Source of the DNA: a bacterium
Lineage (GTDB): Bacteria; Oederibacteriota; CAKKQC01
Direction: 5' to 3'
Assembly (NCBI GenBank): GCA_919901855.1
Contig: CAKKQC010000038.1
Span: forward strand, 1-64,000
Length of the DNA: 64,000 bases
Shown: in pieces, positions 1 to 64,000 of the stretch
How the letters are laid out: each line of letters starts with the position of its first letter
How positions within the stretch are numbered: position 1 is the stretch's first letter
Position numbers and translations under genes: made by a program
Notes under the pieces: model-generated
What the model was told of the DNA's origin: nothing
The model's input: the letters and a program-made list of their open reading frames with translations, nothing else
Databases searched by the model: none

Positions 1-74
1 GGCTCAGCTCACGGCTGCCTCAGGGAAAGCGGTAAGACTTTCTGGACACCCCACATCGGCCTCCACTGCTCACC

Positions 75-617
75 ATGTTCCATCCTTCGGGGCTATACGA
101 GAAGAGTGGGACGCTGGGGGATGCATATGTGTTCACAAGAGGATTGGACCGACACCTATGGGTTCCTAATCTTTGGGGGAGATCGGACCCTACTTTGCCA
201 TGGCGGTATGTCTTCCTGTTGGGATTCGAAGGGCAGCGCAGTCTTCAGACGTACGAACGGTTCGAGCCGAAGTACGTATCTGCCCTGATCGGTAAGCCTG
301 GATATTGGCCCAATTATGAAGGTGTCGCCAGATCTAAGAACGCCGGATTCATTAAGTTGGCTAGTCCGAAGATCATCTGTGCCAACGCCGGGGATGCCGT
401 GGAGACTTGGGCCAGACTCGAGAAGCACCTCGGTGATATGGGGGGTGGCGCGAACACCTGCATCGTCCCGCTGGGGACGAAGCCGCATGCTCTCGGGGGT
501 GGCTTGGCCGCCCTCTCAAGCGGGACAATAGGCGTGCAGTATCTCATGCCGAGCAGCTTCAATGTTAGGGACGTAAAGCGGGGCAAGTACTTGTGGCTCT
601 ACAAAGTCCAAATGTGA
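75..617 (+). CDS. Unrecognised protein, possibly 5'-truncated or degraded
   Basis: A 180-residue reading frame that I cannot assign. It contains a hydrophobic stretch (PWRYVFLLGFEG), a glycine-rich segment around residue 120 (DMGGGANTCIVPLGTKPHAL) and ends in RDVKRGKYLWLYKVQM. The order and tone of these blocks look like the C-terminal part of a larger globular protein, but I know of no family to name. The in-frame stop at 33-35 blocks extension on this frame; frames 1 and 2 are open to the window edge, so the true 5' part could be frameshifted or lie outside the window. Composition is clearly different from the rest: bases 301-360 are 45 % G+C, against about 70 % elsewhere, which suggests transferred DNA. 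No ribosome binding site supports the ATG at 75. Confidence 0.45.
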   Translation: MFHPSGLYEKSGTLGDAYVFTRGLDRHLWVPNLWGRSDPTLPWRYVFLLGFEGQRSLQTYERFEPKYVSALIGKPGYWPNYEGVARSKNAGFIKLASPKIICANAGDAVETWARLEKHLGDMGGGANTCIVPLGTKPHALGGGLAALSSGTIGVQYLMPSSFNVRDVKRGKYLWLYKVQM

Positions 618-769
618 CTGCACTGCAGGAGTCCCACCGATAGAAGTGGCACTTTCCTTCGATCTGCAACCGGTGTCGTCAGGTTTGGTGATTCAGGCTT
701 AGGCCGGGGGAGATCCTCTTCTTACCACTCCGTCGTTCCCGTGAGCGTGATGGCCGGGATGAAGAAACT
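618..769. other. Intergenic junction, nothing recognised
   Basis: Spacer between the lower-GC ORF and the convergent methyltransferase. I see no terminator hairpin, repeat or RNA gene. Composition rises towards the level of the rest of the window across this stretch, so it may mark the edge of an acquired segment. Confidence 0.4.
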
Positions 770-1540
770 TCAGTTCTTCCGGAACACGAGCATGTCGATG
801 GATTCGGTCATGGGGCCGGAGCGGGCGCCGGACTTCACGATTTCGTCGATCCGGGCCAGGCCCTTTCGGAACTCCTCGTCGGACAGCAGGCGCAGGGACG
901 AGCAGCCGCGGCTGCGCATCTTCTCCGCGAAGGATCGGAAGTCGGCCGCGAAGACCTGCCGGACGGAGTCGACCGTGACGAAGGAGAAGCCGGCCGAGGC
1001 GAAGTCTTCCCTGACCTGCTCGATCGACGGCAGGCGGGCTTCGTCCAGTTCCCGGGAGCCGGTGAAGAAGTCGTAGAACTCGAACCCGGCCAGCCGCCCG
1101 CGGAAACTGTTGCGGACGATGGCGACCCCGTTAGGGGAGAGGACCCGCGCGGCTTCCGCGGCGCAGGCCTTGCGGTCCTCGACGTGGTGGATGACCATGG
1201 ACAACCACGCGAGGTCGAACCGCTCGTCCGTGACCGGCAGGTGCTCGGCCGATCCCGCGAGGTACCTGATCCGGACGGAGGGCCGCTTGATCTCGGCGAT
1301 CCTCCGCATCTCGACCGCGGGCTCGACCCCGAGGACCTCGGCGTCGAGATGGGAGGCGAAGACCTCGGTGAACCGGCCGGTGCCGCTGCCGATGTCGATG
1401 ATCCGGGGAGGGCCGCCGGCGGGCAGGTACTTCCTGACGGCGTCCACCCAGACGTTCCGGGTCTCCGGGAGGAGGTCGCGGGAGGCGTCGTAGCTCGCGG
1501 CGTGGTCCCGGTCGTACCGGATCTTCTCCGGGACGCTCAC
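770..1540 (-). CDS. Class I SAM-dependent methyltransferase
   Basis: 256 residues with a Rossmann-type methyltransferase domain over the first two thirds. Motif I is IIDIGSGTGRF at about residues 46-56, followed by an acidic residue at the end of strand 2 (VLGVEPA) and a motif IV-like FDLAWLSMVIHH. This is the Methyltransf_11/25 pattern. The C-terminal third is variable and probably binds the substrate, which cannot be deduced. The start is GTG, and its first bases overlap the stop codon of the upstream GH130 gene in a GTGA arrangement, so the two are translationally coupled and belong to one minus-strand operon. Small-molecule methylation linked to sugar metabolism is only a guess from that context. 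Confidence 0.85.
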   Translation of the reverse strand: MSVPEKIRYDRDHAASYDASRDLLPETRNVWVDAVRKYLPAGGPPRIIDIGSGTGRFTEVFASHLDAEVLGVEPAVEMRRIAEIKRPSVRIRYLAGSAEHLPVTDERFDLAWLSMVIHHVEDRKACAAEAARVLSPNGVAIVRNSFRGRLAGFEFYDFFTGSRELDEARLPSIEQVREDFASAGFSFVTVDSVRQVFAADFRSFAEKMRSRGCSSLRLLSDEEFRKGLARIDEIVKSGARSGPMTESIDMLVFRKN

Positions 1541-2568
1541 CGGCCGGTCCGCCAGACGTGGTCCACGAGGGAGTCAAGGGGGGCGGTCGCCAGCGCGATG
1601 GCGGTGTCGCAGACGCCGTAGTAGAGACGCAGGACCCCGTCGTGGACGACGGCGCCGGTGGGGAAGATGACGTTGGGGATGAACGAGCCGTGCTTCTCGT
1701 AGTAAGGCTGCGGTTCCATGAGGAAGTCCGGGCAGCGGGCGAGCACCTTGCGGGGGTCGGCGGCATCCAGGATCATGGCGCCCAGCCGGTAGCAGACGCG
1801 GTTGATCGTCCGGTCTTCGCGCTGGACGCCGTGGTAGAGAACCAGCCAGCCGCGGTCACAGCGGATGGGGGGCGTGGAACCACCGATCCGGTCGTCCTCC
1901 CACGGGAACCGGGGCGCCGCGACCAGCTCCGGCGCGGTCCACGCGCGCAGGTCGTCCGAGAAGCTGACCATGATCCCCGGGTTCTCGGCGCCATGGCCGG
2001 TGTCGGTACCAACGTACCCGACGGGCCGTCGCAGGACCGCGTACCGGCCGCCGATCTTCTCCGGGAAGAGGATGACGTCGCGGTCGTCGATCGTCTCGGG
2101 CGTGATCCACGAATGGAATGCCCAGTGCACCCGGTCGTCCGAGACCGCCAGGCCCGACCGCGTCTGGTTCGGGGTCGTCGCGGGGTCGAATCCGGGGTAG
2201 GAGCGGACCTCGGACCGCGGCACCCCGACCCCGGTGGGAAAGCACGACCACGTGTACGGCCGGAAGGCGAAGGTCATCCAGTACCGGCCGTCGAGGACGG
2301 CGAGGCGGGGGTCCTGGACGCTCCCGTGCGGACTGCCCGCCATCTCCGGGGTCAGGACGGGGTCGGGGACGACGTGCTTGAAGGTCACGCCGTCCGCGCT
2401 CCCGAGGAGCCCGATCACGCACTGGAACGGGTCGAACCCGCCGGCCGCGCGCTCGTAGAGCCAGAAGCGGCCGTCGTCCCAGAGGACGCCGGGGTTGAAG
2501 GTCACCGCCCGCCGCCATGGGAAGAGGCCGGGCCGGACGATCGGGTTGTCGGGATGCCGGGTGAACAT
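1537..2568 (-). CDS. GH130-family glycoside phosphorylase/hydrolase
   Basis: 343 residues of the five-bladed beta-propeller family GH130, whose members phosphorolyse beta-1,4-mannosyl bonds (mannosylglucose or mannooligosaccharide phosphorylases) or hydrolyse beta-1,2-mannosides. The N-terminal block reads FTRHPDNPIVRPG then FNPGVLWDDGRFWLYERA, the usual family opening. Later blocks are VQDPRLAVLDGRYWMTF, GGSTPPIRCDRGWLVLYHGV and LRLYYGVCDTAIALA. I chose the ATG at 2568 rather than the longer frame because homology-like sequence begins right there. A TATGGT hexamer lies 14 bases upstream. The product is cytoplasmic (no signal peptide). It overlaps the methyltransferase downstream and diverges from the URO-D-like gene. 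Mannooligosaccharide phosphorylase versus another GH130 specificity cannot be settled by eye. Confidence 0.88.
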   Translation of the reverse strand: MFTRHPDNPIVRPGLFPWRRAVTFNPGVLWDDGRFWLYERAAGGFDPFQCVIGLLGSADGVTFKHVVPDPVLTPEMAGSPHGSVQDPRLAVLDGRYWMTFAFRPYTWSCFPTGVGVPRSEVRSYPGFDPATTPNQTRSGLAVSDDRVHWAFHSWITPETIDDRDVILFPEKIGGRYAVLRRPVGYVGTDTGHGAENPGIMVSFSDDLRAWTAPELVAAPRFPWEDDRIGGSTPPIRCDRGWLVLYHGVQREDRTINRVCYRLGAMILDAADPRKVLARCPDFLMEPQPYYEKHGSFIPNVIFPTGAVVHDGVLRLYYGVCDTAIALATAPLDSLVDHVWRTGR

Positions 2569-2622
2569 GAACGCCGTCCGTGACCATACCACGGGGGCGG
2601 GGGAGCGGTCCCGAGGGGGTGC

Positions 2623-2628
2623 TACAAT
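2623..2628 (+). promoter_or_regulatory. -10 element, leaderless
   Basis: TACAAT lies exactly 7 bases before the ATG at 2636. With normal -10 to +1 spacing transcription would begin at the start codon itself. No Shine-Dalgarno sequence is present in the gap. Confidence 0.55.
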
Positions 2629-2635
2629 CCGCGAC

Positions 2636-3679
2636 ATGAACGCGGTCGGGACCCGCATCGGCCGGTGGCGGAAGTTCATGAACCCGGCGTCGCCGCCCGG
2701 ATTCCTGTACATCGTCCGGGAACCCATGCAGGAGGCCGGGATGCCCCCGGCAGTCCGGCCGAGCCACCCCGATCGTGCCGCCTGGATGGCCCACATCCGC
2801 TGGCAGTACGACTACCTGCGGCGCCGGACCGGATGGTGGGACGACGACTTCGTGCCGTACCTGAACCTGATGACGGGTACCGAGATCTTTGCCGAGGCCT
2901 TCGGGTGCGTCGTCCACCGGCCCGCGGACGACATGCCGTTCGCGCTTGCGTGCGTCTCGACCCCGGCGCAGGCGGCGAAGCTCAGGGTGCCCGAGTTGTC
3001 GACGTCCACGGCGGCCCGGATCTTCGACATGGCGGACGAACTGCGCCGGGAGTTCGGGACGGAGCCGCTCCTGCGGCTCGCCGATCTCCAGAGCCCCATG
3101 GACGTCACGTCCCTGATCTGGGACAAGAACACGCTCTACGGCGCCATGCTCGAGACGCCGGAGGCGGTCAAGGAGCTCTCGGGCAAGGTGAAGCGGTTCA
3201 TGACCGCCTTCCTCGACGAGTGGTTCCGGCGGTACGGGACCACGGTCGTCGCGCACTACCCGGACTACGTCATGGAACGGTGCGTGTCGTTCTCCGTGGA
3301 CGAGGTCGGGGCGGTCTCGCCGGCCATGTTCGACGAGTTCTTCGCGGACGAGTTGAACGAGCTCTCGGACCGGTACGGCGGGCTGGGCGTCCACTGCTGC
3401 GCGAACGCGAAGCACCAGTGGGGGAAGTTCCGGCGCTTAAGGGGCCTGCGGTTCGTGAACATCGGGGTGTGGTCGGACATCCGCGAGGTCGCGGCCGCGT
3501 TCCCGTCCGTCCTGCACTGGCATAACTGGCGGCCGGAAGGGCCGGTCGAGACGTGGGGGGAGAAGCTGCCGCCGGACACGCGGATCGTGCTCGAGGTATG
3601 GGCTCCCGGTCGCGCCCAGGCCGCCGACCTCGCGGGCCGCCTCGCGGCCCTGCGGCAGGAGCTGTCCCCGGGGTTCTGA
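2636..3679 (+). CDS. Uroporphyrinogen decarboxylase-like protein (URO-D/MtaA superfamily)
   Basis: 347 residues resembling the divergent URO-D-like proteins common in anaerobic and environmental bacteria, which include corrinoid methyltransferases such as MtaA and CmuA as well as many of unknown function. Typical features are the N-terminal helix-rich region (WDDDFVPYLNLMTGTEIFAEAFGC), DLQSPMDVTSLIWD in mid-protein, and LGVHCCANAKHQW near residue 260, where a His-x-Cys-type site could bind zinc as in the methyltransferase members. It is not a haem-pathway HemE: the usual N-terminal arginine motif is absent and no haem genes are nearby. The longer frame starting at 2495 is rejected because the promoter-like TACAAT sits 7 bases before this ATG. 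It ends one base before the convergent NIF3-like gene. Confidence 0.75.
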   Translation: MNAVGTRIGRWRKFMNPASPPGFLYIVREPMQEAGMPPAVRPSHPDRAAWMAHIRWQYDYLRRRTGWWDDDFVPYLNLMTGTEIFAEAFGCVVHRPADDMPFALACVSTPAQAAKLRVPELSTSTAARIFDMADELRREFGTEPLLRLADLQSPMDVTSLIWDKNTLYGAMLETPEAVKELSGKVKRFMTAFLDEWFRRYGTTVVAHYPDYVMERCVSFSVDEVGAVSPAMFDEFFADELNELSDRYGGLGVHCCANAKHQWGKFRRLRGLRFVNIGVWSDIREVAAAFPSVLHWHNWRPEGPVETWGEKLPPDTRIVLEVWAPGRAQAADLAGRLAALRQELSPGF

Positions 3680-3680
3680 G

Positions 3681-4466
3681 TTACAGAAGCCGGAACGATG
3701 AGCCGGCGGGGACAAACCAGACGGGGATGTTCGGGAGGGTGCCCTCGAGCAGGCGGGCCAGGTATTCCATGCCCGCCTCTTCCGATGGTTCGTGGCCGAG
3801 GACGACGAGCGCGGCGCGGCGGCCCTGCCGGACCGCGTCGCGGACCCACTCGTAGGATTCCCACTCGTGGTCCTCGCCGCAGACGACGGCTTCGACGCCC
3901 GGGCGCCTGAGGTCCGCGATCAGGTTCCGCCCGCCGCCGAAGCCCGAATGATAGGCGACGCGGCGGGGGACCAGGCCGGGATCACCGACGACGCGAACGG
4001 CGCCGATGCCGAGCCGCCGCTTGGCTGACGCCACGATTCGGCGGACGGACCAGCGCGGGAAGGCGATGTAGCGTGATCCTGCGGGGTGCTGGAACCGGGT
4101 CCAGCCGAGCCGGTCGAGTTGGCCCTCGCGCACTCCGTCGGGCCGCCGGTCGTGCCAGGTGTCGTGCGTGCGGTAGACGGCGAGATGGTGGCGCTCGATG
4201 AACCGCCTCTTCCTGGCGTAGACGGGGTCGCCGCGGAGCCAGTTCGTCTCGTCGAGGTGGTTGTACCAGAGCGGTTCGTGGGTGACGATCATGTTCGCGC
4301 CGAGTCTGGCCGCCGTCTCGAGGACGGCCTGGGTCGGCATGAACGTGACGACGATCCCGCGGACGGGGTCGTTCGGCCGGCCGCACTTGAGGGTGTCCAC
4401 GGTAACCTTGCGGGGGGCCACGCCCATTCCCGCGTTCATCGTCCGGATCACCTCGGCGATAGTCAT
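3681..4466 (-). CDS. NIF3-like dinuclear metal-centre protein (DUF34)
   Basis: 261 residues of the NIF3/DUF34 family, which form hexameric toroids with a two-metal site and are linked to GTP cyclohydrolase-like or metal-related functions. The N-terminal half has GIVVTFMPTQAVLETAARLGANMIVTHEPLWYN, corresponding to the family block normally ending THHPLFW; here the second histidine is glutamate. The second ligand block, usually YAAHTNLD, reads YRTHDTWHD. The C-terminal block VVCGEDHEWESYEW corresponds to the GExxHH motif and is again altered. A Shine-Dalgarno GGAG precedes the ATG. It begins 22 bases after the end of the GH2 gene, so it is probably the second gene of that operon. The altered ligands suggest a distinct subfamily. 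Confidence 0.8.
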   Translation of the reverse strand: MTIAEVIRTMNAGMGVAPRKVTVDTLKCGRPNDPVRGIVVTFMPTQAVLETAARLGANMIVTHEPLWYNHLDETNWLRGDPVYARKRRFIERHHLAVYRTHDTWHDRRPDGVREGQLDRLGWTRFQHPAGSRYIAFPRWSVRRIVASAKRRLGIGAVRVVGDPGLVPRRVAYHSGFGGGRNLIADLRRPGVEAVVCGEDHEWESYEWVRDAVRQGRRAALVVLGHEPSEEAGMEYLARLLEGTLPNIPVWFVPAGSSFRLL

Positions 4467-4488
4467 GAATCTGCTCCTTTCGCGCGCG

Positions 4489-7400
4489 CTACCGCTGGAT
4501 CAGGTCGAGCTCGGCGACGGAGGCGTACGGCTTGCCATTGACCTCGCTGAGCGCTACCAGTTTGAGCCAGCGGGCCCTGGCGGGGGCGGCGAAGCGGACA
4601 TCCTGGCGGCCGTCGCGGTTCTCGAACCGGCCTTTCGCGACAGGGGTCCCCCAGGCCTTGCCGTCGGCGCTGACGTAGACCTCGTAGTCCGCGATCCGGC
4701 CGTTCTCGTTCCAGTGGCGGGCCGTGTAACGGACCCCATTGAACTCGACCGTCTTCCCGAGGTCGACGACGAGTTCGTGCGGGTGCGCGGGGGCATCCGG
4801 GCTCCAGCGAGAATGCCAGAAGCTGTGCGGGTCCCCGTCGACGGCCATATCCGGCTCGTTGCCGTCGGGCTGGAAGCTGTCGGCCGTGGCCTTCCACTCG
4901 CCCAGCCCGGCGGGATACGCGAAGAGGCCTTCGAGGGGAGGCGCTCCGGGTTCCTCCGCCTTCCACGGCGCGACCGTGCCGTCGGAGCCCGGCCCCGCGA
5001 GCGCCGGCAGGGGACGGCGCGGCGGGACCCGGCGGGCGAGGGAGGAGACGTCCTTCACCGGCTTCGAGAGGATGTTGAGGCAGTAGCCGAACCGCACCGG
5101 GTCCGACCACACGATGTACGGATCCATCGGACGCGGGCCGCACGAGGCCGAGCCCACCCCGAGCGTCTTCGCGGCGAGGACGAGGACGGTGGCCCGGCTG
5201 GGCGGCAGGTCGACCGAGTACGGAGGCGGTTCGAGAATCTCATCCGCGTAGGGAAGCGCGGACGCCTGCATCGGCTTGTCCGGCGAACTCGCGACGAGCC
5301 CCGCGCCCTTGGCGTCCGTCAGCGCCATCCAGGCGACGTCCTCGTGGTTCCCGCACTCCATCGGCTTCGCATACGGCGTGAGCTGGTCGGCCACCGACGA
5401 CTCGTAGAATCCCACGTCGGACCCGCGCTGGCGATCCGCGTAGTTCTCCATAGGCCCCCGGCCGACGTACGCGACCCGGCTCAGCCGCTTGTCGAAGCTC
5501 ATGCGGATGCCGACCCGGGCGAGCGCGATCCGGCGGCCCCGCGGCGAGACGGCGTGGTCCGCGACGATGGTGCCGTCGCCGTAGACGGTGTAGACGGCGG
5601 CGTGGTTCACGCCCCAGTTCCGCTTCCCCTCGCCGAACGTCGAGAGCTCGATTCGGACGGACGCGGGGGTGAGGCGCACGGCGCGCGACGAAAGCGTCCG
5701 CCACGCGAGCGCCCTCAGCCCGTACCGCTTCCACCCCTCGTCGGCCCAGTCGTCGTCGTTCCGGTGCGGCGCGCGCCAGAGGTGCAGCCGCGGCCCGCCG
5801 TTCTCGACGAGAAGGTTCGCGCCCCCGGCGGCCAGCCGGGTGATCGTGCCCGCGGCCCGGTCCACGACCAGCTCGAAGCCGCTGCCGGTCACGATGATCC
5901 AGTTCGGATCCACGGAGAGCTCGACGGGCTTCATCCCGGCGGGGTTGATCGCGGGGGCGGGAAGCGCGGCCGGCAGGGGGAACTGGGCTGCCGCCAGCTC
6001 GAGCCCCTTCGGGCCCCAGGGCCGGTCCTCGGCGAGCGCGAAAGAGACGCGGAGGAAATACTCCACGCCCGGCTTCGCCTTGAACTTCTTCAGCGGCAGG
6101 GCCACTACGGCTTCCTGGCCGGGGCCGAGCGCGGGCACGGCCAGCTTGCCCTGGTCCACTACCACCCCGTCGCCCGCGACCTCCCACGATCCGCGGAACG
6201 CCGACAGGTCGATGAACTGGTACTTGTTCCGGAGCCGGATCCTGCCCGACGCCGCGTCCACGGCCTCGATCCCGATCCACTGGTACGCGCGCTTCATCTC
6301 GGGGTAGTGCGGCTTCGGCGTCCGGTCGTGCCAGACCACGCCCTTGTGGATGAAGTACCAGTCATTCGGCACTTCCCCGAACCCGCCCCCGTACGCCAGG
6401 TAGGGCCGGCCGGGCTGGCGCAGGTTCCAGAGGCCCTGGTCCTGCCACTCCCAGATCGCGCCGCCCATGATCGCCGGGTAGCGGTCGAAGACGTCGTTGT
6501 AGTCGCCGATCGAGCCCATGGAGTTGTTCATCGCATGGGCGTATTCGCACATGTAGTAGGGCTTCGTGAAAGAAGGGTCCTGGGCGATCCGGGCGACTTC
6601 GTCGGGGTGCGTGTACATCTGGCTGTCCACGTCGGCGGGGTTATCCTTGCCGATATCCCAGCTCTGGTAGTGGACCGGCCGGGTGGGGTCGAGCGCGCGG
6701 ACGGCCTCGAGGGCCTTGACGAAGCTCGAGCCCCCGCCGTTCTCGTTGCCGAGCGACCACATTATCACGCTGGCGTGGTTCCGGAAGTTGACCGTGTTCG
6801 CCACGTTCCGGTCCACGATCGCGGACGTGAACCGGGGGTCGCGGTCGAGGACGCCGTACGTGCCGTGGCACTCGACGTTGGCCTCGGCGACCAGCCAGAG
6901 CCCGTATTCGTCGCAGAGCTCGTACCAGCGCGGGTCGTCCGAGTAGTGGCAGGTCCGGACGTGATTGCAGTTGCCCTGCTTGAGTACCTCGATATCCCGG
7001 ATCATGCGCGCCTCGCTGATGACGTGGCCCGTGTCCGCCCAATGCTCGTGCCGGTTGGCGCCCTTGAGCTTGACGGGGACCCCGTTGACCGTGAAGATGC
7101 GGCCCTTGATCTCGACCTTGCGGAACCCGGTGCGGCAGGACAGGTACTCGTCCGCCTTCCGGCCGTCGCCGAGGGCGAGCACGGTCGTGTAGAGGACGGG
7201 GGTCTCGGCGGTCCACTTGGCGGGGGCGGTGACGGGCACCCGGAGGACGGCCTCATGCTTGCCGCCGGGCGCCAGCGCCGGGACCGGAAGCTCGGCGGCG
7301 GCGCCCGCGACCGGGCGTCCCTTCGGGTCGAGCAGGACGACCGAGAGCTTCCGCGCCGGCGAGGGCGAGTTCCCGGAGTTCTTGACCTTCGCGGTCACTT

Positions 7401-8196
7401 CGAGGACGGCGTCCCGGTAGCCGGCGTCGAGGTCGGTCCGGACGAAGAAGTCCCGGACATGGACGGCGGGCGCGGTCCAGAGCGTGACGTTCCGCGTGAT
7501 GCCGGAGAGACGCCACTTGTCCTGGTCCTCGAGGTAGGACCCCGCGCAGTACCGCCAGACCTCGACCGCGATCGTGTTGCGGGCCCCGGGCTTCACATGG
7601 GCCGTCACGTCGAACTCGGCCGCGTTCTTGCTGTTGACACTGTAGCCGACGTAGGCGCCGTTGATCCAGAGGTAGAAGGCCGAGTCCACGCCGTCGAAGG
7701 CGAGGTAGATCCGGCGTCCGCTCCACGCGGCGGGGACGTCGAAGTCGCGCCGGTAGGAGCCCACGGGGTTCCGCTCCTCGTAGGCCGTGTACTCGCGCGG
7801 CGGCTCGGACATGACGTGCGGCGGATCGATCCGGAACGTATACCCGATGTTCTTGTAATACGGGGTCCCGTAGCCGTGGACCTGCCAGCAGGCGGGTACG
7901 GGCAGATCCGCCCAGCGGGCGACGTCGAATGCGGGCTTCCAGAAATCCGCGGGGCGCTGTTCGGGCCTGGCGACCCAGTGGAACTTCCAGACGCCGTTCA
8001 GGCTGCGGGCCCACGCGGAGGCGTGCCGATCGGCGGCGGCGGCCTCCTGGAGGGTCGGGTAGGGCATTGACGTGGCGTGCGCCTGGAGCTTGTTGACGCC
8101 AAGACATTGCGGGTCCTCGATCTCGGGCGGGATGGGGGCGGCACCGGCCGCCCAGGCGTGGACCGCGGTGGCCATCAGGAGGACCGGGGCCAGCAC
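4489..8196 (-). CDS. Exported GH2 beta-galactosidase with C-terminal F5/8-type (CBM32-like) domain
   Basis: 1,235 residues counted from the GTG at 8196. A signal peptide (LAPVLLMATAVHAWAAGAA) precedes the LacZ-type domains: sugar-binding domain about 60-240, Ig-like 245-360, TIM barrel 360-650, second Ig-like region, then a Bgal small-chain domain about 780-1050. The acid/base is E485 in SLGNENGG and the nucleophile E551 in YMCEYAHAMNNS. Residues about 1090-1235 (DMAVDGDPHSFWHSRWS through WLKLVALSEVNG) form a discoidin-like carbohydrate-binding domain. The enzyme should hydrolyse terminal beta-galactosides outside the cytoplasm. The start is ambiguous: a strong Shine-Dalgarno drives a different frame immediately upstream (8175-8234), which stops at an ATG in frame with this gene. 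LacZ-like beta-galactosidase is likeliest; beta-mannosidase is less so. Confidence 0.92.
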   Translation of the reverse strand: MLAPVLLMATAVHAWAAGAAPIPPEIEDPQCLGVNKLQAHATSMPYPTLQEAAAADRHASAWARSLNGVWKFHWVARPEQRPADFWKPAFDVARWADLPVPACWQVHGYGTPYYKNIGYTFRIDPPHVMSEPPREYTAYEERNPVGSYRRDFDVPAAWSGRRIYLAFDGVDSAFYLWINGAYVGYSVNSKNAAEFDVTAHVKPGARNTIAVEVWRYCAGSYLEDQDKWRLSGITRNVTLWTAPAVHVRDFFVRTDLDAGYRDAVLEVTAKVKNSGNSPSPARKLSVVLLDPKGRPVAGAAAELPVPALAPGGKHEAVLRVPVTAPAKWTAETPVLYTTVLALGDGRKADEYLSCRTGFRKVEIKGRIFTVNGVPVKLKGANRHEHWADTGHVISEARMIRDIEVLKQGNCNHVRTCHYSDDPRWYELCDEYGLWLVAEANVECHGTYGVLDRDPRFTSAIVDRNVANTVNFRNHASVIMWSLGNENGGGSSFVKALEAVRALDPTRPVHYQSWDIGKDNPADVDSQMYTHPDEVARIAQDPSFTKPYYMCEYAHAMNNSMGSIGDYNDVFDRYPAIMGGAIWEWQDQGLWNLRQPGRPYLAYGGGFGEVPNDWYFIHKGVVWHDRTPKPHYPEMKRAYQWIGIEAVDAASGRIRLRNKYQFIDLSAFRGSWEVAGDGVVVDQGKLAVPALGPGQEAVVALPLKKFKAKPGVEYFLRVSFALAEDRPWGPKGLELAAAQFPLPAALPAPAINPAGMKPVELSVDPNWIIVTGSGFELVVDRAAGTITRLAAGGANLLVENGGPRLHLWRAPHRNDDDWADEGWKRYGLRALAWRTLSSRAVRLTPASVRIELSTFGEGKRNWGVNHAAVYTVYGDGTIVADHAVSPRGRRIALARVGIRMSFDKRLSRVAYVGRGPMENYADRQRGSDVGFYESSVADQLTPYAKPMECGNHEDVAWMALTDAKGAGLVASSPDKPMQASALPYADEILEPPPYSVDLPPSRATVLVLAAKTLGVGSASCGPRPMDPYIVWSDPVRFGYCLNILSKPVKDVSSLARRVPPRRPLPALAGPGSDGTVAPWKAEEPGAPPLEGLFAYPAGLGEWKATADSFQPDGNEPDMAVDGDPHSFWHSRWSPDAPAHPHELVVDLGKTVEFNGVRYTARHWNENGRIADYEVYVSADGKAWGTPVAKGRFENRDGRQDVRFAAPARARWLKLVALSEVNGKPYASVAELDLIQR

Positions 8197-8234
8197 GTCG
8201 AAACGGCCGGGTGGGCGGATGACTGACGATCCAT
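8175..8234 (-). CDS. Short upstream ORF with strong RBS (or frameshifted start of the GH2 gene)
   Basis: The best ribosome binding site before the GH2 gene, AGGAGGTG at 8241-8248 on the minus strand, lies 6 bases before the ATG at 8234. That ATG opens a 19-codon frame (MDRQSSAHPAVSTCWPRSS) out of phase with GH2. It stops in a TGATG overlap whose ATG (8175) is in frame with GH2. Either this is a short coupled leader ORF, or a single-base indel near 8196 hides a continuous signal peptide beginning at 8234. Confidence 0.45.
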   Translation of the reverse strand: MDRQSSAHPAVSTCWPRSS

Positions 8235-8273
8235 CGTCTGCACCTCCTGCTATGGTTCAGAATGCCCGAGAGG

Positions 8274-8283
8274 CATAATATAG
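8274..8283. promoter_or_regulatory. Bidirectional AT-rich promoter core
   Basis: An isolated AT-rich tract (CATAATATAG) in an otherwise GC-rich stretch between the divergent GH2 and SDR genes. It offers TAATAT for the plus strand and TATTAT or TATATT for the minus strand. Both genes have Shine-Dalgarno sites, so unlike many others in the window these transcripts would carry leaders of about 30-60 bases. Confidence 0.45.
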
Positions 8284-8292
8284 CCTTTCCGG

Positions 8293-8312
8293 CCCGCCGC
8301 CTGCGCGGCGGG
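8293..8312 (+). promoter_or_regulatory. Hairpin in the 5' leader of the SDR gene
   Basis: A perfect 8-bp stem with a 4-base loop (CCCGCCGC, CTGC, GCGGCGGG) lies between the promoter core and the Shine-Dalgarno sequence. It could stabilise the leader or act as an attenuator. There is no T tract, so it is not a classical terminator. Confidence 0.35.
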
Positions 8313-8340
8313 TCGCGGGTTTCAAGGAGGCGGAAGGAAC

Positions 8341-9189
8341 ATGACGGGGAAGACCATCGTGGTGACCGGAGCGAGCTCCGGGGTCGGCCAGGCGACGGCA
8401 CGTGAGCTGGCGCTCTTGGGGGCGCGCGTCGTCATGATCAACCGGGGCGGGCCGAAGGCGGACGCCACCCTCAAGGAACTGCAAAAGGCGCTCGGGCCCG
8501 ACCGGGTCGAGATGCTGACCGGGGACCTCTCCTCCCAGACTTCCGTCCGGGAGGTGGCGGCGAAGTTCCTGGAGTCGCACGACCGGCTGGACGTCCTGGT
8601 CAACAACGCCGGCATGATATTCCCGTCCCGCGAAGTCACGTTCGACGGTCTTGAGCGGACGTTCGCGTTGAACCACCTCGGGTACTTCCTCCTGACGGAA
8701 CTCCTCCTCGACCTCCTCAAGAAGAGCGCGCCCGCCCGGATCGTGAACGTCGCGTCCGAGGCCCATCGCATGGTCAAGGGGATGAACTTCGACGACCTCC
8801 AGTCGGCGAAGTCGTACCACCCGTGGAACGCCTACGGGCAGTCGAAGCTGGCGAACATCCTGTTCACCCGGGAGCTGGCCCGGCGGCTCGAGGGGACCGG
8901 GGTCACGGCGAACAGCCTCCACCCCGGGTTCGTGAGTACCGGTTTCGGGCGAGACCTGACCGGGATGCACCGGTTCGTCCTGGGGCTCCTGCGGCCCTTC
9001 GCCATGATCTCGCCCCAGCAGGGCGCTCGCACGCCGGTCTATCTCGCCTCGTCGCCCCAGGTGGAGGGTCTGTCGGGGCGGTACTACATCAAGCGCCGGC
9101 CCGCCTCGCCGTCGCCGGCGGCGCGGGATGATGCGGCCGCGCGGCGCCTCTGGGAGGTCAGCGTCCAGCTCACCCGCCCGATCGTCTAG
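8341..9189 (+). CDS. Short-chain dehydrogenase/reductase, retinol dehydrogenase-like
   Basis: 282 residues of the SDR superfamily. The nucleotide-binding motif TGASSGVG is at residues 9-16, NNAG at about 96-99, the active-site serine in IVNVASEAHR and the catalytic YGQSK near residue 161. The order, length and the LNHLGYFLLTELLLDLL block resemble eukaryote-like RDH/WWOX reductases, which commonly use NADP; this subgroup acts on varied aldehydes and ketones, and the true substrate is unknown. A strong AAGGAGG (8324-8330) sits about 10 bases before the ATG. It diverges from the GH2/NIF3 operon and converges on the GH94 gene with 12 bases between stops, so it is a single-gene unit. Confidence 0.88.
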   Translation: MTGKTIVVTGASSGVGQATARELALLGARVVMINRGGPKADATLKELQKALGPDRVEMLTGDLSSQTSVREVAAKFLESHDRLDVLVNNAGMIFPSREVTFDGLERTFALNHLGYFLLTELLLDLLKKSAPARIVNVASEAHRMVKGMNFDDLQSAKSYHPWNAYGQSKLANILFTRELARRLEGTGVTANSLHPGFVSTGFGRDLTGMHRFVLGLLRPFAMISPQQGARTPVYLASSPQVEGLSGRYYIKRRPASPSPAARDDAAARRLWEVSVQLTRPIV

Positions 9190-9201
9190 CCTCACGGGAG
9201 G

Positions 9202-11640
9202 TCAGCCCAGGTCGGCGATGACGGTGACGGTGCGGCCGGCGGGGGAGAGCGGGATCACGTTGCCGGCCGCGGGGGTCCCGTCCACGGTCAGCGAGGTCAC
9301 GCCTTTGCAGACGCCTTTCGGGTTCCGGACCTCGATGCGGTACTCCGTGCCCCGGAACCGTCGGGCGACCGTGAAGCCCGGCCAGCCCTTCGGGATGCAC
9401 GGGTCCACGACGAGCCCGTACCAGCCGGCCCGGATCCCGAGGATGCCCTCGGCGGCGGCTTTGAGGGTCCAGGCCGCCGTCCCCGTCAGCCACGAGTTCT
9501 TGGCCTCGCCGAAACACGGGGCGTCCGGTCCCGCGATCATCTGCGCGTAGGCGTAGGGCTCGCACCGGTAGGTCTCGATCGAGTCCTCCTTGGCCGAGGG
9601 GCAGATGCTGAGGTAGTACTCGAGCGCGCGGTCGCCCTCGCCGAGCAGGCACCACCCCAGGTGGATCCAGGTGTTGTTGTGGCAGAAGACGCCCGCGTTC
9701 TCCTTGACCCCCGGCGGATAGCTCGTGATCTCGCCCAGCTCGAGGTGGTACTCGGAGTACGCGGGCTGCTGGAGGACGACGCCGTGCGGCGTGAAGAGCA
9801 TCCGGTGGACGCTCTCGAGAGCACCGCGGGCGCGCCCGTTGTCCACCCCGGCTCCGCCGAGCACGCACCAGCCCTGGCTCTCGATGAAGATCTTCCCTTC
9901 GGCGCATTCCTTCGACCCGATGGGCCGGCCCTGGGAGTCGTAGGCGCGCCGGTACCATTCGCCGTCCCAGGCGGTATCCTCCACCACCGCGAGCATGGCG
10001 GCGCGGCGATCGTTCATCCGCGCCGCGTCGGCGTCGCGGCCGAGGAACGAGTAGAGATCCGCCATTTCGCGACTCGCGTGGAGGAAGAGCCCCGCGATCA
10101 TGACGCTCTCCGCCTTGCCCCCGGAGATGTCCCCCGCGGTCTGGAAGCTCTCGTTGGGTTCCTTCGAGAAGCAGTTGAGGTTGAGGCAGTCGTTCCAGTC
10201 CGCGTGGCCGATGAGCGGGAGCCCGTGGGGGCCCCGGTGGGAGAGCGTGAATGCGATCGAGGTCTCGAGGTGATGAAGGAGCGAGTCCGTGCTCCCCGGC
10301 CGGTCCGCGTACCCGCATGGCGCGTCCAGGATCGAGGCGTCGCCGGTCTCGCGGACGTACGAGCACGTGGAGAGAATGAGCCAGAGGTGGTCGTCGTAGA
10401 ACCCGCCCCCGACTTCGGCGTTGCCCTTCTTCGTGAGCGGCTGGTACTGGTGGAAGCAGGTGCCGTCGGCGAGCTGGGTGGCGGCGAGGTCCAGGATGCG
10501 CTGGCGGGCCCGGTCCGGGATCATGTGCACGAACCCGAGGAGGTCCTGGTTGCTGTCGCGGAATCCCATCCCGCGCCCGATCCCGGTCTCGAACAGGCTC
10601 GCCGACCGCGAGAGGTTGAAGGTGGCCATCACCTGGTACTGGTTCCAGGCGTTGACCATCCGGGCCAGGTGCTCGTTGGGGCACGCGACCTGGAATCCGT
10701 CGAGGAGCCCGGTCCAGAAACCGTTGAGCCTCCCGAAGGCCTCGTCCACGGCGCCGGGCTTCGCGTACTTCGCGACGAGCTCCCGGCCGAGCGTCTTGTT
10801 CATCACGAACGGCGCGTCGAACTTCGGCGTCTCGCCCTGATCGACATAGGCGAGGACGAACGCGAAGGTCTCCTCGGCCCCGGGGGCCAGGTCGAGCGCG
10901 ATCTCGTGGGCGCCGACCGGATTCCATCCGAACGCGCGGCTGTTCGTGCAGTGCCCGTTGAAGGGGACCTTTGCCTCGTGGAGCCCCTCGTGGACCCCGA
11001 CGAAGGCGTCGCGGCTCGTGTCGAATCCCGCGACCGGCTTCGTGCACCCGAAGAGCGTGTAGTGGTTGCGGCGCTCGCGATACTCGGTCTTGTGGAAGAT
11101 CGCGGAGCCCTCGATCTCGACCTCGCCGATCGAGTACGTGCGCTGGTAGTTCGAGGCGTCGTTGAGCGCCTCGTAGAAGCAGAACTCCTGGAACGAGAAC
11201 AGCCGTGGCGTCTTCCGCGCCCCGCTCCGGTTCCGGACGGTGACCCGCCAGACCTCGACCGTCTCGCCGGGCGGGATGAAGAACAGGCATTCGACCTCGA
11301 GGCCGCCTTTAGCTCCCGTGATCCGCGTGTAGCCCATCCCGTGGCGGCACTCGTAGGAGTCGAGGGCCGTCTTGACCGGCTTCCAGGCGGGGTTCCAGAC
11401 GGCCCCGCCGTCGTTCACGTAGAGACAGCGGCCCCCGGTGTCCAACGGCACGTTGTTGTACCGGTACCGCGTCAGCCGCCGCAGGCGCGCGTCCTTCCAG
11501 AACGTGTAGCCGCCGCCCGTGTTGGTGCAGAGCCCGAAGAAGTCCTCCTGCCCGAGATAGTTGAGCCACGGCAGGGGGGTGTCGGGGCGCGTTATCACGT
11601 ACTCGCGTTTCGCGTCGTCGAAGTGCCCGTAGGGGTTCAT
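9202..11640 (-). CDS. GH94 cellobiose phosphorylase-type enzyme
   Basis: 812 residues, the usual size for GH94. An N-terminal beta-sandwich (residues about 1-270; PWLNYLGQEDFFGLCTNTGGGYTF is the classic opening) is followed by an alpha6/alpha6 barrel. The catalytic aspartate is D484 in GHADWNDCLNL, preceded by RDSNQDLLGF and DGTCFHQYQPLTKKGN, which form the sugar and phosphate pocket. The family converts beta-linked disaccharides plus phosphate to a sugar 1-phosphate and a free sugar. The full-length match favours cellobiose or a related disaccharide over chitobiose, but specificity needs assay. There is no signal peptide, so the product is cytoplasmic. AGGA precedes the ATG. It diverges from a BadF/NAGK-type kinase across only 35 bases, which suggests joint regulation and possible phosphorylation of the released hexose. 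Confidence 0.92.
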   Translation of the reverse strand: MNPYGHFDDAKREYVITRPDTPLPWLNYLGQEDFFGLCTNTGGGYTFWKDARLRRLTRYRYNNVPLDTGGRCLYVNDGGAVWNPAWKPVKTALDSYECRHGMGYTRITGAKGGLEVECLFFIPPGETVEVWRVTVRNRSGARKTPRLFSFQEFCFYEALNDASNYQRTYSIGEVEIEGSAIFHKTEYRERRNHYTLFGCTKPVAGFDTSRDAFVGVHEGLHEAKVPFNGHCTNSRAFGWNPVGAHEIALDLAPGAEETFAFVLAYVDQGETPKFDAPFVMNKTLGRELVAKYAKPGAVDEAFGRLNGFWTGLLDGFQVACPNEHLARMVNAWNQYQVMATFNLSRSASLFETGIGRGMGFRDSNQDLLGFVHMIPDRARQRILDLAATQLADGTCFHQYQPLTKKGNAEVGGGFYDDHLWLILSTCSYVRETGDASILDAPCGYADRPGSTDSLLHHLETSIAFTLSHRGPHGLPLIGHADWNDCLNLNCFSKEPNESFQTAGDISGGKAESVMIAGLFLHASREMADLYSFLGRDADAARMNDRRAAMLAVVEDTAWDGEWYRRAYDSQGRPIGSKECAEGKIFIESQGWCVLGGAGVDNGRARGALESVHRMLFTPHGVVLQQPAYSEYHLELGEITSYPPGVKENAGVFCHNNTWIHLGWCLLGEGDRALEYYLSICPSAKEDSIETYRCEPYAYAQMIAGPDAPCFGEAKNSWLTGTAAWTLKAAAEGILGIRAGWYGLVVDPCIPKGWPGFTVARRFRGTEYRIEVRNPKGVCKGVTSLTVDGTPAAGNVIPLSPAGRTVTVIADLG

Positions 11641-11662
11641 CGTGAATTCCTGCCCACAAGGG

Positions 11663-11668
11663 TATCAT
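11663..11668 (+). promoter_or_regulatory. -10 element, leaderless
   Basis: TATCAT followed by exactly 7 bases and the ATG at 11676. The alternative ATG at 11667 overlaps the hexamer itself and is rejected as a start. Confidence 0.55.
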
Positions 11669-11675
11669 GGCGGGG

Positions 11676-12617
11676 ATGGAGAGGATGACCGGACTGTACC
11701 TGGGCGTGGACGGGGGAGGCAGCAAGACCGCGGGCGTGCTCGCGGAGGCGTCGGGCCAGGTCCTGGCGAGGGTCCGGCTGGGCGGGTCCGCGATCCTGGC
11801 GCAGATGCCGCCGCGCTCGCGGGAGGCGCTCGCGGGGACCGTGCGCTCGCTCTGCCGGCAGGCCGGGGTGCGCCCGGGGGACATCACGCGGGCGGGGGTC
11901 GGGCTCAACGGCATCGACTTCGGGTGCGAGTTTCCGGGCCAGCTCCGGCAGGTTTCCGCCGCGCTCGGGATCCCGGCGCGCAGGATCATCCTCGTCAACG
12001 ACGCGATCCCGGCGCTCTGGGGCGCGACCGACGAGCCCGCGGCGGCACTCATCCAGCACGGCTCCGGGTGGACGGCGGCGTGGCGGCGGCGACCCGGCGG
12101 CGAGCGCCTCTTCGACCACCTCGCGGCCGGGCATCCCTTCGACATCAGGTACGAGGTCCTGCCGCTCGTTTCCCGCATGCTCGACGGGCGGGCGGAGCGC
12201 ACGGCGCTCGCCGACCGGGTGCTCGGGTATTTCCGGGTGCCGGCCCGCCGCTGGCCCGAGGCGGTCTTCCGCGGGGCCCTGCCGTGGTCCCGGCAGAAGC
12301 TCATCCCGACCCTGATCTGGCGGGCGTATCTGGCCGGAGACCGCGGAGCGCTATGGCTTGCCCGCCGCGCGGCCGCGGACTACGCGGCCGCGGCGTGCGC
12401 CATGATCCGGAAGACCGGTTCCCCGCGCGCGTTCGTCGGGCTCGGCGGGGGGGTCATCAACGGCGCACCGGAACGTTTCCGGCGGCTCGTTGCCCGGCTG
12501 GTTCACGAACGATTCCCGCGCGCGCCGGTGGGCCGTCCGGCGCGGCCGCCCGAGATCGGGGCGGCGGTGATGGCCATGTCTACCGGCCGCCCGGGGGTTC
12601 TCCGCCCGAGAGAGTGA
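11676..12617 (+). CDS. BadF/BadG/BcrA/BcrD-type ATPase, N-acetylglucosamine kinase-like
   Basis: 313 residues of the ASKHA fold. The phosphate-1 motif LYLGVDGGGSKTAGVLAE is at the extreme N-terminus, with AGVGLNGIDF, ILVNDAIPALWG and ALIQHGSGWTAAW (phosphate-2 and adenosine regions) following, and VGLGGGVINGAPERF near the C-terminus. Bacterial relatives include glucosamine and N-acetylglucosamine kinases as well as the ATPase activators of benzoyl-CoA reductase. The glycan context and the absence of a cysteine-ligated iron-sulphur site favour a sugar kinase. The start at 11676 is preferred because TATCAT lies 7 bases upstream. The 3' end overlaps the convergent PorV-like gene by 38 bases. Confidence 0.82.
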   Translation: MERMTGLYLGVDGGGSKTAGVLAEASGQVLARVRLGGSAILAQMPPRSREALAGTVRSLCRQAGVRPGDITRAGVGLNGIDFGCEFPGQLRQVSAALGIPARRIILVNDAIPALWGATDEPAAALIQHGSGWTAAWRRRPGGERLFDHLAAGHPFDIRYEVLPLVSRMLDGRAERTALADRVLGYFRVPARRWPEAVFRGALPWSRQKLIPTLIWRAYLAGDRGALWLARRAAADYAAAACAMIRKTGSPRAFVGLGGGVINGAPERFRRLVARLVHERFPRAPVGRPARPPEIGAAVMAMSTGRPGVLRPRE

Positions 12618-13701
12618 CCTCGATCTCGGCCGCCTCGGTGTCGAACGACTGCCCCGTCGCGGGATCCACGGGCACCACTCTGTAGATGTAGCGCCCGGGA
12701 GTCCCGGTCAGTGCGATCAAGGGCTCCGCGGCCGGCCGTTCCGTCACCATGCTCCAGCGCTGATCCGCGGCCGGCTTCCTGTAGACGAAGTACGCGGCCG
12801 CCCGGCCGGTCCAGCGGAGCACGGGGACTCCACTCTCCTGCGCGACCTCGAGGTTCCGGATCAGGGGAACGTGCCGGCTGACGAACCGGGCCGAGAGTTC
12901 GAACCGCTGGGATGAACCCAGGTCGCCGGAGGACACGCTCGCGTAGTCCACGCGGAAGGCGACGCCGGGGGCGATCGAGGCCGGGGTGCGAAGCCCCACC
13001 CCGAAGGTCGGGCCGGCCGTCTGGCCCGTTCTCCAGCCGCCGCGCAGGCTTACGAGGTCGAACGCCGTGAGTTCGAGCCCGGCGTTCGTTCCGAAGGGAG
13101 CGTCCCGGCCGAGCCCCAGGTCCGCGGCCGCGACCCCCTTGAGGTCCGACCCGAGGTCCCGCCGCAGGCTGGTGCCCAGCACCCAGCGCACGGGAAGAGG
13201 CCGGCCCGCCCCCGCGCCAGCGGCCTCGCCTGCGTTGTCCATGAGCACACCGGCCCGCAGTCCCTCGACCGGGAGGTCCGCGAGCGCGCCGAGCGAGATC
13301 CCGATTCCGGCGAGCGACCCCCGGCTCAACTGCTGGTTGACGAACTTGAGGCTCCCCCCGGCCATGACCTGCCGGAAGCCGAGGGCGGGCCGCAGGGACG
13401 TGCCCCAGCCGGCCGTCAGGTAGAGGTCGCGGGCCGTCGTGGACCCCGCCGGTGCGCCCGGGAGCGAGTCCGGGCGCTCGGGGAACCTCGGAAGATCTCC
13501 GTAGTCTAGTGTGGCGACCCCGATTGCCAGGGTGCCGAGCGCGCCGAAGGGTTGAGCGTACCCGAGCATCTCGTAGCTCGTGTCGACGAGGTACTGCGTG
13601 TGCAGCGCGCTGATCTCGGCCGCCGGGAGTCCCGCCAACCCGGCGGGGTTCCACTCGAGCGCGTTGAGATCGTCCGCGAGCCCGGTGAACGCGCAGCCCA
13701 T
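12580..13701 (-). CDS. PorV/PorQ-like outer-membrane beta-barrel protein
   Basis: 373 residues from the first ATG. The opening MGCAFTGLADDLNALEWNPAGLAGLP matches the N-terminal signature of mature PorV/UPF0164 proteins (GMGGAFTALADDxxAxYWNPAGL), FadL-like barrels that in Bacteroidetes anchor type IX substrates. Alternating glycine-rich strands follow, and residues about 285-370 form an Ig-like tail. In this family a signal peptide precedes the signature. The upstream in-frame sequence (13702-13821) does encode one (VRLQGFLVAVAVAAPAAAG), but no ATG, GTG or TTG occurs before the next stop at 13867-13869. The real start is therefore unresolved. The upstream neighbour, a secreted repeat protein, ends just inside this extension, so the two are probably co-transcribed and functionally linked. 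Confidence 0.8.
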   Translation of the reverse strand: MGCAFTGLADDLNALEWNPAGLAGLPAAEISALHTQYLVDTSYEMLGYAQPFGALGTLAIGVATLDYGDLPRFPERPDSLPGAPAGSTTARDLYLTAGWGTSLRPALGFRQVMAGGSLKFVNQQLSRGSLAGIGISLGALADLPVEGLRAGVLMDNAGEAAGAGAGRPLPVRWVLGTSLRRDLGSDLKGVAAADLGLGRDAPFGTNAGLELTAFDLVSLRGGWRTGQTAGPTFGVGLRTPASIAPGVAFRVDYASVSSGDLGSSQRFELSARFVSRHVPLIRNLEVAQESGVPVLRWTGRAAAYFVYRKPAADQRWSMVTERPAAEPLIALTGTPGRYIYRVVPVDPATGQSFDTEAAEIEVTLSGGEPPGGR

Positions 13702-13821
13702 GGCCGCGGGCCGCGCGCCCGTCGGAATCCCGAGTCCGGCGCCGGCCGAGGTGCCCGGCCCCCCCGCGGCGGCGGGCGCGGCCGCAACGGCGACTGCGAC
13801 GAGGAATCCCTGGAGTCTAAC
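13702..13821 (-). other. In-frame signal peptide extension of the PorV-like gene without a canonical start
   Basis: Translation continues open upstream of the first ATG and gives a convincing hydrophobic export signal followed by GLGIPTGARPAA, the usual PorV linker. The codon at the natural beginning is GTT, directly overlapping the TAG stop of the preceding gene; an ATT occurs closer in. A rare start codon or a sequence error are both possible. Confidence 0.5.
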
Positions 13822-16800
13822 GGGACACCTCGAACTTCCCCCTGCGGAGGCCCCCGGCCGGGGCCTTCATGACCCAGAAGTAGACGCCGGGCGCGACCCG
13901 GGAGCCGGAGTCGTTGCGCCCGTTCCAGATCGCGAGCCCGATGTGGTCGCCCTTGACCGTCCGGACGAGGTTGCCCGAGGTCGTGTAGATGCCCACCTCG
14001 GTGAACGCCGGCATGCGCCGGAACTTGAGGCCTCCCATGAGCGCGGCGTCCGGGTCGAATGGCGTCGGGTAGACGATCGCGTCCCGGAGCGACCCCGCGG
14101 ACTCCGCGATGGACACGGGATTCGCCGTGGCCTCCGGCGTCGTGATCCCGGCCGCGACGGCGGTGTCGCGGAAGGTGACGATTCCGCCCCGGGTGGACCG
14201 GAACATCCACGAGAATGACGCCGACTCGCCGGGGCCCAGAGCCGCCACCGGGGCGGGCACGGGGCCCGTCAGTCTGACCACGGCGCCATCCCCGTCCACG
14301 GCCAGCGGGCCGGGGCCGGCGCCCGCGAGGACGAACCGTCCGGTGTTGCTCACGGTCATGACGAGCGAGATCTCGCGGTCGAGCTCGACGTCGGCCGGGG
14401 AGGCGACGAAGGACACGACGACGTAGCGCGGCGAGCCGATGGAGAGCGTCGAGGCCGCCGTCCCCGTCACGGTGCGCAGCGAGTTGGCGTCCGTGCCGTT
14501 GATGACCGCGGTACCAGTGGCGGCGCCCTCGGCGCCCGCCGTCAGCGTCCAGGTCCAGGTCACGGTCTGGCCCGAGTTCAGCCCGACGGGGACGGGCGGC
14601 GGCGAGGCGGTGACGGTCACGCCGCCGAGCCCGGAGAACGCGGGCACCGGCGGCAGGACCCCGAGGGCGGCAGCCTGCCCGGTGTTGGTGACGGTCAGCG
14701 TCACCAGTAGCGAGGCGCCCGTGTCTACCCGGCCTGGCAGGAACACGAGGGCGGCCGAGAAGGCGGCACCGGCCTGGATCGTGCCGGCCTGGTTCGTGCT
14801 CGTGAAGACCCGGGCGAGGCTGTTCGCGTCGTACCCGCCGGCCGAAAGGCTGAACGTGATCGGGCCCGCGCCGACGGGCGACCACGTCCACGCGAAGGTG
14901 GCGCAGGTCCCGCCCGGGATCGTGAGGGGGCCCGAAGGGGCCGGGCCCGTCACGGGGGTCACGCGGGACGGGTCCGATAGCGCGACGCCGGGCGCGACGA
15001 GCGTGGCTGCCGCCTCGCCCGTGTTCGAGACCGTGAGCCAGACGGTCGTGTATTGCCCGGTCGAGACGACGGCCGGCGAGATCGCGGAGGAGGCGGCGAG
15101 GGCGGCGGGGGCCTGGATCAGCTCCGTCGTCGTGACGACGGGACCGGTGGAGACCGTGAGCCCGGAGCCGGCATCCGTCCCCGTCACCGTCGCCGTGAGC
15201 CAGACGTTGCCGGGGAGGGTCCCCGTGAACGTCCACGTGAAGACGGCGCCGGTCGCCGCCGCGAGGACGAGCGGCGGGGCGGGGAGGGGGCCCGAGGCGA
15301 GCACGGCGCCGCCGGGCCCGCCCGCAGTGAAGGTGCCCGGCGTCACCCCGAGCGCCGTGGCCTCCCCCGTGTTCGTGACCGTCATGACGACGAGGAAGGA
15401 CTGCCCCGCGCTCCGGGGCGTTGGCCCGGCCTGGAGCGCGGCGAGGAGCCTGGCCGGGGTCGTGATCGAGGTGCCGGCCTGGCCCGTGCCCTGGACGGCG
15501 GGACCGCTGCACGAGACGCCGGAGGCCGTCAGGGAGAATGTCGCGATTCCGGAGCCGGAGGCGGAGAAGGTCCAGACGAAGGTCTGCATCCCGCCCGCCG
15601 GGACCGGCACGGGGCCCGCCGGGACAGGCCCCGAGATCAGGGCGGCCCGCGCCGGGGGGGAGACCGCGGCGGCCCCCGAGACGAGAGCGGCCGTGTCGGT
15701 GCCCGTGTTCGTGACCGTGAGCACGACGCTGAACCAGGAGCCGGTCGAGGCCGCGGGCTGGACGGACGCCGCCCCGGCGAGGACGGGGGCGAGCGAGAAG
15801 GACGTCGTGTTGCCCGGCTGCGCCGTCGACGCGCAGCCGGCGCTCCCGGCGGCGAAGGGCGCGTTCGGGACGGCGCCGGGCAGGCACGAGCCCACCTGTC
15901 CCGTGATCGTGAAGGTCAGGACAGCCGCGGGCGTGAACGAGAGCGCGTTGTGGGTCCAGGTAAAGAGCGTGCCCGACGCCGCCTGCGTGATTGCGGCCGC
16001 CGCCCACCCGCCCGGCTGGTCGCCCGCAGGGAGCGTGATCGCCGGGTTCAGGGTGTCCGTCACGGTCAGGCTCGTCAGCGTGGCGACGCCCGTGTTCGCG
16101 ACCACGATTCGGTAGGTGACGGGGCCGCCGGCGGTCGGGGAGGCCGGCGACCGGGTGTGGGTCACCGTGAGTCCCGCGGTCAGGGGCGCGACGGGACCCG
16201 CCACCCCGTTCGTGAAGCCGCGGTCCCCGGCGCAGACCGAGCCCGCCTCGACCCAGGCCGTGTTCGTGATCGCGCCGGGGGTGCACGTCACGCCCAGAAG
16301 CCCCGTGACCGTGAACGTGAAGCTCTGGCCGGGCGCGAGCCCGCCCGGGATCGTGGTCGCGGACCAGACGTATCGGGTGCCGGACGGGGCCACCCCCGTG
16401 ATCGCGGGTGCGCCCATGGACGCGGGCTGATCCGCGGCCTGGGCGATGAGGTCCGCCGGCACCGTGTCGGTCACGGTGAGGTCCGTGATCGTGGCGGCCC
16501 CGGTGTTGGTCACCCGGATCGCGTAGGCAACGGGGGTGCCCGTCGGCAGGAACGTGCCGGACGCCGGGACCTGGGTGAGCGTCCTGGCCACGCTCAGGGA
16601 CGCGGGCGAGACCACGGAGCCCACCGGGGGGACGTTGGCCGCGAACCCGGGAATCTCGGCGCAGTTGGTGGCGTCCCGCGCAGCGACGTAGGCCGTGTTG
16701 GAAACCGGCGTGGCCGCGCATACGAAGCCCATCCGGCCGTCGATCGTGATCGTCGCCACGCCCGCGGGTCCCGGAACCGCGGGCGCCAGGCCCAGCCCCG

Positions 16801-19240
16801 CCGCCTCCCACACGTACCGCGTGCCGGTGCCGGCCACGCTCGTCACCGCCGGCGCCGGGAAGCCGGGCTCGGTCGTGACCACGTCCTGCACCAGCGGGGA
16901 GACCGTGTCCACGATCGTGAGCGAGTCGATCACGACCTCGCCCGTGTTCGTGACCTGGATCTGGTACTGCACCGGGGAGCCGATGCCCTGCCCGCCGGTC
17001 TGCGTCTTGAGCGCCGCGAACGACATCGTGGGCATGCTCAGGATGAAGCCCGTGACGTTGGACGCCTCGGTCGTGGCCGGCACGCAGTCGGACTCCGCAG
17101 TCACGTAAGCCGTGTTGGAAACCGCCGTCTGCAAGCAGACCGAGCCCACGGTGCCGTCGAGTTCGAAGGTGACACTGGCGCCCGGATTGAACGTCCCCAC
17201 GCTGATCCAGCTGTAGATCGTGCCGGACGCGGCCTGGACCACCGGCTGCGCCGCGAACCCGCCCGGGGTCACCTGCGTCACTGCCCCGACCACCGCCGAG
17301 AGCGTGTCCACGACGACGACGTTCAGAAGCGTCGCGTTCCCCGTGTTCGTCACCTGGATCGTGTAAGTGACCGCCGCGCCGGCCGCCGGCGACGGTGGGG
17401 TCTGCGTCTTCACGATCGACAGCCCGGGCACCGGCGGCAGGATCACGGAGCCGGCCGCGGGCGCGAGGGCCGACGACCGCGTACAGGACATCCACCCCGT
17501 CGCGTAAGCCGTGTTCGACAACTCCGTGGAGGCGCACACGAGCCCCGCCGCGCCGTCTATCCGGAACGTGAGCGTGTTCCCCGGCGCCAGCCCGAGCCCC
17601 GTCCCCGACCAGGCGTACCTCGTTCCCCCGGCGACCGACGCGACGACGGGAGCCGCCCAGCCGCCGGGTTCCGTGGTGACGGCGTTCGCGACGACGGGCG
17701 AGACCGTGTCCACGACGATGAGATCGTCGATAGGGGTGCCACCCGTGTTCGTGACGTCAATCTGGTAAGAGACCGGCTCCCCGATCCCCGTCCCGCCCGT
17801 CTGCGTGTTCACGCACGAGATCGAGAACGAGATCCCGGCCACAAGGAATCCCTCGACGTTCGAGGCCGCCTCGGAGGCGCCGCAGGCCGCCGTGCCGAAG
17901 GCGTATCCGGTGTTCGAGACCGGCGTGTCAGCGCAGACGTCCCCGACGATCCCATCGAGCTGGAAGGTCAGGCTCGTCCCCGGGAAGAACGGCCCCGTAC
18001 TCTCCCAGCTGTAGATCGTCCCCGACGCGCCCTGCACGACCGGCGAGGCCGCGAAGCCCAATGGGGTCGTGAGCACGGCGCCCGTCACCTCCGGCGCGAC
18101 CGTGTCCACCACGACCACGCTGTCGAGCGTGGCCGACCCCGTGTTCGTCACCTGCAACTGGTATTGCACGGGGTTGCCCGGCGTCCCCGGCGTCTGCGTC
18201 TGCACCACCGACAAGGACGCCGCCGGCGGCTCGAGCACGGCGCCCGAGACCCCCGAGAACATGTCCGTCCACCCCGCCGCGGCCGTAGCCGATGCATAGG
18301 CCGTGTTGGAGACCGCCGTCTGGGCACAGACGAACCCGACCGCCCCGTCGACCGTGAAGGTCAGCGTGCTCGCGGGGTTGAACGTCAGTCCCGTCGCCGC
18401 CCACTCGTATCGCGTGCCCGATGCCACCGACGTCACGGCCGGAGCGCTCCACCCGCCCGGTTCGGTCGTCGTCACGTTCTGGAGCACGGATGAGACCGTG
18501 TCCACGACGACCAGGTCCGTGATCACGTTCCCGCCCACGTTGGTCACCGCGATCTGGTATTGCACCGGCGCTCCGACCCCCTCGCCCCCGGTCGCCGTCT
18601 TGACCACCGTGATCGCGGGGGGCACCGAGTAGACGATGTCGTCCCAGATGGCCTGGTTCGCGCTGCCCCCGCCCCCCGACCAGTACGAAAGGATCAGCCG
18701 GTCCTGGGCGCCGGTCCCAATCGTCATCACGCTGCCGGAGTACGATGGCGTTCCGCTTCCGTCAATGTAGAGGTCTATCGTTCCGAAGGGAGACTGGACC
18801 ATCCGGTACGTGTGCGCGACTCCCGGGGTGACGGTGCCGCCGGAGGACCAGTAACCGACCGAGTCGTCCACGTAGACGTTGCCGAACATGTCAACCCATA
18901 CGCCCCAGTTCTCGGTCCAGTCGTCCACGTCGCACGCGTATATCCCCGAGTACTCGTCCGTCACCTGCAACTCCCAGGTCACGGTGCAGTAGCTGGACCA
19001 CGGGACGAGCTGCCGGTACTCCGTGATCCCGCCCGGCACCCCCGAGAGGGAGAGGCTCTGCGCCCCGTTGAGGACAGTCGTGTTCTCGACGTCGAACGTC
19101 CCCGCCGTGTGGTTCATGGAGGAGAACCACCCGTTCTGGCCGTTCAAGTCGCCCAGCGACTCGGACTCGAAGTCGTCCACGAACGCGGCGGCCGGGGAGG
19201 CCGCGACCATGGCAAGGACGAGGACGAATGCGCGCCCCAT
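13817..19240 (-). CDS. Giant secreted repeat protein: LamG-like head, DUF11-like repeats, FlgD-like tail
   Basis: 1,807 residues. A signal peptide (RAFVLVLAMVAASPAAAF) is followed by a concanavalin/LamG-like domain (about 20-205, opening DDFESESLGDLNGQNGW). Then come DUF11-type Ig-like repeats of about 132 residues, alternating between two sequence types at roughly 210, 343, 471, 606 and 740, with two more divergent copies after them. CARDB-like repeats fill about 1130-1690. The C-terminus (IVYPTPFDPDAALMGGLKF to APGVYFWVMKA) is a FlgD-like Ig domain resembling C-terminal sorting domains of surface proteins. Each DUF11 unit carries VC..T..SNT.Y and usually a second cysteine 13-19 residues later, so one disulphide per repeat is plausible. 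The ATG at 19240 is preceded by TAGGAT at 7 bases. A role as adhesin or S-layer-like surface protein is inferred. Confidence 0.85.
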   Translation of the reverse strand: MGRAFVLVLAMVAASPAAAFVDDFESESLGDLNGQNGWFSSMNHTAGTFDVENTTVLNGAQSLSLSGVPGGITEYRQLVPWSSYCTVTWELQVTDEYSGIYACDVDDWTENWGVWVDMFGNVYVDDSVGYWSSGGTVTPGVAHTYRMVQSPFGTIDLYIDGSGTPSYSGSVMTIGTGAQDRLILSYWSGGGGSANQAIWDDIVYSVPPAITVVKTATGGEGVGAPVQYQIAVTNVGGNVITDLVVVDTVSSVLQNVTTTEPGGWSAPAVTSVASGTRYEWAATGLTFNPASTLTFTVDGAVGFVCAQTAVSNTAYASATAAAGWTDMFSGVSGAVLEPPAASLSVVQTQTPGTPGNPVQYQLQVTNTGSATLDSVVVVDTVAPEVTGAVLTTPLGFAASPVVQGASGTIYSWESTGPFFPGTSLTFQLDGIVGDVCADTPVSNTGYAFGTAACGASEAASNVEGFLVAGISFSISCVNTQTGGTGIGEPVSYQIDVTNTGGTPIDDLIVVDTVSPVVANAVTTEPGGWAAPVVASVAGGTRYAWSGTGLGLAPGNTLTFRIDGAAGLVCASTELSNTAYATGWMSCTRSSALAPAAGSVILPPVPGLSIVKTQTPPSPAAGAAVTYTIQVTNTGNATLLNVVVVDTLSAVVGAVTQVTPGGFAAQPVVQAASGTIYSWISVGTFNPGASVTFELDGTVGSVCLQTAVSNTAYVTAESDCVPATTEASNVTGFILSMPTMSFAALKTQTGGQGIGSPVQYQIQVTNTGEVVIDSLTIVDTVSPLVQDVVTTEPGFPAPAVTSVAGTGTRYVWEAAGLGLAPAVPGPAGVATITIDGRMGFVCAATPVSNTAYVAARDATNCAEIPGFAANVPPVGSVVSPASLSVARTLTQVPASGTFLPTGTPVAYAIRVTNTGAATITDLTVTDTVPADLIAQAADQPASMGAPAITGVAPSGTRYVWSATTIPGGLAPGQSFTFTVTGLLGVTCTPGAITNTAWVEAGSVCAGDRGFTNGVAGPVAPLTAGLTVTHTRSPASPTAGGPVTYRIVVANTGVATLTSLTVTDTLNPAITLPAGDQPGGWAAAAITQAASGTLFTWTHNALSFTPAAVLTFTITGQVGSCLPGAVPNAPFAAGSAGCASTAQPGNTTSFSLAPVLAGAASVQPAASTGSWFSVVLTVTNTGTDTAALVSGAAAVSPPARAALISGPVPAGPVPVPAGGMQTFVWTFSASGSGIATFSLTASGVSCSGPAVQGTGQAGTSITTPARLLAALQAGPTPRSAGQSFLVVMTVTNTGEATALGVTPGTFTAGGPGGAVLASGPLPAPPLVLAAATGAVFTWTFTGTLPGNVWLTATVTGTDAGSGLTVSTGPVVTTTELIQAPAALAASSAISPAVVSTGQYTTVWLTVSNTGEAAATLVAPGVALSDPSRVTPVTGPAPSGPLTIPGGTCATFAWTWSPVGAGPITFSLSAGGYDANSLARVFTSTNQAGTIQAGAAFSAALVFLPGRVDTGASLLVTLTVTNTGQAAALGVLPPVPAFSGLGGVTVTASPPPVPVGLNSGQTVTWTWTLTAGAEGAATGTAVINGTDANSLRTVTGTAASTLSIGSPRYVVVSFVASPADVELDREISLVMTVSNTGRFVLAGAGPGPLAVDGDGAVVRLTGPVPAPVAALGPGESASFSWMFRSTRGGIVTFRDTAVAAGITTPEATANPVSIAESAGSLRDAIVYPTPFDPDAALMGGLKFRRMPAFTEVGIYTTSGNLVRTVKGDHIGLAIWNGRNDSGSRVAPGVYFWVMKAPAGGLRRGKFEVSR

Positions 19241-19247
19241 TGGCCCT

Positions 19248-19253
19248 ATCCTA
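19248..19253 (-). promoter_or_regulatory. -10 element, leaderless
   Basis: On the minus strand TAGGAT is followed by 7 bases (AGGGCCA) and the ATG at 19240. No Shine-Dalgarno sequence is present at the usual distance. Confidence 0.5.
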
Positions 19254-19300
19254 CTCCCTCTACGGCATCATGGGTTCATGATTTGGGAAGGGCTGAGCGA

Positions 19301-20548
19301 CTAAAGGCCCGGCGGGCGCGGACGCTTGCCGCCGCGCCGGAAGCTCCAGGCCAGCAGTGGCGGCGTCATCATCGCGGTCACGAAGACCATGACAACGACG
19401 GCGGCGTAGGCGTCGGGCCCGACGATGGGCGCGCCGGCGATGATGAGGCCCGCGCCAAGGCTCACGACGATCAGGCTTACCTCGCCCCGGGGCATCATGC
19501 CGGCCGCGACCGCGAGCGGCTTCAGGCGTCGGTCGAATACCCCGGCCGCGCACGCGAGTTTTCCGAGGACGGCCGCCACGGTCAGTCCAAGTGCGAGTCC
19601 GGCCACGCCGGGCCGCGCCAGCGCGAAGATGTCGGTCCGCGTGCCCACGAGCACGAAGAAGACCGGGGCGAGGAACGACGAGATGGGCCGGATGAGGTGC
19701 TCCAGCGGGCGCTCGCCCCGGTCCAGGAAATCCTGGTAGTGGACCTTCTTGAGGATCAACCCGGCCGCGAACGCGCCGATGATCGGGGCCAACCCCGCGA
19801 CCGAGGCCAGCCATGCGAGCGCGAAGCAGAATCCCAGACTCGAGGCCAGCAGGACCCCATGCACGGGAAGACGCGAGGCGAGGGCAAAGAACCCGGGCGA
19901 TAGCGCGGACCCGATTACGAGGGAGCCGACCAGGAATGCCGCGGCCTTGGCCAAGATCATGCAGATGCCGGCGATCGTCAGGGTCCCGCCCCCGGCGGCG
20001 GCCGCGGCCGCGCCGGCGACGGTGGCGAGGAGCACGAGGCCGAGGACGTCGTCGAGGACGGCGGCGCCGAGGATGATCCGGGCCTCCGGCGTCCGGAGCA
20101 GGCCGCGATCCCGGAGGACCCGGACCGTGATCCCGATGCTCGTGGCCGTGAGGGCCACTCCGAGGAAGGCGTGCACGTACGGGCTGGCGGCCGGCAGAAG
20201 CAGGGACGCCGCGCCCCACCCCAAGGCGAACGTCGCGGCCGTGCCCAGGCCGGCCACGAGGAGGGCCGAGGGTCCGACGTGAAGCATCTCGGCCACCGTG
20301 GTCTCGAGCCCCGCCTCGAAGAGCAGGAGGATCACGCCGAGCTGTCCGAGGAACGCGATGAGCGGCGAGTCCGTGAGCGGTCCGGCGATCCAGGCGAACG
20401 CCGCGGTGCCGACGACGACCCCGGCCAGGATCTCGCCGAGCACGGGCGGCTGGCCCAGCCGGGCCGCGAGTCCGGCCCCCAGCTTCGCCGCCAGAAGGAC
20501 CAGGGCGAGCTGGAGGAATATGGTGCCGGGATCGCCGGGGTTCATCAC
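19301..20548 (-). CDS. Kef-type cation/proton antiporter (CPA2 family)
   Basis: 415 residues, almost entirely membrane helices (about 12). The N-terminal LAARLGQPPVLGEILAGVVVG and LGVILLLFEAGLET are diagnostic for CPA2/KefB-type exchangers. The paired aspartates in LGAAVLDDVLGLVLLA are the conserved ion-binding residues, and RGEVSLIVVSLG near the C-terminus is another family block. There is no C-terminal RCK/TrkA-N domain, so it is a short antiporter rather than a glutathione-gated KefB/C. Probable role: Na+ or K+/H+ exchange for pH or ion homeostasis. I chose the GTG at 20548 because TATCCT lies 6 bases upstream; the ATG at 20545 or the ATGs at 20566 are alternatives. It stands alone, with no operon partner. 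Confidence 0.9.
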   Translation of the reverse strand: MMNPGDPGTIFLQLALVLLAAKLGAGLAARLGQPPVLGEILAGVVVGTAAFAWIAGPLTDSPLIAFLGQLGVILLLFEAGLETTVAEMLHVGPSALLVAGLGTAATFALGWGAASLLLPAASPYVHAFLGVALTATSIGITVRVLRDRGLLRTPEARIILGAAVLDDVLGLVLLATVAGAAAAAAGGGTLTIAGICMILAKAAAFLVGSLVIGSALSPGFFALASRLPVHGVLLASSLGFCFALAWLASVAGLAPIIGAFAAGLILKKVHYQDFLDRGERPLEHLIRPISSFLAPVFFVLVGTRTDIFALARPGVAGLALGLTVAAVLGKLACAAGVFDRRLKPLAVAAGMMPRGEVSLIVVSLGAGLIIAGAPIVGPDAYAAVVVMVFVTAMMTPPLLAWSFRRGGKRPRPPGL

Positions 20549-20554
20549 CGAGTA

Positions 20555-20560
20555 AGGATA
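20555..20560 (-). promoter_or_regulatory. -10-like element before the antiporter
   Basis: Minus-strand TATCCT lies 6 bases before GTG 20548 and 9 before ATG 20545. It fits the leaderless spacing only if the GTG is the start. Confidence 0.35.
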
Positions 20561-20631
20561 CATCATGGCGAGGGCAGGGGAGGCCTATCCGCCCGGGCGG
20601 GGCCTGGACTGTCTGCAGCCTGCGGAGGGGG

Positions 20632-20637
20632 TATCAT
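20632..20637 (+). promoter_or_regulatory. -10 element, leaderless
   Basis: TATCAT with 6 bases (GGGGCC) before the ATG at 20644. The spacer contains no ribosome binding site spaced for this start. Confidence 0.5.
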
Positions 20638-20643
20638 GGGGCC

Positions 20644-21432
20644 ATGCTCTGGGAAGAACTGACTGCGCCGCGGTTCCGGAAGGCCGTCCGGGAGTCCCGG
20701 GGCGTCTGCCTGGTCCCGATCGGGGTAATCGAGAAGCACGGCGAGCATCTGCCGCTGGGCACCGACCTCTACGAGGGCCGGCACGTGGCGATCGAGGCCG
20801 CGAAGCGGGAGCCCGTCGTCGTGTTCCCGCCGTACTTCTTCGGGCAGATTCACGAGGCCCGGCACCAGCCCGGCGCGATCGCGGTCGGCGGGAGGCTGCT
20901 TCTGGACCTCCTCTTCGAGGTGTGCGCCGAGATTTCGCGCAACGGGATGAAGAAGATCATTCTCCTGAACGCGCACGGGGGTAACAACGATTTCCTCGGG
21001 TTCTTCGCCCAGCTCGCGCTCGAGCGGGAGCTCGATTACTCCCTGTACCTGCCGGGGCTGGGCGGGCGGATGACCGAAGCCGAGCGGAAGCTCTTCACCG
21101 ACAAGTACGACGGCCACGCGGGCGAGGGCGAGACGGGCATGATGCTCGTGATCCGGCCCAATCTCGTCAAGCTCGGCGCCGACATCCCGTCGCGGGGCCG
21201 GCCGAAGCGGGGCCTCAAGCACCTGCACGGGGCGACGAACGGATTCTGGTGGTACTCGCTGCACCCCGACCACTACGCGGGGACTGCCACGCTGGGCACC
21301 CCCGCCAAGGGCCGGGTCATGATCGAGAGCTGGGTGCGCGACGTGGCCCGGCTCATCCGGTCCGTCAAGGGGGACAAGATCGTCCCGCGGCTCGCGCGCG
21401 AGTTCCACCGGAGGGCCCGCAATCCGGTCTGA
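20644..21432 (+). CDS. Creatininase-family amidohydrolase
   Basis: 262 residues of the creatininase/FAPy-deformylase family. The metal-binding block PIGVIEKHGEHLPLGTD gives E30, H32 and D41, matching E34, H36 and D45 of Pseudomonas creatininase. NAHGGNND (about 118-125) and DGHAGEGETGMML (about 157-169) supply the remaining metal ligands and catalytic glutamate. Members hydrolyse cyclic amides (creatinine, pterin or flavin-precursor formamides, mycofactocin precursor). Nothing adjacent suggests mycofactocin or deazaflavin synthesis, so the substrate is unknown. The start is supported by TATCAT 6 bases upstream. The next gene begins 36 bases downstream and may be co-transcribed. Confidence 0.88.
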   Translation: MLWEELTAPRFRKAVRESRGVCLVPIGVIEKHGEHLPLGTDLYEGRHVAIEAAKREPVVVFPPYFFGQIHEARHQPGAIAVGGRLLLDLLFEVCAEISRNGMKKIILLNAHGGNNDFLGFFAQLALERELDYSLYLPGLGGRMTEAERKLFTDKYDGHAGEGETGMMLVIRPNLVKLGADIPSRGRPKRGLKHLHGATNGFWWYSLHPDHYAGTATLGTPAKGRVMIESWVRDVARLIRSVKGDKIVPRLAREFHRRARNPV

Positions 21433-21467
21433 ATGCGAAACTCCCGGCGTCTCCGCCGCCGTGTGAG

Positions 21468-23771
21468 ATGAGGCCGAGCCCGGCGGGTACCGCGTTGTAC
21501 GGGGGAGCATTGGTCCTCCTCGCGACCGGGACCGTCCTCGGTGGCGCGCTGGCGGGGTCGCACGCGCTGTTCGGGTCGGACTACATGACGCTCAATTACC
21601 CGATCCTCGCGTGGGCCCAGCGGGCGTGGCGCGAGGCCGGGGAGCTGCCCCTCTGGCTTCCGCACCTATTCGGCGGGATGCCGCTGCTCGGCTCGATGAA
21701 CTCGGGCCTCCTCTACCCGACGGAGCTGGCCGCGTGCCTGACGAATCTTCCGCCGCACCGGTTCTACGCCTGGAACGCCTGGCTCCACGAGGGGATCGCG
21801 GGGGCGGGCGCCGCCTGGATGCTCGCTCGGGAGGGTTTCGCGCGCGGGCCCGCGCTCTGGGGCGGCGTCTGCTACGCGCTTGGCGGACTCGTCTTCACCC
21901 AGCTCGGGGTCGCCGACACGTTCACGCACCGGGCCGTCGCCTGGCTGCCGTGGCTCGTCGGCGGGATCCGCGGCGCGATCAGGAACGGGATCGGATCGTC
22001 GCGCCGGGACCTATTGCTCGCGGGAGGAGTTCTCGGCCTGCTGTGGCTCACGTGCGCGATCCAGATGATCGTGTTCGGGGCCTGCTTCCTCCTGGTCCTT
22101 CAGGCGTGCGAGCGTCCGGCGCACGCGGGCCGGTCGGCGGCGGTCTATGCGATCGTGGGAGCGATCGGCTGCCTGCTGGGGGCGGCCCTGCTCCTGCCCG
22201 CGTTCGACTACTACCGGTTCAGCGACCGGCCCGAGGCGACCGAGGCGTTCGCGAACCTGTGGGCCTGTCGTCCGTCCCGCCTCCTCGGGTTCTTCGTGCC
22301 CGGGTTGTGGGGACGGACGGCGGTGGGCGCGGTCTACTACGGTCCGCACGAGTCGGACAACACGACCGCGTACGCGGGCCTGCTGCCCCTCGCCTGGGCG
22401 GCCTGGGGGATCGTCACGGGCTGGCGCCGGCGGCTGCCGTGGCTCGTGGCGGGGACGTGTGCGTTCGTGCTCGCGTTCGGGAGCCAGACGCCCCTGGGGC
22501 ACCTGATGCAGCAAGCCCCCGTCATCGGCTCGTTCCGCGGGTGGACGCGGTGGCTGCTGGCCGCCAACCTCGCGCTCGCCGTATTCGCGGCGGAGGGATG
22601 GGTCGCGTTCCTGGACCGCCGCCGGACCTGGATCGCGCCGGTCCTGCTCGGCGGGATCGCGTTGGCGGCCGTGACGGCGTGGGTGTTCCGGCCCGCGGTC
22701 ACGGACGTCCTGCTCCGCACGTCGTGGGCGTCGGAGAGGATCGCGTCGGGCGACGTGAAGCGCGCCGAGGCGGAAGCCACGGTCCGGCGCGCGCTGGCGC
22801 GGGCGGCTATTGTCGCTCCCGCCTCGCTCGCGGTGGCTTCGGTGGCCTGCTGGCCGGGGGTGTCCGTCGCGGCGACCGGAGTCCTCGTGGGCGCCTGGAC
22901 CGCGGTGGATCTCGTGCATGCCGCCCGGCCATTTCTCGAGTTGGGCCCGGCGTCACGGCGGGCCGTGTTCGATCCGGTCGGCGAGTTCCTGGACGCGCAG
23001 GACGGACTCTTCCGGGTGGCCTCGGAGGAGCCGGAGCCCCAGAAGAACCTGCGGATCGGCCGGGATGTCCACTACGTCTGGGGTTACCACGGCGTTCCGC
23101 CGCGCGCGCTCTACCGGTTCGGCGCGGCCCTGCGGCGGACTTCCTATCCGCGCGGGCTCCTCGCGATCCTGAACGTCAGGTACTACGTCCAGAAAGACCC
23201 GTTGGTGGCGGGCGACATGCGGCTGATCGGCGGAATGCGCGGGCCGGACGGCCGCCTCGTCTACGTGCACGAGTTTCGCGACCCCCTGCCCCGGCTCTTC
23301 TTCCCGGCCGGGACCCGGGTGGCGGCCGGCGAGGACGCGGCGCTGGAGGCCATGCTCGAGCCGGCGTGGGACTGGCGGACGGCCGTCGTCTTCGGCCGCG
23401 GCGCGCGCGAGGCCCGCTACGCGCCGGCCAGCGCCTCGCCGCTGATCCTGACGCCCAACGAGCGGAGGGCGGTCGTGACGGCGCGTGGGCCGGCGCTGGC
23501 GGTGCTCTCGACGGTCTGGTATCCCGGCTGGATCGCTTTCGTGGATGGGGTCCGCGTGCCCGTCGTGCGGACCGACGTCCTCCTCATGGGCGCCGAGGTG
23601 CCGGCCGGCCGGCACGAACTGCTCTTCCGGCGGGATCCCCGGCCGTTCCGGATCGGGTTGTGGCTGACCTGCCTGGCGGCGGCGGGGCTGGCCGTCCTCG
23701 GGTTTTCGGGTAGCCGCGGCTCCGGTCCCGGCGGGGGGAGTACGATGACAGGTGATGGGCGAGATTCCTGA
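21468..23771 (+). CDS. YfhO-family membrane protein (GT-C type)
   Basis: 767 residues with about a dozen membrane helices in the first 500 and a soluble C-terminal region. Characteristic YfhO blocks are SDYMTLNYPILAWAQRAWRE, LPLWLPHLFGGMPLLGSM and, late, YPRGLLAILNVRYYV and LSTVWYPGWIAFVDGVRVPV. YfhO proteins are GT-C-like and in Firmicutes add sugars to lipoteichoic acid; in other phyla they are assumed to glycosylate lipid-linked or surface glycans. The ATG at 21468 follows the creatininase stop by 35 bases, while the longer frame upstream has no membrane-like or family sequence. The 3' end overlaps the methyltransferase gene, which makes an operon of three surface-glycan-related genes likely. 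Confidence 0.85.
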   Translation: MRPSPAGTALYGGALVLLATGTVLGGALAGSHALFGSDYMTLNYPILAWAQRAWREAGELPLWLPHLFGGMPLLGSMNSGLLYPTELAACLTNLPPHRFYAWNAWLHEGIAGAGAAWMLAREGFARGPALWGGVCYALGGLVFTQLGVADTFTHRAVAWLPWLVGGIRGAIRNGIGSSRRDLLLAGGVLGLLWLTCAIQMIVFGACFLLVLQACERPAHAGRSAAVYAIVGAIGCLLGAALLLPAFDYYRFSDRPEATEAFANLWACRPSRLLGFFVPGLWGRTAVGAVYYGPHESDNTTAYAGLLPLAWAAWGIVTGWRRRLPWLVAGTCAFVLAFGSQTPLGHLMQQAPVIGSFRGWTRWLLAANLALAVFAAEGWVAFLDRRRTWIAPVLLGGIALAAVTAWVFRPAVTDVLLRTSWASERIASGDVKRAEAEATVRRALARAAIVAPASLAVASVACWPGVSVAATGVLVGAWTAVDLVHAARPFLELGPASRRAVFDPVGEFLDAQDGLFRVASEEPEPQKNLRIGRDVHYVWGYHGVPPRALYRFGAALRRTSYPRGLLAILNVRYYVQKDPLVAGDMRLIGGMRGPDGRLVYVHEFRDPLPRLFFPAGTRVAAGEDAALEAMLEPAWDWRTAVVFGRGAREARYAPASASPLILTPNERRAVVTARGPALAVLSTVWYPGWIAFVDGVRVPVVRTDVLLMGAEVPAGRHELLFRRDPRPFRIGLWLTCLAAAGLAVLGFSGSRGSGPGGGSTMTGDGRDS

Positions 23772-24501
23772 CGAGCCGGCCGCGCGCGGCGGCGGCACCG
23801 GGTGGCAATCCGAGGTCGAGGACCTGCGGGCGCTCCAGGCCATGCACCGGTACCAGCGCTGGAAGGCCGACCTCGTCCGGCCGTTCCTCGGCCCGCGCGT
23901 GATCGAGGTCGGGTGCGGCACGGGGTCCTTCCTGCGGCAGTTGCGCGGCCACGATCGCCTCATCGGGGTGGATCGGGACGCCGCGTGCGTGGAGGTGGCC
24001 CGGGTTGCGTTGTCCGGCCGCCCGGACGTCGAGGTCCGGCAGGTGGACGCGACCGGGGCCGGGTTCCTGCGGCTCGCGGACGAGCGGCCCTCCACGGTCG
24101 TGTTCATGAGCTCCCTGGAGGAGATCCGCGACGACCGACGGGCCATCCGGCAGGCGGCGGACATCCTGGCGCCCGCGGGGCGGATCGTCGTATTCGTGTC
24201 CGCGCTGCCCTGGCTGACCGGGACGCTGGACCGCACCTACGACCAGCGGCGTTACCGGGCCGGCGAGTTGCGGGAAATGCTGACGGCGGCCGGCTGCCGG
24301 ATCGTCAAGGTCCGGTATGTGAACCTGCTGGGCGTGCTCGGCTGGCTGTGGGACAGCCGGATCCGGCGCCGCGACGCGGTGCCCGCCGCGGCTTACCGCC
24401 AGCGCGACCGGACGGTCCCGGTGGCGCGCCTGCTCGACGCGGTCACGGGTCCGCCCATCGGACGTTCCCTGCTCGCGGTCGGGGAGAAGACGGGGCCATA
24501 G
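23755..24501 (+). CDS. Class I SAM-dependent methyltransferase
   Basis: 248 residues from ATG 23755; GTG at 23752 is an alternative. The SAM-binding motif I VIEVGCGTGSF lies at about residues 46-56, with an acidic residue ending the next strand (LIGVDRDAACVEVA). It lies between a YfhO protein and a GT-C membrane protein, the usual place for methyltransferases that act on lipid-linked or polysaccharide intermediates. The C-terminal segment (LREMLTAAGCRIVKVRYVNLLGVLGWLWDS) resembles the hydrophobic tail seen in glycan-cluster methyltransferases of this type. It overlaps the YfhO gene by 17 bases. TACGAT lies 8 bases before the ATG and may be an internal promoter, though overlap with the YfhO gene argues for co-transcription. 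Confidence 0.85.
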   Translation: MGEIPDEPAARGGGTGWQSEVEDLRALQAMHRYQRWKADLVRPFLGPRVIEVGCGTGSFLRQLRGHDRLIGVDRDAACVEVARVALSGRPDVEVRQVDATGAGFLRLADERPSTVVFMSSLEEIRDDRRAIRQAADILAPAGRIVVFVSALPWLTGTLDRTYDQRRYRAGELREMLTAAGCRIVKVRYVNLLGVLGWLWDSRIRRRDAVPAAAYRQRDRTVPVARLLDAVTGPPIGRSLLAVGEKTGP

Positions 24502-24527
24502 ACACGGACCGGGCGGCGGGTAGGGGG

Positions 24528-26129
24528 TTGATCCGGGCGGTCGAGGCGGCGGCGGCGCTCGCCTTGGCTCCGCTCCTCGCCCACGTCCTCTTTTCCTGGA
24601 TCGGGTTCAATCCCACCGACGACGGGTTCGTTCTCGCGGGCGCCCGCCGGATTCTCGAGGGCCAGATCCCGCACCGGGACTTCATCTCGATCCGGCCCGC
24701 GGGGTCGTTTCTCCTGCACGCGCCCGAGGTCTGGCTCGGGGGAGAGCGGGTCATCCTTCTCTCCCGGGCCGTGTTCTGGTTCGAGATCGCGGCGGGGGCG
24801 TGGGGCTGGACGCTCCTGCTGGAGTGGGCGCGCGGCCGCCCGTTCGCGCCGGGGACGCGGCTCGCGGTCGCCGGGTACGGCTTCGCGCTGAATGCGCACA
24901 TCTTCCCCGCGATGGCGTGGCACTCGGTGGACGCCGCCACACTCGCGGCGGCCGGGCTCGCGCTCGCGGCCCGGAGCGCGGGGTGGGGGAAGCTCGCGGG
25001 CTACGCGGTGCTGGGGCTCAGCCCCCTGTGCCGGCAGAACTTCCTCCCGATGGTCCCGCTGGGGGTACTCCTGCTAGGCGACCGGCGGCGGCCGTGGTGC
25101 TGGGCCGCGGCGTTCTTCCCTATCTCTATCTACGTCGCCGTGATATCGGCGCTGGGCGGGTGGCACGACCTCCGGGTCCAGCTCGGGGCCAGGGTGGACC
25201 TGCTGGAGCCCGGCGTCCTGGCGTTCGTCCGGCTGCGCGAGACCTGGGTCGGGCTGGCGGCCGGCGCCCTCGCGGCCGGGCTGGCGGGCTGGCGGCGCGA
25301 CGGGGCGCTCCGGGCGGCCGCTTCCCGGCTGGGGGCGGTGGTGGCGGGGGCGATCGTGTTCGCGGGCGCGGCGTCGTTGTGGAACGGATCCCTCCAGGCC
25401 GGCACCGCCTTTTTCCTGTGGGGCGCCGCGCTCGGGGTCGCGGCGGCGGGGACCGTGAGCGGCCGGGTGCGGGCGGCCGGGCTCTGGCTCGCCCCGGCGG
25501 CGGGATGGTGCGGCGCGGTTTCGTTCGGCTACAACACCCCCGTCCTGCTCGCGGGTGCGCTGGCCGGCGTGCCCCTCGCGCTGGCGATTGCGGCGCTCGA
25601 GGACGCGCGTTCGCGGGCGGCCGGCTGGCTCGCGGTGCCGGCCGCCGTGCTGGCGCTCGGCGCCCTGGCCCATGCGCGGCCGCTTCACGTCTACCGCGAC
25701 CTGCCGGCGGTGGCGCTGGGCGAGGACCTCGGGGCGGTCCTGCCGGGCGGACGCGGGATCCGGACGAACGCGAACACGGCCCGGTTCATGGCGTCGCTCG
25801 GCGAGGCGGTGTCCCGCTGCGGCAGCCGGCCCTACGCGGTCGTTCCGGACTGCGCCGCGTGGTGGGTCCGCGGCGCGAGCGTGAACCCCCTGCCCGGGGA
25901 TTGGCTGTCGAACACCGAGATCTCGGAGCCCGATCTCTTCATCCGGGTGGTCAAGGCGCTGGAGGCGGGACGGGGCCGGCGCTACGTGATTCTCCAGAAG
26001 GTCCGCTCGGACTCGATCGCGTGGGAGCGCCGTCCCCTGCGCGACCTCGTCACCTACGCGATCGCGGACTACGTGCGGAAGGCCTTCCGGAAGACGGGGG
26101 AGACCGGGGACTTCGAGATCTACTACTGA
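24528..26129 (+). CDS. GT-C membrane glycosyltransferase (ArnT/PMT-like)
   Basis: 533 residues with about ten membrane helices and a soluble C-terminal tail. The first periplasmic loop carries FNPTDDGFVLAGARRILEGQIPHRDF, the acidic pair plus conserved histidine typical of GT39/GT83-like enzymes that use polyprenyl-phosphate sugars. The tail has RPYAVVPDCAAWWVRGASVN and a C-terminal RRYVILQKVRSDS segment of unknown role. The only usable start is a TTG at 24528, preceded by a G-rich run that could pair weakly with 16S rRNA, 26 bases after the methyltransferase stop. The gene is convergent with, and overlaps by 7 bases, another GT-C gene. Acceptor and donor cannot be predicted. Confidence 0.8.
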   Translation: MIRAVEAAAALALAPLLAHVLFSWIGFNPTDDGFVLAGARRILEGQIPHRDFISIRPAGSFLLHAPEVWLGGERVILLSRAVFWFEIAAGAWGWTLLLEWARGRPFAPGTRLAVAGYGFALNAHIFPAMAWHSVDAATLAAAGLALAARSAGWGKLAGYAVLGLSPLCRQNFLPMVPLGVLLLGDRRRPWCWAAAFFPISIYVAVISALGGWHDLRVQLGARVDLLEPGVLAFVRLRETWVGLAAGALAAGLAGWRRDGALRAAASRLGAVVAGAIVFAGAASLWNGSLQAGTAFFLWGAALGVAAAGTVSGRVRAAGLWLAPAAGWCGAVSFGYNTPVLLAGALAGVPLALAIAALEDARSRAAGWLAVPAAVLALGALAHARPLHVYRDLPAVALGEDLGAVLPGGRGIRTNANTARFMASLGEAVSRCGSRPYAVVPDCAAWWVRGASVNPLPGDWLSNTEISEPDLFIRVVKALEAGRGRRYVILQKVRSDSIAWERRPLRDLVTYAIADYVRKAFRKTGETGDFEIYY

Positions 26130-27769
26130 CCCGGGGCGGCGCCCAGCCGGGCGGCCTCCTCCCGCCGTCCTGCGCGCCAGAGCAGGCGAGCCAGCGCGAC
26201 CCGGGTCGAGACGGAGTCGGGGAAGAGCGAGAGCAGGTAGCGGTAGTAGGCTTCGGCGTTGGCGGGGCGGCCGGCGGCCTCGTGCAGCCGGCCGGTTTCG
26301 AGCAACTGGTGGATGTTCAGAAGGCAGACCGTGCGGTCCGCGGGATACCGGTCGGTGCCGAGGACGAAGACGTGCGGCTCGCCGGTTACCGGATGGCGGA
26401 AGAAGTCCATGGTCGGTTTGAACCCCGCGCGGCGGGTTTCCTCCTCCGTCAGCGGGATCACGCGGCCGTCCCGCATCTCGCGCCAGATCAGGAACCGGAA
26501 GACCGGCCCGTCCTCGTATGAATAGTTCGAGGCCGTGAGCCGGAGCGGCGCCTCGCGGGCCTGGCGGGCGACGAACCGCGCCGCCTCGCAGCCCGAGAAC
26601 TGAAAGGCCTGCCGGACGCCGGGATCCACGGCGTAGACGGCGTAGAGGTGCCAGCCCGTCCATGCCGCGTTGACGACGCCGGCCACGATGAGGGCCGCGA
26701 ACGCGCGCCGGCCGAGACGCTGGGCGACGAGCCGGCCGCCGAGTCCGGCGAGCAGGGCGATGGGCGCCAGCGCGCCGATCCCGCGCGAGAGGTGGAGCTC
26801 GCCGGGGGCCATCTCGGGCAGGAGCATGACCGGGAGCATAAGCCCCACGGCGAGACGGGTCGGGGCCGGAAGCTCCCGGAGCAGGAAGAGCGCGGCCAGC
26901 CCGGCGAGGAGCAGGAGCCGTTCGGGGATCGAGAGCCGGGCCGCGCCGGCGGGGTGGTTCGTCCACTGGCGCATCTGCGCATCCACGGAGACGAACAGGT
27001 TTGCGATCGGGACCAGATGCCCGGGGCCGGGGAGGCTCCGGGCGGCGCCGCCGAGCTGGACGGTCCGGGCGAGCTGGGCCCGCCCCTGGAGTCCGAGCGC
27101 GATCGGCGCGAGCCCGGCGACCAGCCCGAGAGCGAACGCGAGCGCGTACCCGGCGGAGCGGACGCGCGACCCGGGTGTCACGAAAACGGGCCCGAGGACG
27201 ACGGGCGCGCCCCAAATGGCGAGCGCGAAGGCGCCGAGGTACTCGCAGGTCGCGAGACCGGCGACGAGCCCGGCGGCCGCGGCCGCGCGGGGCCGCCCCG
27301 CGAACCTCGGGGCCAGCAGGAGCCAGCCGACGAGGAGCCCTTCGGCTACGACCGGCACCCACGGGAAGCACTGGCGGCTGAACTGCACGTGCCAGAACGA
27401 CCCGCAGAGGAAGAGGGCGGCGGCCCACGCGGCGGCCCGCCCGCAGATCGCCCGGACGACCATCCAAGCGAGGGGTGTGCTCAGGGCTCCGATCACGGCG
27501 GCCGGAAGCCGGGCGGCCGCCAGGTTGACGCCGAGTATCCGGGTCGAGATCGCGACCCAGACCGCCCACTGCGGGGTTGTCGGCGGGCGCCCCTGCTCGG
27601 GGATGGTCGGGAGCGACTCGCCCGACCACAGCGCGACCCCCTGGAGGCCCTGGAAGCCCTCGTCGATGACCATGCCCGGGGGAACCGTCTCGAGCCGGGG
27701 GAGCCGGAGGGCCAGCGCGGCGAGGGTGAGCGCGGCGAGCCATGCGGCGTCGCGGCGGCGTTCGGTCAT
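26123..27769 (-). CDS. GT-C membrane glycosyltransferase with TPR-like tail
   Basis: 548 residues. About eleven membrane helices follow a short basic N-terminus (TERRRDAAWLAALTLAALALRLPRLETVPPG). The first loop has MVIDEGFQGLQ, the DE pair of GT39/GT83 (PMT/ArnT) enzymes, and WHVQFSRQCFPW matches the family's second conserved block. A soluble region after residue about 390 ends with two helix-turn-helix TPR-like units (LHEAAGRPANAEAYYRYLLS and VSTRVALARLLWRAGRREEA). Two other GT-C proteins in this window have the same type of ending. It probably transfers a sugar from an undecaprenyl-phosphate donor at the outer face of the inner membrane. The start is the ATG at 27769. Confidence 0.82.
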   Translation of the reverse strand: MTERRRDAAWLAALTLAALALRLPRLETVPPGMVIDEGFQGLQGVALWSGESLPTIPEQGRPPTTPQWAVWVAISTRILGVNLAAARLPAAVIGALSTPLAWMVVRAICGRAAAWAAALFLCGSFWHVQFSRQCFPWVPVVAEGLLVGWLLLAPRFAGRPRAAAAAGLVAGLATCEYLGAFALAIWGAPVVLGPVFVTPGSRVRSAGYALAFALGLVAGLAPIALGLQGRAQLARTVQLGGAARSLPGPGHLVPIANLFVSVDAQMRQWTNHPAGAARLSIPERLLLLAGLAALFLLRELPAPTRLAVGLMLPVMLLPEMAPGELHLSRGIGALAPIALLAGLGGRLVAQRLGRRAFAALIVAGVVNAAWTGWHLYAVYAVDPGVRQAFQFSGCEAARFVARQAREAPLRLTASNYSYEDGPVFRFLIWREMRDGRVIPLTEEETRRAGFKPTMDFFRHPVTGEPHVFVLGTDRYPADRTVCLLNIHQLLETGRLHEAAGRPANAEAYYRYLLSLFPDSVSTRVALARLLWRAGRREEAARLGAAPGQ

Positions 27770-27812
27770 GGGCGTTCCGTACTTCCGGCCGCGCGGCGGC
27801 TCACGGCAAGAA

Positions 27813-29762
27813 CTACCTGTTGTTTACCGTGGTCACGGGCCAGTCGTCGGTGCGGAACGGGGAGGCGGGGAGCCCGATCCGGCCCCCGAGGTTGCACACC
27901 GGGTTCGGCCCCCACGCGTAGCGCACGGCGGCGGGATGGGGGACCTCCGGCGACTCGACGACGACGGTGTCCCCGTCGATCCGGGCCGCGGCCTTCACGA
28001 ATTTGCGGTCGTCGCCCGCGATGCCGAACCCCGCGATGTCGGTGCCGTCCCTGCTCATGAGCCCCGTCCCCACGTGCGAGAACCTGATCCGGATCCTCGC
28101 GCCCTCGATGAGCATCCCCGAGTACCGGGGGCCCGAATACTCGGCGTTCCGCTCGTAGGCGCGGACGAAGGCCGTGAGGGCCAGCCGCTCGCCGACCTCG
28201 CGCTTGCGCTTCGGGTGGATGTCCGCCGCGTCGCCGAGGTCGATCGCGCAGACGTAGTCGGCTCCGGCCAAGTCCCCGGCCGCGAACGCCTGCGCCTCGC
28301 GCAGTTCGGCCCAGTCGTTGTCCACCGGCGCGTCGTTGGGTGCCTGCCAGCCCGGCAACTGCACGATATAGAACGGGAAGTCGCCCTGGCCCCACGCCGC
28401 CCTCCATCCCCGGATCATGGCCGGGAGCAGGGACCGGTACTGCCAGGCGCGTCCCGCGTTCCCCTCGCCCTGGTACCAGAGCGCCCCGCGGATGGCGTAG
28501 GGAATCAGGGGCGCGAGTTCGCCGTTGAAGAGCCCCGACGGAACTTCAGGATACGCGAAGGGGACGTGTGTCGCGGTGACGATGAGCCCGGTGACCGCGC
28601 CCAGCGCGATCGGCTTCTGCGTGCCCCAGTCCGGCTGCTTCGTCTCCGTGAAGGTGAAGGTCACCTCCTGCCAATCCGCCTTCGCCCGGAACTCGGGCGT
28701 CTCGTGGAACGCCCAGTCCCAGACCTCGGGCTGCCGGAAGGACAGATGAAACCGGCCCTGGCCGCGCACCCGGAGCCGGATCGCGGCGAACCGCGAGAGG
28801 TCGGCGCCCCGGTCCGTTTCGCCGAGGGTCCTCATCTCGCTCACCGCGCTCGACATGCCAACGGTGCCCGTGAAGAGGCCGCGCCGGCCGCCCTTCGTCG
28901 TGACTTCGAACTTCGCCGCCGAGATTCCGGAGGCCCAGGGCGATTCCCACTTGCCGGGCAGCCCGGGTCCCGAGAACCGGTCGAGGGGGACGCGCTCGGA
29001 GCCGTCGGCGGGGATCAGGTCGATCCGGTCGATCTCGAGCTTGAACGGGAGCGTCGAGCGGGCGAGGTCCGGGTCCTGGCGGACACGTTCCTTCCACCGC
29101 GCCAGGATCGGCGCGCAAGACGGCTCTCCGGCCAGCGACTTCTGGTCGGTCCAGACCTCGGCGCACGTGCCGCCCCAGGCGGCCTGGATCACGCCGACGG
29201 GCACCTGCAGTTCCTGCCGGAGCTGGCGCGCGAAGTAGTAGGCGACGGCGGAGAACGAGCCGGCGCTCTCGGGGGTCGCGGCCCGCCACGCCACGGGGAC
29301 GTCGCTCAGGGGCTGGGCGGACACGACATCGGGCATCCGGAGGAGGTGCAGGTTGGGGTCCTCGGCGGCCTTCGCCGCTTCCGCGCCGCCCTCGGAGGCG
29401 TTCACGGTCACTCCCATGTTCGACTGCCCCGAGCAGAGCCAGACCTCGCCCGCGAGAAGTCCGCGCGACGTGGCCGTCTCCCTGCCGGACTTGACCACGA
29501 GTTCGCCGACGACTCCGGAGGGGATCGGGGCGAAGACGACCTTCCACCGGCCGGAGGCGCCCGCCACGGCCTTCCTCTCCTGATCCAGGAGCCGGACGGT
29601 CACGCGCGCCCCGGGCTGCGCCCAGCCCCAGACCGGGAGGGGGAGTCCCTGCTGGAGCACGGCGCCGTCGCCGAACACGGCGGGGAGCTTCAGCGCCGCG
29701 GCGGGCGATTGGGAGGCCATCAGAAGCGCGGCGGCGAGGAGGGCGCGGTTGGCGTGCGACAT
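27813..29762 (-). CDS. Exported sialate O-acetylesterase-like SGNH esterase
   Basis: 649 residues with a signal peptide (NRALLAAALLMASQSPAAALKLP) and the SASA domain split by a beta-rich insert. The nucleophile lies in VWLCSGQSNMGVTV (about residues 86-99). Catalytic Asp and His are in DAADIHPKRKREVGERLAL at about 535-553. VGVIQAAWGGTCAEVW and RGALWYQGEGNA are further family blocks. The insert (about 240-400) resembles the jelly-roll segments seen in bacterial acetyl esterases that remove O-acetyl groups from xylan or mannan rather than sialic acid. TATAAT lies 6 bases before the ATG at 29762; the long upstream extension has no signal or homology. With GH5, GH2 and GH36 in the window, polysaccharide deacetylation is the likely role. 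Confidence 0.88.
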   Translation of the reverse strand: MSHANRALLAAALLMASQSPAAALKLPAVFGDGAVLQQGLPLPVWGWAQPGARVTVRLLDQERKAVAGASGRWKVVFAPIPSGVVGELVVKSGRETATSRGLLAGEVWLCSGQSNMGVTVNASEGGAEAAKAAEDPNLHLLRMPDVVSAQPLSDVPVAWRAATPESAGSFSAVAYYFARQLRQELQVPVGVIQAAWGGTCAEVWTDQKSLAGEPSCAPILARWKERVRQDPDLARSTLPFKLEIDRIDLIPADGSERVPLDRFSGPGLPGKWESPWASGISAAKFEVTTKGGRRGLFTGTVGMSSAVSEMRTLGETDRGADLSRFAAIRLRVRGQGRFHLSFRQPEVWDWAFHETPEFRAKADWQEVTFTFTETKQPDWGTQKPIALGAVTGLIVTATHVPFAYPEVPSGLFNGELAPLIPYAIRGALWYQGEGNAGRAWQYRSLLPAMIRGWRAAWGQGDFPFYIVQLPGWQAPNDAPVDNDWAELREAQAFAAGDLAGADYVCAIDLGDAADIHPKRKREVGERLALTAFVRAYERNAEYSGPRYSGMLIEGARIRIRFSHVGTGLMSRDGTDIAGFGIAGDDRKFVKAAARIDGDTVVVESPEVPHPAAVRYAWGPNPVCNLGGRIGLPASPFRTDDWPVTTVNNR

Positions 29763-29768
29763 GGCCCC

Positions 29769-29774
29769 ATTATA
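29769..29774 (-). promoter_or_regulatory. Consensus -10 element, leaderless
   Basis: A perfect TATAAT on the minus strand followed by 6 bases (GGGGCC) and the ATG at 29762. It is one of the two clearest leaderless sites in the window. Confidence 0.65.
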
Positions 29775-29817
29775 TAGAGCGTTTCCGGGCGCGGGCGTTC
29801 GCCGGGATCCGCGGGAC

Positions 29818-31809
29818 TCATCGCAGGTACCGGGCGGCATTGCGCTGGTCGCCGAGCCGCGCGTACGCGTGGCCGACCATGGCGCGCGCGCTTCCGATGG
29901 CAGGCCAGGCGTCCATGATCCGCCGGAACGCGGCGAGCGACTCGACCTGCCGGCCGGCTCCCTCGAGCCGGAAGGCTTCGCCCCAGAGCGATTCGGCGCC
30001 GGGAAGGAACCACACGGATCGCGGCGGCCGGGCGAGCGGCCGGTCGAGGATCTCATATAGATGGAAGCCGCCGTTGAAATAGTCCTGGCCATCGCTCCGC
30101 CAGCGCAGGACGAGGCGGCCGCGGCACCAGTCGAGCCAGAGCGCGACCATGCGCGGGTTCCAGGCGAATCCCTCGTAGCGCACGGCGATCCAGTCCGCGC
30201 TCACGAAGTTGTAGAGCAGGAGCCGGCATCCGAGCTGGCGGATGCGGCGGTCGAGGTCGCCGGGGGTCCGCGACGCGTGGACGATGCTCCACACTGACGG
30301 GGTCTCGCCCGTGGTCCCGCCGTAGACGGCGCGAGCCGGCAGCGGATAGACCGGGAGTTCGGCCACCGCCAGCACCCGGCGCGTTTCCCCCAGCGCGCGG
30401 TAGGCGCCGGCGCGCGTGGTCAGGATCGCCGCCCACTGCTTCGCCGGAGGCTGGACGAGCTCGCGCATGGCCACGCGCGGGAACTGGGGGTCGGTCAGCG
30501 CGCGGATCGCGACGAGGACGGCGAGTCCGGTTCCCGCGACCACGCGGAGGGGAATGGATCGCCGGGCGATCTCGATGGACGCGAGGGCGAGGACGATCAT
30601 TTCGGGGGCGAGCGCGAACCGGGGGACGTGGAACGTGGCCAGGATCGCGGCGATCCCGCCGAGGGCGACCCAGGCGGCGCGCCGGTGGCGGGACCAGACG
30701 AGGAGGAAGGGGAGGAGGGGCAGGAGGAGCCAGTGCTCGCGCGCGAGGTGGGCGACGAGGGCGCCGGGAAGGGAGAGCACGCGCATCGTCCCGGCGTCGC
30801 AGAGCGGGAGATGGAAGACGGCGTTGGCGGCGGCGTTCCGCGCGTCCCAGCCCAGCGTGGGGATGAGCTCCCAGCCGAGGCGGTACACGGGGTTGCCGGT
30901 GGCGAGCCACGAAAGGGCCGCCCACGGAATCACGGGGGCGGCGACCAGGCCGATTGCGTACACGCGGCGGCCGCGTGGCGGGGGGAATGCCAGCACCCAG
31001 AGCAGGCAGAGCGGCGCGACGACCGGCTTCGCCGCGATAGCGCAGCCCAGCAGGAGGGCGGCGGCCGGCCGGGGGCCGTCGAGCCAGGTGAGGGCGCCGG
31101 CGACGGCGAGCGCGGCCGCGGGGATGTCGCTCTTCCCCGAGGCCGAGAGGAACGGGACGCCGTGCGTCGAAAGGGCGAACAGCACGAGGAGCCACGGGGC
31201 CGCGGCGGCGGAGCGCCGCGCCGCGAATCCGGCGAAGACGAGCAGGGCCGCGGCCTGGCCCGCGATCGCGAACCACCGGGCGAGCCGGTCATCGCCGAGG
31301 GCGAAGGCGAGCGCGGGGACCAGGCCCGCGAGCGCGGGCAGGTGGAAGGCGTCGGGGACATGGTCGAGCAGGAGCCGGTGGGCCTCGAGGTACTGCCACG
31401 GGGCCCCGAGCTCGTACCATTGCGCGTCTATGTCGAACCGCAGCGATAGCAGTCCGGGCACCAGGGTCAGGCCCGCGGCGGCCGCGAGCGCGACGCCGGG
31501 CCATCCGGCGGCCCGGCACGCGGGCAGGGCGCCGGCCAGCAGGAGACTTCGGGACCAGCCCGCGCGGGACCCCGCGGCGAGGATCAGGGGCGCGGCGACG
31601 AGGATGCGGGGGAAGAAGATCCCGGTCGCGGCCAGGCCGAGGTACGCCATGCCGAGGGTGGAGGCGCCGAGCAGGACGCGGAGGCCGAGCCGGATTTCGG
31701 GGCGCGGCGCTCCGGCGCCGCGGCCCCGGGCGGCTAGCCCAAGCGGGGCCGCGCCCGCGCGGGCGGACAGCTCGGCGAGGAGGACGGAGAGGGCCGCCAG
31801 CAAACCCAC
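29818..31809 (-). CDS. Large membrane protein, GT-C-like, with TPR-like C-terminus
   Basis: 663 residues with about twelve membrane helices. The loop SLRFDIDAQWYELGAPWQYLEAHRLLLDHVPDAFHLPALA resembles the acidic first loop and downstream helix of GT-C glycosyltransferases and is close in type to the 59258-61615 protein (MGWDPAYYHLRLPKLYAMAH). A soluble region from about residue 430 includes RTPGDLDRRIRQLGCRLLLYN, and the end (SLWGEAFRLEGAGRQVESLA to YARLGDQRNAARYLR) forms two TPR-like units. The start is a GTG at 31809 with TACGAT 7 bases upstream. Function as a sugar transferase for surface glycan or protein is inferred from topology; no catalytic assignment is certain. Confidence 0.75.
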   Translation of the reverse strand: MGLLAALSVLLAELSARAGAAPLGLAARGRGAGAPRPEIRLGLRVLLGASTLGMAYLGLAATGIFFPRILVAAPLILAAGSRAGWSRSLLLAGALPACRAAGWPGVALAAAAGLTLVPGLLSLRFDIDAQWYELGAPWQYLEAHRLLLDHVPDAFHLPALAGLVPALAFALGDDRLARWFAIAGQAAALLVFAGFAARRSAAAAPWLLVLFALSTHGVPFLSASGKSDIPAAALAVAGALTWLDGPRPAAALLLGCAIAAKPVVAPLCLLWVLAFPPPRGRRVYAIGLVAAPVIPWAALSWLATGNPVYRLGWELIPTLGWDARNAAANAVFHLPLCDAGTMRVLSLPGALVAHLAREHWLLLPLLPFLLVWSRHRRAAWVALGGIAAILATFHVPRFALAPEMIVLALASIEIARRSIPLRVVAGTGLAVLVAIRALTDPQFPRVAMRELVQPPAKQWAAILTTRAGAYRALGETRRVLAVAELPVYPLPARAVYGGTTGETPSVWSIVHASRTPGDLDRRIRQLGCRLLLYNFVSADWIAVRYEGFAWNPRMVALWLDWCRGRLVLRWRSDGQDYFNGGFHLYEILDRPLARPPRSVWFLPGAESLWGEAFRLEGAGRQVESLAAFRRIMDAWPAIGSARAMVGHAYARLGDQRNAARYLR

Positions 31810-31816
31810 GCCCTCG

Positions 31817-31822
31817 ATCGTA
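31817..31822 (-). promoter_or_regulatory. -10 element, leaderless GTG
   Basis: Minus-strand TACGAT, 7-base spacer CGAGGGC, then GTG at 31809. This supports a GTG start with no 5' leader. Confidence 0.5.
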
Positions 31823-31877
31823 TCAACCGGCTTGGGTTGAGGCCCTCATCGTTAAGCGGTATGCTGACCGCCACAGG

Positions 31878-32963
31878 ATGCCAGAAGAACGCGTGTGCTT
31901 CGGTCTCATCGGGGCCGGCGGGGTGGCGCAGGCCCTCCACCTCCCGCATCTCGCGCGCGCGTCCAACATCCGGCTCAAGATCGTCTGCGACCAGCGGGAG
32001 GAGCTCGTCCGCGAGGCGCAGGCGAAGTGGGGGATTCCGGCGGGAGTCACGAACGCCGCGGCCCTGTTCGCGGACCCCGAGGTGCAGGCGGTCGTGATCA
32101 CGACCCGCGAGGACGCGCAGGCGTCGCTCACGATCCGGGCCCTCGAGGCCGGCAAGCACGTGTATGTCGAGAAGCCGCTGGCCGAGACCGAGGCGGCGTT
32201 CCTGGACGTCGTCCAGGCCCAGCAGAAGGCGCGACGCTTCGTCGCGGTCGGGTTCAACCGCCGGTTCGCGCCGGCGTACCGCAAGGCCCGCGAGATCCTG
32301 CGGGTCTGCGGCGGCGCGAAGAACATGCACTACCGCATCGCGGACCCCTACGTCCACGGCTGGGGCCGCGGGTACCCGCCGGGGGTCCGCATGCTCCACG
32401 AGACCTGCCATGTCTTCGACGCCCTGCGCTGGTTCGCGGCCTCGGAGGCGGTCTCGGTCTACTGCGCGCAATCCCGGTCCGACGAGGAGTCGCTGACCAT
32501 CCGGTTCGCGTCCGGGTGCGTGGCCTCGATCACGAGCTCCGGGTACGCGACCCCGGACGTGCCCAAGGAGCGGCTCGAGGTCTTCGCCGACGGCGGCGGC
32601 GTCACGATCGAGGAGTTCGTCCAGCTCCGGACCTTCGGCCGGCCCGAGTACAGCCCCGTCTACCGGTTCGCGGGCCACGCGCACCCGGACCAGGACGCCG
32701 GCCACGTGGCCGCGTTTCACGAGCGCGGCGAGGACGCGCTATACGCGGTCCGGCGCCGGGCGATGGAGGACCCGGACGCGGCCGTGCCGTACCTGAACTA
32801 CCTCGTCGACAAGGGCTGGCTCGCCGCGCTCGAGCACTTCGCCGAATCCGTGGCCTCCGGCCGGTCCCCGGAGAACGCCACCGCGCTCGACGCCCTCCAG
32901 GCGCACCGGCTCGCCCGCGCGGCGATCAGGAGCAGGGATACCTGGGAGGTGGTGAAGCTCTAG
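31878..32963 (+). CDS. Gfo/Idh/MocA-family NAD(P)-dependent oxidoreductase
   Basis: 361 residues with an N-terminal Rossmann fold (CFGLIGAGGVAQALHLPHLAR at residues 7-27) and the family motif VYVEKPLAET near residue 98. The C-terminal alpha/beta domain includes GVRMLHETCHVFDALRWF, whose HxxxD-like arrangement supplies the catalytic histidine typical of inositol or glucose dehydrogenase relatives. It would oxidise or reduce a sugar, polyol or amino sugar with NAD(P). Its stop is 6 bases from the end of the convergent GH5 gene. The promoter is unclear: TATGCT lies 12 bases before the ATG. A second paralogue (52556-53725) sits in a sugar isomerase operon and is only distantly similar. Confidence 0.88.
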   Translation: MPEERVCFGLIGAGGVAQALHLPHLARASNIRLKIVCDQREELVREAQAKWGIPAGVTNAAALFADPEVQAVVITTREDAQASLTIRALEAGKHVYVEKPLAETEAAFLDVVQAQQKARRFVAVGFNRRFAPAYRKAREILRVCGGAKNMHYRIADPYVHGWGRGYPPGVRMLHETCHVFDALRWFAASEAVSVYCAQSRSDEESLTIRFASGCVASITSSGYATPDVPKERLEVFADGGGVTIEEFVQLRTFGRPEYSPVYRFAGHAHPDQDAGHVAAFHERGEDALYAVRRRAMEDPDAAVPYLNYLVDKGWLAALEHFAESVASGRSPENATALDALQAHRLARAAIRSRDTWEVVKL

Positions 32964-32969
32964 GGGACG

Positions 32970-34085
32970 TCAGCGGAGTCCGAGCGCTTCGACGACCGCG
33001 GGGTCGGGGACGCCGTGGTCGTCTACGAGATCAAACCCCGAGTGCCAGGACCACATCGCCCAGCCGACGTCGTGCTTCTTGAGGATTGCGACCAGGTCCG
33101 CGATCCAGCGGGCGCGGTCGGCGGGCGGGGCATATGGTTTATGGACGCCGAACTCGCCGCAGTAGAGGGCGATCCGCTCATGCTTGGCCCAGTCGAAGAG
33201 GGGCTGAAGACGCTTCTCCAGCGCCGCAGCGTCGGCGGCCCGCGGCCAGTCCGTGAACGGCCAGCACTCCTCGTCCGTGCCCTTGGCCTTTGCCAGTTCC
33301 GTCTTCATCTGCTCCGGGTCGATCGGGTACCGGATCTCGCGGAGGGACGCCATGCCCGGCTCGCCCCAGTCCGCGCCCTGATGGGTGAAGACGAAGGGCT
33401 CGTAGAAGTGGAAGGTATAGAGGACATTAGGGATGCCGAGGTTGCCGAGCTGCATGAGTTCCTCGAAGCCCGCCCAGTCGGGGGCGGTGATGATCACCGT
33501 TCGGTGGGGGTCCAGCCGCCGGATCATCTGGATCTGCTCCGCCGTGAAGCTCCGCCACCAGTCCATCTTCCTGACGCGGGGCTCGTTCAGCAGCTCGAAG
33601 GCGATGAAGGTCTTCGAGCCCCGGTACCGGGTCGTCAGCCGCTTCCACAGCGCCGTGAACTTGCGCTTCTCGCGCGGGTCGAGCTCGAGCGGAGGGACCG
33701 GGATCTGGTGCAGGTCTAGGACGCACGCCAGCCCGGAGGTGCCGATGGCCTCCACGGCGCGGTCGAGGAGCCGGAAGCCGTCCTCCCGGAACGCGAAGGG
33801 CACCTGCTGGTCCTGGAGGAAGACCTGGCCGATGTTGAGCCGGACGTGCGTGAACCCGAGCTTCGCCGCCAGTTTGAACTCCGCGGGGTTGATGTCCTTC
33901 TCGATGGCCTTCATGTCGGCAGCCGTCCACGGCTCCCTGGGGTCGCGGTAGGGGTTGAAGAGGTGGTCCATGTTGATGCCCCGCGCGAGGGTCGCGGGGT
34001 CCACTTTCGCCCCCGCCCGGGCGTCAGCGGTCATCAGAAGGGCAGCCAGAAGCGTGGCAGGCGTGATCATGCATGTCGGCCTCAC
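32970..34085 (-). CDS. Exported GH5-family endo-glycanase
   Basis: 371 residues counted from the GTG at 34085. The signal peptide spans about residues 1-24 (ITPATLLAALLMTADARA). The GH5 TIM barrel has the acid/base E168 in FELLNEPR and the nucleophile E311 in ALYCGEFGVH; H126 (DLHQ) and the HFY block at 226-228 are also conserved. The opening LARGINMDHLFNP and the ending GWAMWSWHSGFDLV are typical of GH5 cellulases, though mannanase or beta-glucanase activity cannot be excluded. The ATG at 34070 is an alternative start and would shorten the signal peptide. TATCGT lies 8 bases before the GTG and overlaps the promoter of the divergent pseudouridine synthase gene. Confidence 0.88.
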   Translation of the reverse strand: MRPTCMITPATLLAALLMTADARAGAKVDPATLARGINMDHLFNPYRDPREPWTAADMKAIEKDINPAEFKLAAKLGFTHVRLNIGQVFLQDQQVPFAFREDGFRLLDRAVEAIGTSGLACVLDLHQIPVPPLELDPREKRKFTALWKRLTTRYRGSKTFIAFELLNEPRVRKMDWWRSFTAEQIQMIRRLDPHRTVIITAPDWAGFEELMQLGNLGIPNVLYTFHFYEPFVFTHQGADWGEPGMASLREIRYPIDPEQMKTELAKAKGTDEECWPFTDWPRAADAAALEKRLQPLFDWAKHERIALYCGEFGVHKPYAPPADRARWIADLVAILKKHDVGWAMWSWHSGFDLVDDHGVPDPAVVEALGLR

Positions 34086-34093
34086 TGAGGTTC

Positions 34094-34103
34094 ACGATAC
34101 CAT
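34094..34103. promoter_or_regulatory. Overlapping divergent -10 elements
   Basis: Within the 23 bases between two divergent starts, plus-strand TACCAT (34098-34103) is 5 bases from ATG 34109, and minus-strand TATCGT (34099-34094) is 8 bases from GTG 34085. Both transcripts would be leaderless or nearly so, and the polymerases would compete for the same bases. Confidence 0.45.
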
Positions 34104-34108
34104 CTAAG

Positions 34109-34882
34109 ATGAATCCCATGCCCGTCGCTCCGACCTCCAGCACGCCCGAGCGCGTCTCCAAACTTCTCGCGGCCAAGGGCCTGTGCTCCCGCCGCGAGGC
34201 CGCCGCGTTCATCAAGCGGGGGTGGGTGCTCCTCGACGGCCGGCCCGTCACCGAGACGGGGGCCAAGGCCTTTCCGGGCCAGGACATCCGGCTCGCGAAG
34301 CCGGCCGAACGCGAGCAGGAGCATACGGTCACGATCATCCTGAACAAGCCGCCGGGGTTCTCGGTCGGCGCGCCCGAGGCCGGGTACCCGGACGCGAACA
34401 CGCTTATCCGACCCCCGAACCAGATGCGTCTGCCCGGCGAGCCCGGGCTCACGGGGGCGCACATCCGGGGGCTGGCCCCCGCGGGGCGGCTGGATCTCAG
34501 CACCCGCGGGCTCATGGTCTACACCCAGGACGGCCGGGTGGCGCGGCGGCTGCTCGGGCACGGCCCCGAGGCCGAGACGAAGCCGATCGAGAAGGAATCG
34601 CTCATCCGGGTGGAGGGAGGCCTCTCGCGGGGCGCGTTCAACCGGCTGCGGGCGGGGGTGGCCATGGACGGGCGCCTGGTGAAGCCCATGGTGCTGGAGT
34701 GGGTGAACGCGGACCAGATCCGGCTCGTGATCAACGAGACCGGGCACCGGCAGGTCTGGCGGCTCTTCGAGGCCGTCCGGGCCCACGTGACCGGGGTGAA
34801 GCGCGTGCGCATCGGTGGCGTCAAGCTCGGGGGCCTGCCTTCGGGCAAGTGGCGGTTCCTGCGGCACGGCGAGCACTTCTAG
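34109..34882 (+). CDS. RluF/RsuA-family rRNA pseudouridine synthase, variant active site
   Basis: 257 residues. An S4 RNA-binding domain (ERVSKLLAAKGLCSRREAAAF, about 14-34) precedes the pseudouridine synthase domain. The catalytic aspartate is D129 in APAGRLDLSTRGLMVY. The C-terminal block RVRIGGVKLGGLPSGKWRFL matches RluF/RluB. The next conserved motif, normally EKEYxVxV, reads EKESLIRV, so the tyrosine that stacks on the target base in most family members is serine here. The motif usually written RQVRRM is RQVWRL. The enzyme probably modifies 23S or 16S rRNA, but activity may be reduced or specificity changed. The start at ATG 34109 is preferred over the longer frame from 34073 because TACCAT lies just upstream; ATG 34118 is also possible. 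Confidence 0.85.
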   Translation: MNPMPVAPTSSTPERVSKLLAAKGLCSRREAAAFIKRGWVLLDGRPVTETGAKAFPGQDIRLAKPAEREQEHTVTIILNKPPGFSVGAPEAGYPDANTLIRPPNQMRLPGEPGLTGAHIRGLAPAGRLDLSTRGLMVYTQDGRVARRLLGHGPEAETKPIEKESLIRVEGGLSRGAFNRLRAGVAMDGRLVKPMVLEWVNADQIRLVINETGHRQVWRLFEAVRAHVTGVKRVRIGGVKLGGLPSGKWRFLRHGEHF

Positions 34883-35116
34883 GCAGCGGGGGGCGCGGGT
34901 CCTGTCGGAGGTCTCGTCACCGTTCGCTCGCCATTGCGGCTGCGGCCAGAGCGAGCAGCCAACATTACTAATGCTAACGAGCGCCTGCCTGCGGGGGACC
35001 GCGAGCAGGCGCGGCCAGACGCGCTGTCGCAATTCCTCTGTCGCCGCCTGTTGGCTCGCGAAGCCGACTTCGACCTCCTCCTCCCGCGCCCCCCGCTCCG
35101 GTCCAGCCCGGACGGC
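34883..35116. other. Intergenic stretch with one inverted repeat
   Basis: No convincing gene. Bases 34981-34988 and 35005-35012 (GCGCCTGC and GCAGGCGC) form a perfect 8-bp inverted repeat with a 16-base loop, which may help end the upstream transcript although no T run follows. Bases 34950-34980 are locally AT-rich. I see no riboswitch or RNA gene. Confidence 0.35.
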
Positions 35117-35122
35117 TATAAT
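35117..35122 (+). promoter_or_regulatory. Consensus -10 element before the moxR operon
   Basis: A perfect TATAAT followed by 6 bases and a GTG at 35129. The spacing matches the leaderless sites elsewhere in the window. Confidence 0.6.
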
Positions 35123-35128
35123 GCCCTC

Positions 35129-35164
35129 GTGACCGAGACGCGGTCCCCCGCGAGGATCAGTTGA
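35129..35164 (+). CDS. Putative 11-residue leader peptide coupled to moxR
   Basis: GTG at 35129, 6 bases after TATAAT, opens an 11-codon frame (VTETRSPARIS) that ends in TGA at 35162-35164. That stop overlaps the only available moxR start, TTG 35161, as TTGA. An in-frame GAGG at 35152-35155 lies within the leader at the correct distance for reinitiation at the TTG. This would let a leaderless mini-ORF deliver ribosomes to a weak start. Confidence 0.4.
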   Translation: MTETRSPARIS

Positions 35165-36114
35165 GCTGGGCCCCCGGCGATCCCGGCTCCTCGCCCGGCG
35201 CGCCCCTGATCGCGAACATCGCGAAGGTCATCGTCGGCAAGGACCGCGAGATCGGGCTGGTCGTGACGGCGCTCTTCTCGGGCGGCCACGTGCTCATGGA
35301 GGACGTCCCCGGCGTGGGGAAGACCGTCCTCGCGCGCGCGCTCGCGGCTTCGATCGGCTGCACGACGACCAGGATCCAGTTCACGCCCGACCTCCTGCCT
35401 TCGGACGTCACGGGGCTCTCGATCTACAACCAGAACACGCAGAAGTTCGAGTACAAGCCGGGGCCCATCTTCGCGAACGTCGTGCTGGCCGACGAGATCA
35501 ACCGCGCGAATCCACGCACCCAGTCCTCGCTGCTCGAGGCGATGGCCGAGCGCCAGATCACGGTGGACGGCGTCACGCACAAGCTCGCGGAGCCGTTCAT
35601 GGTCGTCGCCACGCAGAACCCGATCGAACAGCAGGGCACCTACCCCCTGCCCGAAGCCCAGCTCGACCGGTTCCTCATGCGGATCTCGCTCGGGTACCCG
35701 ACGATGGCCGAGGAGGCCGAGATCGTCGAGCGGCAGGGGCTGGCCCATCCGCTGGACGCGCTCGCGTCCGTGATGACGGCCGCGGACGTGATCGCCGCGC
35801 AAGCGGCCGTGCGCCGGATCACGGTCAAGCAGCCGCTCACGCGGTACATGGCCGCGATCTGCGCGTCGACGCGCAACCACCCGGACCTCATGCTCGGGGC
35901 CTCGCCGCGCGCGACGCTCGGGCTCTACCGGGCCGCGCAGGCGAAGTCCCTGCTCGAGGGGCGCAACTTCGCGACGCCGGACGACGTGAAGGCGATCGCG
36001 ATCCCCGTGATCGCGCACCGGCTCCTGCTGACCCACCAGGCGCGGTTCAGCAACCGGACGGCGGAGCAGGTGGTCCGCGACATCCTGAACCAGGTGCCCG
36101 TCCCGCAGGCATGA
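35161..36114 (+). CDS. MoxR-family AAA+ ATPase
   Basis: 317 residues. Walker A is EDVPGVGKT at about 47-55, Walker B VVLADEINRANPRTQSSLLEA at about 109-129, then the sensor motif and ARG-rich lid region (MLGASPRATLGLYRAAQAKS). This is the AAA_3 MoxR pattern. MoxR ATPases act as chaperones that help assemble or activate partner proteins containing VWA or DUF58 domains, and the next two genes are the standard partners. The start is TTG: the upstream in-frame stop at 35119-35121 leaves no ATG or GTG, and GAGG lies 5-8 bases before it. It is probably translated by coupling from the 11-codon leader. Confidence 0.9.
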   Translation: MSWAPGDPGSSPGAPLIANIAKVIVGKDREIGLVVTALFSGGHVLMEDVPGVGKTVLARALAASIGCTTTRIQFTPDLLPSDVTGLSIYNQNTQKFEYKPGPIFANVVLADEINRANPRTQSSLLEAMAERQITVDGVTHKLAEPFMVVATQNPIEQQGTYPLPEAQLDRFLMRISLGYPTMAEEAEIVERQGLAHPLDALASVMTAADVIAAQAAVRRITVKQPLTRYMAAICASTRNHPDLMLGASPRATLGLYRAAQAKSLLEGRNFATPDDVKAIAIPVIAHRLLLTHQARFSNRTAEQVVRDILNQVPVPQA

Positions 36115-36130
36115 GCGTCCGGCGGCAAAA

Positions 36131-37435
36131 ATGCTGATCACGCGGCGCGGCTGGATCGTCCTGGCCGGCGGCATCGTCGCGGCCGTCCTCGCGCACCGCA
36201 CCGGCCAGCCCGTCCTGCTCGTGCTCGTCACCCTCAGCGCGGCGGCCCTGCTCGTGTCGGCCGTCGTGCTCCTCCGGCTCGGCGGAGGCATCGAGATGGA
36301 CCGTCTCGTTCCGGCCGAGGTCTTCAAGGGCGATCCGATCCCCGTCAGGCTGCGGATCCGGAACGGCGGGTCACCCAAGAGCCTCTTCTTCCTCGTGGAC
36401 GAGCCGAGGATCCGGGACGCCGTCGTGGCCACTGCGGTTCCCGTGGACAGCCTAAGAGCCGGAGAGCACAGGGAGTTCCGGTACGAGATCGCGTCCCCGC
36501 GGCGGGGGGTTCTGCGGTTCCGCGATGTCGCGGTCGAGTCGCAGGCGCCGTTCGGCCTGATCGTCTCGCGGCGGGTGCTGGAGGCGCCGGGCACGACCGT
36601 CATCCTGCCCAGGCCGGGCCGGATCTGGGACTGGGAATGCTCGGGCGGCCGGCGGCACTCGGGCGTCGGAGTGGAATCCCTGGACCGCAGCGGCGCGACG
36701 CAGGAGTTCTTCGCCGTCCGCGAGTACCGCCCCGAGGACCCGATGAAGCACATCCACTGGAAGCTCACGGCGAAGATGCGCGAGCCGATGGTGCGCGAGT
36801 TCCAGACGACCTCCTCCCTCGAGGTCGAAGTCGTCGTGAACGGAACGCGTAGCGACTACCCGGGCGCTTCGGGCATGGCGGCCCTCGACGCGGTCGCGGA
36901 GCTGGCGGCCACGGTGTCCGCGGAGCTGCTGCGCCGGGGGTTCTTCGTCCGCCTCTGGACCCTCGGCCGGAAGGTGCGGCCGACCCTTCAGGAGAGCGGG
37001 CCCGCGCACCTCAAGCGCCTGCTCGTCGAGCTGGCGGGCCTCGAGGCCACCCGGGACGAGGCTTTCGCGGACGCGCTGGCGGGCGTCGTCGGGTACTTCA
37101 CCCCCCGCGCCGCCGTGATCTGCGTGACGCCCCACCTCGCCCTGCCCGAGCTGGCGCCCGCGGTCGCGGGGCTGCGCGAGCGCGCGTTCTTTCCCCAGCT
37201 CATGGTCGTCGAGCCGCCGCGGGACCGGCCGGGCGAGGGCCCGCGGTCGCCCGAGGAGGCCATCCTGTCCGCCATCGCGCGGTCGGGGGCACCCGGGTTC
37301 CGGTTCCGGAGCGACGACGACTTCTCGCTGGTCCGGATGTACGACCACGAGGCCCGCCGCGTCGGGTTCCGGGGCGTCGAGATGCCCGTTCCCGCCGGGA
37401 TCGCCTGGACCCCCGAGCCGGGGGCCGCCGCGTGA
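36131..37435 (+). CDS. DUF58-domain protein (MoxR partner)
   Basis: 434 residues. Two N-terminal membrane helices (GWIVLAGGIVAAVLAHRTGQPVLLVLVTLSAAALLVSAVVLL) precede a beta-sandwich, then the DUF58 signature FAVREYRPEDPMKHIHWKLTAK at about 196-217, and a VWA-like C-terminal domain. DUF58 proteins act with MoxR ATPases in envelope-related processes. The ATG is 16 bases after the moxR stop. The 3' end overlaps the transglutaminase gene by 4 bases (GTGA), so the three genes form one translationally coupled operon. Confidence 0.9.
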   Translation: MLITRRGWIVLAGGIVAAVLAHRTGQPVLLVLVTLSAAALLVSAVVLLRLGGGIEMDRLVPAEVFKGDPIPVRLRIRNGGSPKSLFFLVDEPRIRDAVVATAVPVDSLRAGEHREFRYEIASPRRGVLRFRDVAVESQAPFGLIVSRRVLEAPGTTVILPRPGRIWDWECSGGRRHSGVGVESLDRSGATQEFFAVREYRPEDPMKHIHWKLTAKMREPMVREFQTTSSLEVEVVVNGTRSDYPGASGMAALDAVAELAATVSAELLRRGFFVRLWTLGRKVRPTLQESGPAHLKRLLVELAGLEATRDEAFADALAGVVGYFTPRAAVICVTPHLALPELAPAVAGLRERAFFPQLMVVEPPRDRPGEGPRSPEEAILSAIARSGAPGFRFRSDDDFSLVRMYDHEARRVGFRGVEMPVPAGIAWTPEPGAAA

Positions 37436-39513
37436 CTGCGGCCCTGCGCCTGCTCCTGGCGGCGCTCGCCTACGGGACCTCGGCGCTGGCGGCGGCAGTG
37501 ACGCTCGCCGTGATCGAGCAGGGCACCTGGGGATGGCCCGTGGCGGCGTGGTTCGTGGCCGCGTACGCGCTCGTCTGGGGCTGGAGCCGGGGGGCCCCGA
37601 AGATCCCGGCATCCGTCCGTCGCGGGGTCGACGGCTGCGCGCTCGTGGGTCTGGTGTGGTTCCTCTACCGGGTCCTCGGCGGCGGGGGGGCGGATTTCGA
37701 CTGGCGCGCGGCCGCCCCGGTCGTGCTCGTGTTCGCCCAGATGCTCCGGGCGCTCGTCGTGACCACGCCGGGGGAGGCGGAGAGCTTCCTCGCCACCGGT
37801 CTCGCGCTGGCGCTCTACTCCGCGACGCGTACGGGGTGGACGACTGGCGCGCTCTTCCTCGCCGCGTTCATGTGGATGTGGCTGGCGGCGATGACGCTGG
37901 TCCAGGTTCTCGCCGAGGGTGAGCGGAGGTCCCGCGGCGGCGGCATGGTGGCGTCCACGGCGAACCCGTGGCGCACCCTCCGGTCGGGGCTCTGGCTTTC
38001 CCTCGTCGTCGTGGCGCTGGGCATCGGGGGCTTCCTCGTCGTCCGCGGACCGGCGTCGGGGACCGGCGCGGGCGAGGGCGCCGCTACCGGCGGCTGGTCG
38101 GCGGCGGGCACCGGCGGGGCGAAGTACAGCCTCGAGATGACCTTCGCGTCGCAGGCGGGCCCGCACGCGCCCGTCCGCGAGCAGTACCGCATCAAGGCGC
38201 CGCTGTCGCTGTCGCGGTTCCGGCTCCAGGCGTTCGACACCTACTCGGCCGACGGCTGGCGGCTCTCGCGCGAGGCGGCTGTCGCCCTGCCCGAGGGGAC
38301 GAAGGTAGCCGTGCAATACGGGCTGGGCCTGGGACTCCCATCGAGCGTCGAGGGCGTCGCGGTGGACCTCGAGATCGCGGCGACCGGCGCGGAGGGGGAC
38401 GTCCTCCTGACCGCGGGCTGGCCGCTCGAGCTCGAGGGCGCGTTCCCGGGCCCCCTGCAGACCGATGAGGACGGCGGCGTGCGGTTGAGGTACCCGTTTC
38501 CCCCGGGATTCCGGTACCGGCTCCGGACATGGTGCCCCGACTGGGACCACCTGTCGCTGGCGGAGGCGCGGGCGGCGGGCGCGGACCGGGTGGGCGAGCG
38601 ATACCTGGCCCTGCCCGCGACGCTACCGGCCCGGGTCGCCGCGCGAGCGGGCGAGTGGACCTCGGGCGCCGCGTCGCCCTGGGCCCGGGCGCTGAGTCTC
38701 GCTGCCGCGCTCCGGGCGGGCCCGGCGTACCGGCTCGAGCTCGCCACCCCGCCGTCCGGCGGGGCGGGGGTCGCAGACCCCGTGGACTGGTTCCTCTTCG
38801 GTGCTCCGGCCGGCAACTGCGTCGACTTCGCGAGCGCGTTCGCGGTGATGGCCCGCTCCATCGGCGTGCCCTCGCGACTGGTCGCCGGCTACCTCGCGCA
38901 CCGCCGGGACGAGTCGACCGGGGAGTGGGTGGTCACGACGATGGATGCCCACGCGTGGTGCGAGATCGCGCTCGAGGGGATCGGGTGGGTGCCCGTGGAC
39001 CCCACGCCGGCGGGCCGCGCCGGCGGGACCGCCGTGGGCGGGACGGCGACCCCGGCGCCCTCCGCCTCGAGCGTGCCCGCGGCCGGGGTCCCGGACGAGC
39101 CGGCCGGGCGCGCGCCGGTTCCCGCGGCGAAAATGCTGGCCGCGCTGGCGGCAGCCTGGCCCTGGCTGCTACTCGGGGGGGCGGCGTTCTGGCTCGCGCG
39201 CGGCTTCTGGCGGGCCGTCCGGGAACGCCTGCGATACGTCCGGCCGCGCCGGGCGGCGGGCGAAATCCAACGGGCGTTCCAGCGCGTGTGCGAGGCCGCC
39301 GGGAAGCGCGGACGGGAGCGGCGCGAGGCGCAGACGCCGGCGGAATACGCTAGAGCGCTCCGGGGGATCTTTCCCGGGCTGGCCGCCGACCTCGCGCGGC
39401 TGGCCGACCTGGCGACGGAGGCCGAGTTCTCGGGCCGGGCCCCGACCGCGCAGGTGCGGGCGGAGGCGAAGGCGCTCGGCCGGCGGCTGGTCGCCGCGCT
39501 GAGCAAGATCTAG
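37432..39513 (+). CDS. TgpA-like transmembrane transglutaminase
   Basis: 693 residues. The N-terminus has several membrane helices (DUF3488-like). A soluble transglutaminase core follows: catalytic cysteine in APAGNCVDFASAFAVMARS at about 460-478, histidine in TMDAHAWCEI, aspartate in VPVDPTPAGRAG. A final membrane helix (AALAAAWPWLLLGGAAFWLAR) precedes a cytoplasmic DUF4129-like tail. Orthologues in MoxR-DUF58 operons are implicated in extracellular proteolysis or cross-linking; the actual substrate is unknown. It starts with GTG, overlapping the DUF58 stop. The next gene is convergent, with a repeat element in the gap. Confidence 0.9.
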   Translation: MTAALRLLLAALAYGTSALAAAVTLAVIEQGTWGWPVAAWFVAAYALVWGWSRGAPKIPASVRRGVDGCALVGLVWFLYRVLGGGGADFDWRAAAPVVLVFAQMLRALVVTTPGEAESFLATGLALALYSATRTGWTTGALFLAAFMWMWLAAMTLVQVLAEGERRSRGGGMVASTANPWRTLRSGLWLSLVVVALGIGGFLVVRGPASGTGAGEGAATGGWSAAGTGGAKYSLEMTFASQAGPHAPVREQYRIKAPLSLSRFRLQAFDTYSADGWRLSREAAVALPEGTKVAVQYGLGLGLPSSVEGVAVDLEIAATGAEGDVLLTAGWPLELEGAFPGPLQTDEDGGVRLRYPFPPGFRYRLRTWCPDWDHLSLAEARAAGADRVGERYLALPATLPARVAARAGEWTSGAASPWARALSLAAALRAGPAYRLELATPPSGGAGVADPVDWFLFGAPAGNCVDFASAFAVMARSIGVPSRLVAGYLAHRRDESTGEWVVTTMDAHAWCEIALEGIGWVPVDPTPAGRAGGTAVGGTATPAPSASSVPAAGVPDEPAGRAPVPAAKMLAALAAAWPWLLLGGAAFWLARGFWRAVRERLRYVRPRRAAGEIQRAFQRVCEAAGKRGRERREAQTPAEYARALRGIFPGLAADLARLADLATEAEFSGRAPTAQVRAEAKALGRRLVAALSKI

Positions 39514-39525
39514 CCCTTCTACTGG

Positions 39526-39553
39526 CCCTGAGCGACCGAAGGGAGTCGAAGGG
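39526..39553. repeat. Dispersed palindromic repeat of the CCCTGAGC/TCGAAGGG type
   Basis: A 28-base element beginning CCCTGAGCGAC and ending GAGTCGAAGGG lies between convergent genes. It has nested inverted segments (CCC with GGG, CGAC with GTCG). I recognise the same end sequences as a common dispersed repeat of bacterial and metagenomic genomes. It is the only copy I noticed in this window and may also act as a transcript end for both neighbours. Confidence 0.5.
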
Positions 39554-39563
39554 TGGCGAAAAG

Positions 39564-40739
39564 CTAGAGGGGAGTGACGACGGCGGGGGCGACGGCCCCG
39601 GGCGGCGGCAGGGGGGTCCGGTCCGGCGCCGCCAGATACCGCATGATGACGCGGTCGACGACCGAGCCGCGGCGGAACACGGTCTTCTCCCCGATCTTGA
39701 ACGCCAGCCCGCTCTTGAAGAGCGACCGGATCCACAGGCTGCCGGACAGCCGCTTCGCGTAGCGCTCGTTCCACAGCCGCGCGTGGACGCGGCCGATCTC
39801 CGTCGCGTCCGCGCTCCCGGTTTCGGCGACGCACCGGGCCAGCAGGGGCCCCGCGGCCAGCGCTCGGGAGAGGCCGTTGCCGATGAACGGGTCCGAAACG
39901 GCGGCCGCGTCACCCACGGCGACGGGGCCCGGGCCGATGCGCAGGTTATGGCGGAACGGGATGGGACCTATGCCCCGCCAGTCCTCGGTGCGCTCCAGTC
40001 CGTACAGGGCGTCGCGCAGCGACTTCGACCGCTCGACCACGTCGTCGATCTCGGCCTGCCACGGCCGCGTCTGGCCGCGCGCGTGCCAGGTCAGGCCGGC
40101 CACCGCCGTGAACGACTCGCCGCACGTCAGGACGCTCGCGTAGCCGCCTGGGAAGGCGTGCAGCGAGAGCGTGCCGGGGGCCCGGCGGTCGCCGGCGAAC
40201 ACGGCGCTCCACCCGAACCAGCCGCGACGCGGCTTCGCGGCCGCGTCGGCCGCGATCGTGTGGTAGCCGTCCGCGAGCACGACGAGCGTGAACCGCCGGC
40301 GGCTCGTGCGGTCCCGGGCGTCCCGGAGGCTCACGATCCAGCGGCTGCCGTCCGGGTGCACGGCCGAGGCCTTGGTGCCCATCTCTACCGTGACGCCCTC
40401 CGTGCGGGCCCGCTCCAGGAGCGTGTCCTCGAGGAGCTGGCGGGGCAGCGCGAGGCCGGCCACGCCGTCGCGCCGGATTTCGAACGCCAGCGGCTCGCCG
40501 CCGGGGAAGGTGAGGGCACCGTTCGTGACGTCCGCGGCCCCTCCGTCGCGCACCGCCTCGAGGACCCCGAGATGGCCGAGCTCGCCTACGGCTTCGGGAC
40601 AGAGGAAGCAGGCGTTGATGCGGCCCTGCCAGTTCGTGCGCTGCTCTATGAGGGTGACATCGAGACCTGAACGTTTGAGGCCGATCGCGGCGCTGGCGCC
40701 GGCGGGGCCGCCGCCGACGACGACCGCGCTACGCGGCAC
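39564..40739 (-). CDS. FAD-dependent oxidoreductase, geranylgeranyl reductase-like
   Basis: 391 residues of the GR2/UbiH-like flavoprotein family. The dinucleotide motif VVVGGGPAGASAAIGLKRSG opens the protein, and the second FAD block GPVAVGDAAAVSDPFIGNGLSRAL lies near residue 290. NACFLCPEAVGELGHLGV and LADGYHTIAAD are typical of geranylgeranyl reductase-like and halogenase-like members, which reduce isoprenoid chains or hydroxylate quinones. It starts at a GTG (40739) without a clear Shine-Dalgarno. It is transcribed alone, divergent from the nucleoside hydrolase operon. Lipid or quinone tailoring is a reasonable guess, not shown by the sequence. Confidence 0.85.
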   Translation of the reverse strand: MPRSAVVVGGGPAGASAAIGLKRSGLDVTLIEQRTNWQGRINACFLCPEAVGELGHLGVLEAVRDGGAADVTNGALTFPGGEPLAFEIRRDGVAGLALPRQLLEDTLLERARTEGVTVEMGTKASAVHPDGSRWIVSLRDARDRTSRRRFTLVVLADGYHTIAADAAAKPRRGWFGWSAVFAGDRRAPGTLSLHAFPGGYASVLTCGESFTAVAGLTWHARGQTRPWQAEIDDVVERSKSLRDALYGLERTEDWRGIGPIPFRHNLRIGPGPVAVGDAAAVSDPFIGNGLSRALAAGPLLARCVAETGSADATEIGRVHARLWNERYAKRLSGSLWIRSLFKSGLAFKIGEKTVFRRGSVVDRVIMRYLAAPDRTPLPPPGAVAPAVVTPL

Positions 40740-40823
40740 GGGGTGCCGCCGGGGGACGGGAGCGAACCGGCCCGCTCATGCGCCCATAGAATCCACGTTT
40801 GCCCCGGGGGGGATCAATGGACC

Positions 40824-40829
40824 TATAAT
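40824..40829 (+). promoter_or_regulatory. Consensus -10 element, leaderless
   Basis: A perfect TATAAT, 7 bases (CCACGTG), then ATG 40837. With 29769-29774 it is the best example of the start-proximal promoter geometry in this window. Confidence 0.65.
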
Positions 40830-40836
40830 CCACGTG

Positions 40837-41727
40837 ATGAAACTGAAGATGCCCATCCTCCTCGACACCGACATCGGGAACGACATCGACGACGCGGTCG
40901 CGCTGGCCTACCTGCTCCGCCAGCCGCGGTGCGAACTGGCGGGAGTGACCTGTGTCACCGGTGACGTCGGACAGCGTTGCGCGCTGACCGACGCCGTCTG
41001 CCGGGCCGCGGGCCGGACCGACATCCCCATTCACGCGGGCGCACGCGACGTGCTCCTGCACGGGCCGGGTCAGCCGACGGTGCCCCAGTACGAGGTGCTG
41101 CGGTCGCGGCCCCATCGCGCGGATTGGCCGGCGGGCACGGCCGTGGAGTTCCTCCGCAGGACGATCCGCGAGCGTCCGGGCGAGATCACGCTGCTCACGA
41201 TCGGGCCGCTGACGAACATCGCCCTCCTCGGCGCGATCGATCCGGAGGTGCTGGTCCTGTTGAAGGAGATGGTGGCGATGGCCGGCGTCTTCTACCCGCA
41301 CGAGTGCGACTCGGAGTGGAACTGCCGCGTGGACCCCGTGGCGACGGCCATGGTCCTGAAGACGACCGCGCGGTTGAAGGTCCCGGTCCGGCTGATCGGA
41401 CTGGATGTCACGATGAAGTGCCGCCTCGGCCCCGACGAGGTGAAGCGGCGGTTCACCCCGTCGCCCCTGGACTTCGTGCTCGAGCTGGCGTCCGTGTGGT
41501 TCCGGGGCGCCAGGGAGATGACCTTCCACGATCCGCTGGCGGCCGCCGTGGTTTTCGAACCGGATCTCTGCGGGTACGAGTCCGGCCTGGTCACGGGCGA
41601 TCCCGGACCCGGCGCCGCGGAGGGCCGCACGCCGTTCACGGCGGGCCCGGGGACGCACACGGTGGCGAAGACCGTGGACCCGGAGGGGTTCTTCAAGGAG
41701 TATTTCTCAGTCTTCGGCGTACAATAG
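40837..41727 (+). CDS. Inosine-uridine-type nucleoside hydrolase
   Basis: 296 residues of the IU-nucleoside hydrolase family, which cleave the N-glycosidic bond of ribonucleosides. The calcium-binding N-terminal cluster LLDTDIGNDIDDAVAL is at residues 8-23, LLTIGPLTNIALL at about 119-131, and the catalytic His-Asp in MTFHDPLAAAV at about 227-237. There is no signal peptide, so it acts in the cytoplasm. It leads a run of four plus-strand genes (GH127, M14-like peptidase, ADP-ribosylglycohydrolase) with gaps of 7, 3 and 4 bases. TATAAT 7 bases upstream selects the ATG at 40837; an in-frame methionine four codons later is less likely. Confidence 0.9.
   Translation: MKLKMPILLDTDIGNDIDDAVALAYLLRQPRCELAGVTCVTGDVGQRCALTDAVCRAAGRTDIPIHAGARDVLLHGPGQPTVPQYEVLRSRPHRADWPAGTAVEFLRRTIRERPGEITLLTIGPLTNIALLGAIDPEVLVLLKEMVAMAGVFYPHECDSEWNCRVDPVATAMVLKTTARLKVPVRLIGLDVTMKCRLGPDEVKRRFTPSPLDFVLELASVWFRGAREMTFHDPLAAAVVFEPDLCGYESGLVTGDPGPGAAEGRTPFTAGPGTHTVAKTVDPEGFFKEYFSVFGVQ
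41720..41725 (+). promoter_or_regulatory. Possible internal -10 element
   Basis: TACAAT at the very end of the nucleoside hydrolase gene lies 9 bases before ATG 41735. It is 2-3 bases further than the other sites, so it may be an internal promoter or a chance match. Confidence 0.3.
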
Positions 41728-41734
41728 CGGCGCG

Positions 41735-43630
41735 ATGGCCACCGGCCGCCCCGAAAGCGTAGTCGTCGACACCGCGCAGAGCCCGCACGCGCGGGTCCGG
41801 CCCGTCCCGGTTTCCTCCGTCATGTTCGAGGACGCGTTCTGGGCGCCTCGGCTGGCCCTCAACCGGACGACGGTCATCCCGGCCCAGTGGCGGCACTGCG
41901 AGGAGACCGGCCGGGTCGACAACTTCCGTATCGCGTCCGGCCGCAAGCAGGGCGAATTCCGCGGGATCTTCTTCAACGATTCCGACGTCTACAAGTGGCT
42001 CGAGGCGGCGGCGTGGGCGCTGGCGTCCGGCCCCGATCCCGTGATCGAGGGTTTCGTCGCGACCGCGGCGGACGAGATCGCGGCGGCCCAACAGCCGGAC
42101 GGCTATCTCAACACGTACTTCATGTCCGGCCGGGCGAAGGACCGGTGGACGAACCTCAAGGACATGCACGAGCTCTACTGCGCCGGGCACTTCATCCAGG
42201 CCGCGGTAGCGCACCACCGCGTGACCGGGTCCGAGCAGCTCCTCGACACCGGGCGCCGGCTCGGGGACTGCATCGACCGCGTCTTCGGCCCCGAGTCCTC
42301 GGGCAAACGTCACGGCACCTGCGGCCATCCCGAGATCGAGACCGCGCTCGTCGAGCTTCACCGGGCCACGGGCGAGCGCCGGTATCTCGACCTCGCGAAG
42401 TTCTTCGTGGACATCCGGGGGCGCGGCGTCGTGGGCGGGGGCGAATACCACCAGGATCACGCGCCGTTCCGGGATCTTTCGGCCGTGGTGGGGCACGCGG
42501 TGCGGTGCGGCTACCTGGTCACGGGCGCGGCGGATGTCGCGCTCGAGACCGGGGACCCGGGGATCCGGGCCGCGCTGGACCGGCTCTGGGAGAACATGAC
42601 CACGCGACGCGCCTACGTGACGGGCGGCGTGGGGGCGCGGTACGAGGGCGAGGCGTTCGGCGGGGACTACGAGCTGCCCGACGACCGCGCCTACGCCGAG
42701 ACCTGCGCCGCGATCTCGATGGTGATGTGGGCGTGGCGGATGCTCGCGCTGACGGGCGAGGCCGTGTACGCGGACCGCATGGAATGGACGCTCCTCAACG
42801 CCGTCCTGCCCGGCATCTCGCTGGACGGAACCGGCTACTTCTACCCCAACCCGCTCGAGAGCGACGGGACCTACCGGCGCGAGCCGTGGTTCGGGTGCGC
42901 GTGCTGTCCGCCCAACGTGGCCCGCGTGATTGCCTCGCTGCCCGGATACGCGTACGGCGTCTCGGACCGGGCGGCCTGGGTCCACCTGTACGCGGCCGGC
43001 CGCGCGACGCTGGAGATTCCGGGCGCGGGGCCGGTCGTGATCGTCCAGCGGACGGAGTACCCTTGGGACGGGGCGGTGCGGCTCGAGGTGTCGGGCGAGG
43101 GCGATTTCGAGCTGCGGCTCCGGATCCCGGGCTGGTGCGAGGGAGGCGCGGCCGTGTTCGTCAACGGGTCGCCATTGGGCGCCCCCGCGGTGCCCGGGAG
43201 TTACGCCGTTATCCGGCGGTCGTGGCGCCGGGGCGACGTCGTGACGCTCACGCTCTCGATGCCCGCGGTCCGGCTCGAAGCGCATCCGCATCTCGCGGGA
43301 CATGAGACCAAAGTGGCGCTCGCGCGCGGACCTCTTGTCTACTGCGCGGAGGCCGCGGGCCCCGGGGACATCGACCCGCGGGACCTGGTCCTGCCGGACG
43401 GGGCGGCGATCGGCGCGCGCTTCGATCCCGGGCTGCTCGGCGGCGTGGCCGTGCTCGAGGCCGCGGCGCAGGCGGCCCGGCCGGACCCCGGATGGGGCGG
43501 GCGGCTCTACCGGCCCGTGCCCGGCGCGTCCGCGGCCGCCCGGGGCCCCGGACGGATGTGTGCGGTCCCGTACTTCGCCTGGGGCAACCGCGCGGCCGGG
43601 CGCATGCGCGTCTGGCTGAGGCGGGGCTGA
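41735..43630 (+). CDS. GH127-family beta-L-arabinofuranosidase-like protein
   Basis: 631 residues of the DUF1680/GH127 family, an alpha6/alpha6 barrel plus beta-sandwich. The four functional positions known from HypBA1 are all present: acid/base E306 (RYEGEAFGG), zinc ligands E322 and C324 (AYAETCAAIS), and the nucleophile/zinc pair C390-C391 in GCACCPPNVAR. Spacing between E306 and E322 (16 residues) equals that in HypBA1. The characterised activity is hydrolysis of beta-L-arabinofuranosides, for example on hydroxyproline-rich plant glycoproteins. No signal peptide is present. The gene starts 7 bases after the nucleoside hydrolase stop and ends 3 bases before the peptidase. Confidence 0.9.
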   Translation: MATGRPESVVVDTAQSPHARVRPVPVSSVMFEDAFWAPRLALNRTTVIPAQWRHCEETGRVDNFRIASGRKQGEFRGIFFNDSDVYKWLEAAAWALASGPDPVIEGFVATAADEIAAAQQPDGYLNTYFMSGRAKDRWTNLKDMHELYCAGHFIQAAVAHHRVTGSEQLLDTGRRLGDCIDRVFGPESSGKRHGTCGHPEIETALVELHRATGERRYLDLAKFFVDIRGRGVVGGGEYHQDHAPFRDLSAVVGHAVRCGYLVTGAADVALETGDPGIRAALDRLWENMTTRRAYVTGGVGARYEGEAFGGDYELPDDRAYAETCAAISMVMWAWRMLALTGEAVYADRMEWTLLNAVLPGISLDGTGYFYPNPLESDGTYRREPWFGCACCPPNVARVIASLPGYAYGVSDRAAWVHLYAAGRATLEIPGAGPVVIVQRTEYPWDGAVRLEVSGEGDFELRLRIPGWCEGGAAVFVNGSPLGAPAVPGSYAVIRRSWRRGDVVTLTLSMPAVRLEAHPHLAGHETKVALARGPLVYCAEAAGPGDIDPRDLVLPDGAAIGARFDPGLLGGVAVLEAAAQAARPDPGWGGRLYRPVPGASAAARGPGRMCAVPYFAWGNRAAGRMRVWLRRG

Positions 43631-43633
43631 CCG

Positions 43634-44785
43634 GTGCCGCTCCACGTCGAAACCGGCTTCCCGATGGCGAACGCGACCGCGATCGGCGTGGGTGACCGCG
43701 ACGGCCACCCCGAGGTCGCGTTCACGCCCGACCCCCACGGCGGGCCGGAGGCCCTCTGGTTCTACTTCCGGCTCGTGCGCGAGGGTCCCGAGCCGCGCGC
43801 CGGGGATCTCGTCCGCCTCGTCCTCAAGCATCCCGAGAACATGCTCGGCGGCGCGTGCCCGGAGAAGATCCGGCCGGTCGTGCGCGCGGCGGCCGGCGAC
43901 TGGGAGCGCCTGCCGGAGGGGCGCCGCGAGGAGCTTCCCGACGGCCGGTTGCGCATGGTCTGGATGATCCCCGCGCCCGCGGACTCGCTCGAGGTGGCGG
44001 CCTGCTACCCGTACGGCCACCCGGACCTCGTCGACCTCGTTCGCGAGACTCGCTGGTACTGGCGTGTCGCCACGATCGGGGTCTCGCAGGGCGGCCGCGG
44101 AATCGTCAGGATCGCGAACGATCCCGGGACGCCGGGGAGCACGCGCCCGGGCTTCTACCTGGTCGCGCGCCAGCACTCGGGGGAGACGACGGGATCGTGG
44201 GTGCTCGACGGGTTTCTTCGATACGTGGCCGCCCATCCGGAGCGCGCGCCGCTCGTGTGGGCGGTGCCGTTCGCGAACATCGACGGGGTCGAGCAGGGCG
44301 ACTACGGAAAGGACAACTTCCCGTACGACCTCAACCGGGCGTGGGGCGATCCGCCGATGCGGCACGAGACGGTCGTGATCCAGCGCGACCTCGCCCGCTG
44401 GAAGGCGCGGTGCCGGCCGGAGCTGGGACTCGACTTCCACTCGCCGGGGGCGTGCGAGGCCGAGGGCGTCTACGCCTTCCTTCCGGATCCCGGCAAGTTC
44501 CCGCTCGAGCACCGGGAGGCCGAGCGATGGACCGCGCTCCTGGCGGGGGCCCTCGTCCCCGAGTTCGCGGCGGCCCAGGTCGAGCAGGTGCCGTACTACA
44601 CCTCCCGCTGGACCACGCCGGACTTCACGACGTACTGCTTCGACAAGCTCCAGGTGCCGGGGCTCACGGTCGAGACGCCCTACGCCCTGTGCAATACCAC
44701 CGTCATGACCCGGGAGCTCTACCGGCAGGTGGGGTCCCGCATCGCGGCCGCCGTCTGCCGCGCCGTCGTCGCGGGCGGGGGCTGA
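43634..44785 (+). CDS. M14-like zinc carboxypeptidase family protein
   Basis: 383 residues from a GTG start. The first 130 residues are a beta-sandwich like the N-terminal domain of cytosolic carboxypeptidase-type M14 proteins (EALWFYFRLVREG). The zinc ligands are H161 and E164 in ARQHSGETTGSW and H249 in LGLDFHSPGA. YDLNRAWGDP supplies the substrate-binding Asn-Arg, and E327 in LTVETPY is the expected catalytic glutamate. All M14 residues are therefore retained. There is no signal peptide. It would remove C-terminal residues or deacylate a small peptide or amide; its place among three glycosidases suggests the operon handles a glycosylated peptide or amide. Confidence 0.82.
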   Translation: MPLHVETGFPMANATAIGVGDRDGHPEVAFTPDPHGGPEALWFYFRLVREGPEPRAGDLVRLVLKHPENMLGGACPEKIRPVVRAAAGDWERLPEGRREELPDGRLRMVWMIPAPADSLEVAACYPYGHPDLVDLVRETRWYWRVATIGVSQGGRGIVRIANDPGTPGSTRPGFYLVARQHSGETTGSWVLDGFLRYVAAHPERAPLVWAVPFANIDGVEQGDYGKDNFPYDLNRAWGDPPMRHETVVIQRDLARWKARCRPELGLDFHSPGACEAEGVYAFLPDPGKFPLEHREAERWTALLAGALVPEFAAAQVEQVPYYTSRWTTPDFTTYCFDKLQVPGLTVETPYALCNTTVMTRELYRQVGSRIAAAVCRAVVAGGG

Positions 44786-44789
44786 CGCC

Positions 44790-46877
44790 GTGCCTATCCC
44801 AAACGATTACGCGGAGCGCGTCTACGCCGGGGTGCTCGGCAAGATCATCGGGGTCTACCTCGGCCGGCCGATCGAGGGCTGGTCGTACCAGCGCATCGTC
44901 AAGGAGATCGGTGACGTCGCCTACTACGTGCACGGGAAGATCGGGGTCCCCCTGATCGTGACCGACGACGACATCTCGGGGACGTTCACGTTCCTGCGCG
45001 CCCTGCCCGACCACGGGAACCGGCGCGACATCACGGCGGAGCAGATCGGGAACACGTGGATGAACTACCTCATCGAGAACCGCACGATCCTGTGGTGGGG
45101 CGGGATGGGGAACTCGACCGAGCACACGGCGTACCTGCGGCTGAAGGCCGGGATCAAGGCCCCCGGGAGCGGGTCCATCGCGCTCAACGGGAAGGTCGTG
45201 GCGGAGCAGATCGGGGCCCAGATCTTCATCGACGGCTGGGCGATGGTGGCGCCGGGCGACCCGAAACTCGCGGCCGAGCTGGCGGCGAAGGCGGCCACCG
45301 TGTCGCACGACGGGGAAGCGAAGTACGGGGCCCAACTGCTTGCCGCCATGGAGGCGATGGCCTTCGTGGAGACCGACATCGAGAAACTCACGGACGCGGG
45401 CCTCGCCGTGATCCCGAAGGACTGCCTGATCGCGGCGCTCGTGGCGGACATCCGGGCGTGGAAGAAGAAGGAGCCGGACTGGCGCAAGACGCGCGACCAC
45501 ATCGAATCGGAATGGGGCTACGACAGGTACGCCGGCAACTGCCACATGATCCCGAATCACGCCCTCCTGCACCTCGCCTTTCAGTACTGCGACGGAGACT
45601 TCTCGAAGGCGTTGTTGATCGTGAACACGGCGGGGTGGGACACGGACTGCAACTCGGCCAACGTCGGGTGCCTCATGGGGATCCGGGGCGGGCTCGCGGG
45701 GCTGGAGGGGAAGCTCGATTGGCGCGGGCCGGTCGCCGACCGGATGTACCTGCCGACCGCGGACGGGGGCCGCGCGATCACCGATGCGCTGACCGAGGCG
45801 TATCACATCGTGAATGCCGGCCGCGCGCTGGCGGGTCAGGCGCCGGACGTCCCCAAGGGCGGTGCGCGGTTCCACTTCAGTCTCCCGGGGGCCGTCCAGG
45901 GCTGGCGTCCGATGGATCCGTCCGTGGACGAGGCCGCGGTCGAGAACGTCGCCCGGGCGGGGAGCCGGGGCCTGGCCATCCGGTTCAAGGGGCTGACCGG
46001 CGGGCAGGCGGCCCGGGTCGTGACCGACACCTTCATTCCCCCCGAGGCGTCGAAGATCGGCGGGTACGGCCTGATCGCGAGCCCGACCCTCTACCCGGGC
46101 CAGGTCGTGCGGGCGAAGCTCGACGCGGATGCATACAGCGGCGCGCCCGTGACGGCGAGGCTGTTCGTGCGCGCCTACGGGGCGAAGGACGAGCCGGTCA
46201 TGGTCCATGGGCCGGATGTCATTCTGGCGCCGGGTGCTGAGGCGGAGACCGAATGGCGGGTGCCCGACCTCGCGGGCGCCCCCGTGTTCCAGGTCGGCCT
46301 CGAGCTCGCGGGGGCCGGCGCGGGAACGGTTCACCTCCTCTCGCTGGGCTGGGAGGGCGCTCCGGACGTCACGCTCGGCCGGCCGAAGGACGAGGGGAAG
46401 ATGTGGCTGAAGGCCTGGGTGGACGGCGCCGACCACTTCGAGCGCGACTGGGTCCTCGACGTCCGGCTCATGCAGGACCACGGCCGGGGGCTCGTGAGCC
46501 AGGGCACGCGCGAGTGGTGCGACTACCGGGCGGGCGTCACGCTGGTGCCGCACCTCATGGACGCCTGCGGGCTTGCCGTCCGTGTCCAGGGGATGCGCCG
46601 GTACTACGCGCTTGTGCTCACCCGCGAGTCGAAGGTGCGTCTCGTCAAGATGCTCGACCACGAGCGGCTCCTCGCCGAGGCCCCGTGCCCGGTCGAGTTC
46701 GGCGGGACCTATGAGCTGGCGCTGGAGGCGAAGGGCGACCGGCTCCTGGCGTTTGTCGGCGGGGTCCAGGTCTTCGACGCCCGCGACCCCGAGCGCTCGT
46801 TCAACGGCGGGGGGGTCGGGCTGATCGTCGAGGTCGGCCGGCTCCACGCCGGCCCGGTCACCATCCGGCCGGCTTAG
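44790..46877 (+). CDS. ADP-ribosylglycohydrolase-family enzyme with C-terminal LamG-like domain
   Basis: 695 residues from GTG 44790. The N-terminal 340 residues are the all-helical ARH/DraG fold. The magnesium site is built from T58-D59-D60-D61 (LIVTDDDISGTF) and D284/D286 (NTAGWDTDCNSANVGCLMG), both canonical. ARH enzymes release ADP-ribose from proteins or hydrolyse related ribosyl bonds; many environmental homologues in glycan operons have unknown furanoside substrates. Residues about 360-695 form beta-sandwich regions ending in a LamG/3-keto-disaccharide-hydrolase-like fold (YRAGVTLVPHLMDACGLAVR, GGGVGLIVEVGRLHAGPVTIR). This appended domain is unusual for DraG and fits a carbohydrate substrate. 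It is the last gene of the operon, and a toxin-antitoxin pair converges on it. Confidence 0.85.
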   Translation: MPIPNDYAERVYAGVLGKIIGVYLGRPIEGWSYQRIVKEIGDVAYYVHGKIGVPLIVTDDDISGTFTFLRALPDHGNRRDITAEQIGNTWMNYLIENRTILWWGGMGNSTEHTAYLRLKAGIKAPGSGSIALNGKVVAEQIGAQIFIDGWAMVAPGDPKLAAELAAKAATVSHDGEAKYGAQLLAAMEAMAFVETDIEKLTDAGLAVIPKDCLIAALVADIRAWKKKEPDWRKTRDHIESEWGYDRYAGNCHMIPNHALLHLAFQYCDGDFSKALLIVNTAGWDTDCNSANVGCLMGIRGGLAGLEGKLDWRGPVADRMYLPTADGGRAITDALTEAYHIVNAGRALAGQAPDVPKGGARFHFSLPGAVQGWRPMDPSVDEAAVENVARAGSRGLAIRFKGLTGGQAARVVTDTFIPPEASKIGGYGLIASPTLYPGQVVRAKLDADAYSGAPVTARLFVRAYGAKDEPVMVHGPDVILAPGAEAETEWRVPDLAGAPVFQVGLELAGAGAGTVHLLSLGWEGAPDVTLGRPKDEGKMWLKAWVDGADHFERDWVLDVRLMQDHGRGLVSQGTREWCDYRAGVTLVPHLMDACGLAVRVQGMRRYYALVLTRESKVRLVKMLDHERLLAEAPCPVEFGGTYELALEAKGDRLLAFVGGVQVFDARDPERSFNGGGVGLIVEVGRLHAGPVTIRPA

Positions 46878-46895
46878 CTGCGGCGCTACGTCTGG

Positions 46896-47183
46896 CTAGC
46901 CAGCCCGCTTCCTGATCGACTCGGTTAGCACCTCGTAGATTTCGCGGCGAGGCCCGATGCCGCGGACCACGATCATGCCACGTTCCTCCCCGTAGACGAT
47001 CCGGTACGGCTTGACGTGATAGGTCCGCAGTCCTGTGAGTTCCAACTCCAGCGCCTTGCCGTCTTCGGGATGCTCCCCGATGTGCCGAAGGGCGGCACGG
47101 ATGCGCCGCTTGTGTTCGGGATGGAGTCCGGAGAGGTACGTCCGGACGTCGGCCGGGATATCAACCCTCCGACGCGCGTTCAC
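46896..47183 (-). CDS. RelE/ParE-family toxin
   Basis: 95 residues of the RelE/ParE superfamily. The two N-terminal helices (ADVRTYLSGLHPEHKRRIRAALRHIGEHPEDG) and the strand block LTGLRTYHVKPYRIVYGEERGMIVVRGIGPRREIY follow the standard fold; the arginine and lysine in HVKPYRIVY are in positions used by RelE for mRNA cleavage. It probably cuts mRNA on the ribosome when free. The gene overlaps the antitoxin stop by 4 bases (ATGA), and the order antitoxin-then-toxin is usual. Base composition is less GC-rich than the flanking genes, which suggests recent arrival. Confidence 0.88.
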   Translation of the reverse strand: MNARRRVDIPADVRTYLSGLHPEHKRRIRAALRHIGEHPEDGKALELELTGLRTYHVKPYRIVYGEERGMIVVRGIGPRREIYEVLTESIRKRAG

Positions 47184-47443
47184 TCCGGCAGGGCTTCCTC
47201 AATCGTGACGCCCCGCCCACCGCGGGCGTAGAACTTGCCGCTCCTCCTGATCTGGCGCATGAGTGCGGGATCGGACAGGATCTCGATGGTCTCTTTGAAC
47301 GATTCATACTCCTCGATGTTGAGGATGATCGCGGCGGGCTTCCCGTTCTTCGTGACGACGATCTCATCTGCGCGATCCTGGACCCCGGAGACCAGCCGGG
47401 GGAGATGGGTCTTCACGTCGGTCAGCGACAGCGTCTTCGTCAC
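47180..47443 (-). CDS. Phd/YefM-family antitoxin
   Basis: 87 residues. The N-terminal Phd/YefM DNA-binding fold shows TLSLTDVKTHLPRLVSGVQDRADEIVVTKNGKPAAIILNIEEYES, where the SLTDVKTHL helix and the NGKPAAIIL strand are diagnostic. The C-terminal 35 residues, rich in charged residues, should wrap the toxin. It begins with GTG (47443) after an AGGAGG Shine-Dalgarno. A 16-bp palindrome 15 bases upstream is the likely autoregulatory operator. Confidence 0.88.
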   Translation of the reverse strand: MTKTLSLTDVKTHLPRLVSGVQDRADEIVVTKNGKPAAIILNIEEYESFKETIEILSDPALMRQIRRSGKFYARGGRGVTIEEALPE

Positions 47444-47457
47444 AGGAACCTCCTTCT

Positions 47458-47473
47458 GACCAGAATTCTGGTC
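47458..47473. promoter_or_regulatory. Palindromic operator of the toxin-antitoxin operon
   Basis: GACCAGAATTCTGGTC is a perfect 16-bp palindrome lying between the antitoxin start and a minus-strand TAGAAT (47483-47488). Its position over the expected transcription start fits repression by the antitoxin/toxin complex. Confidence 0.65.
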
Positions 47474-47482
47474 CGCGTGCCC

Positions 47483-47488
47483 ATTCTA
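47483..47488 (-). promoter_or_regulatory. -10 element of the toxin-antitoxin operon
   Basis: Minus-strand TAGAAT about 39 bases before the GTG start. Unlike many genes here this transcript has a leader and a strong Shine-Dalgarno, consistent with imported DNA. Confidence 0.4.
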
Positions 47489-47525
47489 GAAGGGAGCGGT
47501 CAGCCCGTCAAGCGGTTGCGGGCAG

Positions 47526-48482
47526 TCATATCCCGGCGAGGCGGCGGGCCTGGGCGAAGGACTCGAGCTTCCCGAAGCCGCCGGGGCCGGAGACGTTCAG
47601 GGCCCCCGCCGCGTTGCCGAGCCGGAGGGCGTCGCGAAGATCGAAGCCCCGGAGGATCCCGGCGAGGAACCCGCCGTCGAAGCAGTCGCCGGCGCCGGTG
47701 GCGTCCACGACCTTGACCTTGAATGCGGGGAGCTCGACGGGAGAGCCGCCGCGTGGCAATGCGTAACACCCCTTCGACCCGCGCTTTAGGACCACGACCT
47801 TCCGTACCCCGGCGGCGAAGGCGCGCTCGGCAATCGTGCGCGGATCACGGGAGCCGAAGGTCTCGCCGGCCTCCTCGATGCTCGGGAGATAGTAGTCCAC
47901 GAACGGGAGGCACATCTTCGCCAGCCGCCACCGGCGGCGCGGGTCCCAGCACGAGTCGAAGCTCGTGGTCAATCCGAGCTTCTTTGCCCGCGCCAGCAGG
48001 CGCCGCGCGGGTGGCCCGTCGAGCCGGGGGAGCAGGAAGAATCCGGAGAGGTGCAGAATCCGGTGCTTCTTCAGGAGTGAGTCCGGGAACATCCGGTCCG
48101 TGATCGCGCCGCTCGCGCCTTCGGTGTGCAGGAAGCTCCGCTCGCCGTCGGGGGTCACGAGCACGACCGTGGACGAGGACTGGAACCCGCCGACCACTTG
48201 CGCGCCCCCCAGGTCGACCCGGTTCTCGCGGAGGCGGCGGAGCAGGAACTCGCCGAACCCGTCCCGGCCCACGGCGGTGCCGATCGTGGGCTTCATTCCG
48301 AGCCGGGCGAGGGCGATGCCGGAGTTGACCGCGCACCCGCCGGTGAATAGCCCGATCGAGTCGATGAGCCCGAGCTTGCCCTTGCCCGGAATCGCGCGGA
48401 TCGGCCGCGCGGTCACGTCCGCGACCGCGTTCCCGACGCACAGGACATCCCGGGTGGCGCCGCCGTGCATGTATTCCCGCAT
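47526..48482 (-). CDS. PfkB-family carbohydrate kinase
   Basis: 318 residues of the ribokinase/PfkB superfamily. The first signature GLFTGGCAVNSGIALARLGMKP is at about 36-57, and the second, VKVVDATGAGDCFDGGFLAG, at about 254-273, includes the catalytic aspartate in GAGD. Substrates in the family range from ribose, fructose and adenosine to tagatose 6-phosphate and deoxygluconate. ATG 48482 is chosen because TATCAT lies 6 bases upstream on the minus strand; the much longer frame reaching 49307 is antisense to the aldolase gene. It shares a 45-base divergent promoter region with that aldolase-like gene, which suggests the two act on one sugar. Confidence 0.9.
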   Translation of the reverse strand: MREYMHGGATRDVLCVGNAVADVTARPIRAIPGKGKLGLIDSIGLFTGGCAVNSGIALARLGMKPTIGTAVGRDGFGEFLLRRLRENRVDLGGAQVVGGFQSSSTVVLVTPDGERSFLHTEGASGAITDRMFPDSLLKKHRILHLSGFFLLPRLDGPPARRLLARAKKLGLTTSFDSCWDPRRRWRLAKMCLPFVDYYLPSIEEAGETFGSRDPRTIAERAFAAGVRKVVVLKRGSKGCYALPRGGSPVELPAFKVKVVDATGAGDCFDGGFLAGILRGFDLRDALRLGNAAGALNVSGPGGFGKLESFAQARRLAGI

Positions 48483-48487
48483 GGGCC

Positions 48488-48494
48488 TATGATA
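48488..48494. promoter_or_regulatory. Bidirectional -10 core between kinase and aldolase-like genes
   Basis: The seven bases TATGATA read as TATGAT on the plus strand and TATCAT on the minus strand. On the minus side the kinase ATG is 6 bases away (leaderless). On the plus side transcription would begin near 48500 and the aldolase-like ATG 48528 is preceded by GGAGGG. Confidence 0.5.
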
Positions 48495-48527
48495 GCGGAA
48501 GATCATGAGCGTCCAGGGAGGGCTCGC

Positions 48528-49352
48528 ATGAGTATTCGTTACCGGCTGAACCGCATGTTCTTCACCTCCGGCCGTTGCCTGACGGTCGCGGCCGACCACG
48601 GCATCCACGGGGACATGGAGATGCTCCGGGGGCTGGAGGAGATGAAGACCATCATCCCCTCGATCATTTCGGCCGGCGCCGACGCCATCCACCTTACGCC
48701 CGGGACGGCGCACATTCTCCAGGAGGTCGCGGGCCGGACGAAGCCCGCGCTCGTCCTGCGCGCGGACTCCACCAACGTCTACGGCCCCCGCCCCTCGACT
48801 CCGTACTGCCGGCTCATCGGCGACGCCGTGGATGAGGGCCTGCGGTTCGACGCGGCCTGCATCATCGTGAACCTCCTCGACCTGCCCGACCAGCCGGGGC
48901 TCAAGGCCGAGTGCATCGACAACATCAACAAGCTGCGGTCGGAGTGCGACCGGACCGCGATGCCGCTCATGGTGATGCCGCTGCCGATGAAGCTCGGGAG
49001 CGCGGGCGGGTACGTGGCCGACAACGCGCTCGACCGCCTCATCCCCCTCGCGCGGATGGCCGCCGAGCTGGGCGCCGACGTCATCGAGTCCGACCCGCCC
49101 GAGCACCTCTCCGATTTCCACAAGGTCGTGAAGGCGGCCGGGGTGCCCGTGCTCGCGCGCGGCGGCTCGAAGGTGCCCGACGACGAGCTCATGAAGCGGA
49201 CGCAGGAGGTCGTCAAGCAGGGCGCATCGGGGATCGTCTACGGTCGCAACGTCATCCAGCACGCGGACCCGCGGAAGATGACCGTGGCCCTGCTGGCCCT
49301 CATCCACGCGAACGCCTCGCCCGAGCAGGCGCTCAAGATCCTGAAGGGCTGA
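48528..49352 (+). CDS. DhnA/LacD-type aldolase-like protein lacking the usual Schiff-base lysine
   Basis: 274 residues with the TIM-barrel pattern of the DeoC/LacD/DhnA class I aldolases: LTVAADHGIHGDMEMLRGLEEM at the start, AIHLTPGTAHILQ, and VLARGGSKVPDDELMKRTQEVVKQGASGIVYGRNVIQH at the end, matching phosphate-binding strands 7 and 8. On strand 6 the family has AD(x)xKTxY with the catalytic lysine; here it reads GADVIESDPPEHLSDF. The lysine is thus replaced, so either another residue serves or the enzyme is not a Schiff-base aldolase. GGAGGG lies upstream of the ATG. It is followed after 8 bases by the ceramidase-like gene. Confidence 0.82.
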   Translation: MSIRYRLNRMFFTSGRCLTVAADHGIHGDMEMLRGLEEMKTIIPSIISAGADAIHLTPGTAHILQEVAGRTKPALVLRADSTNVYGPRPSTPYCRLIGDAVDEGLRFDAACIIVNLLDLPDQPGLKAECIDNINKLRSECDRTAMPLMVMPLPMKLGSAGGYVADNALDRLIPLARMAAELGADVIESDPPEHLSDFHKVVKAAGVPVLARGGSKVPDDELMKRTQEVVKQGASGIVYGRNVIQHADPRKMTVALLALIHANASPEQALKILKG

Positions 49353-49360
49353 AGGCCGCC

Positions 49361-50542
49361 GTGGCGCGTTCCGGAAAGGGCTGTCTCGCCGGCGCGTCCC
49401 GGCTCGACATCACCCCGACGCTCCCGTGCATGCTGTCGGGCTACGCGGCTCGCAACCATCCGCACGTCGCGGTCCACGATCCGCTTTCCGTCCGCGCGCT
49501 CTACGTCCGCGACCCCCGGGGCGGCGAGGCGGTCGTCGTCGTCTCCGACATCCTCTGGTACGGGCAGGACGCCGCGACCCGCGCCCGCGCCGAGATCACG
49601 GCCCAGCTCGGGCTGCCGGCTTCGCGGGTGCTCCTGGCCGGAACCCATACCCACTCGGCCCCGTCGCCGGGCGGCCGCGTCCTGCGCGTGTTCGAGAAGC
49701 AGGGCATTTCGTGCGGCAACCCCGAGTGGGTTTCCCTCCTCGTGGCCCGGTCGGTCGCCGCGGTCGCGATCGCGAAGCTGCGGGCGCGTCCGGCCGTCTT
49801 CCGCGTTGCGCGCGGCGCGTCCCAGATCGGGATCAACCGCCGGGAGCGGAAGCCGGACGGGCGGATCGTCCTCGGGAAGAACCCGCAAGGCCCGTGCGAC
49901 CGCGAAATCGTGGGGCTGGCAATCGACGGGGTCGACCGCCAGCCCATCGCCCGTGTCGCGAACTTCGCGTGCCACGGCGTCGTGATGGGGCAGGAGAGCT
50001 ACCGGGTCTCCGGCGACTGGCCGGGGCTTGCCGCGCGCGTGATCGAGGCGCGACACCGCGGCGCGCCCTTCCTCCTCATCCAGGGCCCCGCCGGGAACAT
50101 CAATCCCCGGATCGGGCCGCAGAACTCGTTCCGCCCGGCCGTCGCGCTGGCGAACGAGTTCGCCCGGGATTTCCGCGCCGTCGAGCGGCGCTGGCGCGGG
50201 AGCCCGGCGGGCCGGGTGGCCGGACTGGAGCGGACGGTGGGCCTGCCGGCGAAGGGCGGCGGGAAGCTGCCCGTGGTCCTGCACCGGCTCGACCTCGGGC
50301 CGGTCCGGATCGTCTCATACCCGGGGGAGGCCTTTACCGAGACCGCGATGACGGTGAAGGCCGCGGCCGCCGGAGCGCGGCCGGTCATGGTCTCGACGGT
50401 CTCGGGATTCGGGGACCGGGGGTACGTGCCGGTCCGCGAGGTCTACACCGAGGGCGGGTACGAGGTGACGACGACGCCCTACGGCCCCGACGTCGAGGGC
50501 GTTCTCCGCGAAGCGCTGATCAGGCTGGCCACGGCCGCGTGA
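49361..50542 (+). CDS. Neutral/alkaline ceramidase-like N-terminal domain protein
   Basis: 393 residues beginning with GTG. It resembles the N-terminal amidase domain of neutral ceramidases: AGASRLDITPTLPCMLSGYA, then the zinc site LLAGTHTHSAPSPGGR, VANFACHGVVMG and LLIQGPAGNINPR. The C-terminal Ig-like domain of true ceramidases is absent. Many such short proteins occur in Planctomycetes-like genomes and have no known substrate. There is no signal peptide, unlike secreted ceramidases. Amide or N-acyl-sugar hydrolysis is plausible given the neighbouring kinase and aldolase-like proteins. Its stop overlaps the next gene start (GTGA). Confidence 0.82.
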   Translation: MARSGKGCLAGASRLDITPTLPCMLSGYAARNHPHVAVHDPLSVRALYVRDPRGGEAVVVVSDILWYGQDAATRARAEITAQLGLPASRVLLAGTHTHSAPSPGGRVLRVFEKQGISCGNPEWVSLLVARSVAAVAIAKLRARPAVFRVARGASQIGINRRERKPDGRIVLGKNPQGPCDREIVGLAIDGVDRQPIARVANFACHGVVMGQESYRVSGDWPGLAARVIEARHRGAPFLLIQGPAGNINPRIGPQNSFRPAVALANEFARDFRAVERRWRGSPAGRVAGLERTVGLPAKGGGKLPVVLHRLDLGPVRIVSYPGEAFTETAMTVKAAAAGARPVMVSTVSGFGDRGYVPVREVYTEGGYEVTTTPYGPDVEGVLREALIRLATAA

Positions 50543-51327
50543 CCGCGCTCGCCGCCCTGGTGCTCGCCGCCGGCGCGGCGCCGGCGCGCGAGGTCGGCCA
50601 CGCGGACCTCCTCACGCGGTTCGCGGCCGTGCACGCCCGCATCGAGTCCATCGCGGCGCGGGTCGAGGTCCGGATGACCCACAGCGTGACCGGTAGAACC
50701 TCGGAGGTCCCGCCGCCCGAGCGGTACGTCTTCAAGGTCAAGGCGATCCGGGATCCGAACCCGGCGGAGCGGACTGAGGAGTCCTGGATCATCGAGGCGC
50801 AGGGCATCCGCCCGAAAACCCCGCCCCTGCGCTACGCGTCGCGGAACGTCTGGACCCGGTCGCAGAACGGGGCGTGGGCGAGAAACCCCGCCTACCGGGA
50901 CGCGCTCGCGCTCAAGATGCTGGCGGTGGCGCGCGGCTGGGCGTTCCAGTACCTGGAGGACGTCCCCGAGCGCTGGCAGGAGCGGGCCAAGGTGAACATC
51001 CTCGACGGCGCTTATCGGTACGGCGGCATCCGGGCGTGGCGGCTCGAGGTCCTGCCGAAGTTCCGGGCCGTCCAGACGTCGTTGGCGTCCCGGTGGGAGG
51101 TCGTGATGTCGCACGACGGCCTGCCGCTCTACAGCCGGTCCACGGACCGCCAGGAGCGCGAGGTCACGGTGATAACGTCCCGGGACTGGCGGAAGGTGAA
51201 CGGGTGCCCCATCTCCCACGCCTTCACGATCGTCGTCCGCCCCCCGCAGGAGCGCCGTCCCGACGCCCCCGATCCGGTGACGACCCTCGACTGCCGGCTT
51301 TCGGACGTGGCGGTGGTCCTGAAGTGA
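50539..51327 (+). CDS. Exported protein of unknown function (LolA-like fold possible)
   Basis: 262 residues with a short signal peptide (VTALAALVLAAGAAPAREV). The rest is predicted beta-rich: ADLLTRFAAVHARIESIAARVEVRMTHS, then RNVWTRSQNGAWARNP and YRYGGIRAWRLEVLPKFRAVQ. The order of a helix followed by a long antiparallel sheet, and segments like WEVVMSHDGLPLYSRSTDRQ, resembles LolA/LolB-type or DUF1571-like periplasmic lipid-binding proteins, but the match is weak. It is coupled to the ceramidase-like gene by a GTGA overlap, so a role with lipid or amide substrates in the periplasm is conceivable. Confidence 0.65.
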   Translation: MTALAALVLAAGAAPAREVGHADLLTRFAAVHARIESIAARVEVRMTHSVTGRTSEVPPPERYVFKVKAIRDPNPAERTEESWIIEAQGIRPKTPPLRYASRNVWTRSQNGAWARNPAYRDALALKMLAVARGWAFQYLEDVPERWQERAKVNILDGAYRYGGIRAWRLEVLPKFRAVQTSLASRWEVVMSHDGLPLYSRSTDRQEREVTVITSRDWRKVNGCPISHAFTIVVRPPQERRPDAPDPVTTLDCRLSDVAVVLK

Positions 51328-51386
51328 GGGACACTCTTTCGATCATGCGATTCTCGGGAGAATCGCAGAATTGAAAGTACGTCCCC
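51328..51386. repeat. REP/MITE-like palindromic element
   Basis: A 59-base element between convergent genes. The outer arms, GGGACACTCTTTC and the reverse complement of GAAAGTACGTCCC, match at 10 of 13 positions. An inner perfect 9-bp stem with a 2-base loop (GCGATTCTC, GG, GAGAATCGC at 51347-51366) sits near the centre. The ends resemble those of repeats spread by IS200-like/REP-associated tyrosine transposases. No transposase is present in this window. Confidence 0.55.
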
Positions 51387-51391
51387 AGCAA

Positions 51392-52441
51392 CTACTCCTT
51401 CGGCGTGATCTTGGGGATGCCTTCGCCGGGGTCGAGGCCCCGGCGCTCGGCGATGACGATGCCGAGCATCTCGATCAGCAGGATCTCGAGCACGGGCATG
51501 TGCAGCTCGGCCACGCCCGGGAGATTCGGAAGCCGCCATACCTTCAGGCGCGGCCCCGGGGTCACGTCCCGGTTGGTCGCTAGAATGACCTTGCCGCCGA
51601 TGGCGACGACGTCCTGGGTGATTCCGATCGTGAGGGCGTCGGTGACGCCCGCGGGGGCGAAAGCGATCAACTCGCCGCCACGCTTCATGCTGGGCACCAG
51701 CCCGTGGCGGAAGCCCGCGCCCGTGTGCCCCGCCGCCCGGATGTGGCAGAGCTCGCGCAGGATCAGGGTGCCCTGCTGGACGGTCGCCAGCGACGGTCCC
51801 CGGCCGACGAAGTCCACATGGGGCGGCTCGCAGAGGAAGTCCGCGAGCGGCTCGACGGTCGCGCGCCAGTCCCGGAAGAGGGCGGTCATCGCGTCCGGGA
51901 TCGGCGCGAACGAGGCGAGGGCCCCCGCCAGGTCGAGGCCCCCGAGCCGGGAAGCCATGAGGATGGCCGCGGCGATCGTGTTGGTGTACGTCTTGTTCGT
52001 CGTGCTCGCCTCCGCCCCCGCGAGGAGCGGGAGGACGGCGGCCGCCGACTTCGCCAGCGAGCTCGCCTCGTCGTTCGTGATCGCGACGAAGGGGACCGTG
52101 CCCTTCCAGCCGTCGACGATGCACTTGACCTCCGGGCTCTCACCGGACTGCGAGACCAGGACGGGGAGGAAGGCGTCACGCGGGCGGTCGAGCCGGTAAT
52201 ACAGGTACTCGCCCGCGTCCACGGCGTGGGCGGGGAGGCCCCGGAGCGAGAGCATGTAGGCCGCCGGGAGCGAGGCGCACAGCGAGGAGCCCATGCCGAT
52301 GAACATGACGCTCCGGGGGCCGCTCGCAAGCAGGGGGTCGAGGCGCCGGAGCGGGGAGTCGGGCCCCCCGTAGGCGGCCAGCAGCCGCCCGAGGGCCTCG
52401 GGCTGGGTCAGGGCTTCCCGTTCGAACGCGCTCATCTTCAT
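51392..52441 (-). CDS. SIS-domain protein, GlmS isomerase-like
   Basis: 349 residues with two SIS (sugar isomerase) domains. The first has SVMFIGMGSSLCASLPAAYML and the phosphosugar-binding LVSQSGESPEVKCIVDGW; the second VDFVGRGPSLATVQQGTLILREL and AGFRHGLVPSMKRGGELI, the counterpart of the GxFRHGP motif in GlmS/FrlB/AgaS. There is no glutaminase domain, so it is a stand-alone phosphosugar isomerase or deglycase. The start at ATG 52441 is fixed by TAGAAT 7 bases upstream; the longer frame from 52477 covers that promoter. It is single-gene and diverges from the Gfo/Idh-isomerase operon. Confidence 0.88.
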   Translation of the reverse strand: MKMSAFEREALTQPEALGRLLAAYGGPDSPLRRLDPLLASGPRSVMFIGMGSSLCASLPAAYMLSLRGLPAHAVDAGEYLYYRLDRPRDAFLPVLVSQSGESPEVKCIVDGWKGTVPFVAITNDEASSLAKSAAAVLPLLAGAEASTTNKTYTNTIAAAILMASRLGGLDLAGALASFAPIPDAMTALFRDWRATVEPLADFLCEPPHVDFVGRGPSLATVQQGTLILRELCHIRAAGHTGAGFRHGLVPSMKRGGELIAFAPAGVTDALTIGITQDVVAIGGKVILATNRDVTPGPRLKVWRLPNLPGVAELHMPVLEILLIEMLGIVIAERRGLDPGEGIPKITPKE

Positions 52442-52448
52442 GGCGTCC

Positions 52449-52454
52449 ATTCTA
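52449..52454 (-). promoter_or_regulatory. -10 element, leaderless
   Basis: Minus-strand TAGAAT, spacer GGACGCC, then ATG 52441. An in-frame ATG inside the hexamer region is rejected. Confidence 0.55.
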
Positions 52455-52470
52455 TCCGGAGAGTGCAGCA

Positions 52471-52500
52471 TTGACACGTTGCAGGGGCAGGCGCGAAGAT
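52471..52500 (+). promoter_or_regulatory. Sigma-70-like promoter, TTGACA / GAAGAT
   Basis: TTGACA at 52471-52476 and GAAGAT at 52495-52500 are separated by 18 bases. The leader that follows carries a GGGAGG ribosome binding site before ATG 52556, so this operon uses the conventional leadered arrangement. Confidence 0.4.
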
Positions 52501-52555
52501 ACGGTCCGTCTTTGACTCACGACACGCCGGCCGGCCGGCTCTGGGAGGACGAGCG

Positions 52556-53725
52556 ATGCACGAGCTCCGCGTAGGGATGGTCGGGTACAAGTTCATGGGA
52601 AAGGCGCACTCCAACGCCTGGGTCCGCGCCAACCAGTTCTTCGATCCCGGGATCAAGGCGGTCATGCGCGCCGTGTGCGGCCGCGACGAGGGGGCGGCCC
52701 GCGCATTCGCCGAGAACTGGGGCTGGCAGACCGTCGAGACCGACTGGCGCCGGCTTGTCGCGCGCCCGGACATCGACGTCGTGGACATCGTGACGCCGAA
52801 CAACCTGCATCCCGTGATCGCGATCGAGGCGGCGAAGCAGGGCAAGCACGTGCTCTGCGAGAAGCCCCTCGCCCGGAGCCTGGCGGAGGCGCGGAAGATG
52901 CTCGCGGCCGTACGGGCGGCGAAGGTCATGAGCATGGCGTGGCAGAACTACCGGCGCGTCCCCGCCGTCCAGCTCGCGCGCCAGCTCGTGGAGCAGGGCA
53001 AGCTCGGCCGGATCTTCCACGTCCGCGCCGTCTACCTCCAGTCGTGGATCATCGATCCTTCCGTGCCCCTCATCTGGCGGCTCGACGCCAAGGTTGCGGG
53101 GTCGGGGTCGCACGGCGACCTCAACGCGCACATCATCGACACGGCCCGGTTCATCACCGGCCTGGAGCCGGTCGAGGTCGCGGCCCACATGGAGACCTTC
53201 ATCAAGGAGCGCCCGCTCGGCCGGATGACCGGCGGGCTGGCCACGGCCCGGGCGGGTGGCGGACGGAAGGGCAAGGTAACGGTGGACGACGCCGTTATCT
53301 CGCTGGCGAGGTTCTCGAACGGCGCGGTCGGCACCTTCGAGGCGACCCGGTTCGCGTCGGGGCACCACAACGCCCTCGGCATCGAGGTCAACGGGTCGAA
53401 GGGCGCGATCATGTTCGAGTTCGAGCGCATGAACGAGCTGAAGTATTTCAACTCGGCTGATCCGCCGAACGTCCAGGGATTCCGGACGATCCAGGCCACG
53501 GTGCCGGGCCAGCACGAGTACGTCTCGGCGTGGTGGCCTCCCGGCCACGTGATCGGCTACGAGCACCCGTTCGTTCACCAGTGCGTGGACTTCATGAAGG
53601 CGGTCAAGGCGGGCAAGCCGGCGCAGCCGGACTTCCTGGACTCGACCCGCAACCAGGCCGTCCTGGAAGCGATGTCGCTTTCCGCGAAACGCCACCGTTG
53701 GGTCAGCGTCCCGAAGATCAAGTAG
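52556..53725 (+). CDS. Gfo/Idh/MocA-family oxidoreductase
   Basis: 389 residues. N-terminal Rossmann fold (RVGMVGYKFMGKAHSNAWVR), then DVVDIVTPNNLHPVIAIEAA and the cofactor-binding VLCEKPLARSLAEA. In the C-terminal domain, SGSHGDLNAHIIDTARFITG holds the conserved HxxD/H catalytic arrangement of inositol 2-dehydrogenase relatives. The product presumably oxidises an inositol, sugar or sugar derivative with NAD(P). It precedes a sugar phosphate isomerase/epimerase gene by 12 bases, the same pairing seen in iolG-iolE-like catabolic operons. A strong GGGAGG precedes the ATG. Confidence 0.9.
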   Translation: MHELRVGMVGYKFMGKAHSNAWVRANQFFDPGIKAVMRAVCGRDEGAARAFAENWGWQTVETDWRRLVARPDIDVVDIVTPNNLHPVIAIEAAKQGKHVLCEKPLARSLAEARKMLAAVRAAKVMSMAWQNYRRVPAVQLARQLVEQGKLGRIFHVRAVYLQSWIIDPSVPLIWRLDAKVAGSGSHGDLNAHIIDTARFITGLEPVEVAAHMETFIKERPLGRMTGGLATARAGGGRKGKVTVDDAVISLARFSNGAVGTFEATRFASGHHNALGIEVNGSKGAIMFEFERMNELKYFNSADPPNVQGFRTIQATVPGQHEYVSAWWPPGHVIGYEHPFVHQCVDFMKAVKAGKPAQPDFLDSTRNQAVLEAMSLSAKRHRWVSVPKIK

Positions 53726-53737
53726 AAGGAGGACATC

Positions 53738-54727
53738 ATGGCGAGACCGGTTACTCTTTTCACGGGACAGTGGGCGGATCTGCCCCTCGAGGTGCTGGCG
53801 AAGAAGGCGAAGGGCTGGGGCTATGACGGCCTCGAGCTCGCGTGCTGGGGCGACCACATGGACGTCGAGAAGGCGGCGAAGGACAAGGCCTACGCGAAGG
53901 GCCGCCACGATCTGCTGAAAAAGAACGGGCTCAAGGTCTGGGCGATCTCGGCCCACCTCGCGGGTCAGATGGTCTGCGACCCCAACGACGCGCGCTCCGA
54001 CGGGCTCGCGCCGAAGGCCCTCGCCGGCAAGCCCGAGGAGAAGCGGAAGTGGGCGATCGAGACCATGAAGACGACGGCGCGCGCCGCCGCCAACCTGGGG
54101 CTCAAGGTCGTCAACGGGTTCACGGGGTCGCCGATCTGGCACCTCCTCTACCAGTTCCCGCCGACCTCGGCGAAGATGATCGACGACGGATTCAAGCGGT
54201 TCGCCGATCTCTGGAATCCCATCCTCGATGTCTACAAGCAGGTGGGGGTGAAGTTCGCGCTCGAGGTGCACCCGACCGAGATCGCGTTCGACATCGTGAC
54301 CGCCGAGCGGGCGCTCAAGGCCCTCCAGGGGCGGCCCGAGTTCGGGTTCAACTTCGATCCCTCGCACCTGCACTGGCAGCTCGTGGACCCCGTGGCGTTC
54401 ATCCGGGAGTTCCCGGACCGGATCTTCCACGTACACATGAAGGATGCGGCGGTCACGCTGGACGGCCGGACCGGGATCCTGGGCAGCCATCTCGGGTTCG
54501 GGGACGCGCGGCGCGGTTGGGACTTCCGGAGCCTCGGCCACGGCGGGGTCAAGTTCGAGGAGATCATCCGGGCGCTGAACCACGCCGGCTACCAGGGGCC
54601 GCTCTCGGTCGAGTGGGAGGATTCGGGCATGGACCGCGAGCACGGCGCCCGCGAGGCCTGCGAGTTCGTGCGGAAGGTCGATTTCAAGCCCTCGGCCGTG
54701 TCTTTCGAGGCCGGATTCGAGAAATAA
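53738..54727 (+). CDS. Sugar phosphate isomerase/epimerase (xylose isomerase-like TIM barrel)
   Basis: 329 residues of the AP_endonuc_2 / xylose isomerase-like family. [35 protein letters not shown] is the first barrel segment. Metal ligands typical of the family are visible: E in [16 protein letters not shown] and H in [14 protein letters not shown] in [11 protein letters not shown] in [12 protein letters not shown]. These give the usual Glu-Asp-His-Glu set for divalent metal. Closest characterised types are IolE/IolI and D-psicose/tagatose epimerase; the exact reaction is unknown. AAGGAGG precedes the ATG. It shares an operon with the Gfo/Idh gene. Confidence 0.88.
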
Positions 54728-54803
54728 CCGGGGGGCCATGAGCGTTACCACACCCAGGACCGCCGCCGGGTGACCGGGCGCGTCAGGTCCGAGGAGGCAC
54801 ACG

Positions 54804-55403
54804 ATGGCATTCGAGGTACCGAAGCTCCCGTACGTGACCGACGCGCTCGAGCCGCACATGGACAAGGCGACGGTCGAGATCCACTGGGGCAAGCATCACC
54901 AGACCTACTGCACCAACCTCAACAAGGCGCTCGAGAGCGCGCCGGACCTGGCGAAGCTGCCGGTCGAGGAGCTGCTCCGGGACCTGACGAAGGTGCCCGA
55001 GGCCATCCGTACCGCCGTGAGAAACCACGGCGGGGGATACGCCAACCACAACTTCTGGTGGGCCGGCATGGCGCCGGGCCAGGGCGGCGCGCCGTCGGGG
55101 AAGATCGGGGACGCGATCAACGGCGCGTTCGGGTCGTTCGACAAGCTCAAGGAGCAGATGACGGCGAAGTCCGTCGGCCACTTCGGCAGCGGCTGGGGCT
55201 GGCTCGTTTCCAACAAGGGGAAGCTCGAGGTGATCTCGACGCCGAACCAGGACAGCCCGGTCTCGGCCGGGTTCGTGCCCCTGCTGGTCGTGGACGTCTG
55301 GGAGCACGCGTACTATCTCAAGTACCAGAACCGCCGGGCGGACTTCGTGGCCGCGTGGTGGAACCTGGTCAACTGGGACGAGGTGGCGAAGCGTCTTCCT
55401 TAG
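54804..55403 (+). CDS. sodA/sodB: Fe/Mn superoxide dismutase
   Basis: 199 residues, the usual length for a cytoplasmic iron/manganese superoxide dismutase. All four metal ligands are present: H27 ([11 protein letters not shown]), H82 ([10 protein letters not shown]), D164 and H168 ([17 protein letters not shown]). The enzyme converts superoxide to oxygen and hydrogen peroxide and implies at least occasional oxygen exposure of the host. Whether it prefers Fe or Mn cannot be decided from the visible second-shell residues. A strong GAGGAGG lies before the ATG. It is separated from the preceding isomerase gene by 76 bases with no clear terminator. Confidence 0.95.
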
Positions 55404-55472
55404 AAACCTTGGCCGGATGCCTTACAGCTCGAGACACTCACGGCACGCCGGGAACGTCTAACAGGTAACGTG

Positions 55473-56471
55473 ATGACGAGCTGCCGGCCCCGGTTCCCTG
55501 GTGTGACGCGACGTCTGGCGTTGGTGCTGGCGATGGTGCCGGCGGCGGCGTGGGCGAAGACCGACGTCGCGATCCACGACGACATGGCGATCGGGATCAA
55601 CCGCTACCTGACCAACGATCTCGACCTGGAGGTGGCGCCGGACCCCGGGTTCTCGGGCGATCTCAACTACGGCACGAACCGGTCGACGACCCCGGTTGCG
55701 GAATCGACGCACCAATTCGGCTTCGGGTTATGGGGGGCGTTCGGCCCCGTGGTCTCGGTGTCGGGGCGGTACTCGCACTACACGGGCGAGAGAGCTCCCG
55801 TCGTGAACGGGTTCGGGGACGTCGTCGGGGCCGCGGACGAGCGCATCGGGAACTCGACGCTGGGGCTGAAGCTCGGAATCAAGCTCGTGCACCCGGGCGA
55901 GGACGACGAGATTCCGATGACGGTCCGGCTGGACCTCGGCGCGGCGGGAGGCTCGGAATCGATGCCGCTCTTCATCGGCACGGCGGACCCGGCGACGTGG
56001 CGCAAGCTCCGCCAGACGTTCGACATCCGGGACCGCGTGTACTCGATCGGCGTCTTGGTCAAGGCCGGCGGCACGTCGCTGACCGCGGCCCACTATCGCC
56101 ATCACTACACCGACAACTTCGCCGACGTCGAGGCCGCATTCCTGGCCCAGGCCCGGACGAAGCCCCTCCTGCGTCCCCTGATCCTGGGCACGCTGTCGGG
56201 GATCCGGTACAACGCCATGGCGACCGCCCGGGGCCAGCCCAGGTACGATTCCTTCGTAGGGATGACCCAGCGTGTCGGGCCGGACTGGTCGGTGACGGCC
56301 TCTTTCGACTATCAGGACATGACGGAGCAGGGCGCGATCGCGCGCCAGCCGATGGTGGACGTCGCGTGGGAGGCGGCCTCGTGGATCGAGGTAAGGCTCG
56401 GCAGCTACTGGGTGAACCAGTTTCACGGGAATACCCGCTACACGACGACGGGCGTGTCCTTCTATTTCTAG
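55473..56471 (+). CDS. Exported outer-membrane beta-barrel protein of unknown function
   Basis: 332 residues. The signal peptide (TRRLALVLAMVPAAAWAKTD) is clear. The mature part consists of alternating hydrophobic/polar strands (FGFGLWGAFGPVVSVSGRYSHY, NSTLGLKLGIKLV, DWSVTASFDYQDM, ASWIEVRLGSYWVNQF) and ends in aromatic TTTGVSFYF, the usual C-terminal phenylalanine recognised by BamA. No family was recognised. GTG 55470 is an alternative start. It is followed after 31 bases by a secreted DUF3106-like protein with its own AGGAGG, so the two are likely co-transcribed. Confidence 0.75.
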   Translation: MTSCRPRFPGVTRRLALVLAMVPAAAWAKTDVAIHDDMAIGINRYLTNDLDLEVAPDPGFSGDLNYGTNRSTTPVAESTHQFGFGLWGAFGPVVSVSGRYSHYTGERAPVVNGFGDVVGAADERIGNSTLGLKLGIKLVHPGEDDEIPMTVRLDLGAAGGSESMPLFIGTADPATWRKLRQTFDIRDRVYSIGVLVKAGGTSLTAAHYRHHYTDNFADVEAAFLAQARTKPLLRPLILGTLSGIRYNAMATARGQPRYDSFVGMTQRVGPDWSVTASFDYQDMTEQGAIARQPMVDVAWEAASWIEVRLGSYWVNQFHGNTRYTTTGVSFYF

Positions 56472-56502
56472 TCGCGTGCCACTCAACAGGAGGAAACCAC
56501 GT

Positions 56503-57105
56503 ATGGAGAATCGAAGCGGTCAATGGTGGACGGTGCTGGCCATGGCGATGCTGGCGGGAAGTCTCGCGCTCGCCGCGCCGGCGACGCCGGCGGTGCCGGG
56601 AGGCGGGAATCCCAACACGGACAATACACACGCGGCGACCCCGGCGGTCCCGGCTGTGGACGACATGGACGACCGGGACGCCGGCGACCTGCTCGGCCAG
56701 GATCCCGCCCTGCGGGACGAAGCGAAGGCGAAGTGGGACGCGATGACTCCGGAGCAGCGGGAGCAGTTCCTGAAGGACCATCCCCGGCTGGCGAAGCGCA
56801 TGCTGAAGCGCACATGGGACAAGATGACGCCCGCGGAGCGGTCGCAGTTCATCCGCAACCATCCGGAGCTGCGGGAGCGGCTGATGGCGCGGTGGCAGGG
56901 CATGACCCCCGAGGAGCGCAAGGCGTTCCTGGACAAGCATCCCCGGATCGCCAAGCGGGCGGCGCACCGGATGCGGACGGAGCGGGGCGAGCGGCCGGGC
57001 AAGCACGGCGACAAGGGCGTCCGCGACCACGGCGCCGGCGAGGGGCGCAACGGGGTGGGCCAGGGCGGCCAGCATCGCGCGCCCGCGGGCGGACCCAAGA
57101 AGTAG
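56503..57105 (+). CDS. Exported DUF3106-like protein with HP repeats
   Basis: 200 residues. A signal peptide (WWTVLAMAMLAGSLALAAPA) is followed by three imperfect repeats of about 32-34 residues, each with WDxMTPEQRxQFLKDHPRLxxR or a close variant, which is the DUF3106-type helical pattern. The C-terminus is glycine- and histidine-rich (GKHGDKGVRDHG) and could bind metal. AGGAGG (56488-56493 region) is strong and rules out the start at 56476. The protein is probably periplasmic; related proteins are annotated only as hypothetical. A hairpin terminator follows. Confidence 0.75.
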   Translation: MENRSGQWWTVLAMAMLAGSLALAAPATPAVPGGGNPNTDNTHAATPAVPAVDDMDDRDAGDLLGQDPALRDEAKAKWDAMTPEQREQFLKDHPRLAKRMLKRTWDKMTPAERSQFIRNHPELRERLMARWQGMTPEERKAFLDKHPRIAKRAAHRMRTERGERPGKHGDKGVRDHGAGEGRNGVGQGGQHRAPAGGPKK

Positions 57106-57128
57106 ACGACACGGCAAGGCCACGGGGG

Positions 57129-57159
57129 GCGGGGGCCGGGACTCAAGTCCGGCCCCCGC
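57129..57159 (+). terminator. GC-rich hairpin terminator
   Basis: A near-perfect inverted repeat (GCGGGGGCCGGGACT against AGTCCGGCCCCCGC, one bulged G) starts 24 bases after the DUF3106-like stop. It has no long T run, as expected for very GC-rich genomes, but its strength and position fit transcription termination. Confidence 0.6.
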
Positions 57160-57224
57160 TTCAGCCCGGGTTCGGATAACGGTTGCACGTTTGCCTTTGC
57201 CGTACGTTGCCGCCGAAGCGGCGG

Positions 57225-57230
57225 TAAGAT
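57225..57230 (+). promoter_or_regulatory. -10 element, leaderless GTG
   Basis: TAAGAT, spacer CAGGCG (6 bases), GTG 57237. No -35 hexamer is recognisable at 16-18 bases upstream. Confidence 0.5.
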
Positions 57231-57236
57231 CAGGCG

Positions 57237-59252
57237 GTGAGGAAGAAGCCGCCCAAGCCCCCTGCCCAGCCGGCGGAGTCCGAGCCGGCCGCGGAGCGCC
57301 CGTCCGGCGCCGGCCCGGCCGTCCCGCCCGCCGCGCGCAAGGAATACCGGTTCGAGATCCAGGAGAAGCAGGGCACCGTCGCGATTGTCGGGCCCCGGGG
57401 CGTCCTGGCCTACCCGAAGTTCTGGATCGGCGTCGAGCTCGCGCAGGGCGAGGTCTTCACCTCCTGTCAGACCGGGCTGTCGGCGGGCGACGGGGCGTGG
57501 GTGAGCGAGGTCGCGAACGGGCGCCTCCTCCTCGGGCTCAGCCTCAAGAGGTCCGTGACCCCCGCCGGCGTCCTGCTCCAGGCTTCGGTCCGGAACAACG
57601 GACCTGAACCCCTCGAGATCCGCCAGCTCCGGGTCGCGCACGCGGTCACGGGCGCGGATGTGACGCCATGGGGGCCCTCGGCGGAATGGAGCCTCCTGCG
57701 TATGGGCTACGCCACCGGTGGGGCGCATCGCGAGGACGCGGACACCCGGAACTCCTCGCGCGTGGCCTTCAACGGGGAGCGGGTGGTGACGCGAAGCTGG
57801 GGGGCGGCGGCGCTGAGATTCGGCGCTTCGCCCAGGGGGCTCGTGGCGGGGTTCGTGACGGCGGAGTTCCAGATGGCCTGGATCGACGTCCGCAAGGACC
57901 GCCACACGGTGGAACTGGCCGCCGTCTGCGAGACGGAAGGTGTGTCCCTGCCGGCGGGCCGCTCTATCGTGTCCGAGACGCTGTACCTGGGCCTGCACGA
58001 CGACGTGCGCCAGGGACTCGCCGAGTACGGGGCGCTGTGCGCGCGGCGGGCGGGCGTCTCCCTCAAGCCCGTGCCGGCCGGCTGGGGCTCCGCGGACTCC
58101 CTGCGCCGCGACGATCTCTCCGGGCCGGCCGTCCTCCGCCAGGCCGCGTGGATCGCCGCGCACCGGCGCGACCTGCCGCTTGGCGTCGTGCGGATCGAGG
58201 AGGGGTGGGCGGGCGCGGCGGGCGACTGGACCGATCCCGCCGGGGGGTTTCCGCGCGGGCTCGCGCCCGTGGCGGCGGGAATAGCGCAGGCGGGGCTCGT
58301 GCCCGGCCTCTCGCTCGCGCCCTTCACGGCGGTCGCGTCGTCGAAGCTCTTCCGCGAGCACCCGGACTGGATGGTCAAGGACGAGACCGGAAAACCCCTG
58401 GCCTGGGACGTGGAGTGGGCCGAGCCCCGCGAGTTCTGGTACGGCCTCGACGGCAGCCATCCCGAGGTCCAGGACTGGCTCCGCGAGCTGTTCCAGTCCC
58501 TGCGGCGCGCCGGCTTCCGGCACTTCCGGCTCGACTGGCTCTTCATGGGCTGTCTCAAGGGCGCGCACGCCGAGCCGGTGACCCGGGTGCGGGCCTACCG
58601 GCTCGGGCTCGAGGCCATCCGCGAGGGGGCGGGCGACGCGTACCTGCTTGGAGTCATGGGGCCGTACCCGCCGTCGGCGGGACTCGTGGACGGCATGCGC
58701 GTGAGCCATGACGTGCATCCGGGCCAGGACCGGTGGGGCCCCCTGTCGGCGGCTTTTGCCGAGGCGCAGCAGCGCTGGTGGATGCACCGGACGCTGTGGA
58801 ACAACGATCCCGGCGCCGTGGTCGTCCGCGGGACCGGTGACGGCGCCGCGGACGAGGCGAGGACGATCGCGACGGGGGCGGAGCTTTCGGGGGGCGCGAT
58901 CTTCGCCGGGGATTCGCTCGACGACCTGCCGGCGGACCGCGTCGCCCTGATCCGGGGCGCGTTGGCCCGGCGCCGGGACGCGGCAGCGGTGCCGGTCGAC
59001 GTGTTCGACCGGGACCTGCCCCGGGTTTTGTCCCTGCCGCTCGGCCGCCGCCGGTTCCGCGTCGGGGTGTTCAACGACACGGGCGAACCCAGGGCATTCG
59101 CGCTCGACCTCGAGGCCTTCGGGCTCGCGCGGGCCCGCGTCTGGGAGCTGGACGGCGAGGTAAGGCGCGCCCTCGGCGTGATCCGCCGCCGGTGCCTTAC
59201 GCCGCCCGTGCCGCCCCGGGGCGTGCGAGTGCTGCTCGTCGAAGGGGCCTGA
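57237..59252 (+). CDS. GH36-type alpha-galactosidase-like enzyme
   Basis: 671 residues from GTG. A proline-rich start (about 1-35) precedes a beta-sandwich (40-270) and a clan GH-D TIM barrel. The nucleophile is D433 in FRHFRLDWLFMG and the acid/base probably D492 in RVSHDVHPGQDRW. LPLGVVRIEEGWAGAAGDWTDP matches the substrate-binding WQ/DDGWQ-region of GH36, and GLVPGLSLAPFTAVASSKLFREHPDWMV the family's next block. It should cleave alpha-galactosyl side groups, as on galactomannan. No export signal is evident, so it is probably cytoplasmic. The frame runs to a TGA 5 bases before the next gene. Confidence 0.85.
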   Translation: MRKKPPKPPAQPAESEPAAERPSGAGPAVPPAARKEYRFEIQEKQGTVAIVGPRGVLAYPKFWIGVELAQGEVFTSCQTGLSAGDGAWVSEVANGRLLLGLSLKRSVTPAGVLLQASVRNNGPEPLEIRQLRVAHAVTGADVTPWGPSAEWSLLRMGYATGGAHREDADTRNSSRVAFNGERVVTRSWGAAALRFGASPRGLVAGFVTAEFQMAWIDVRKDRHTVELAAVCETEGVSLPAGRSIVSETLYLGLHDDVRQGLAEYGALCARRAGVSLKPVPAGWGSADSLRRDDLSGPAVLRQAAWIAAHRRDLPLGVVRIEEGWAGAAGDWTDPAGGFPRGLAPVAAGIAQAGLVPGLSLAPFTAVASSKLFREHPDWMVKDETGKPLAWDVEWAEPREFWYGLDGSHPEVQDWLRELFQSLRRAGFRHFRLDWLFMGCLKGAHAEPVTRVRAYRLGLEAIREGAGDAYLLGVMGPYPPSAGLVDGMRVSHDVHPGQDRWGPLSAAFAEAQQRWWMHRTLWNNDPGAVVVRGTGDGAADEARTIATGAELSGGAIFAGDSLDDLPADRVALIRGALARRRDAAAVPVDVFDRDLPRVLSLPLGRRRFRVGVFNDTGEPRAFALDLEAFGLARARVWELDGEVRRALGVIRRRCLTPPVPPRGVRVLLVEGA

Positions 59253-59257
59253 ACCCC

Positions 59258-61615
59258 GTGCCGGCGGCAGCCGCCGCGGCCCTCCTGACCGGCCTCCTGC
59301 TCGCGACGATCAACCTCGTCCACGGGCTGCACCTGCCCTTCGTCGTCGCGGACTCGTGGGTCAAGCTCGTGCACTACCGCTTCGGGTATTTCGACCTCCG
59401 GGTCTTCGCCGCGGCCTGGGGGGGCCACGTCTGGTCCGCGGCCGGCGCCGCGCTCGTGCTCGGGGGGGCCTGGGGGCTCGGGCGTTCATGGAGCGCTGGA
59501 GTCCCGGAATCGCTGGGGCTCGGGTTCGGCGCGAGCGCGCTGGTCGCGCTCGGATGCGGGCTCTGCGGCCTGTTTTCGCCCGTGGTTCTGCTCCCCGTGC
59601 TGGCCGCGGGGGGCGTCGGCGTGGTCCGGCATAGGGCCGAGCTCGTCGCGGCCCGGCGGCGGCTGGCGGCGTCGGTCGAGCCCCTGACGGGCGAGACGCG
59701 GTGGTTGCTGGCGGCGTTGGCGGTGATGGGCTCCGTGAGCCTGCTCGTGTCGCTCGGGCCGGAGATGGGCTGGGACCCCGCCTACTACCACCTGCGCCTG
59801 CCGAAACTCTACGCGATGGCGCACCGCATCGGCTTCGTTCCCTGCATATATCCGTCGCACTACCCGCAGACGATCGAACTGCTTTACGGCCTCGGGTGGC
59901 TCGCCGGCGGGGAGGGCGCGGCGAAGCTCGTGAACTGGTCGTTCTGGGGACTCTGCGGCCTCGCGCTTCTGCGGCTGGCTGGCGCCCTGGATGGGCGCGG
60001 CGTGGGCCTCCGGGCCGCCGCGCTCGCGCTCACGCTGCCCCTGGCCGGCACGCTCGCGAGCGAGAACTACATCGACCTGGGGCTCACGTTCCTCGAGCTG
60101 CTCGCGCTGTCCGCGGCTCTGTCGGGCCGCGCCGTCGCGGCCGGCTGCCTGATCGGCTTCGCGATGGGCTCGAAGTACACGGCCGTGATCGCGGCATTCG
60201 CCCTCGCGGTGGCATGGTGCACGCGCGGGGGGAGCCGGCGAGGTCTCGCCGTCCTTGCGGCGGTTGCCGTGCTCCCCGTCGCGCCGTGGCTGGTGAAGAA
60301 CTGGCTGTTCACCCGCGACCCCGTCGCCCCGTTCCTGTACGCCAGGTTCGGCGGGATCGAGTGGGCGGGGGGGATCAGCCAATCCGCGATGGTCGAGGTG
60401 ATCCCGAAGCTCGGGCCGACGACCTGGGGCCAGCGCGGCGTCGCGCTCCTGCTGGGGCCCTGGTGGTTCCTGAAGACGTTTTCCTTCGCCGTCCTGACCC
60501 CGTTCCTGATCGGGTGCCTCCCCGTCCTCGCCATGCGCTGGACCGGTGCTGCGGGGGCCGTGCGCGCCTACACGGTCGCGGGCACGGCGGCGGTCCTGGT
60601 CCTCGCGCCCGACGGCCGCTACTGGCAGCCGTTCGGGTTCGTGCTCGCGCTCCTCGCGGCCGCCACCTGGAAGCGTGCCGAGCTCGAGGGCCGCCCCCTG
60701 CTGCGCCGCGGCCTCGCGGTGTTTGCCTGGGCCTCGATCGGGTTCGGCCCGGTATTCCACGCCTTCGACATGCAGCGGCTCTTCACCCCGGCCTGGGTGT
60801 CGCTTGGACTCGAGCCCGCGTGGGTCTACCACTCCCGCGTGAACCAGCCGTCGCCTTGGTACGCGGTGGCCGTGAGCTGGGCGAACCGGAACACGCCCCG
60901 GGGGGAGCGGATCGCGGTCGTGTCCGACGTGCAGGCGTACCTCTTCGACCGCGAGGCGATCTTCGACTGCGACGCGCCGGGGTCGCGGCGCTGGATCACG
61001 CGCCTGCTCGAGCGTCGTCCCGACGCCCGGGGCCTCGACCGCCAGTTCCGCCAGTGGCACGTCTCGACCATCTTCTACATCCGGGGCAAGGCGATGGCCG
61101 CGGCGCGCGGCGAGACGTGGGACCCCCGGGCCACGGCCCGTCTCGCCGCGTGGTGGAACCGCCGCGCGCGCCGGGTCTTCTACCGCGGCCACTGCTCGAT
61201 CTACGAGCTCTCCACGCCGGGTCCGGCGACGCTCCAACTCGACGTGCCGGGTCCGCAGGAGGCGATCCTCATGCGCCTCGTCGCCGCCCCCGATGCCGCC
61301 GCCCGGCGCGAGGTCTACCGGGCGGCGCTGGCCGCGGGCGCGGAGAGCGCGGTGCTCGACGGCGCATGCGGGGAGGCGGCGCTCGAGGCGCGGCCGCCGG
61401 AGCCGGCCGACGCCGCCTCGGCGCTGGCGCGGGCGGTCGCGATCGCGCCCGACGCCCCCGGTCTCTGGATCTCGTACGGGCAGGCGCTGACGGCGGCCAG
61501 GCGGTTCGCCGCGGCCGGCGCGGCCCTCGCGAAGGCGCGCGAGCTCAACCCGTTGCACGAGGACCTGGGTAGCGCGGAAACCGGGCTCGCGCGCGCCGAA
61601 GGGCGCAGGCGTTGA
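59258..61615 (+). CDS. Large GT-C-like membrane protein with TPR-like C-terminus
   Basis: 785 residues from GTG 59258. About thirteen membrane helices end near residue 530. The first large loop has GPEMGWDPAYYHLRLPKLYAMAH, an acidic and aromatic segment that is also seen in the 29818-31809 protein. A soluble part follows, with RNTPRGERIAVVSDVQAYLFD, RQWHVSTIFYIRG and, at the very end, TPR-like pairs (DAASALARAVAIAPDAPGLWISYG and AAGAALAKARELNPLHEDLG). Its operon mates are a GH36, a PD-(D/E)XK nuclease, a TPR protein and a GT2. The likely role is membrane glycosyl transfer; donor and acceptor are unknown. Confidence 0.8.
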   Translation: MPAAAAAALLTGLLLATINLVHGLHLPFVVADSWVKLVHYRFGYFDLRVFAAAWGGHVWSAAGAALVLGGAWGLGRSWSAGVPESLGLGFGASALVALGCGLCGLFSPVVLLPVLAAGGVGVVRHRAELVAARRRLAASVEPLTGETRWLLAALAVMGSVSLLVSLGPEMGWDPAYYHLRLPKLYAMAHRIGFVPCIYPSHYPQTIELLYGLGWLAGGEGAAKLVNWSFWGLCGLALLRLAGALDGRGVGLRAAALALTLPLAGTLASENYIDLGLTFLELLALSAALSGRAVAAGCLIGFAMGSKYTAVIAAFALAVAWCTRGGSRRGLAVLAAVAVLPVAPWLVKNWLFTRDPVAPFLYARFGGIEWAGGISQSAMVEVIPKLGPTTWGQRGVALLLGPWWFLKTFSFAVLTPFLIGCLPVLAMRWTGAAGAVRAYTVAGTAAVLVLAPDGRYWQPFGFVLALLAAATWKRAELEGRPLLRRGLAVFAWASIGFGPVFHAFDMQRLFTPAWVSLGLEPAWVYHSRVNQPSPWYAVAVSWANRNTPRGERIAVVSDVQAYLFDREAIFDCDAPGSRRWITRLLERRPDARGLDRQFRQWHVSTIFYIRGKAMAAARGETWDPRATARLAAWWNRRARRVFYRGHCSIYELSTPGPATLQLDVPGPQEAILMRLVAAPDAAARREVYRAALAAGAESAVLDGACGEAALEARPPEPADAASALARAVAIAPDAPGLWISYGQALTAARRFAAAGAALAKARELNPLHEDLGSAETGLARAEGRRR

Positions 61616-61620
61616 GATGC

Positions 61621-61626
61621 TACGAT
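61621..61626 (+). promoter_or_regulatory. -10 element, leaderless GTG
   Basis: TACGAT, spacer GGAATTG (7 bases), GTG 61634. It supports a start three codons downstream of the first in-frame ATG (61625), which overlaps the hexamer. Confidence 0.45.
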
Positions 61627-61633
61627 GGAATTG

Positions 61634-62311
61634 GTGCCAAACTTCAAGCTGAGCCCGTCGGATTTCGGCTTCCTCTGGACCGAGTGCCGGCGCTGCTTCT
61701 ACCTCAAGGTGGCCAAAGGGTTCCCGCGTCCGGACACGGGGTTCCCCAAGATCTTCAACGTCATCGACAAGCAGATGAAGGACCGGTTCGCGGGGAAGCG
61801 ATCGGAGGACATGGCGCCCGGCGTGCCGGCGGGCACGGTGCACCGGAGCGACGAATGGGTCGAGTCGGTGCCCCTCGTTCGCCCCGGCCGCTCCGCCACC
61901 GCCTTCATCCGGGGCATCTTCGACACGGTGCTCAAGCTCGACGGCGGGGGATACGCGATCGTCGACTTCAAGACCTCGACCGTCGACCCCCGGGCGGCCG
62001 CGAAGTACGGCCGCCAGTTGCACGCCTACGCGGTCGCGCTGGAGCGCCCGGCGCCGGGCCGGCTGGGCCTGAGCCCCGTGGACACGCTCGGCCTCCTTGT
62101 CTACGAGCCGACCGCGTTCGCGACGGGCGGGGCCGGGACGGCGAGCCTGGAGGGCAGGTTCCAGTGGCTCGGGATCGAGCGCGACGACGACGCGTTCTTC
62201 GGTTTCGTGGACGAGATGCTCGCCGTGCTCGAGCGCGCCGATCCGCCGGCGGCGAACCCGGAGTGCGCGCTCTGCCGCTACCGCGAGGCGAGTCGCCGGA
62301 ACGGCTGGTGA
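61634..62311 (+). CDS. PD-(D/E)XK nuclease-family protein with two CxxC pairs
   Basis: 225 residues from GTG 61634. The nuclease core has D97 in FIRGIFDTVLKLDGGG and the D111-x-K113 of YAIVDFKTSTVD, followed by RQLHAYAVAL, the QxxxY helix of RecB/Cas4-like nucleases. C18/C21 (TECRRCFYLK) and C211/C214 (PECALCRYRE) bracket the core in the way the four cysteines of Cas4 and AddB iron-sulphur nucleases do, although spacing differs. It is much shorter than AddB and has no helicase or CRISPR neighbour. DNA end processing is the family role; its job beside membrane glycosyltransferases is unclear. Confidence 0.75.
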   Translation: MPNFKLSPSDFGFLWTECRRCFYLKVAKGFPRPDTGFPKIFNVIDKQMKDRFAGKRSEDMAPGVPAGTVHRSDEWVESVPLVRPGRSATAFIRGIFDTVLKLDGGGYAIVDFKTSTVDPRAAAKYGRQLHAYAVALERPAPGRLGLSPVDTLGLLVYEPTAFATGGAGTASLEGRFQWLGIERDDDAFFGFVDEMLAVLERADPPAANPECALCRYREASRRNGW

Positions 62312-63513
62312 TCCCGGTGCTGATCGACGCCATGATCGCGGCGGGCCTGGTCGCGGCGGGCCTGGCAGGTCCGGCCTCCGCCGTTACGTCCCCGGCCGCC
62401 CGGGCCTGGATGTCCGGCCTCGCCGGGCCTTCCACCTCGGTCTCGGGCGAGTACGAGGCGTGCCGGGCGCTGGTGACCATGGGCCGGTTCGCGGATGCGG
62501 AGGCGGTCGCGAAGGTGATCCTCGCGAACGACCGGGGGCATCCGGGCGCCTGGCACGTGCTCGGCACCTGCCGGTGGATGGCGGGCGACCGGCCGGGCGC
62601 GATGTCCTCGTGGAAGATGTCCCTCGAGCTGCGGGACAACCCGGACCTCCGGGACTTTCTGGCGGGGCTGGGTGACGCCCGGCGCAGTCCACCCGCGCCC
62701 CAGCCGTACGTGAGCGCGGAGCTCGAGTTCCGGGCGGCGCTCGCCCTGTTCGCGGGCGGGCAGCGGGAGGAATCGCTCGCGCGCGCGGTGGCGGCCGCGA
62801 AGACCCGGCCGGACCGCTGGGCGGCCTGGGTGCTGGTCGGGGACATCCGGGCCTCCGTGCTCGACCGCGACGGGGCCGAGGAGGCGTGGCACAAGGCGCT
62901 GTCCCTGCGGCCCGCGGACAAGGCGCTCGCCGACGCGGTCGGGGTGCGGATGGCGAATGCGTCCTGGTGCCGGTCGTGCCCCCGGGCGGACGTTCTCGAG
63001 AACGAGCTGATTGGGGCGAAGGCTGCGGCAGTTCCCGCGGCAGCTCCAGTGCTGCCGCAGGCCCAAGGCCGGACGGAACCTGCCGTTTCGGCCCGCCGGT
63101 CAGAACCTGCCGTCGCCACCGCACCGGCCGCTGCGGCAGTTCCTGCGGCAGTTCCGGTGCCGCCGGTCAAGCCAGCCGCCACAGCCGAGACGGCGGCGCG
63201 ACCAGCCGTGGCGGTCAAACCCACAGTGGCGCCGCCGCCGCCGCCGGCTCCTAAGACGGCCTGGACGTTCCCCTCGTCCTCGACATCGGCGACCAAGACG
63301 GGACAACCCAATCCTGCGGCGGCGGCCCCCAGGCCTTCGCCCGCTCCGGATGAGGCGCCGATTCCCGGCGAGGAACCGGCTCCGGCCGTGAAGCCGCAGC
63401 CGGCGCCCGTTCCGGCCGCCCCTTCGAAACCGGCCGCGAAGCCGCAACCGGCCCCTCCTCCGCCACCGGCTCCTGCAAAGCCGGCGGAGGAGCCGCCGCC
63501 GCCCGAGTTCTGA
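62308..63513 (+). CDS. Exported TPR protein with long Pro/Ala-rich tail
   Basis: 401 residues from GTG 62308, whose GTGA overlaps the nuclease stop. A signal-peptide-like segment (IDAMIAAGLVAAGLAGPASA) precedes TPR units (EYEACRALVTMGRFADAEAVAKVILAND, HPGAWHVLGTCRWMAGDRPGAMSSWKMSLELR, RWAAWVLVGDIRASVLDRDGAEEAWHKALSLRP). Residues about 250-401 are low-complexity, rich in proline, alanine and lysine, and would be disordered or span the envelope. The TPR part suggests a scaffold. The stop TGA overlaps the ATG of the next glycosyltransferase gene, so they are coupled. Confidence 0.75.
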   Translation: MIPVLIDAMIAAGLVAAGLAGPASAVTSPAARAWMSGLAGPSTSVSGEYEACRALVTMGRFADAEAVAKVILANDRGHPGAWHVLGTCRWMAGDRPGAMSSWKMSLELRDNPDLRDFLAGLGDARRSPPAPQPYVSAELEFRAALALFAGGQREESLARAVAAAKTRPDRWAAWVLVGDIRASVLDRDGAEEAWHKALSLRPADKALADAVGVRMANASWCRSCPRADVLENELIGAKAAAVPAAAPVLPQAQGRTEPAVSARRSEPAVATAPAAAAVPAAVPVPPVKPAATAETAARPAVAVKPTVAPPPPPAPKTAWTFPSSSTSATKTGQPNPAAAAPRPSPAPDEAPIPGEEPAPAVKPQPAPVPAAPSKPAAKPQPAPPPPPAPAKPAEEPPPPEF

Positions 63514-64000
63514 TGGCTCCGCCCCGGCTCTCCGTCGTCATTCCGGCTTACAACGAGGCCCTGCGGCTTGGCTCCGCGTGCGCCGCGGTCGCGGCCTTCT
63601 GCCGCCGGAGCCGGCGTCCGTTCGAGATCGTGATCGTGAACGACGGCAGCCGGGACGCGACGCGGGAGGCGGCCGCGCTCGTGGCGGGGCGCTGGCGCGA
63701 GGTGCGCGTGATCTCGTATCCGGTCAACCGCGGCAAGGGCTACGCCGTCCGCCGGGGCGTGCTCGCGGCCAGGGGGCGGCGCATTCTATTCCTCGACGCC
63801 GACCTCTCGACGCGGCCGGAGGAGTGGCCGAAGCTCGAGCGACGTCTCGCCGCCGGGGCGGACCTCGCCATCGGGTCGCGGAAGATGGCCGGGGCGCGGC
63901 TCGTCCGGCGCCAGCCCTGGTGGCGGGAACGGATGGGCAAGGTCTTCACCTGGCTCGTCCGGCGCTTCCTCGTGGACGTCTCCGACGCGACCTGCGGGTT
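63513..64000 (+). CDS. GT2-family glycosyltransferase (dolichyl-phosphate glucosyltransferase-like), cut by window end
   Basis: The first 162 codons are present and the frame is open to the window edge. The protein begins LSVVIPAYNEALRLGSACAA, then FEIVIVNDGSRDATREA, the NRGKGYAVRRGVLAARG block and the DxD motif RILFLDADLSTRPEEW; GSRKMAGARLVRRQPWWRERMGKVF follows. This order is that of the polyprenyl-phosphate sugar synthases (DPM/ALG5 type). It would make the lipid-linked donor used by the GT-C membrane proteins in the same region. The ATG overlaps the preceding stop (TGATG). Confidence 0.88.
   Translation, partial: MAPPRLSVVIPAYNEALRLGSACAAVAAFCRRSRRPFEIVIVNDGSRDATREAAALVAGRWREVRVISYPVNRGKGYAVRRGVLAARGRRILFLDADLSTRPEEWPKLERRLAAGADLAIGSRKMAGARLVRRQPWWRERMGKVFTWLVRRFLVDVSDATCG

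Follow-up and report, generated by a model that had tools for sequence, protein, structure and literature searches.

TANNAT hexamers recur at fixed short distances before start codons in the genome (G000) from which the window, the 64 000-nucleotide stretch of DNA analysed here, was taken. Judged from their sequence setting, they are very probably −10 elements read by sigma-A, with the transcription start on or directly beside the start codon and with leaderless or very short-leadered transcripts as the product. The 5′ end of each such mRNA should coincide with the start codon or lie no more than about three letters away; the actual transcription start, its use in vivo and the way in which ribosomes bind are what we infer from this arrangement. 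The layout serves about one gene in ten, or about a quarter of the genes that need a promoter of their own.

The source genome comprises 4.68 Mb in 91 contigs. Whole-genome counts are raw pattern counts, while gene-based figures cover 1.98 of the 4.68 Mb and 1520 genes predicted by a simple gene finder of our own, whose start assignments carry error. The finder uses codon usage only and is blind to upstream motifs. The gap is defined as the number of bases between the hexamer and the start codon. The family of the source genome (f1) is represented by two genomes, the second (G001) belonging to another genus, and the phylum sample consists of 45 genomes: these two and 43 others.

Elements in the window and across the genome

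The original prediction listed 12 TANNAT sites located 6 or 7 bases before a start codon. Hexamer and gap are right at all 12 and the start is in frame with a predicted gene at 11, the exception being 35129. TANNAT at gap 6 or 7 precedes 12 of the 48 genes predicted in the window, compared with 0–1 genes for each of 14 other gap pairs. The list was incomplete, the elements before 23755 (TACGAT, gap 8) and 41735 (TACAAT, gap 9) having been overlooked. Three looser cases had also been proposed. At 34109 the element stands and the start does not, ATG 34118 (TAAGAT, gap 7) being the better choice; at 20548 on the reverse strand the hexamer at gap 6, TATCCT, fits TANNNT and not TANNAT; and the reverse-strand candidate before 34085 (TATCGT, gap 8) is weak and probably not a real element. 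The sites are as follows, where −10 denotes a putative −10 element.

2623–2628, forward strand: −10 TACAAT, gap 7 to ATG 2636, URO-D domain protein
11663–11668, forward strand: −10 TATCAT, gap 7 to ATG 11676, BadF/BadG ATPase family
19248–19253, reverse strand: −10 TAGGAT, gap 7 to ATG 19240, DUF11 repeat protein of 1807 aa
20555–20560, reverse strand: weak −10 TATCCT, gap 6 to GTG 20548 or gap 9 to ATG 20545, Na/H exchanger
20632–20637, forward strand: −10 TATCAT, gap 6 to ATG 20644, creatininase family
23741–23746, forward strand: −10 TACGAT, gap 8 to ATG 23755, methyltransferase; absent from the original list
29769–29774, reverse strand: −10 TATAAT, gap 6 to ATG 29762, SASA carbohydrate esterase
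31817–31822, reverse strand: −10 TACGAT, gap 7 to GTG 31809, protein of 663 aa without a Pfam family
34094–34099, reverse strand: weak candidate TATCGT, gap 8 to GTG 34085, GH5
34105–34110, forward strand: −10 TAAGAT, gap 7 to ATG 34118, S4/pseudouridine synthase
35117–35122, forward strand: TATAAT, 6 bases before GTG 35129, 11-codon frame; apparently a leadered promoter, not a leaderless one
40824–40829, forward strand: −10 TATAAT, gap 7 to ATG 40837, nucleoside hydrolase
41720–41725, forward strand: −10 TACAAT, gap 9 to ATG 41735, GH127; short-leader class, absent from the original list
48489–48494, reverse strand: −10 TATCAT, gap 6 to ATG 48482, PfkB kinase
52449–52454, reverse strand: −10 TAGAAT, gap 7 to ATG 52441, SIS domain
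57225–57230, forward strand: −10 TAAGAT, gap 6 to GTG 57237, melibiase-like
61621–61626, forward strand: −10 TACGAT, gap 7 to GTG 61634, PD-(D/E)XK nuclease

GTG 35129 was rejected as a leaderless start: its frame runs for 11 codons (VTETRSPARIS) and is closed by a TGA. Overlapping this TGA is TTG 35161, the start of a gene for a MoxR-type AAA ATPase, and GAGG is located five bases upstream of that TTG. The site therefore looks leadered, with TATAAT resembling an ordinary promoter that would give the MoxR gene a 32-base leader. The segment 35117–35164 could encode a leaderless leader peptide coupled to the MoxR gene or could be just the 32-base leader.

An enrichment at 6–7 bases is strongly present genome-wide, as the original prediction had anticipated: TANNAT-N6/7-ATG occurs 341 times in the whole source genome against about 80 expected (from gaps 14–17, with 160 occurrences over four gaps and thus 80 for two) and 183 times in G001 against about 64. 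The reversed pattern occurs 46 times in the source genome. The hexamer had been called rare by chance, and with the other gaps and the reversed pattern at background this view is sustained. With starts assigned by codon usage only, TANNAT peaks at gaps 6, 7 and 9 of the 1520 genes; the counts at gaps 6, 7, 8, 9 and 10 are 47, 33, 14, 41 and 11 (146 genes), on a background of about three per gap. A ranking of upstream patterns that was not seeded with the motif places TA..AT at gap 6 as the most enriched; TA..AT at gaps 9 and 7 ranks high as well, as do Shine–Dalgarno patterns, GGAG among them. A weaker variant, TANNCT, counts 18 versus 2.2 at gap 6. By weight matrix, the excess amounts to about 10% of all genes. 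The description of the trait as widespread needs qualification; it applies to approximately 10–13% of genes and 20–28% of divergently read genes, a minority.

The element is conserved between the two genera. In 75 usable reciprocal-best pairs between the source genome and part of G001, it is found in both members of eight pairs, in the source genome only in five, in G001 only in seven and in neither in 55 (p = 3e-4); G001 keeps it in 8/13 pairs in which the source genome has it versus 7/62 otherwise. At control gaps 16–20 the element is common to 0/75 pairs. By eye, several one-sided pairs show TANNNT at a similar place in the other genome. The gap itself shifts from one orthologue to the other, as in a pair with 83% identity (8 versus 6); the G001 orthologue of the methyltransferase at 23755 has TAGCAT at gap 6.

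Promoter features and alternative readings

In the proposed mechanism, the hexamers would be −10 elements of the housekeeping sigma-A RNA polymerase with the consensus tgnTANNAT and the weaker form TANNCT, and the polymerase would start on a purine 7 or 8 positions past the last T. At gaps 6–7 this purine would be the first letter of the start codon, A or G; at gap 9 it would apparently be the third base before ATG. A purine +1 on the start codon or three bases before it would leave the transcript with no leader or with a very short one, and a start codon at the 5′ end would be taken directly by ribosomes, probably in the form of assembled 70S particles.

Several features point to promoters. 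TG occupies the extended −10 position in 38 of the 146 sites (26%, versus a background of 4.9%; p = 1e-17), and a pyrimidine–purine step falls on the start codon at 35/47 sites with gap 6 and 21/33 with gap 7, as a signature of the sequence only. No strong −35 element was found in the 146 sites: TTG is present at −23 in nine and at −18 in eight, with C at −20. Regions 3.0 and 4.2 of sigma-A function in promoter reading. The RpoD of the source genome has the usual RIPVHMIETINKL and helix-turn-helix sequence in region 3.0/4.2, so a standard sigma-A can read TANNAT elements. The genome contains two housekeeping-like sigma-70 genes of the RpoD type (on C21, L063, and C30, L064) among 13 matches to sigma-70 region 2. 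A second, partial match to the RNA polymerase beta family (RNA_pol_Rpb2_6) is located in a 1135-aa open frame (G000:C28:1296-1697), the full rpoB being on C19.

The element also follows gene arrangement. Its strict form stands before 20% of the genes that are read divergently and before 5% of those that follow a co-directional gene at a distance of under 30 bases. If start positions may move by as much as 45 bases, the share of genes with an element is about 28% for divergent genes, 11% for co-directional genes preceded by 50 bases or more and 7% for genes that follow a neighbour by fewer than 20 bases. The TG extension, the initiator step, the rarity inside operons and the conservation in orthologues had all been left unused when leaderless transcription was proposed, and all agree with it.

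The further claim that TANNAT starts lack a Shine–Dalgarno sequence extends to the whole leaderless set, with only 3.4% having one of their own. Shine–Dalgarno sites were said to serve other genes, and they do: GGAGG peaks 5–7 bases before other starts, and the 3′ end of the 16S gene, GGATCACCTCCTTTCT, is the usual anti-Shine–Dalgarno. On these two grounds, the leaderless and Shine–Dalgarno modes coexist in the genome. About 67% of the 1520 predicted genes have neither a strong Shine–Dalgarno sequence nor a TANNAT element.

The hexamer sits where a ribosome-binding signal would sit, and other bacteria are known to have AT-rich signals ahead of their starts (PMC3160421). It might accordingly be a translation signal in the mRNA, such as an S1-binding or unstructured patch, in a transcript that begins further upstream. 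Such a signal should serve operon-internal genes too, yet the element is about fourfold rarer there; the TG extension and the initiator step are features of promoters, and the reversed hexamer shows no such peak. We regard this reading as very unlikely. The elements might instead be true promoters of leadered mRNAs that are translated from a later in-frame start with a Shine–Dalgarno sequence, as in something similar at 35129/35161. Such downstream starts are rarer in the leaderless set (2.7%) than in other genes (8%), codon usage has a coding character immediately after the leaderless starts, and it is the start codon itself that is kept at the fixed gap; this reading is highly improbable. 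In favour of an origin by chance, or by a local rise in A+T around the starts of genes in GC-rich DNA, all that can be cited is that upstream regions may in general contain more A+T. Such an origin is refuted by the gap control, with other gaps and the reversed pattern at background, and two GC-rich genomes of the same phylum (G019 and G020) have little or no excess, which leaves it a negligible probability. The reading as sigma-A −10 elements with a start at or beside the start codon is thus preferred.

A second spacing at nine bases

Raw counts, which are independent of gene calls, give 148 sites at gap 9 versus 74 at gap 8 in the whole source genome (p = 8e-7); those for G001 are 77 versus 47 (p = 0.009). 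In the gap 9 class, a pyrimidine–purine step occurs three bases before ATG in 22/41 sites (29.6% expected; p = 0.0016), at the same distance from the −10 element as in the gap 6 class. Gap 9 sites are nearly always paired with ATG, and GTG starts account for 14/47 sites at gap 6 versus 6/66 at gaps 8–10 (p = 0.006). The simplest reading is that of a three-base leader that needs ATG; alternatively, transcription may start at gap 9 itself. Two other explanations were discarded. An in-frame TAG/TAA artefact of the gene-based counts, which could raise gaps 6 and 9, does not account for the peak, as the raw whole-genome counts show the same excess, and a non-standard start codon at gap 6 is contradicted by the mixed triplets found there. 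The gap 9 peak is absent from plasmid pTT27 of Thermus thermophilus (one site) and is not visible in plasmid P1 of Deinococcus deserti, both being small samples.

Under the three-base-leader reading, there may tentatively be two discrete leader lengths of 0 and 3 bases, with intermediates disfavoured and the ribosome reading the 5′ end in whole codons, a proposal that we consider possible but doubtful. GTG would then be tolerated mainly as the first codon of the RNA and the class with a three-base leader would be nearly all ATG, and reading in whole codons would correspond to an empty or a filled E-site triplet. If confirmed by 5′-end mapping, the pattern of 0-base versus 3-base leaders would provide a direct test of how ribosomes take up short 5′ ends.

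Distribution and comparison with known systems

Within the phylum sample of 45 genomes, the enrichment is strong only in family f1. The observed/expected ratio in the 43 other genomes is about 1.1–1.6 in family f10 and close to 1 for most of the rest. GC-rich G019 and G020, from other families, show 41 versus 32 and 41 versus 40, respectively, so high G+C content alone does not bring the trait. Twelve named proteobacterial and acidobacterial control genomes have ratios of 0.9–1.7. Two GC-rich Burkholderiales, Caldimonas mangrovi and a Burkholderiaceae MAG (G055/L138 and G056/L140), reach 3.3, on small numbers (74 versus 22.5 each), and pTT27 has 13 occurrences of TANNAT-N6/7-ATG versus 2. The excess per megabase is about 56 in the source genome, 36 in G001 and 9–15 in the two Burkholderiales. 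Among the matches listed in a scan of named genomes, RpoB from the source genome reaches about 50–55% identity, scattered over several phyla. In a PDB comparison of the same protein, which ranks chains only, Thermus chains score below many other bacterial chains, which speaks against a place in Deinococcota. Leaderless expression is usually tied to Deinococcota and Actinomycetota, and a strong, family-limited case in a phylum with little or none elsewhere would make it easier to date when the trait was gained. Annotators of such genomes could use the −10 element to locate starts.

The trait is known elsewhere and the family of the source genome shows the known layout, since signals of this kind have been described by Zheng et al. 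(2011; PMC3160421) in 207 of 953 bacterial genomes, by Zhong et al. (2025; PMC12340547), who checked leaderless −10 promoters in Deinococcus by reporter, and by Cortes et al. (2013; PMC3898074), who mapped 5′ ends in Mycobacterium tuberculosis. Less expected are the family-limited enrichment within the phylum and the second preferred gap of 9 bases. The layout had been described as known in Deinococcus–Thermus and Actinobacteria, which is correct, although it is not confined to these two groups (Table 2 of Zheng et al., 2011). The TA-led genes in that survey carry the same kind of signal in Acidobacteria, Chloroflexi, delta-Proteobacteria and others. Its high-GC groups have TAnnnT with an uninformative middle, unlike the source genome, and it reports the TG peak for genomes of low G+C, Lactococcus for example, whereas the source genome is GC-rich. 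According to a review (PMC9031893), leaderless mRNAs are translated by 70S ribosomes and a 5′ UTR inhibits ribosome binding in that mode.

Deinococcus–Thermus resembles the source genome in placing the −10 element 6–7 bp before the start codon beside Shine–Dalgarno genes; for D. radiodurans, PMC12340547, and de Groot et al. (2014) as cited there, give this layout for about a third of genes. The same pipeline finds peaks at gaps 6–7 in the T. thermophilus and D. deserti plasmids, the training threshold of the gene finder having been lowered for D. deserti P1 relative to the higher-G+C setting. The motif in Deinococcus–Thermus is TANNNT, most often TACACT with C at position 5, whereas A dominates at that position in the source genome, which also differs in having TGN in about a quarter of its sites and a second peak at gap 9. 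M. tuberculosis shares TANNNT, the lack of a clear −35 element and the restriction to a minority of genes, as well as a purine +1 with C at −1, which we count as a likeness; TGN is present in 7% of its TANNNT promoters compared with 26% of TANNAT sites here (PMC3898074). Its leaderless set was measured by RNA, whereas ours is predicted from the genome sequence. Overall, the differences between the family and these systems are of degree: in its GC-rich DNA, A is favoured at position 5, the TG extension is frequent, and sites of a gap 9 class are present.

What the first reader, a model, noticed from the sequence alone, without database searches (positions are those of the whole stretch)
40824..46877. 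Four-gene furanoside-directed operon: nucleoside hydrolase, GH127, M14-like peptidase, ADP-ribosylglycohydrolase
Three different glycosidase families that cut furanosyl bonds (ribosyl N-glycosides, beta-L-arabinofuranosides, ADP-ribosyl bonds), all with intact active sites, are packed with a complete M14-type metallopeptidase within gaps of 3-7 bases behind one consensus promoter. No member has a signal peptide, so they act on something imported. A glycosylated peptide such as hydroxyproline-linked arabinofuranosides, or a ribosyl-amide, would need exactly such activities. I do not know this combination as a described system.
Basis: partly seen in the sequence, partly recalled or inferred. Interest (0 to 1): 0.7.

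Follow-up and report, generated by a model that had tools for sequence, protein, structure and literature searches.

The report
Cytoplasmic sugar-hydrolase gene cluster
Four closely packed genes of an uncultured bacterium encode enzymes that probably cut small imported sugar compounds; the packing is real, but the four-gene combination was found in no other genome examined and recurs elsewhere only in parts, so it looks like a local assembly of known scavenging enzymes rather than a new conserved system.

Summary
In detail: nucleoside hydrolase (NH), GH127, M14 peptidase and ADP-ribosylglycohydrolase (ADPRGH) lie head to tail with gaps of 7, 3 and 4 bases; catalytic motifs are present and no signal peptide is visible. 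Around 80 M14 homologues, 51 ADPRGH, 20 NH and 16 GH127 relatives, the four-gene order never recurs. In the one held genome of the same family the locus is syntenic (M14-ADPRGH-PfkB-aldolase), but its ADPRGH is a different subtype, GH127 lies on another contig and no NH was found. The recurrent core is NH+ADPRGH, found in six operons elsewhere with sugar or nucleoside importers or ribokinases, resembling the Bacteroides ribose-utilisation (rus) locus. The 695-aa ADPRGH belongs to a widespread family with a lectin-like C-terminus that often sits behind LacI/sugar-ABC genes, so sugar or glycoside catabolism is likelier than protein de-ADP-ribosylation. GH127 relatives often follow sugar-ABC permeases too. 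The M14 enzyme has a cytosolic-carboxypeptidase (M14D) fold whose bacterial substrates are unknown. 'Furanoside-directed' is unproven: GH127 also contains 3,6-anhydrogalactosidases. Verdict: a real, lineage-specific catabolic cluster of known enzyme kinds; moderate interest, chiefly for the ADPRGH family.

The parts
40824..40829 (+). TATAAT, -10-like box 7 bases before the NH start codon; probably a leaderless promoter
   Evidence: sequence; no -35 at normal spacing; TANNAT 6-7 bases before long reading frames is enriched in about 460 kb of this genome
40837..41727 (+). nucleoside hydrolase (PF01156), subtype with the two-residue longer DTDIGNDIDDA loop
   Evidence: closest relatives found about 50% identical, in the genomes around G131
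41720..41725 (+). TACAAT, possible internal -10 box 9 bases before the GH127 start
   Evidence: sequence; not tested experimentally
41735..43630 (+). GH127 glycosidase (catalytic, middle and C-terminal domains)
   Evidence: best solved relative 4qjy, E 1e-157
43634..44785 (+). M14 metallocarboxypeptidase of the cytosolic-carboxypeptidase (M14D) fold
   Evidence: profile match to 4a37 5e-25; model pLDDT 94.6; VIA-align Z 37.4, 3.0 A over 355 residues to 4b6z
44790..46877 (+). ADP-ribosylglycohydrolase-family enzyme: catalytic domain about residues 14-305, lectin/CBM66-like C-terminal part
   Evidence: PF03747; C-terminus matches levanase CBM66 chains at 9e-6 by profile and the galactocerebrosidase lectin domain in 5 of 10 relatives; full-length relatives in many genomes
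46896..47443 (-). ParE toxin (46896-47183) and Phd/YefM antitoxin (47180-47443), between the cluster and PfkB; not thought to belong
47526..48482 (-). PfkB sugar kinase, 62% identical to the kinase at the syntenic place in G001; possibly same pathway
48525..49352 (+). DeoC/DhnA-type aldolase, 56% identical to the gene at the syntenic place in G001; possibly same pathway (start codon uncertain)

Best explanation
A lineage-specific catabolic operon of four cytoplasmic hydrolases that finish the breakdown of small sugar compounds after import. The functional core is NH plus ADPRGH: NH splits an N-ribosyl or similar bond and the ADPRGH-family enzyme, probably held to its substrate by a lectin-like C-terminal domain, splits another glycosyl bond; the freed sugar may then be phosphorylated by the neighbouring PfkB kinase and cleaved by the aldolase. 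GH127 removes another terminal sugar residue, and the M14 carboxypeptidase-fold enzyme removes an amino acid or acyl group from the same or an unrelated imported molecule. Shown here: gene order, families, folds or motifs, the importer context of relatives, the recurrent NH-ADPRGH link, and the M14-ADPRGH-PfkB-aldolase synteny with one same-family genome. Inferred: co-transcription, the substrates, the order of the steps, and that the importer is encoded elsewhere (no permease domain was found on this contig).
For: Tight co-directional packing. ADPRGH relatives (most 50-62% identical over their full length): of 51 loci, 23 are beside a sugar-ABC permease pair, 10 beside LacI, 5 beside UgpC, 4 beside NH and 4 beside PfkB. 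NH-ADPRGH pairs: L176 and L192 with LacI and sugar-ABC genes, L207 and L208 with sugar-ABC genes, L117 with a Bmp-type nucleoside importer and ribokinase, L130 with ribokinase and a ureide/sugar permease; 4 of 51 against about 0.16 expected, P about 3e-5, or 8e-4 if NH density is 2.5 times higher. GH127 relatives have a permease neighbour in 8 of 16 loci. M14 follows permeases in L035/L256, lies with a GHMP kinase in L025 and L051 and with Gfo/Idh oxidoreductases elsewhere. G001 keeps M14-ADPRGH-PfkB-aldolase.
Against: No importer or regulator gene adjoins the cluster; 14 permease domains exist, all on other contigs. NH relatives (20 loci) show only 3 permease neighbours. In the genomes listed with both, the closest NH relatives and the ADPRGH relatives do not lie together. 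No expression data or assay. Most relatives come from fragmentary metagenome assemblies, and only one other genome of the family is held. The search for ADPRGH, NH and GH127 relatives was centred on one clade (G131), so the neighbourhood counts describe that clade best.
Confidence: 0.55

Rival explanations
1. One reading: one dedicated pathway in which all four enzymes act on one imported furanoside, such as an arabinosyl-hydroxyproline peptide or a ribosyl amide.
For: Packing; GH127 HypBA1 of Bifidobacterium is the cytoplasmic step of a known system for hydroxyproline-linked beta-arabinofuranosides with an ABC importer (PMC7263609); M14 lies beside ADPRGH in both genomes of the family although the ADPRGHs are different subtypes, as if that pairing were needed.
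Against: The combination is not conserved anywhere tested; no importer adjoins; GH127 is not limited to furanosides; M14 substrate unknown.
Confidence: 0.12
2. Ribose and nucleoside scavenging as in the Bacteroides rus locus (NH, ADPRGH, ribokinase, permease), with GH127 and M14 as passengers inserted between the two core genes.
For: NH and ADPRGH flank the cluster and a PfkB kinase lies close; rus-like L130 and nucleoside-importer L117; a Bacteroides thetaiotaomicron ribokinase/TonB/NH/DMT-permease locus is listed in PMC10434189.
Against: The window's ADPRGH is of the 700-aa type found mostly with CUT1-like sugar importers; PfkB lies on the opposite strand and is shared with a genome in which no NH was found; the closest NH relatives are not near ADPRGH.
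Confidence: 0.25
3. Chance juxtaposition of four unrelated hydrolase genes in one transcription unit, with no shared physiology.
For: No recurrence of the full set; best relatives lie in unrelated loci; an internal -10-like box before GH127.
Against: NH-ADPRGH linkage above chance; M14-ADPRGH synteny in G001; the same importer type recurs next to relatives of several of the genes.
Confidence: 0.2
4. Protein or nucleic-acid de-ADP-ribosylation and tubulin-like deglutamylation (signalling or repair) rather than catabolism.
For: Family names and folds only: ADP-ribosylglycohydrolase and cytosolic carboxypeptidase.
Against: Sugar-importer context and lectin-like domain of the ADPRGH family; the neighbours are glycosidases; tested bacterial CCPs showed no or only low deglutamylase activity.
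Confidence: 0.05

Closest known systems
Bacteroides thetaiotaomicron ribose-utilisation (rus) locus: NH, ADP-ribosylglycohydrolase, ribokinases, permease (gene roles from own knowledge, Glowacki et al. 2020; that paper is not held; part of the locus is listed in PMC10434189)
   Same: NH and ADPRGH-family hydrolases encoded together with a PfkB kinase nearby
   Different: No SusC/D or permease here; ADPRGH of a longer subfamily; GH127 and M14 lie in between
LacI/CUT1-like sugar-ABC operons with NH-ADPRGH (L192, L176; L192 also GH35) in genomes around G131
   Same: Same long ADPRGH family (54-59% identical) directly after an NH of the same DTDIG loop type
   Different: Carry the importer and regulator; other glycosidase in place of GH127; no M14
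Bifidobacterium HypBA1 (GH127) system for hydroxyproline-linked beta-L-arabinofuranosides (PMC7263609)
   Same: Cytoplasmic GH127 acting on an imported oligosaccharide
   Different: Its partners are GH121, GH43 and an ABC importer; NH, ADPRGH and M14 are not described as part of it
Zobellia carrageenan locus, GH127 DagA (PMC5698469)
   Same: GH127 in a sugar-catabolic cluster that also has an aldolase
   Different: Bond is alpha-1,3-(3,6-anhydro)-D-galactosidic; sulfatases present; NH, ADPRGH and M14 not described there
Bacterial cytosolic carboxypeptidases PaCCP (4a37) and BcCCP (4b6z)
   Same: Full-length fold with N-terminal beta domain and zinc, NR and Glu motifs
   Different: About 18-20% identity; DFHSPG in place of the DIHGDE-like stretch, so the substrate pocket may differ

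Membership tests
Nucleoside hydrolase (PF01156) | Family profile above cut-off and Asp-rich N-terminal metal motif | tested here: met
   165.6 bits against 34.2; DTDIGNDIDDA and HDPLA, with a two-residue insertion relative to 6zk1
Nucleoside hydrolase (PF01156) | Hydrolyses nucleosides | not testable with these tools
   needs an enzyme assay; far below every NCBIfam equivalog cut-off listed
GH127 | Three-domain architecture and the Glu / ETC / CCPPN zinc-thiolate site | tested here: met
   PF07944, PF20736, PF20737 all above cut-off; aligned over residues 21-629 to 4qjy; motifs
GH127 beta-L-arabinofuranosidase | Bond specificity for beta-L-arabinofuranosides | not testable with these tools
   the family has several specificities
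GH127 aceric acid hydrolase (NF049879) | NCBIfam equivalog cut-off, 950 bits | tested here: not met
   485.8 bits
M14D cytosolic carboxypeptidase | N-terminal beta domain plus M14 catalytic fold with H/E/H zinc ligands, NR and Glu | tested here: met
M14D cytosolic carboxypeptidase | Deglutamylase activity | not testable with these tools
   not shown even for solved bacterial members (PMC3940198)
ADP-ribosylglycohydrolase (PF03747) | Family profile and acidic metal clusters | tested here: met
   166.9 bits against 26.2; E29, D59-D61, D284, D286 invariant in 10 relatives; Cys287 follows, where ARH enzymes usually have Thr/Ser (own knowledge, not tested)
ADP-ribosylglycohydrolase (PF03747) | Releases ADP-ribose from protein or nucleic acid | not testable with these tools
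   genomic context points to sugars instead
Bacteroides rus-type ribose-utilisation locus | NH, ADPRGH, ribokinase and a dedicated transporter in one unit | tested here: not met
   NH and ADPRGH present, PfkB nearby on the other strand, but no transporter gene adjoins; ABC permease domains only on other contigs
HypBA-type arabinofuranoside system | ABC importer adjoining the GH127 gene | tested here: not met
   no permease domain on this contig; GH121 and GH43 partners were not searched genome-wide
Conserved four-gene system NH-GH127-M14-ADPRGH | Recurs in other genomes | tested here: not met
   0 of 80 M14, 51 ADPRGH, 20 NH and 16 GH127 loci; no other genome of the genus was available

The most novel reading that the evidence does not exclude
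The long ADPRGH-family proteins are an unrecognised class of true sugar or glycoside hydrolases, with a lectin-like domain, that serve sugar importers across several phyla, and this cluster couples one of them with NH, GH127 and a carboxypeptidase-fold enzyme to dismantle one imported glycosyl-peptide or glycosyl-amide.
Probability: 0.12. Interest if true: 0.65.

Novelty: new variant of a known kind. Interest (0 to 1): 0.36.

Why it matters
Proteins named ADP-ribosylglycohydrolase are usually read as signalling or repair enzymes. Here a family of about 700 residues, found in 97 of 250 genomes of one clade and on Rhizobium, Agrobacterium, Deinococcus and Enterobacter plasmid records, often sits in sugar-import operons and carries a lectin-like domain. 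If it hydrolyses sugars, many annotations are misleading and a new glycosidase family awaits assay. The four-gene cluster is one rare arrangement of such enzymes and gives a testable partner list.

Tried and rejected
Conserved four-gene neighbourhood: rejected. ADPRGH relatives in viral contigs: none. M14 relatives on plasmids: none. Single-sequence fold of ADPRGH: mean pLDDT 40.5, not used; the fold tool takes no relatives from the genomes searched, so the C-terminal assignment rests on profile matches only. Foreign DNA or assembly chimera: not indicated by composition nor by synteny with G001. A peak of TANNAT 33 bases before start codons came from an internally repetitive protein, not promoters. 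Papers joining NH, ADPRGH and GH127 in one system: none found.
Full report
What is there. Four complete + strand genes run from 40837 to 46877 with gaps of 7, 3 and 4 bases: a nucleoside hydrolase (NH), a GH127 glycosidase, an M14 enzyme and an ADP-ribosylglycohydrolase-family enzyme (ADPRGH). High third-position GC (0.91-0.94) and tetranucleotide composition match the contig. Catalytic motifs are present in all four. The NH has a two-residue longer metal loop than the aligned solved NH, a type also seen in the NHs of L176, L192 and L130. The M14 gene is below Pfam's cut-offs but has a cytosolic-carboxypeptidase (M14D) fold: profile E 5e-25 to 4a37, model pLDDT 94.6, VIA-align Z 37.4 with 3.0 A over 355 residues to 4b6z, and Z 31-33 to CCP5.

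Promoter. A perfect TATAAT (40824-40829) lies 7 bases before the NH start codon, with no -35 box at 16-18 bases. In about 460 kb of this genome TANNAT is enriched 6-7 bases before long reading frames (19 and 31 cases; 15 at distance 9; mostly under 10 elsewhere), the mark of leaderless transcripts. So the first gene is probably leaderless. A TACAAT also precedes GH127 by 9 bases, so a second start inside the cluster is possible.

Is the set conserved? I searched from each gene. M14: 80 loci in bacterial genomes; no NH or GH127 in the fetched flanks (up to 10 kb, many contigs shorter), and ADPRGH only in L020, whose match and contig length equal those of G001:C5. G001 is the only other genome of the family in the relatives searched. 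There the order M14-ADPRGH-RidA-PfkB(-)-aldolase(+) matches the window's M14-ADPRGH-[ParE/Phd]-PfkB(-)-aldolase(+), with M14 67-68%, PfkB 62% and aldolase 56% identical, but ADPRGH only 32%, that is, a different subtype at the same place. The GH127 of G001 is on another contig and no NH was found in that 83% complete genome.

ADPRGH. Full-length relatives were found on plasmids, in M14-bearing genomes and in 97 of 250 genomes around G131, reached through an Anaerolineales record. I read 55 loci; 51 held a usable ADPRGH anchor. On the same strand within 4 kb: a sugar-ABC permease pair in 23, LacI in 10, UgpC in 5, NH in 4, PfkB in 4, another ADPRGH in 4, GH127 in 0, M14 in 0. Annotated examples are Deinococcus, Agrobacterium, Enterobacter, Sinorhizobium and Rhizobium records. 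The C-terminal end matches the CBM66 chains of levanase (E 9e-6; family name from own knowledge) and, in 5 of 10 members, the lectin domain of galactocerebrosidase. I conclude, as inference, that this family handles imported sugars or glycosides.

NH with ADPRGH. Besides the window the pair recurs in L176 and L192 (LacI-binding protein-permease-permease-NH-ADPRGH; in L192 followed by a GH35, Pfam-checked), L207 and L208 (NH-binding protein-permeases-ADPRGH-ADPRGH), L117 (ribokinase-NH-Bmp-ABC-permeases-NH-ADPRGH-amidohydrolase) and L130 (ribokinase-ureide/sugar permease-NH-ADPRGH). Four of 51 loci against about 0.16 expected for the 40 genomes with NH counts gives P about 3e-5, or 8e-4 with 2.5 times the NH density. 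L130 resembles the Bacteroides rus locus (own knowledge; the paper is not held; a partial listing is in PMC10434189). Yet the window NH's own closest relatives (20 loci) have no ADPRGH, GH127 or M14 nearby.

GH127. Relatives up to 56% identical have a sugar-ABC permease on the same strand within 4 kb in 8 of 16 loci. In one genome (G189, L250) a GH127 lies about 5 kb from an ADPRGH and a PfkB, on the opposite strand; in another (G302, L251) about 12 kb away. Known GH127 activities include beta-L-arabinofuranosidase (PMC7263609) and alpha-1,3-(3,6-anhydro)-D-galactosidase (PMC5698469), so family membership does not prove a furanoside substrate.

M14. In other genomes it follows permeases (L035/L256), or lies with a GHMP kinase and sugar-acid genes (L025, L051) or Gfo/Idh oxidoreductases. 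Bacterial members of this fold have no known substrate; a solved one showed only low deglutamylase activity (PMC3940198).

Conclusion. The cluster is real and operon-like. The best account is a lineage-specific set of cytoplasmic hydrolases for imported sugar compounds, built around the recurrent NH-ADPRGH pair, with the importer elsewhere: 14 permease domains, none on this contig. Whether one molecule needs all four enzymes is open; conservation gives no support for it. The part with wider interest is the long ADPRGH family.

Limits. Metagenome assemblies are fragmentary; one same-family genome; searches for NH, GH127 and ADPRGH relatives were deep only in the window's phylum, on plasmids and around G131; neighbour calls used single-sequence searches with a chosen query set and can miss distant homologues; reading frames were picked mechanically.

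Noticed in passing
own genome, e.g. window 20632-20646 (+), 29760-29774 (-), 48480-48494 (-), 40824-40839 (+): Many genes have a TANNAT box 6-7 bases before the start codon, suggesting that leaderless transcripts are common in this lineage.
   Followed up: partly
window 46896-47443 (-): ParE-like toxin and Phd/YefM antitoxin pair between the cluster and the PfkB gene, where G001 has a RidA gene instead.
   Followed up: partly
L016 (G001:C5) 1143-2378 and 2370-2813: The same-family genome carries a different ADPRGH subtype plus RidA behind the same M14 gene: apparently a non-orthologous exchange at a syntenic place.
   Followed up: partly
L258 and L259 (own contig C38, 84001-124000): Long repetitive proteins with many VEAYDPATNTWTTKAPMP-like repeats, resembling kelch repeats; they produced a false promoter signal.
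   Followed up: no
L134 (CP103578.1, Enterobacter hormaechei record) 8966-13425: LacI, long ADPRGH and a solute-binding protein between chromosome-type genes (fur, glnS, nag) on a record labelled plasmid; looks like a small sugar-use cassette.
   Followed up: no
L207 and L208: Two long ADPRGH genes in tandem behind NH and sugar-ABC genes, in two genomes.
   Followed up: no
L250 (G189:C33): Long ADPRGH and PfkB on one strand and GH127 with a permease on the other, about 5 kb apart: the only close GH127-ADPRGH pair seen outside the window.
   Followed up: no
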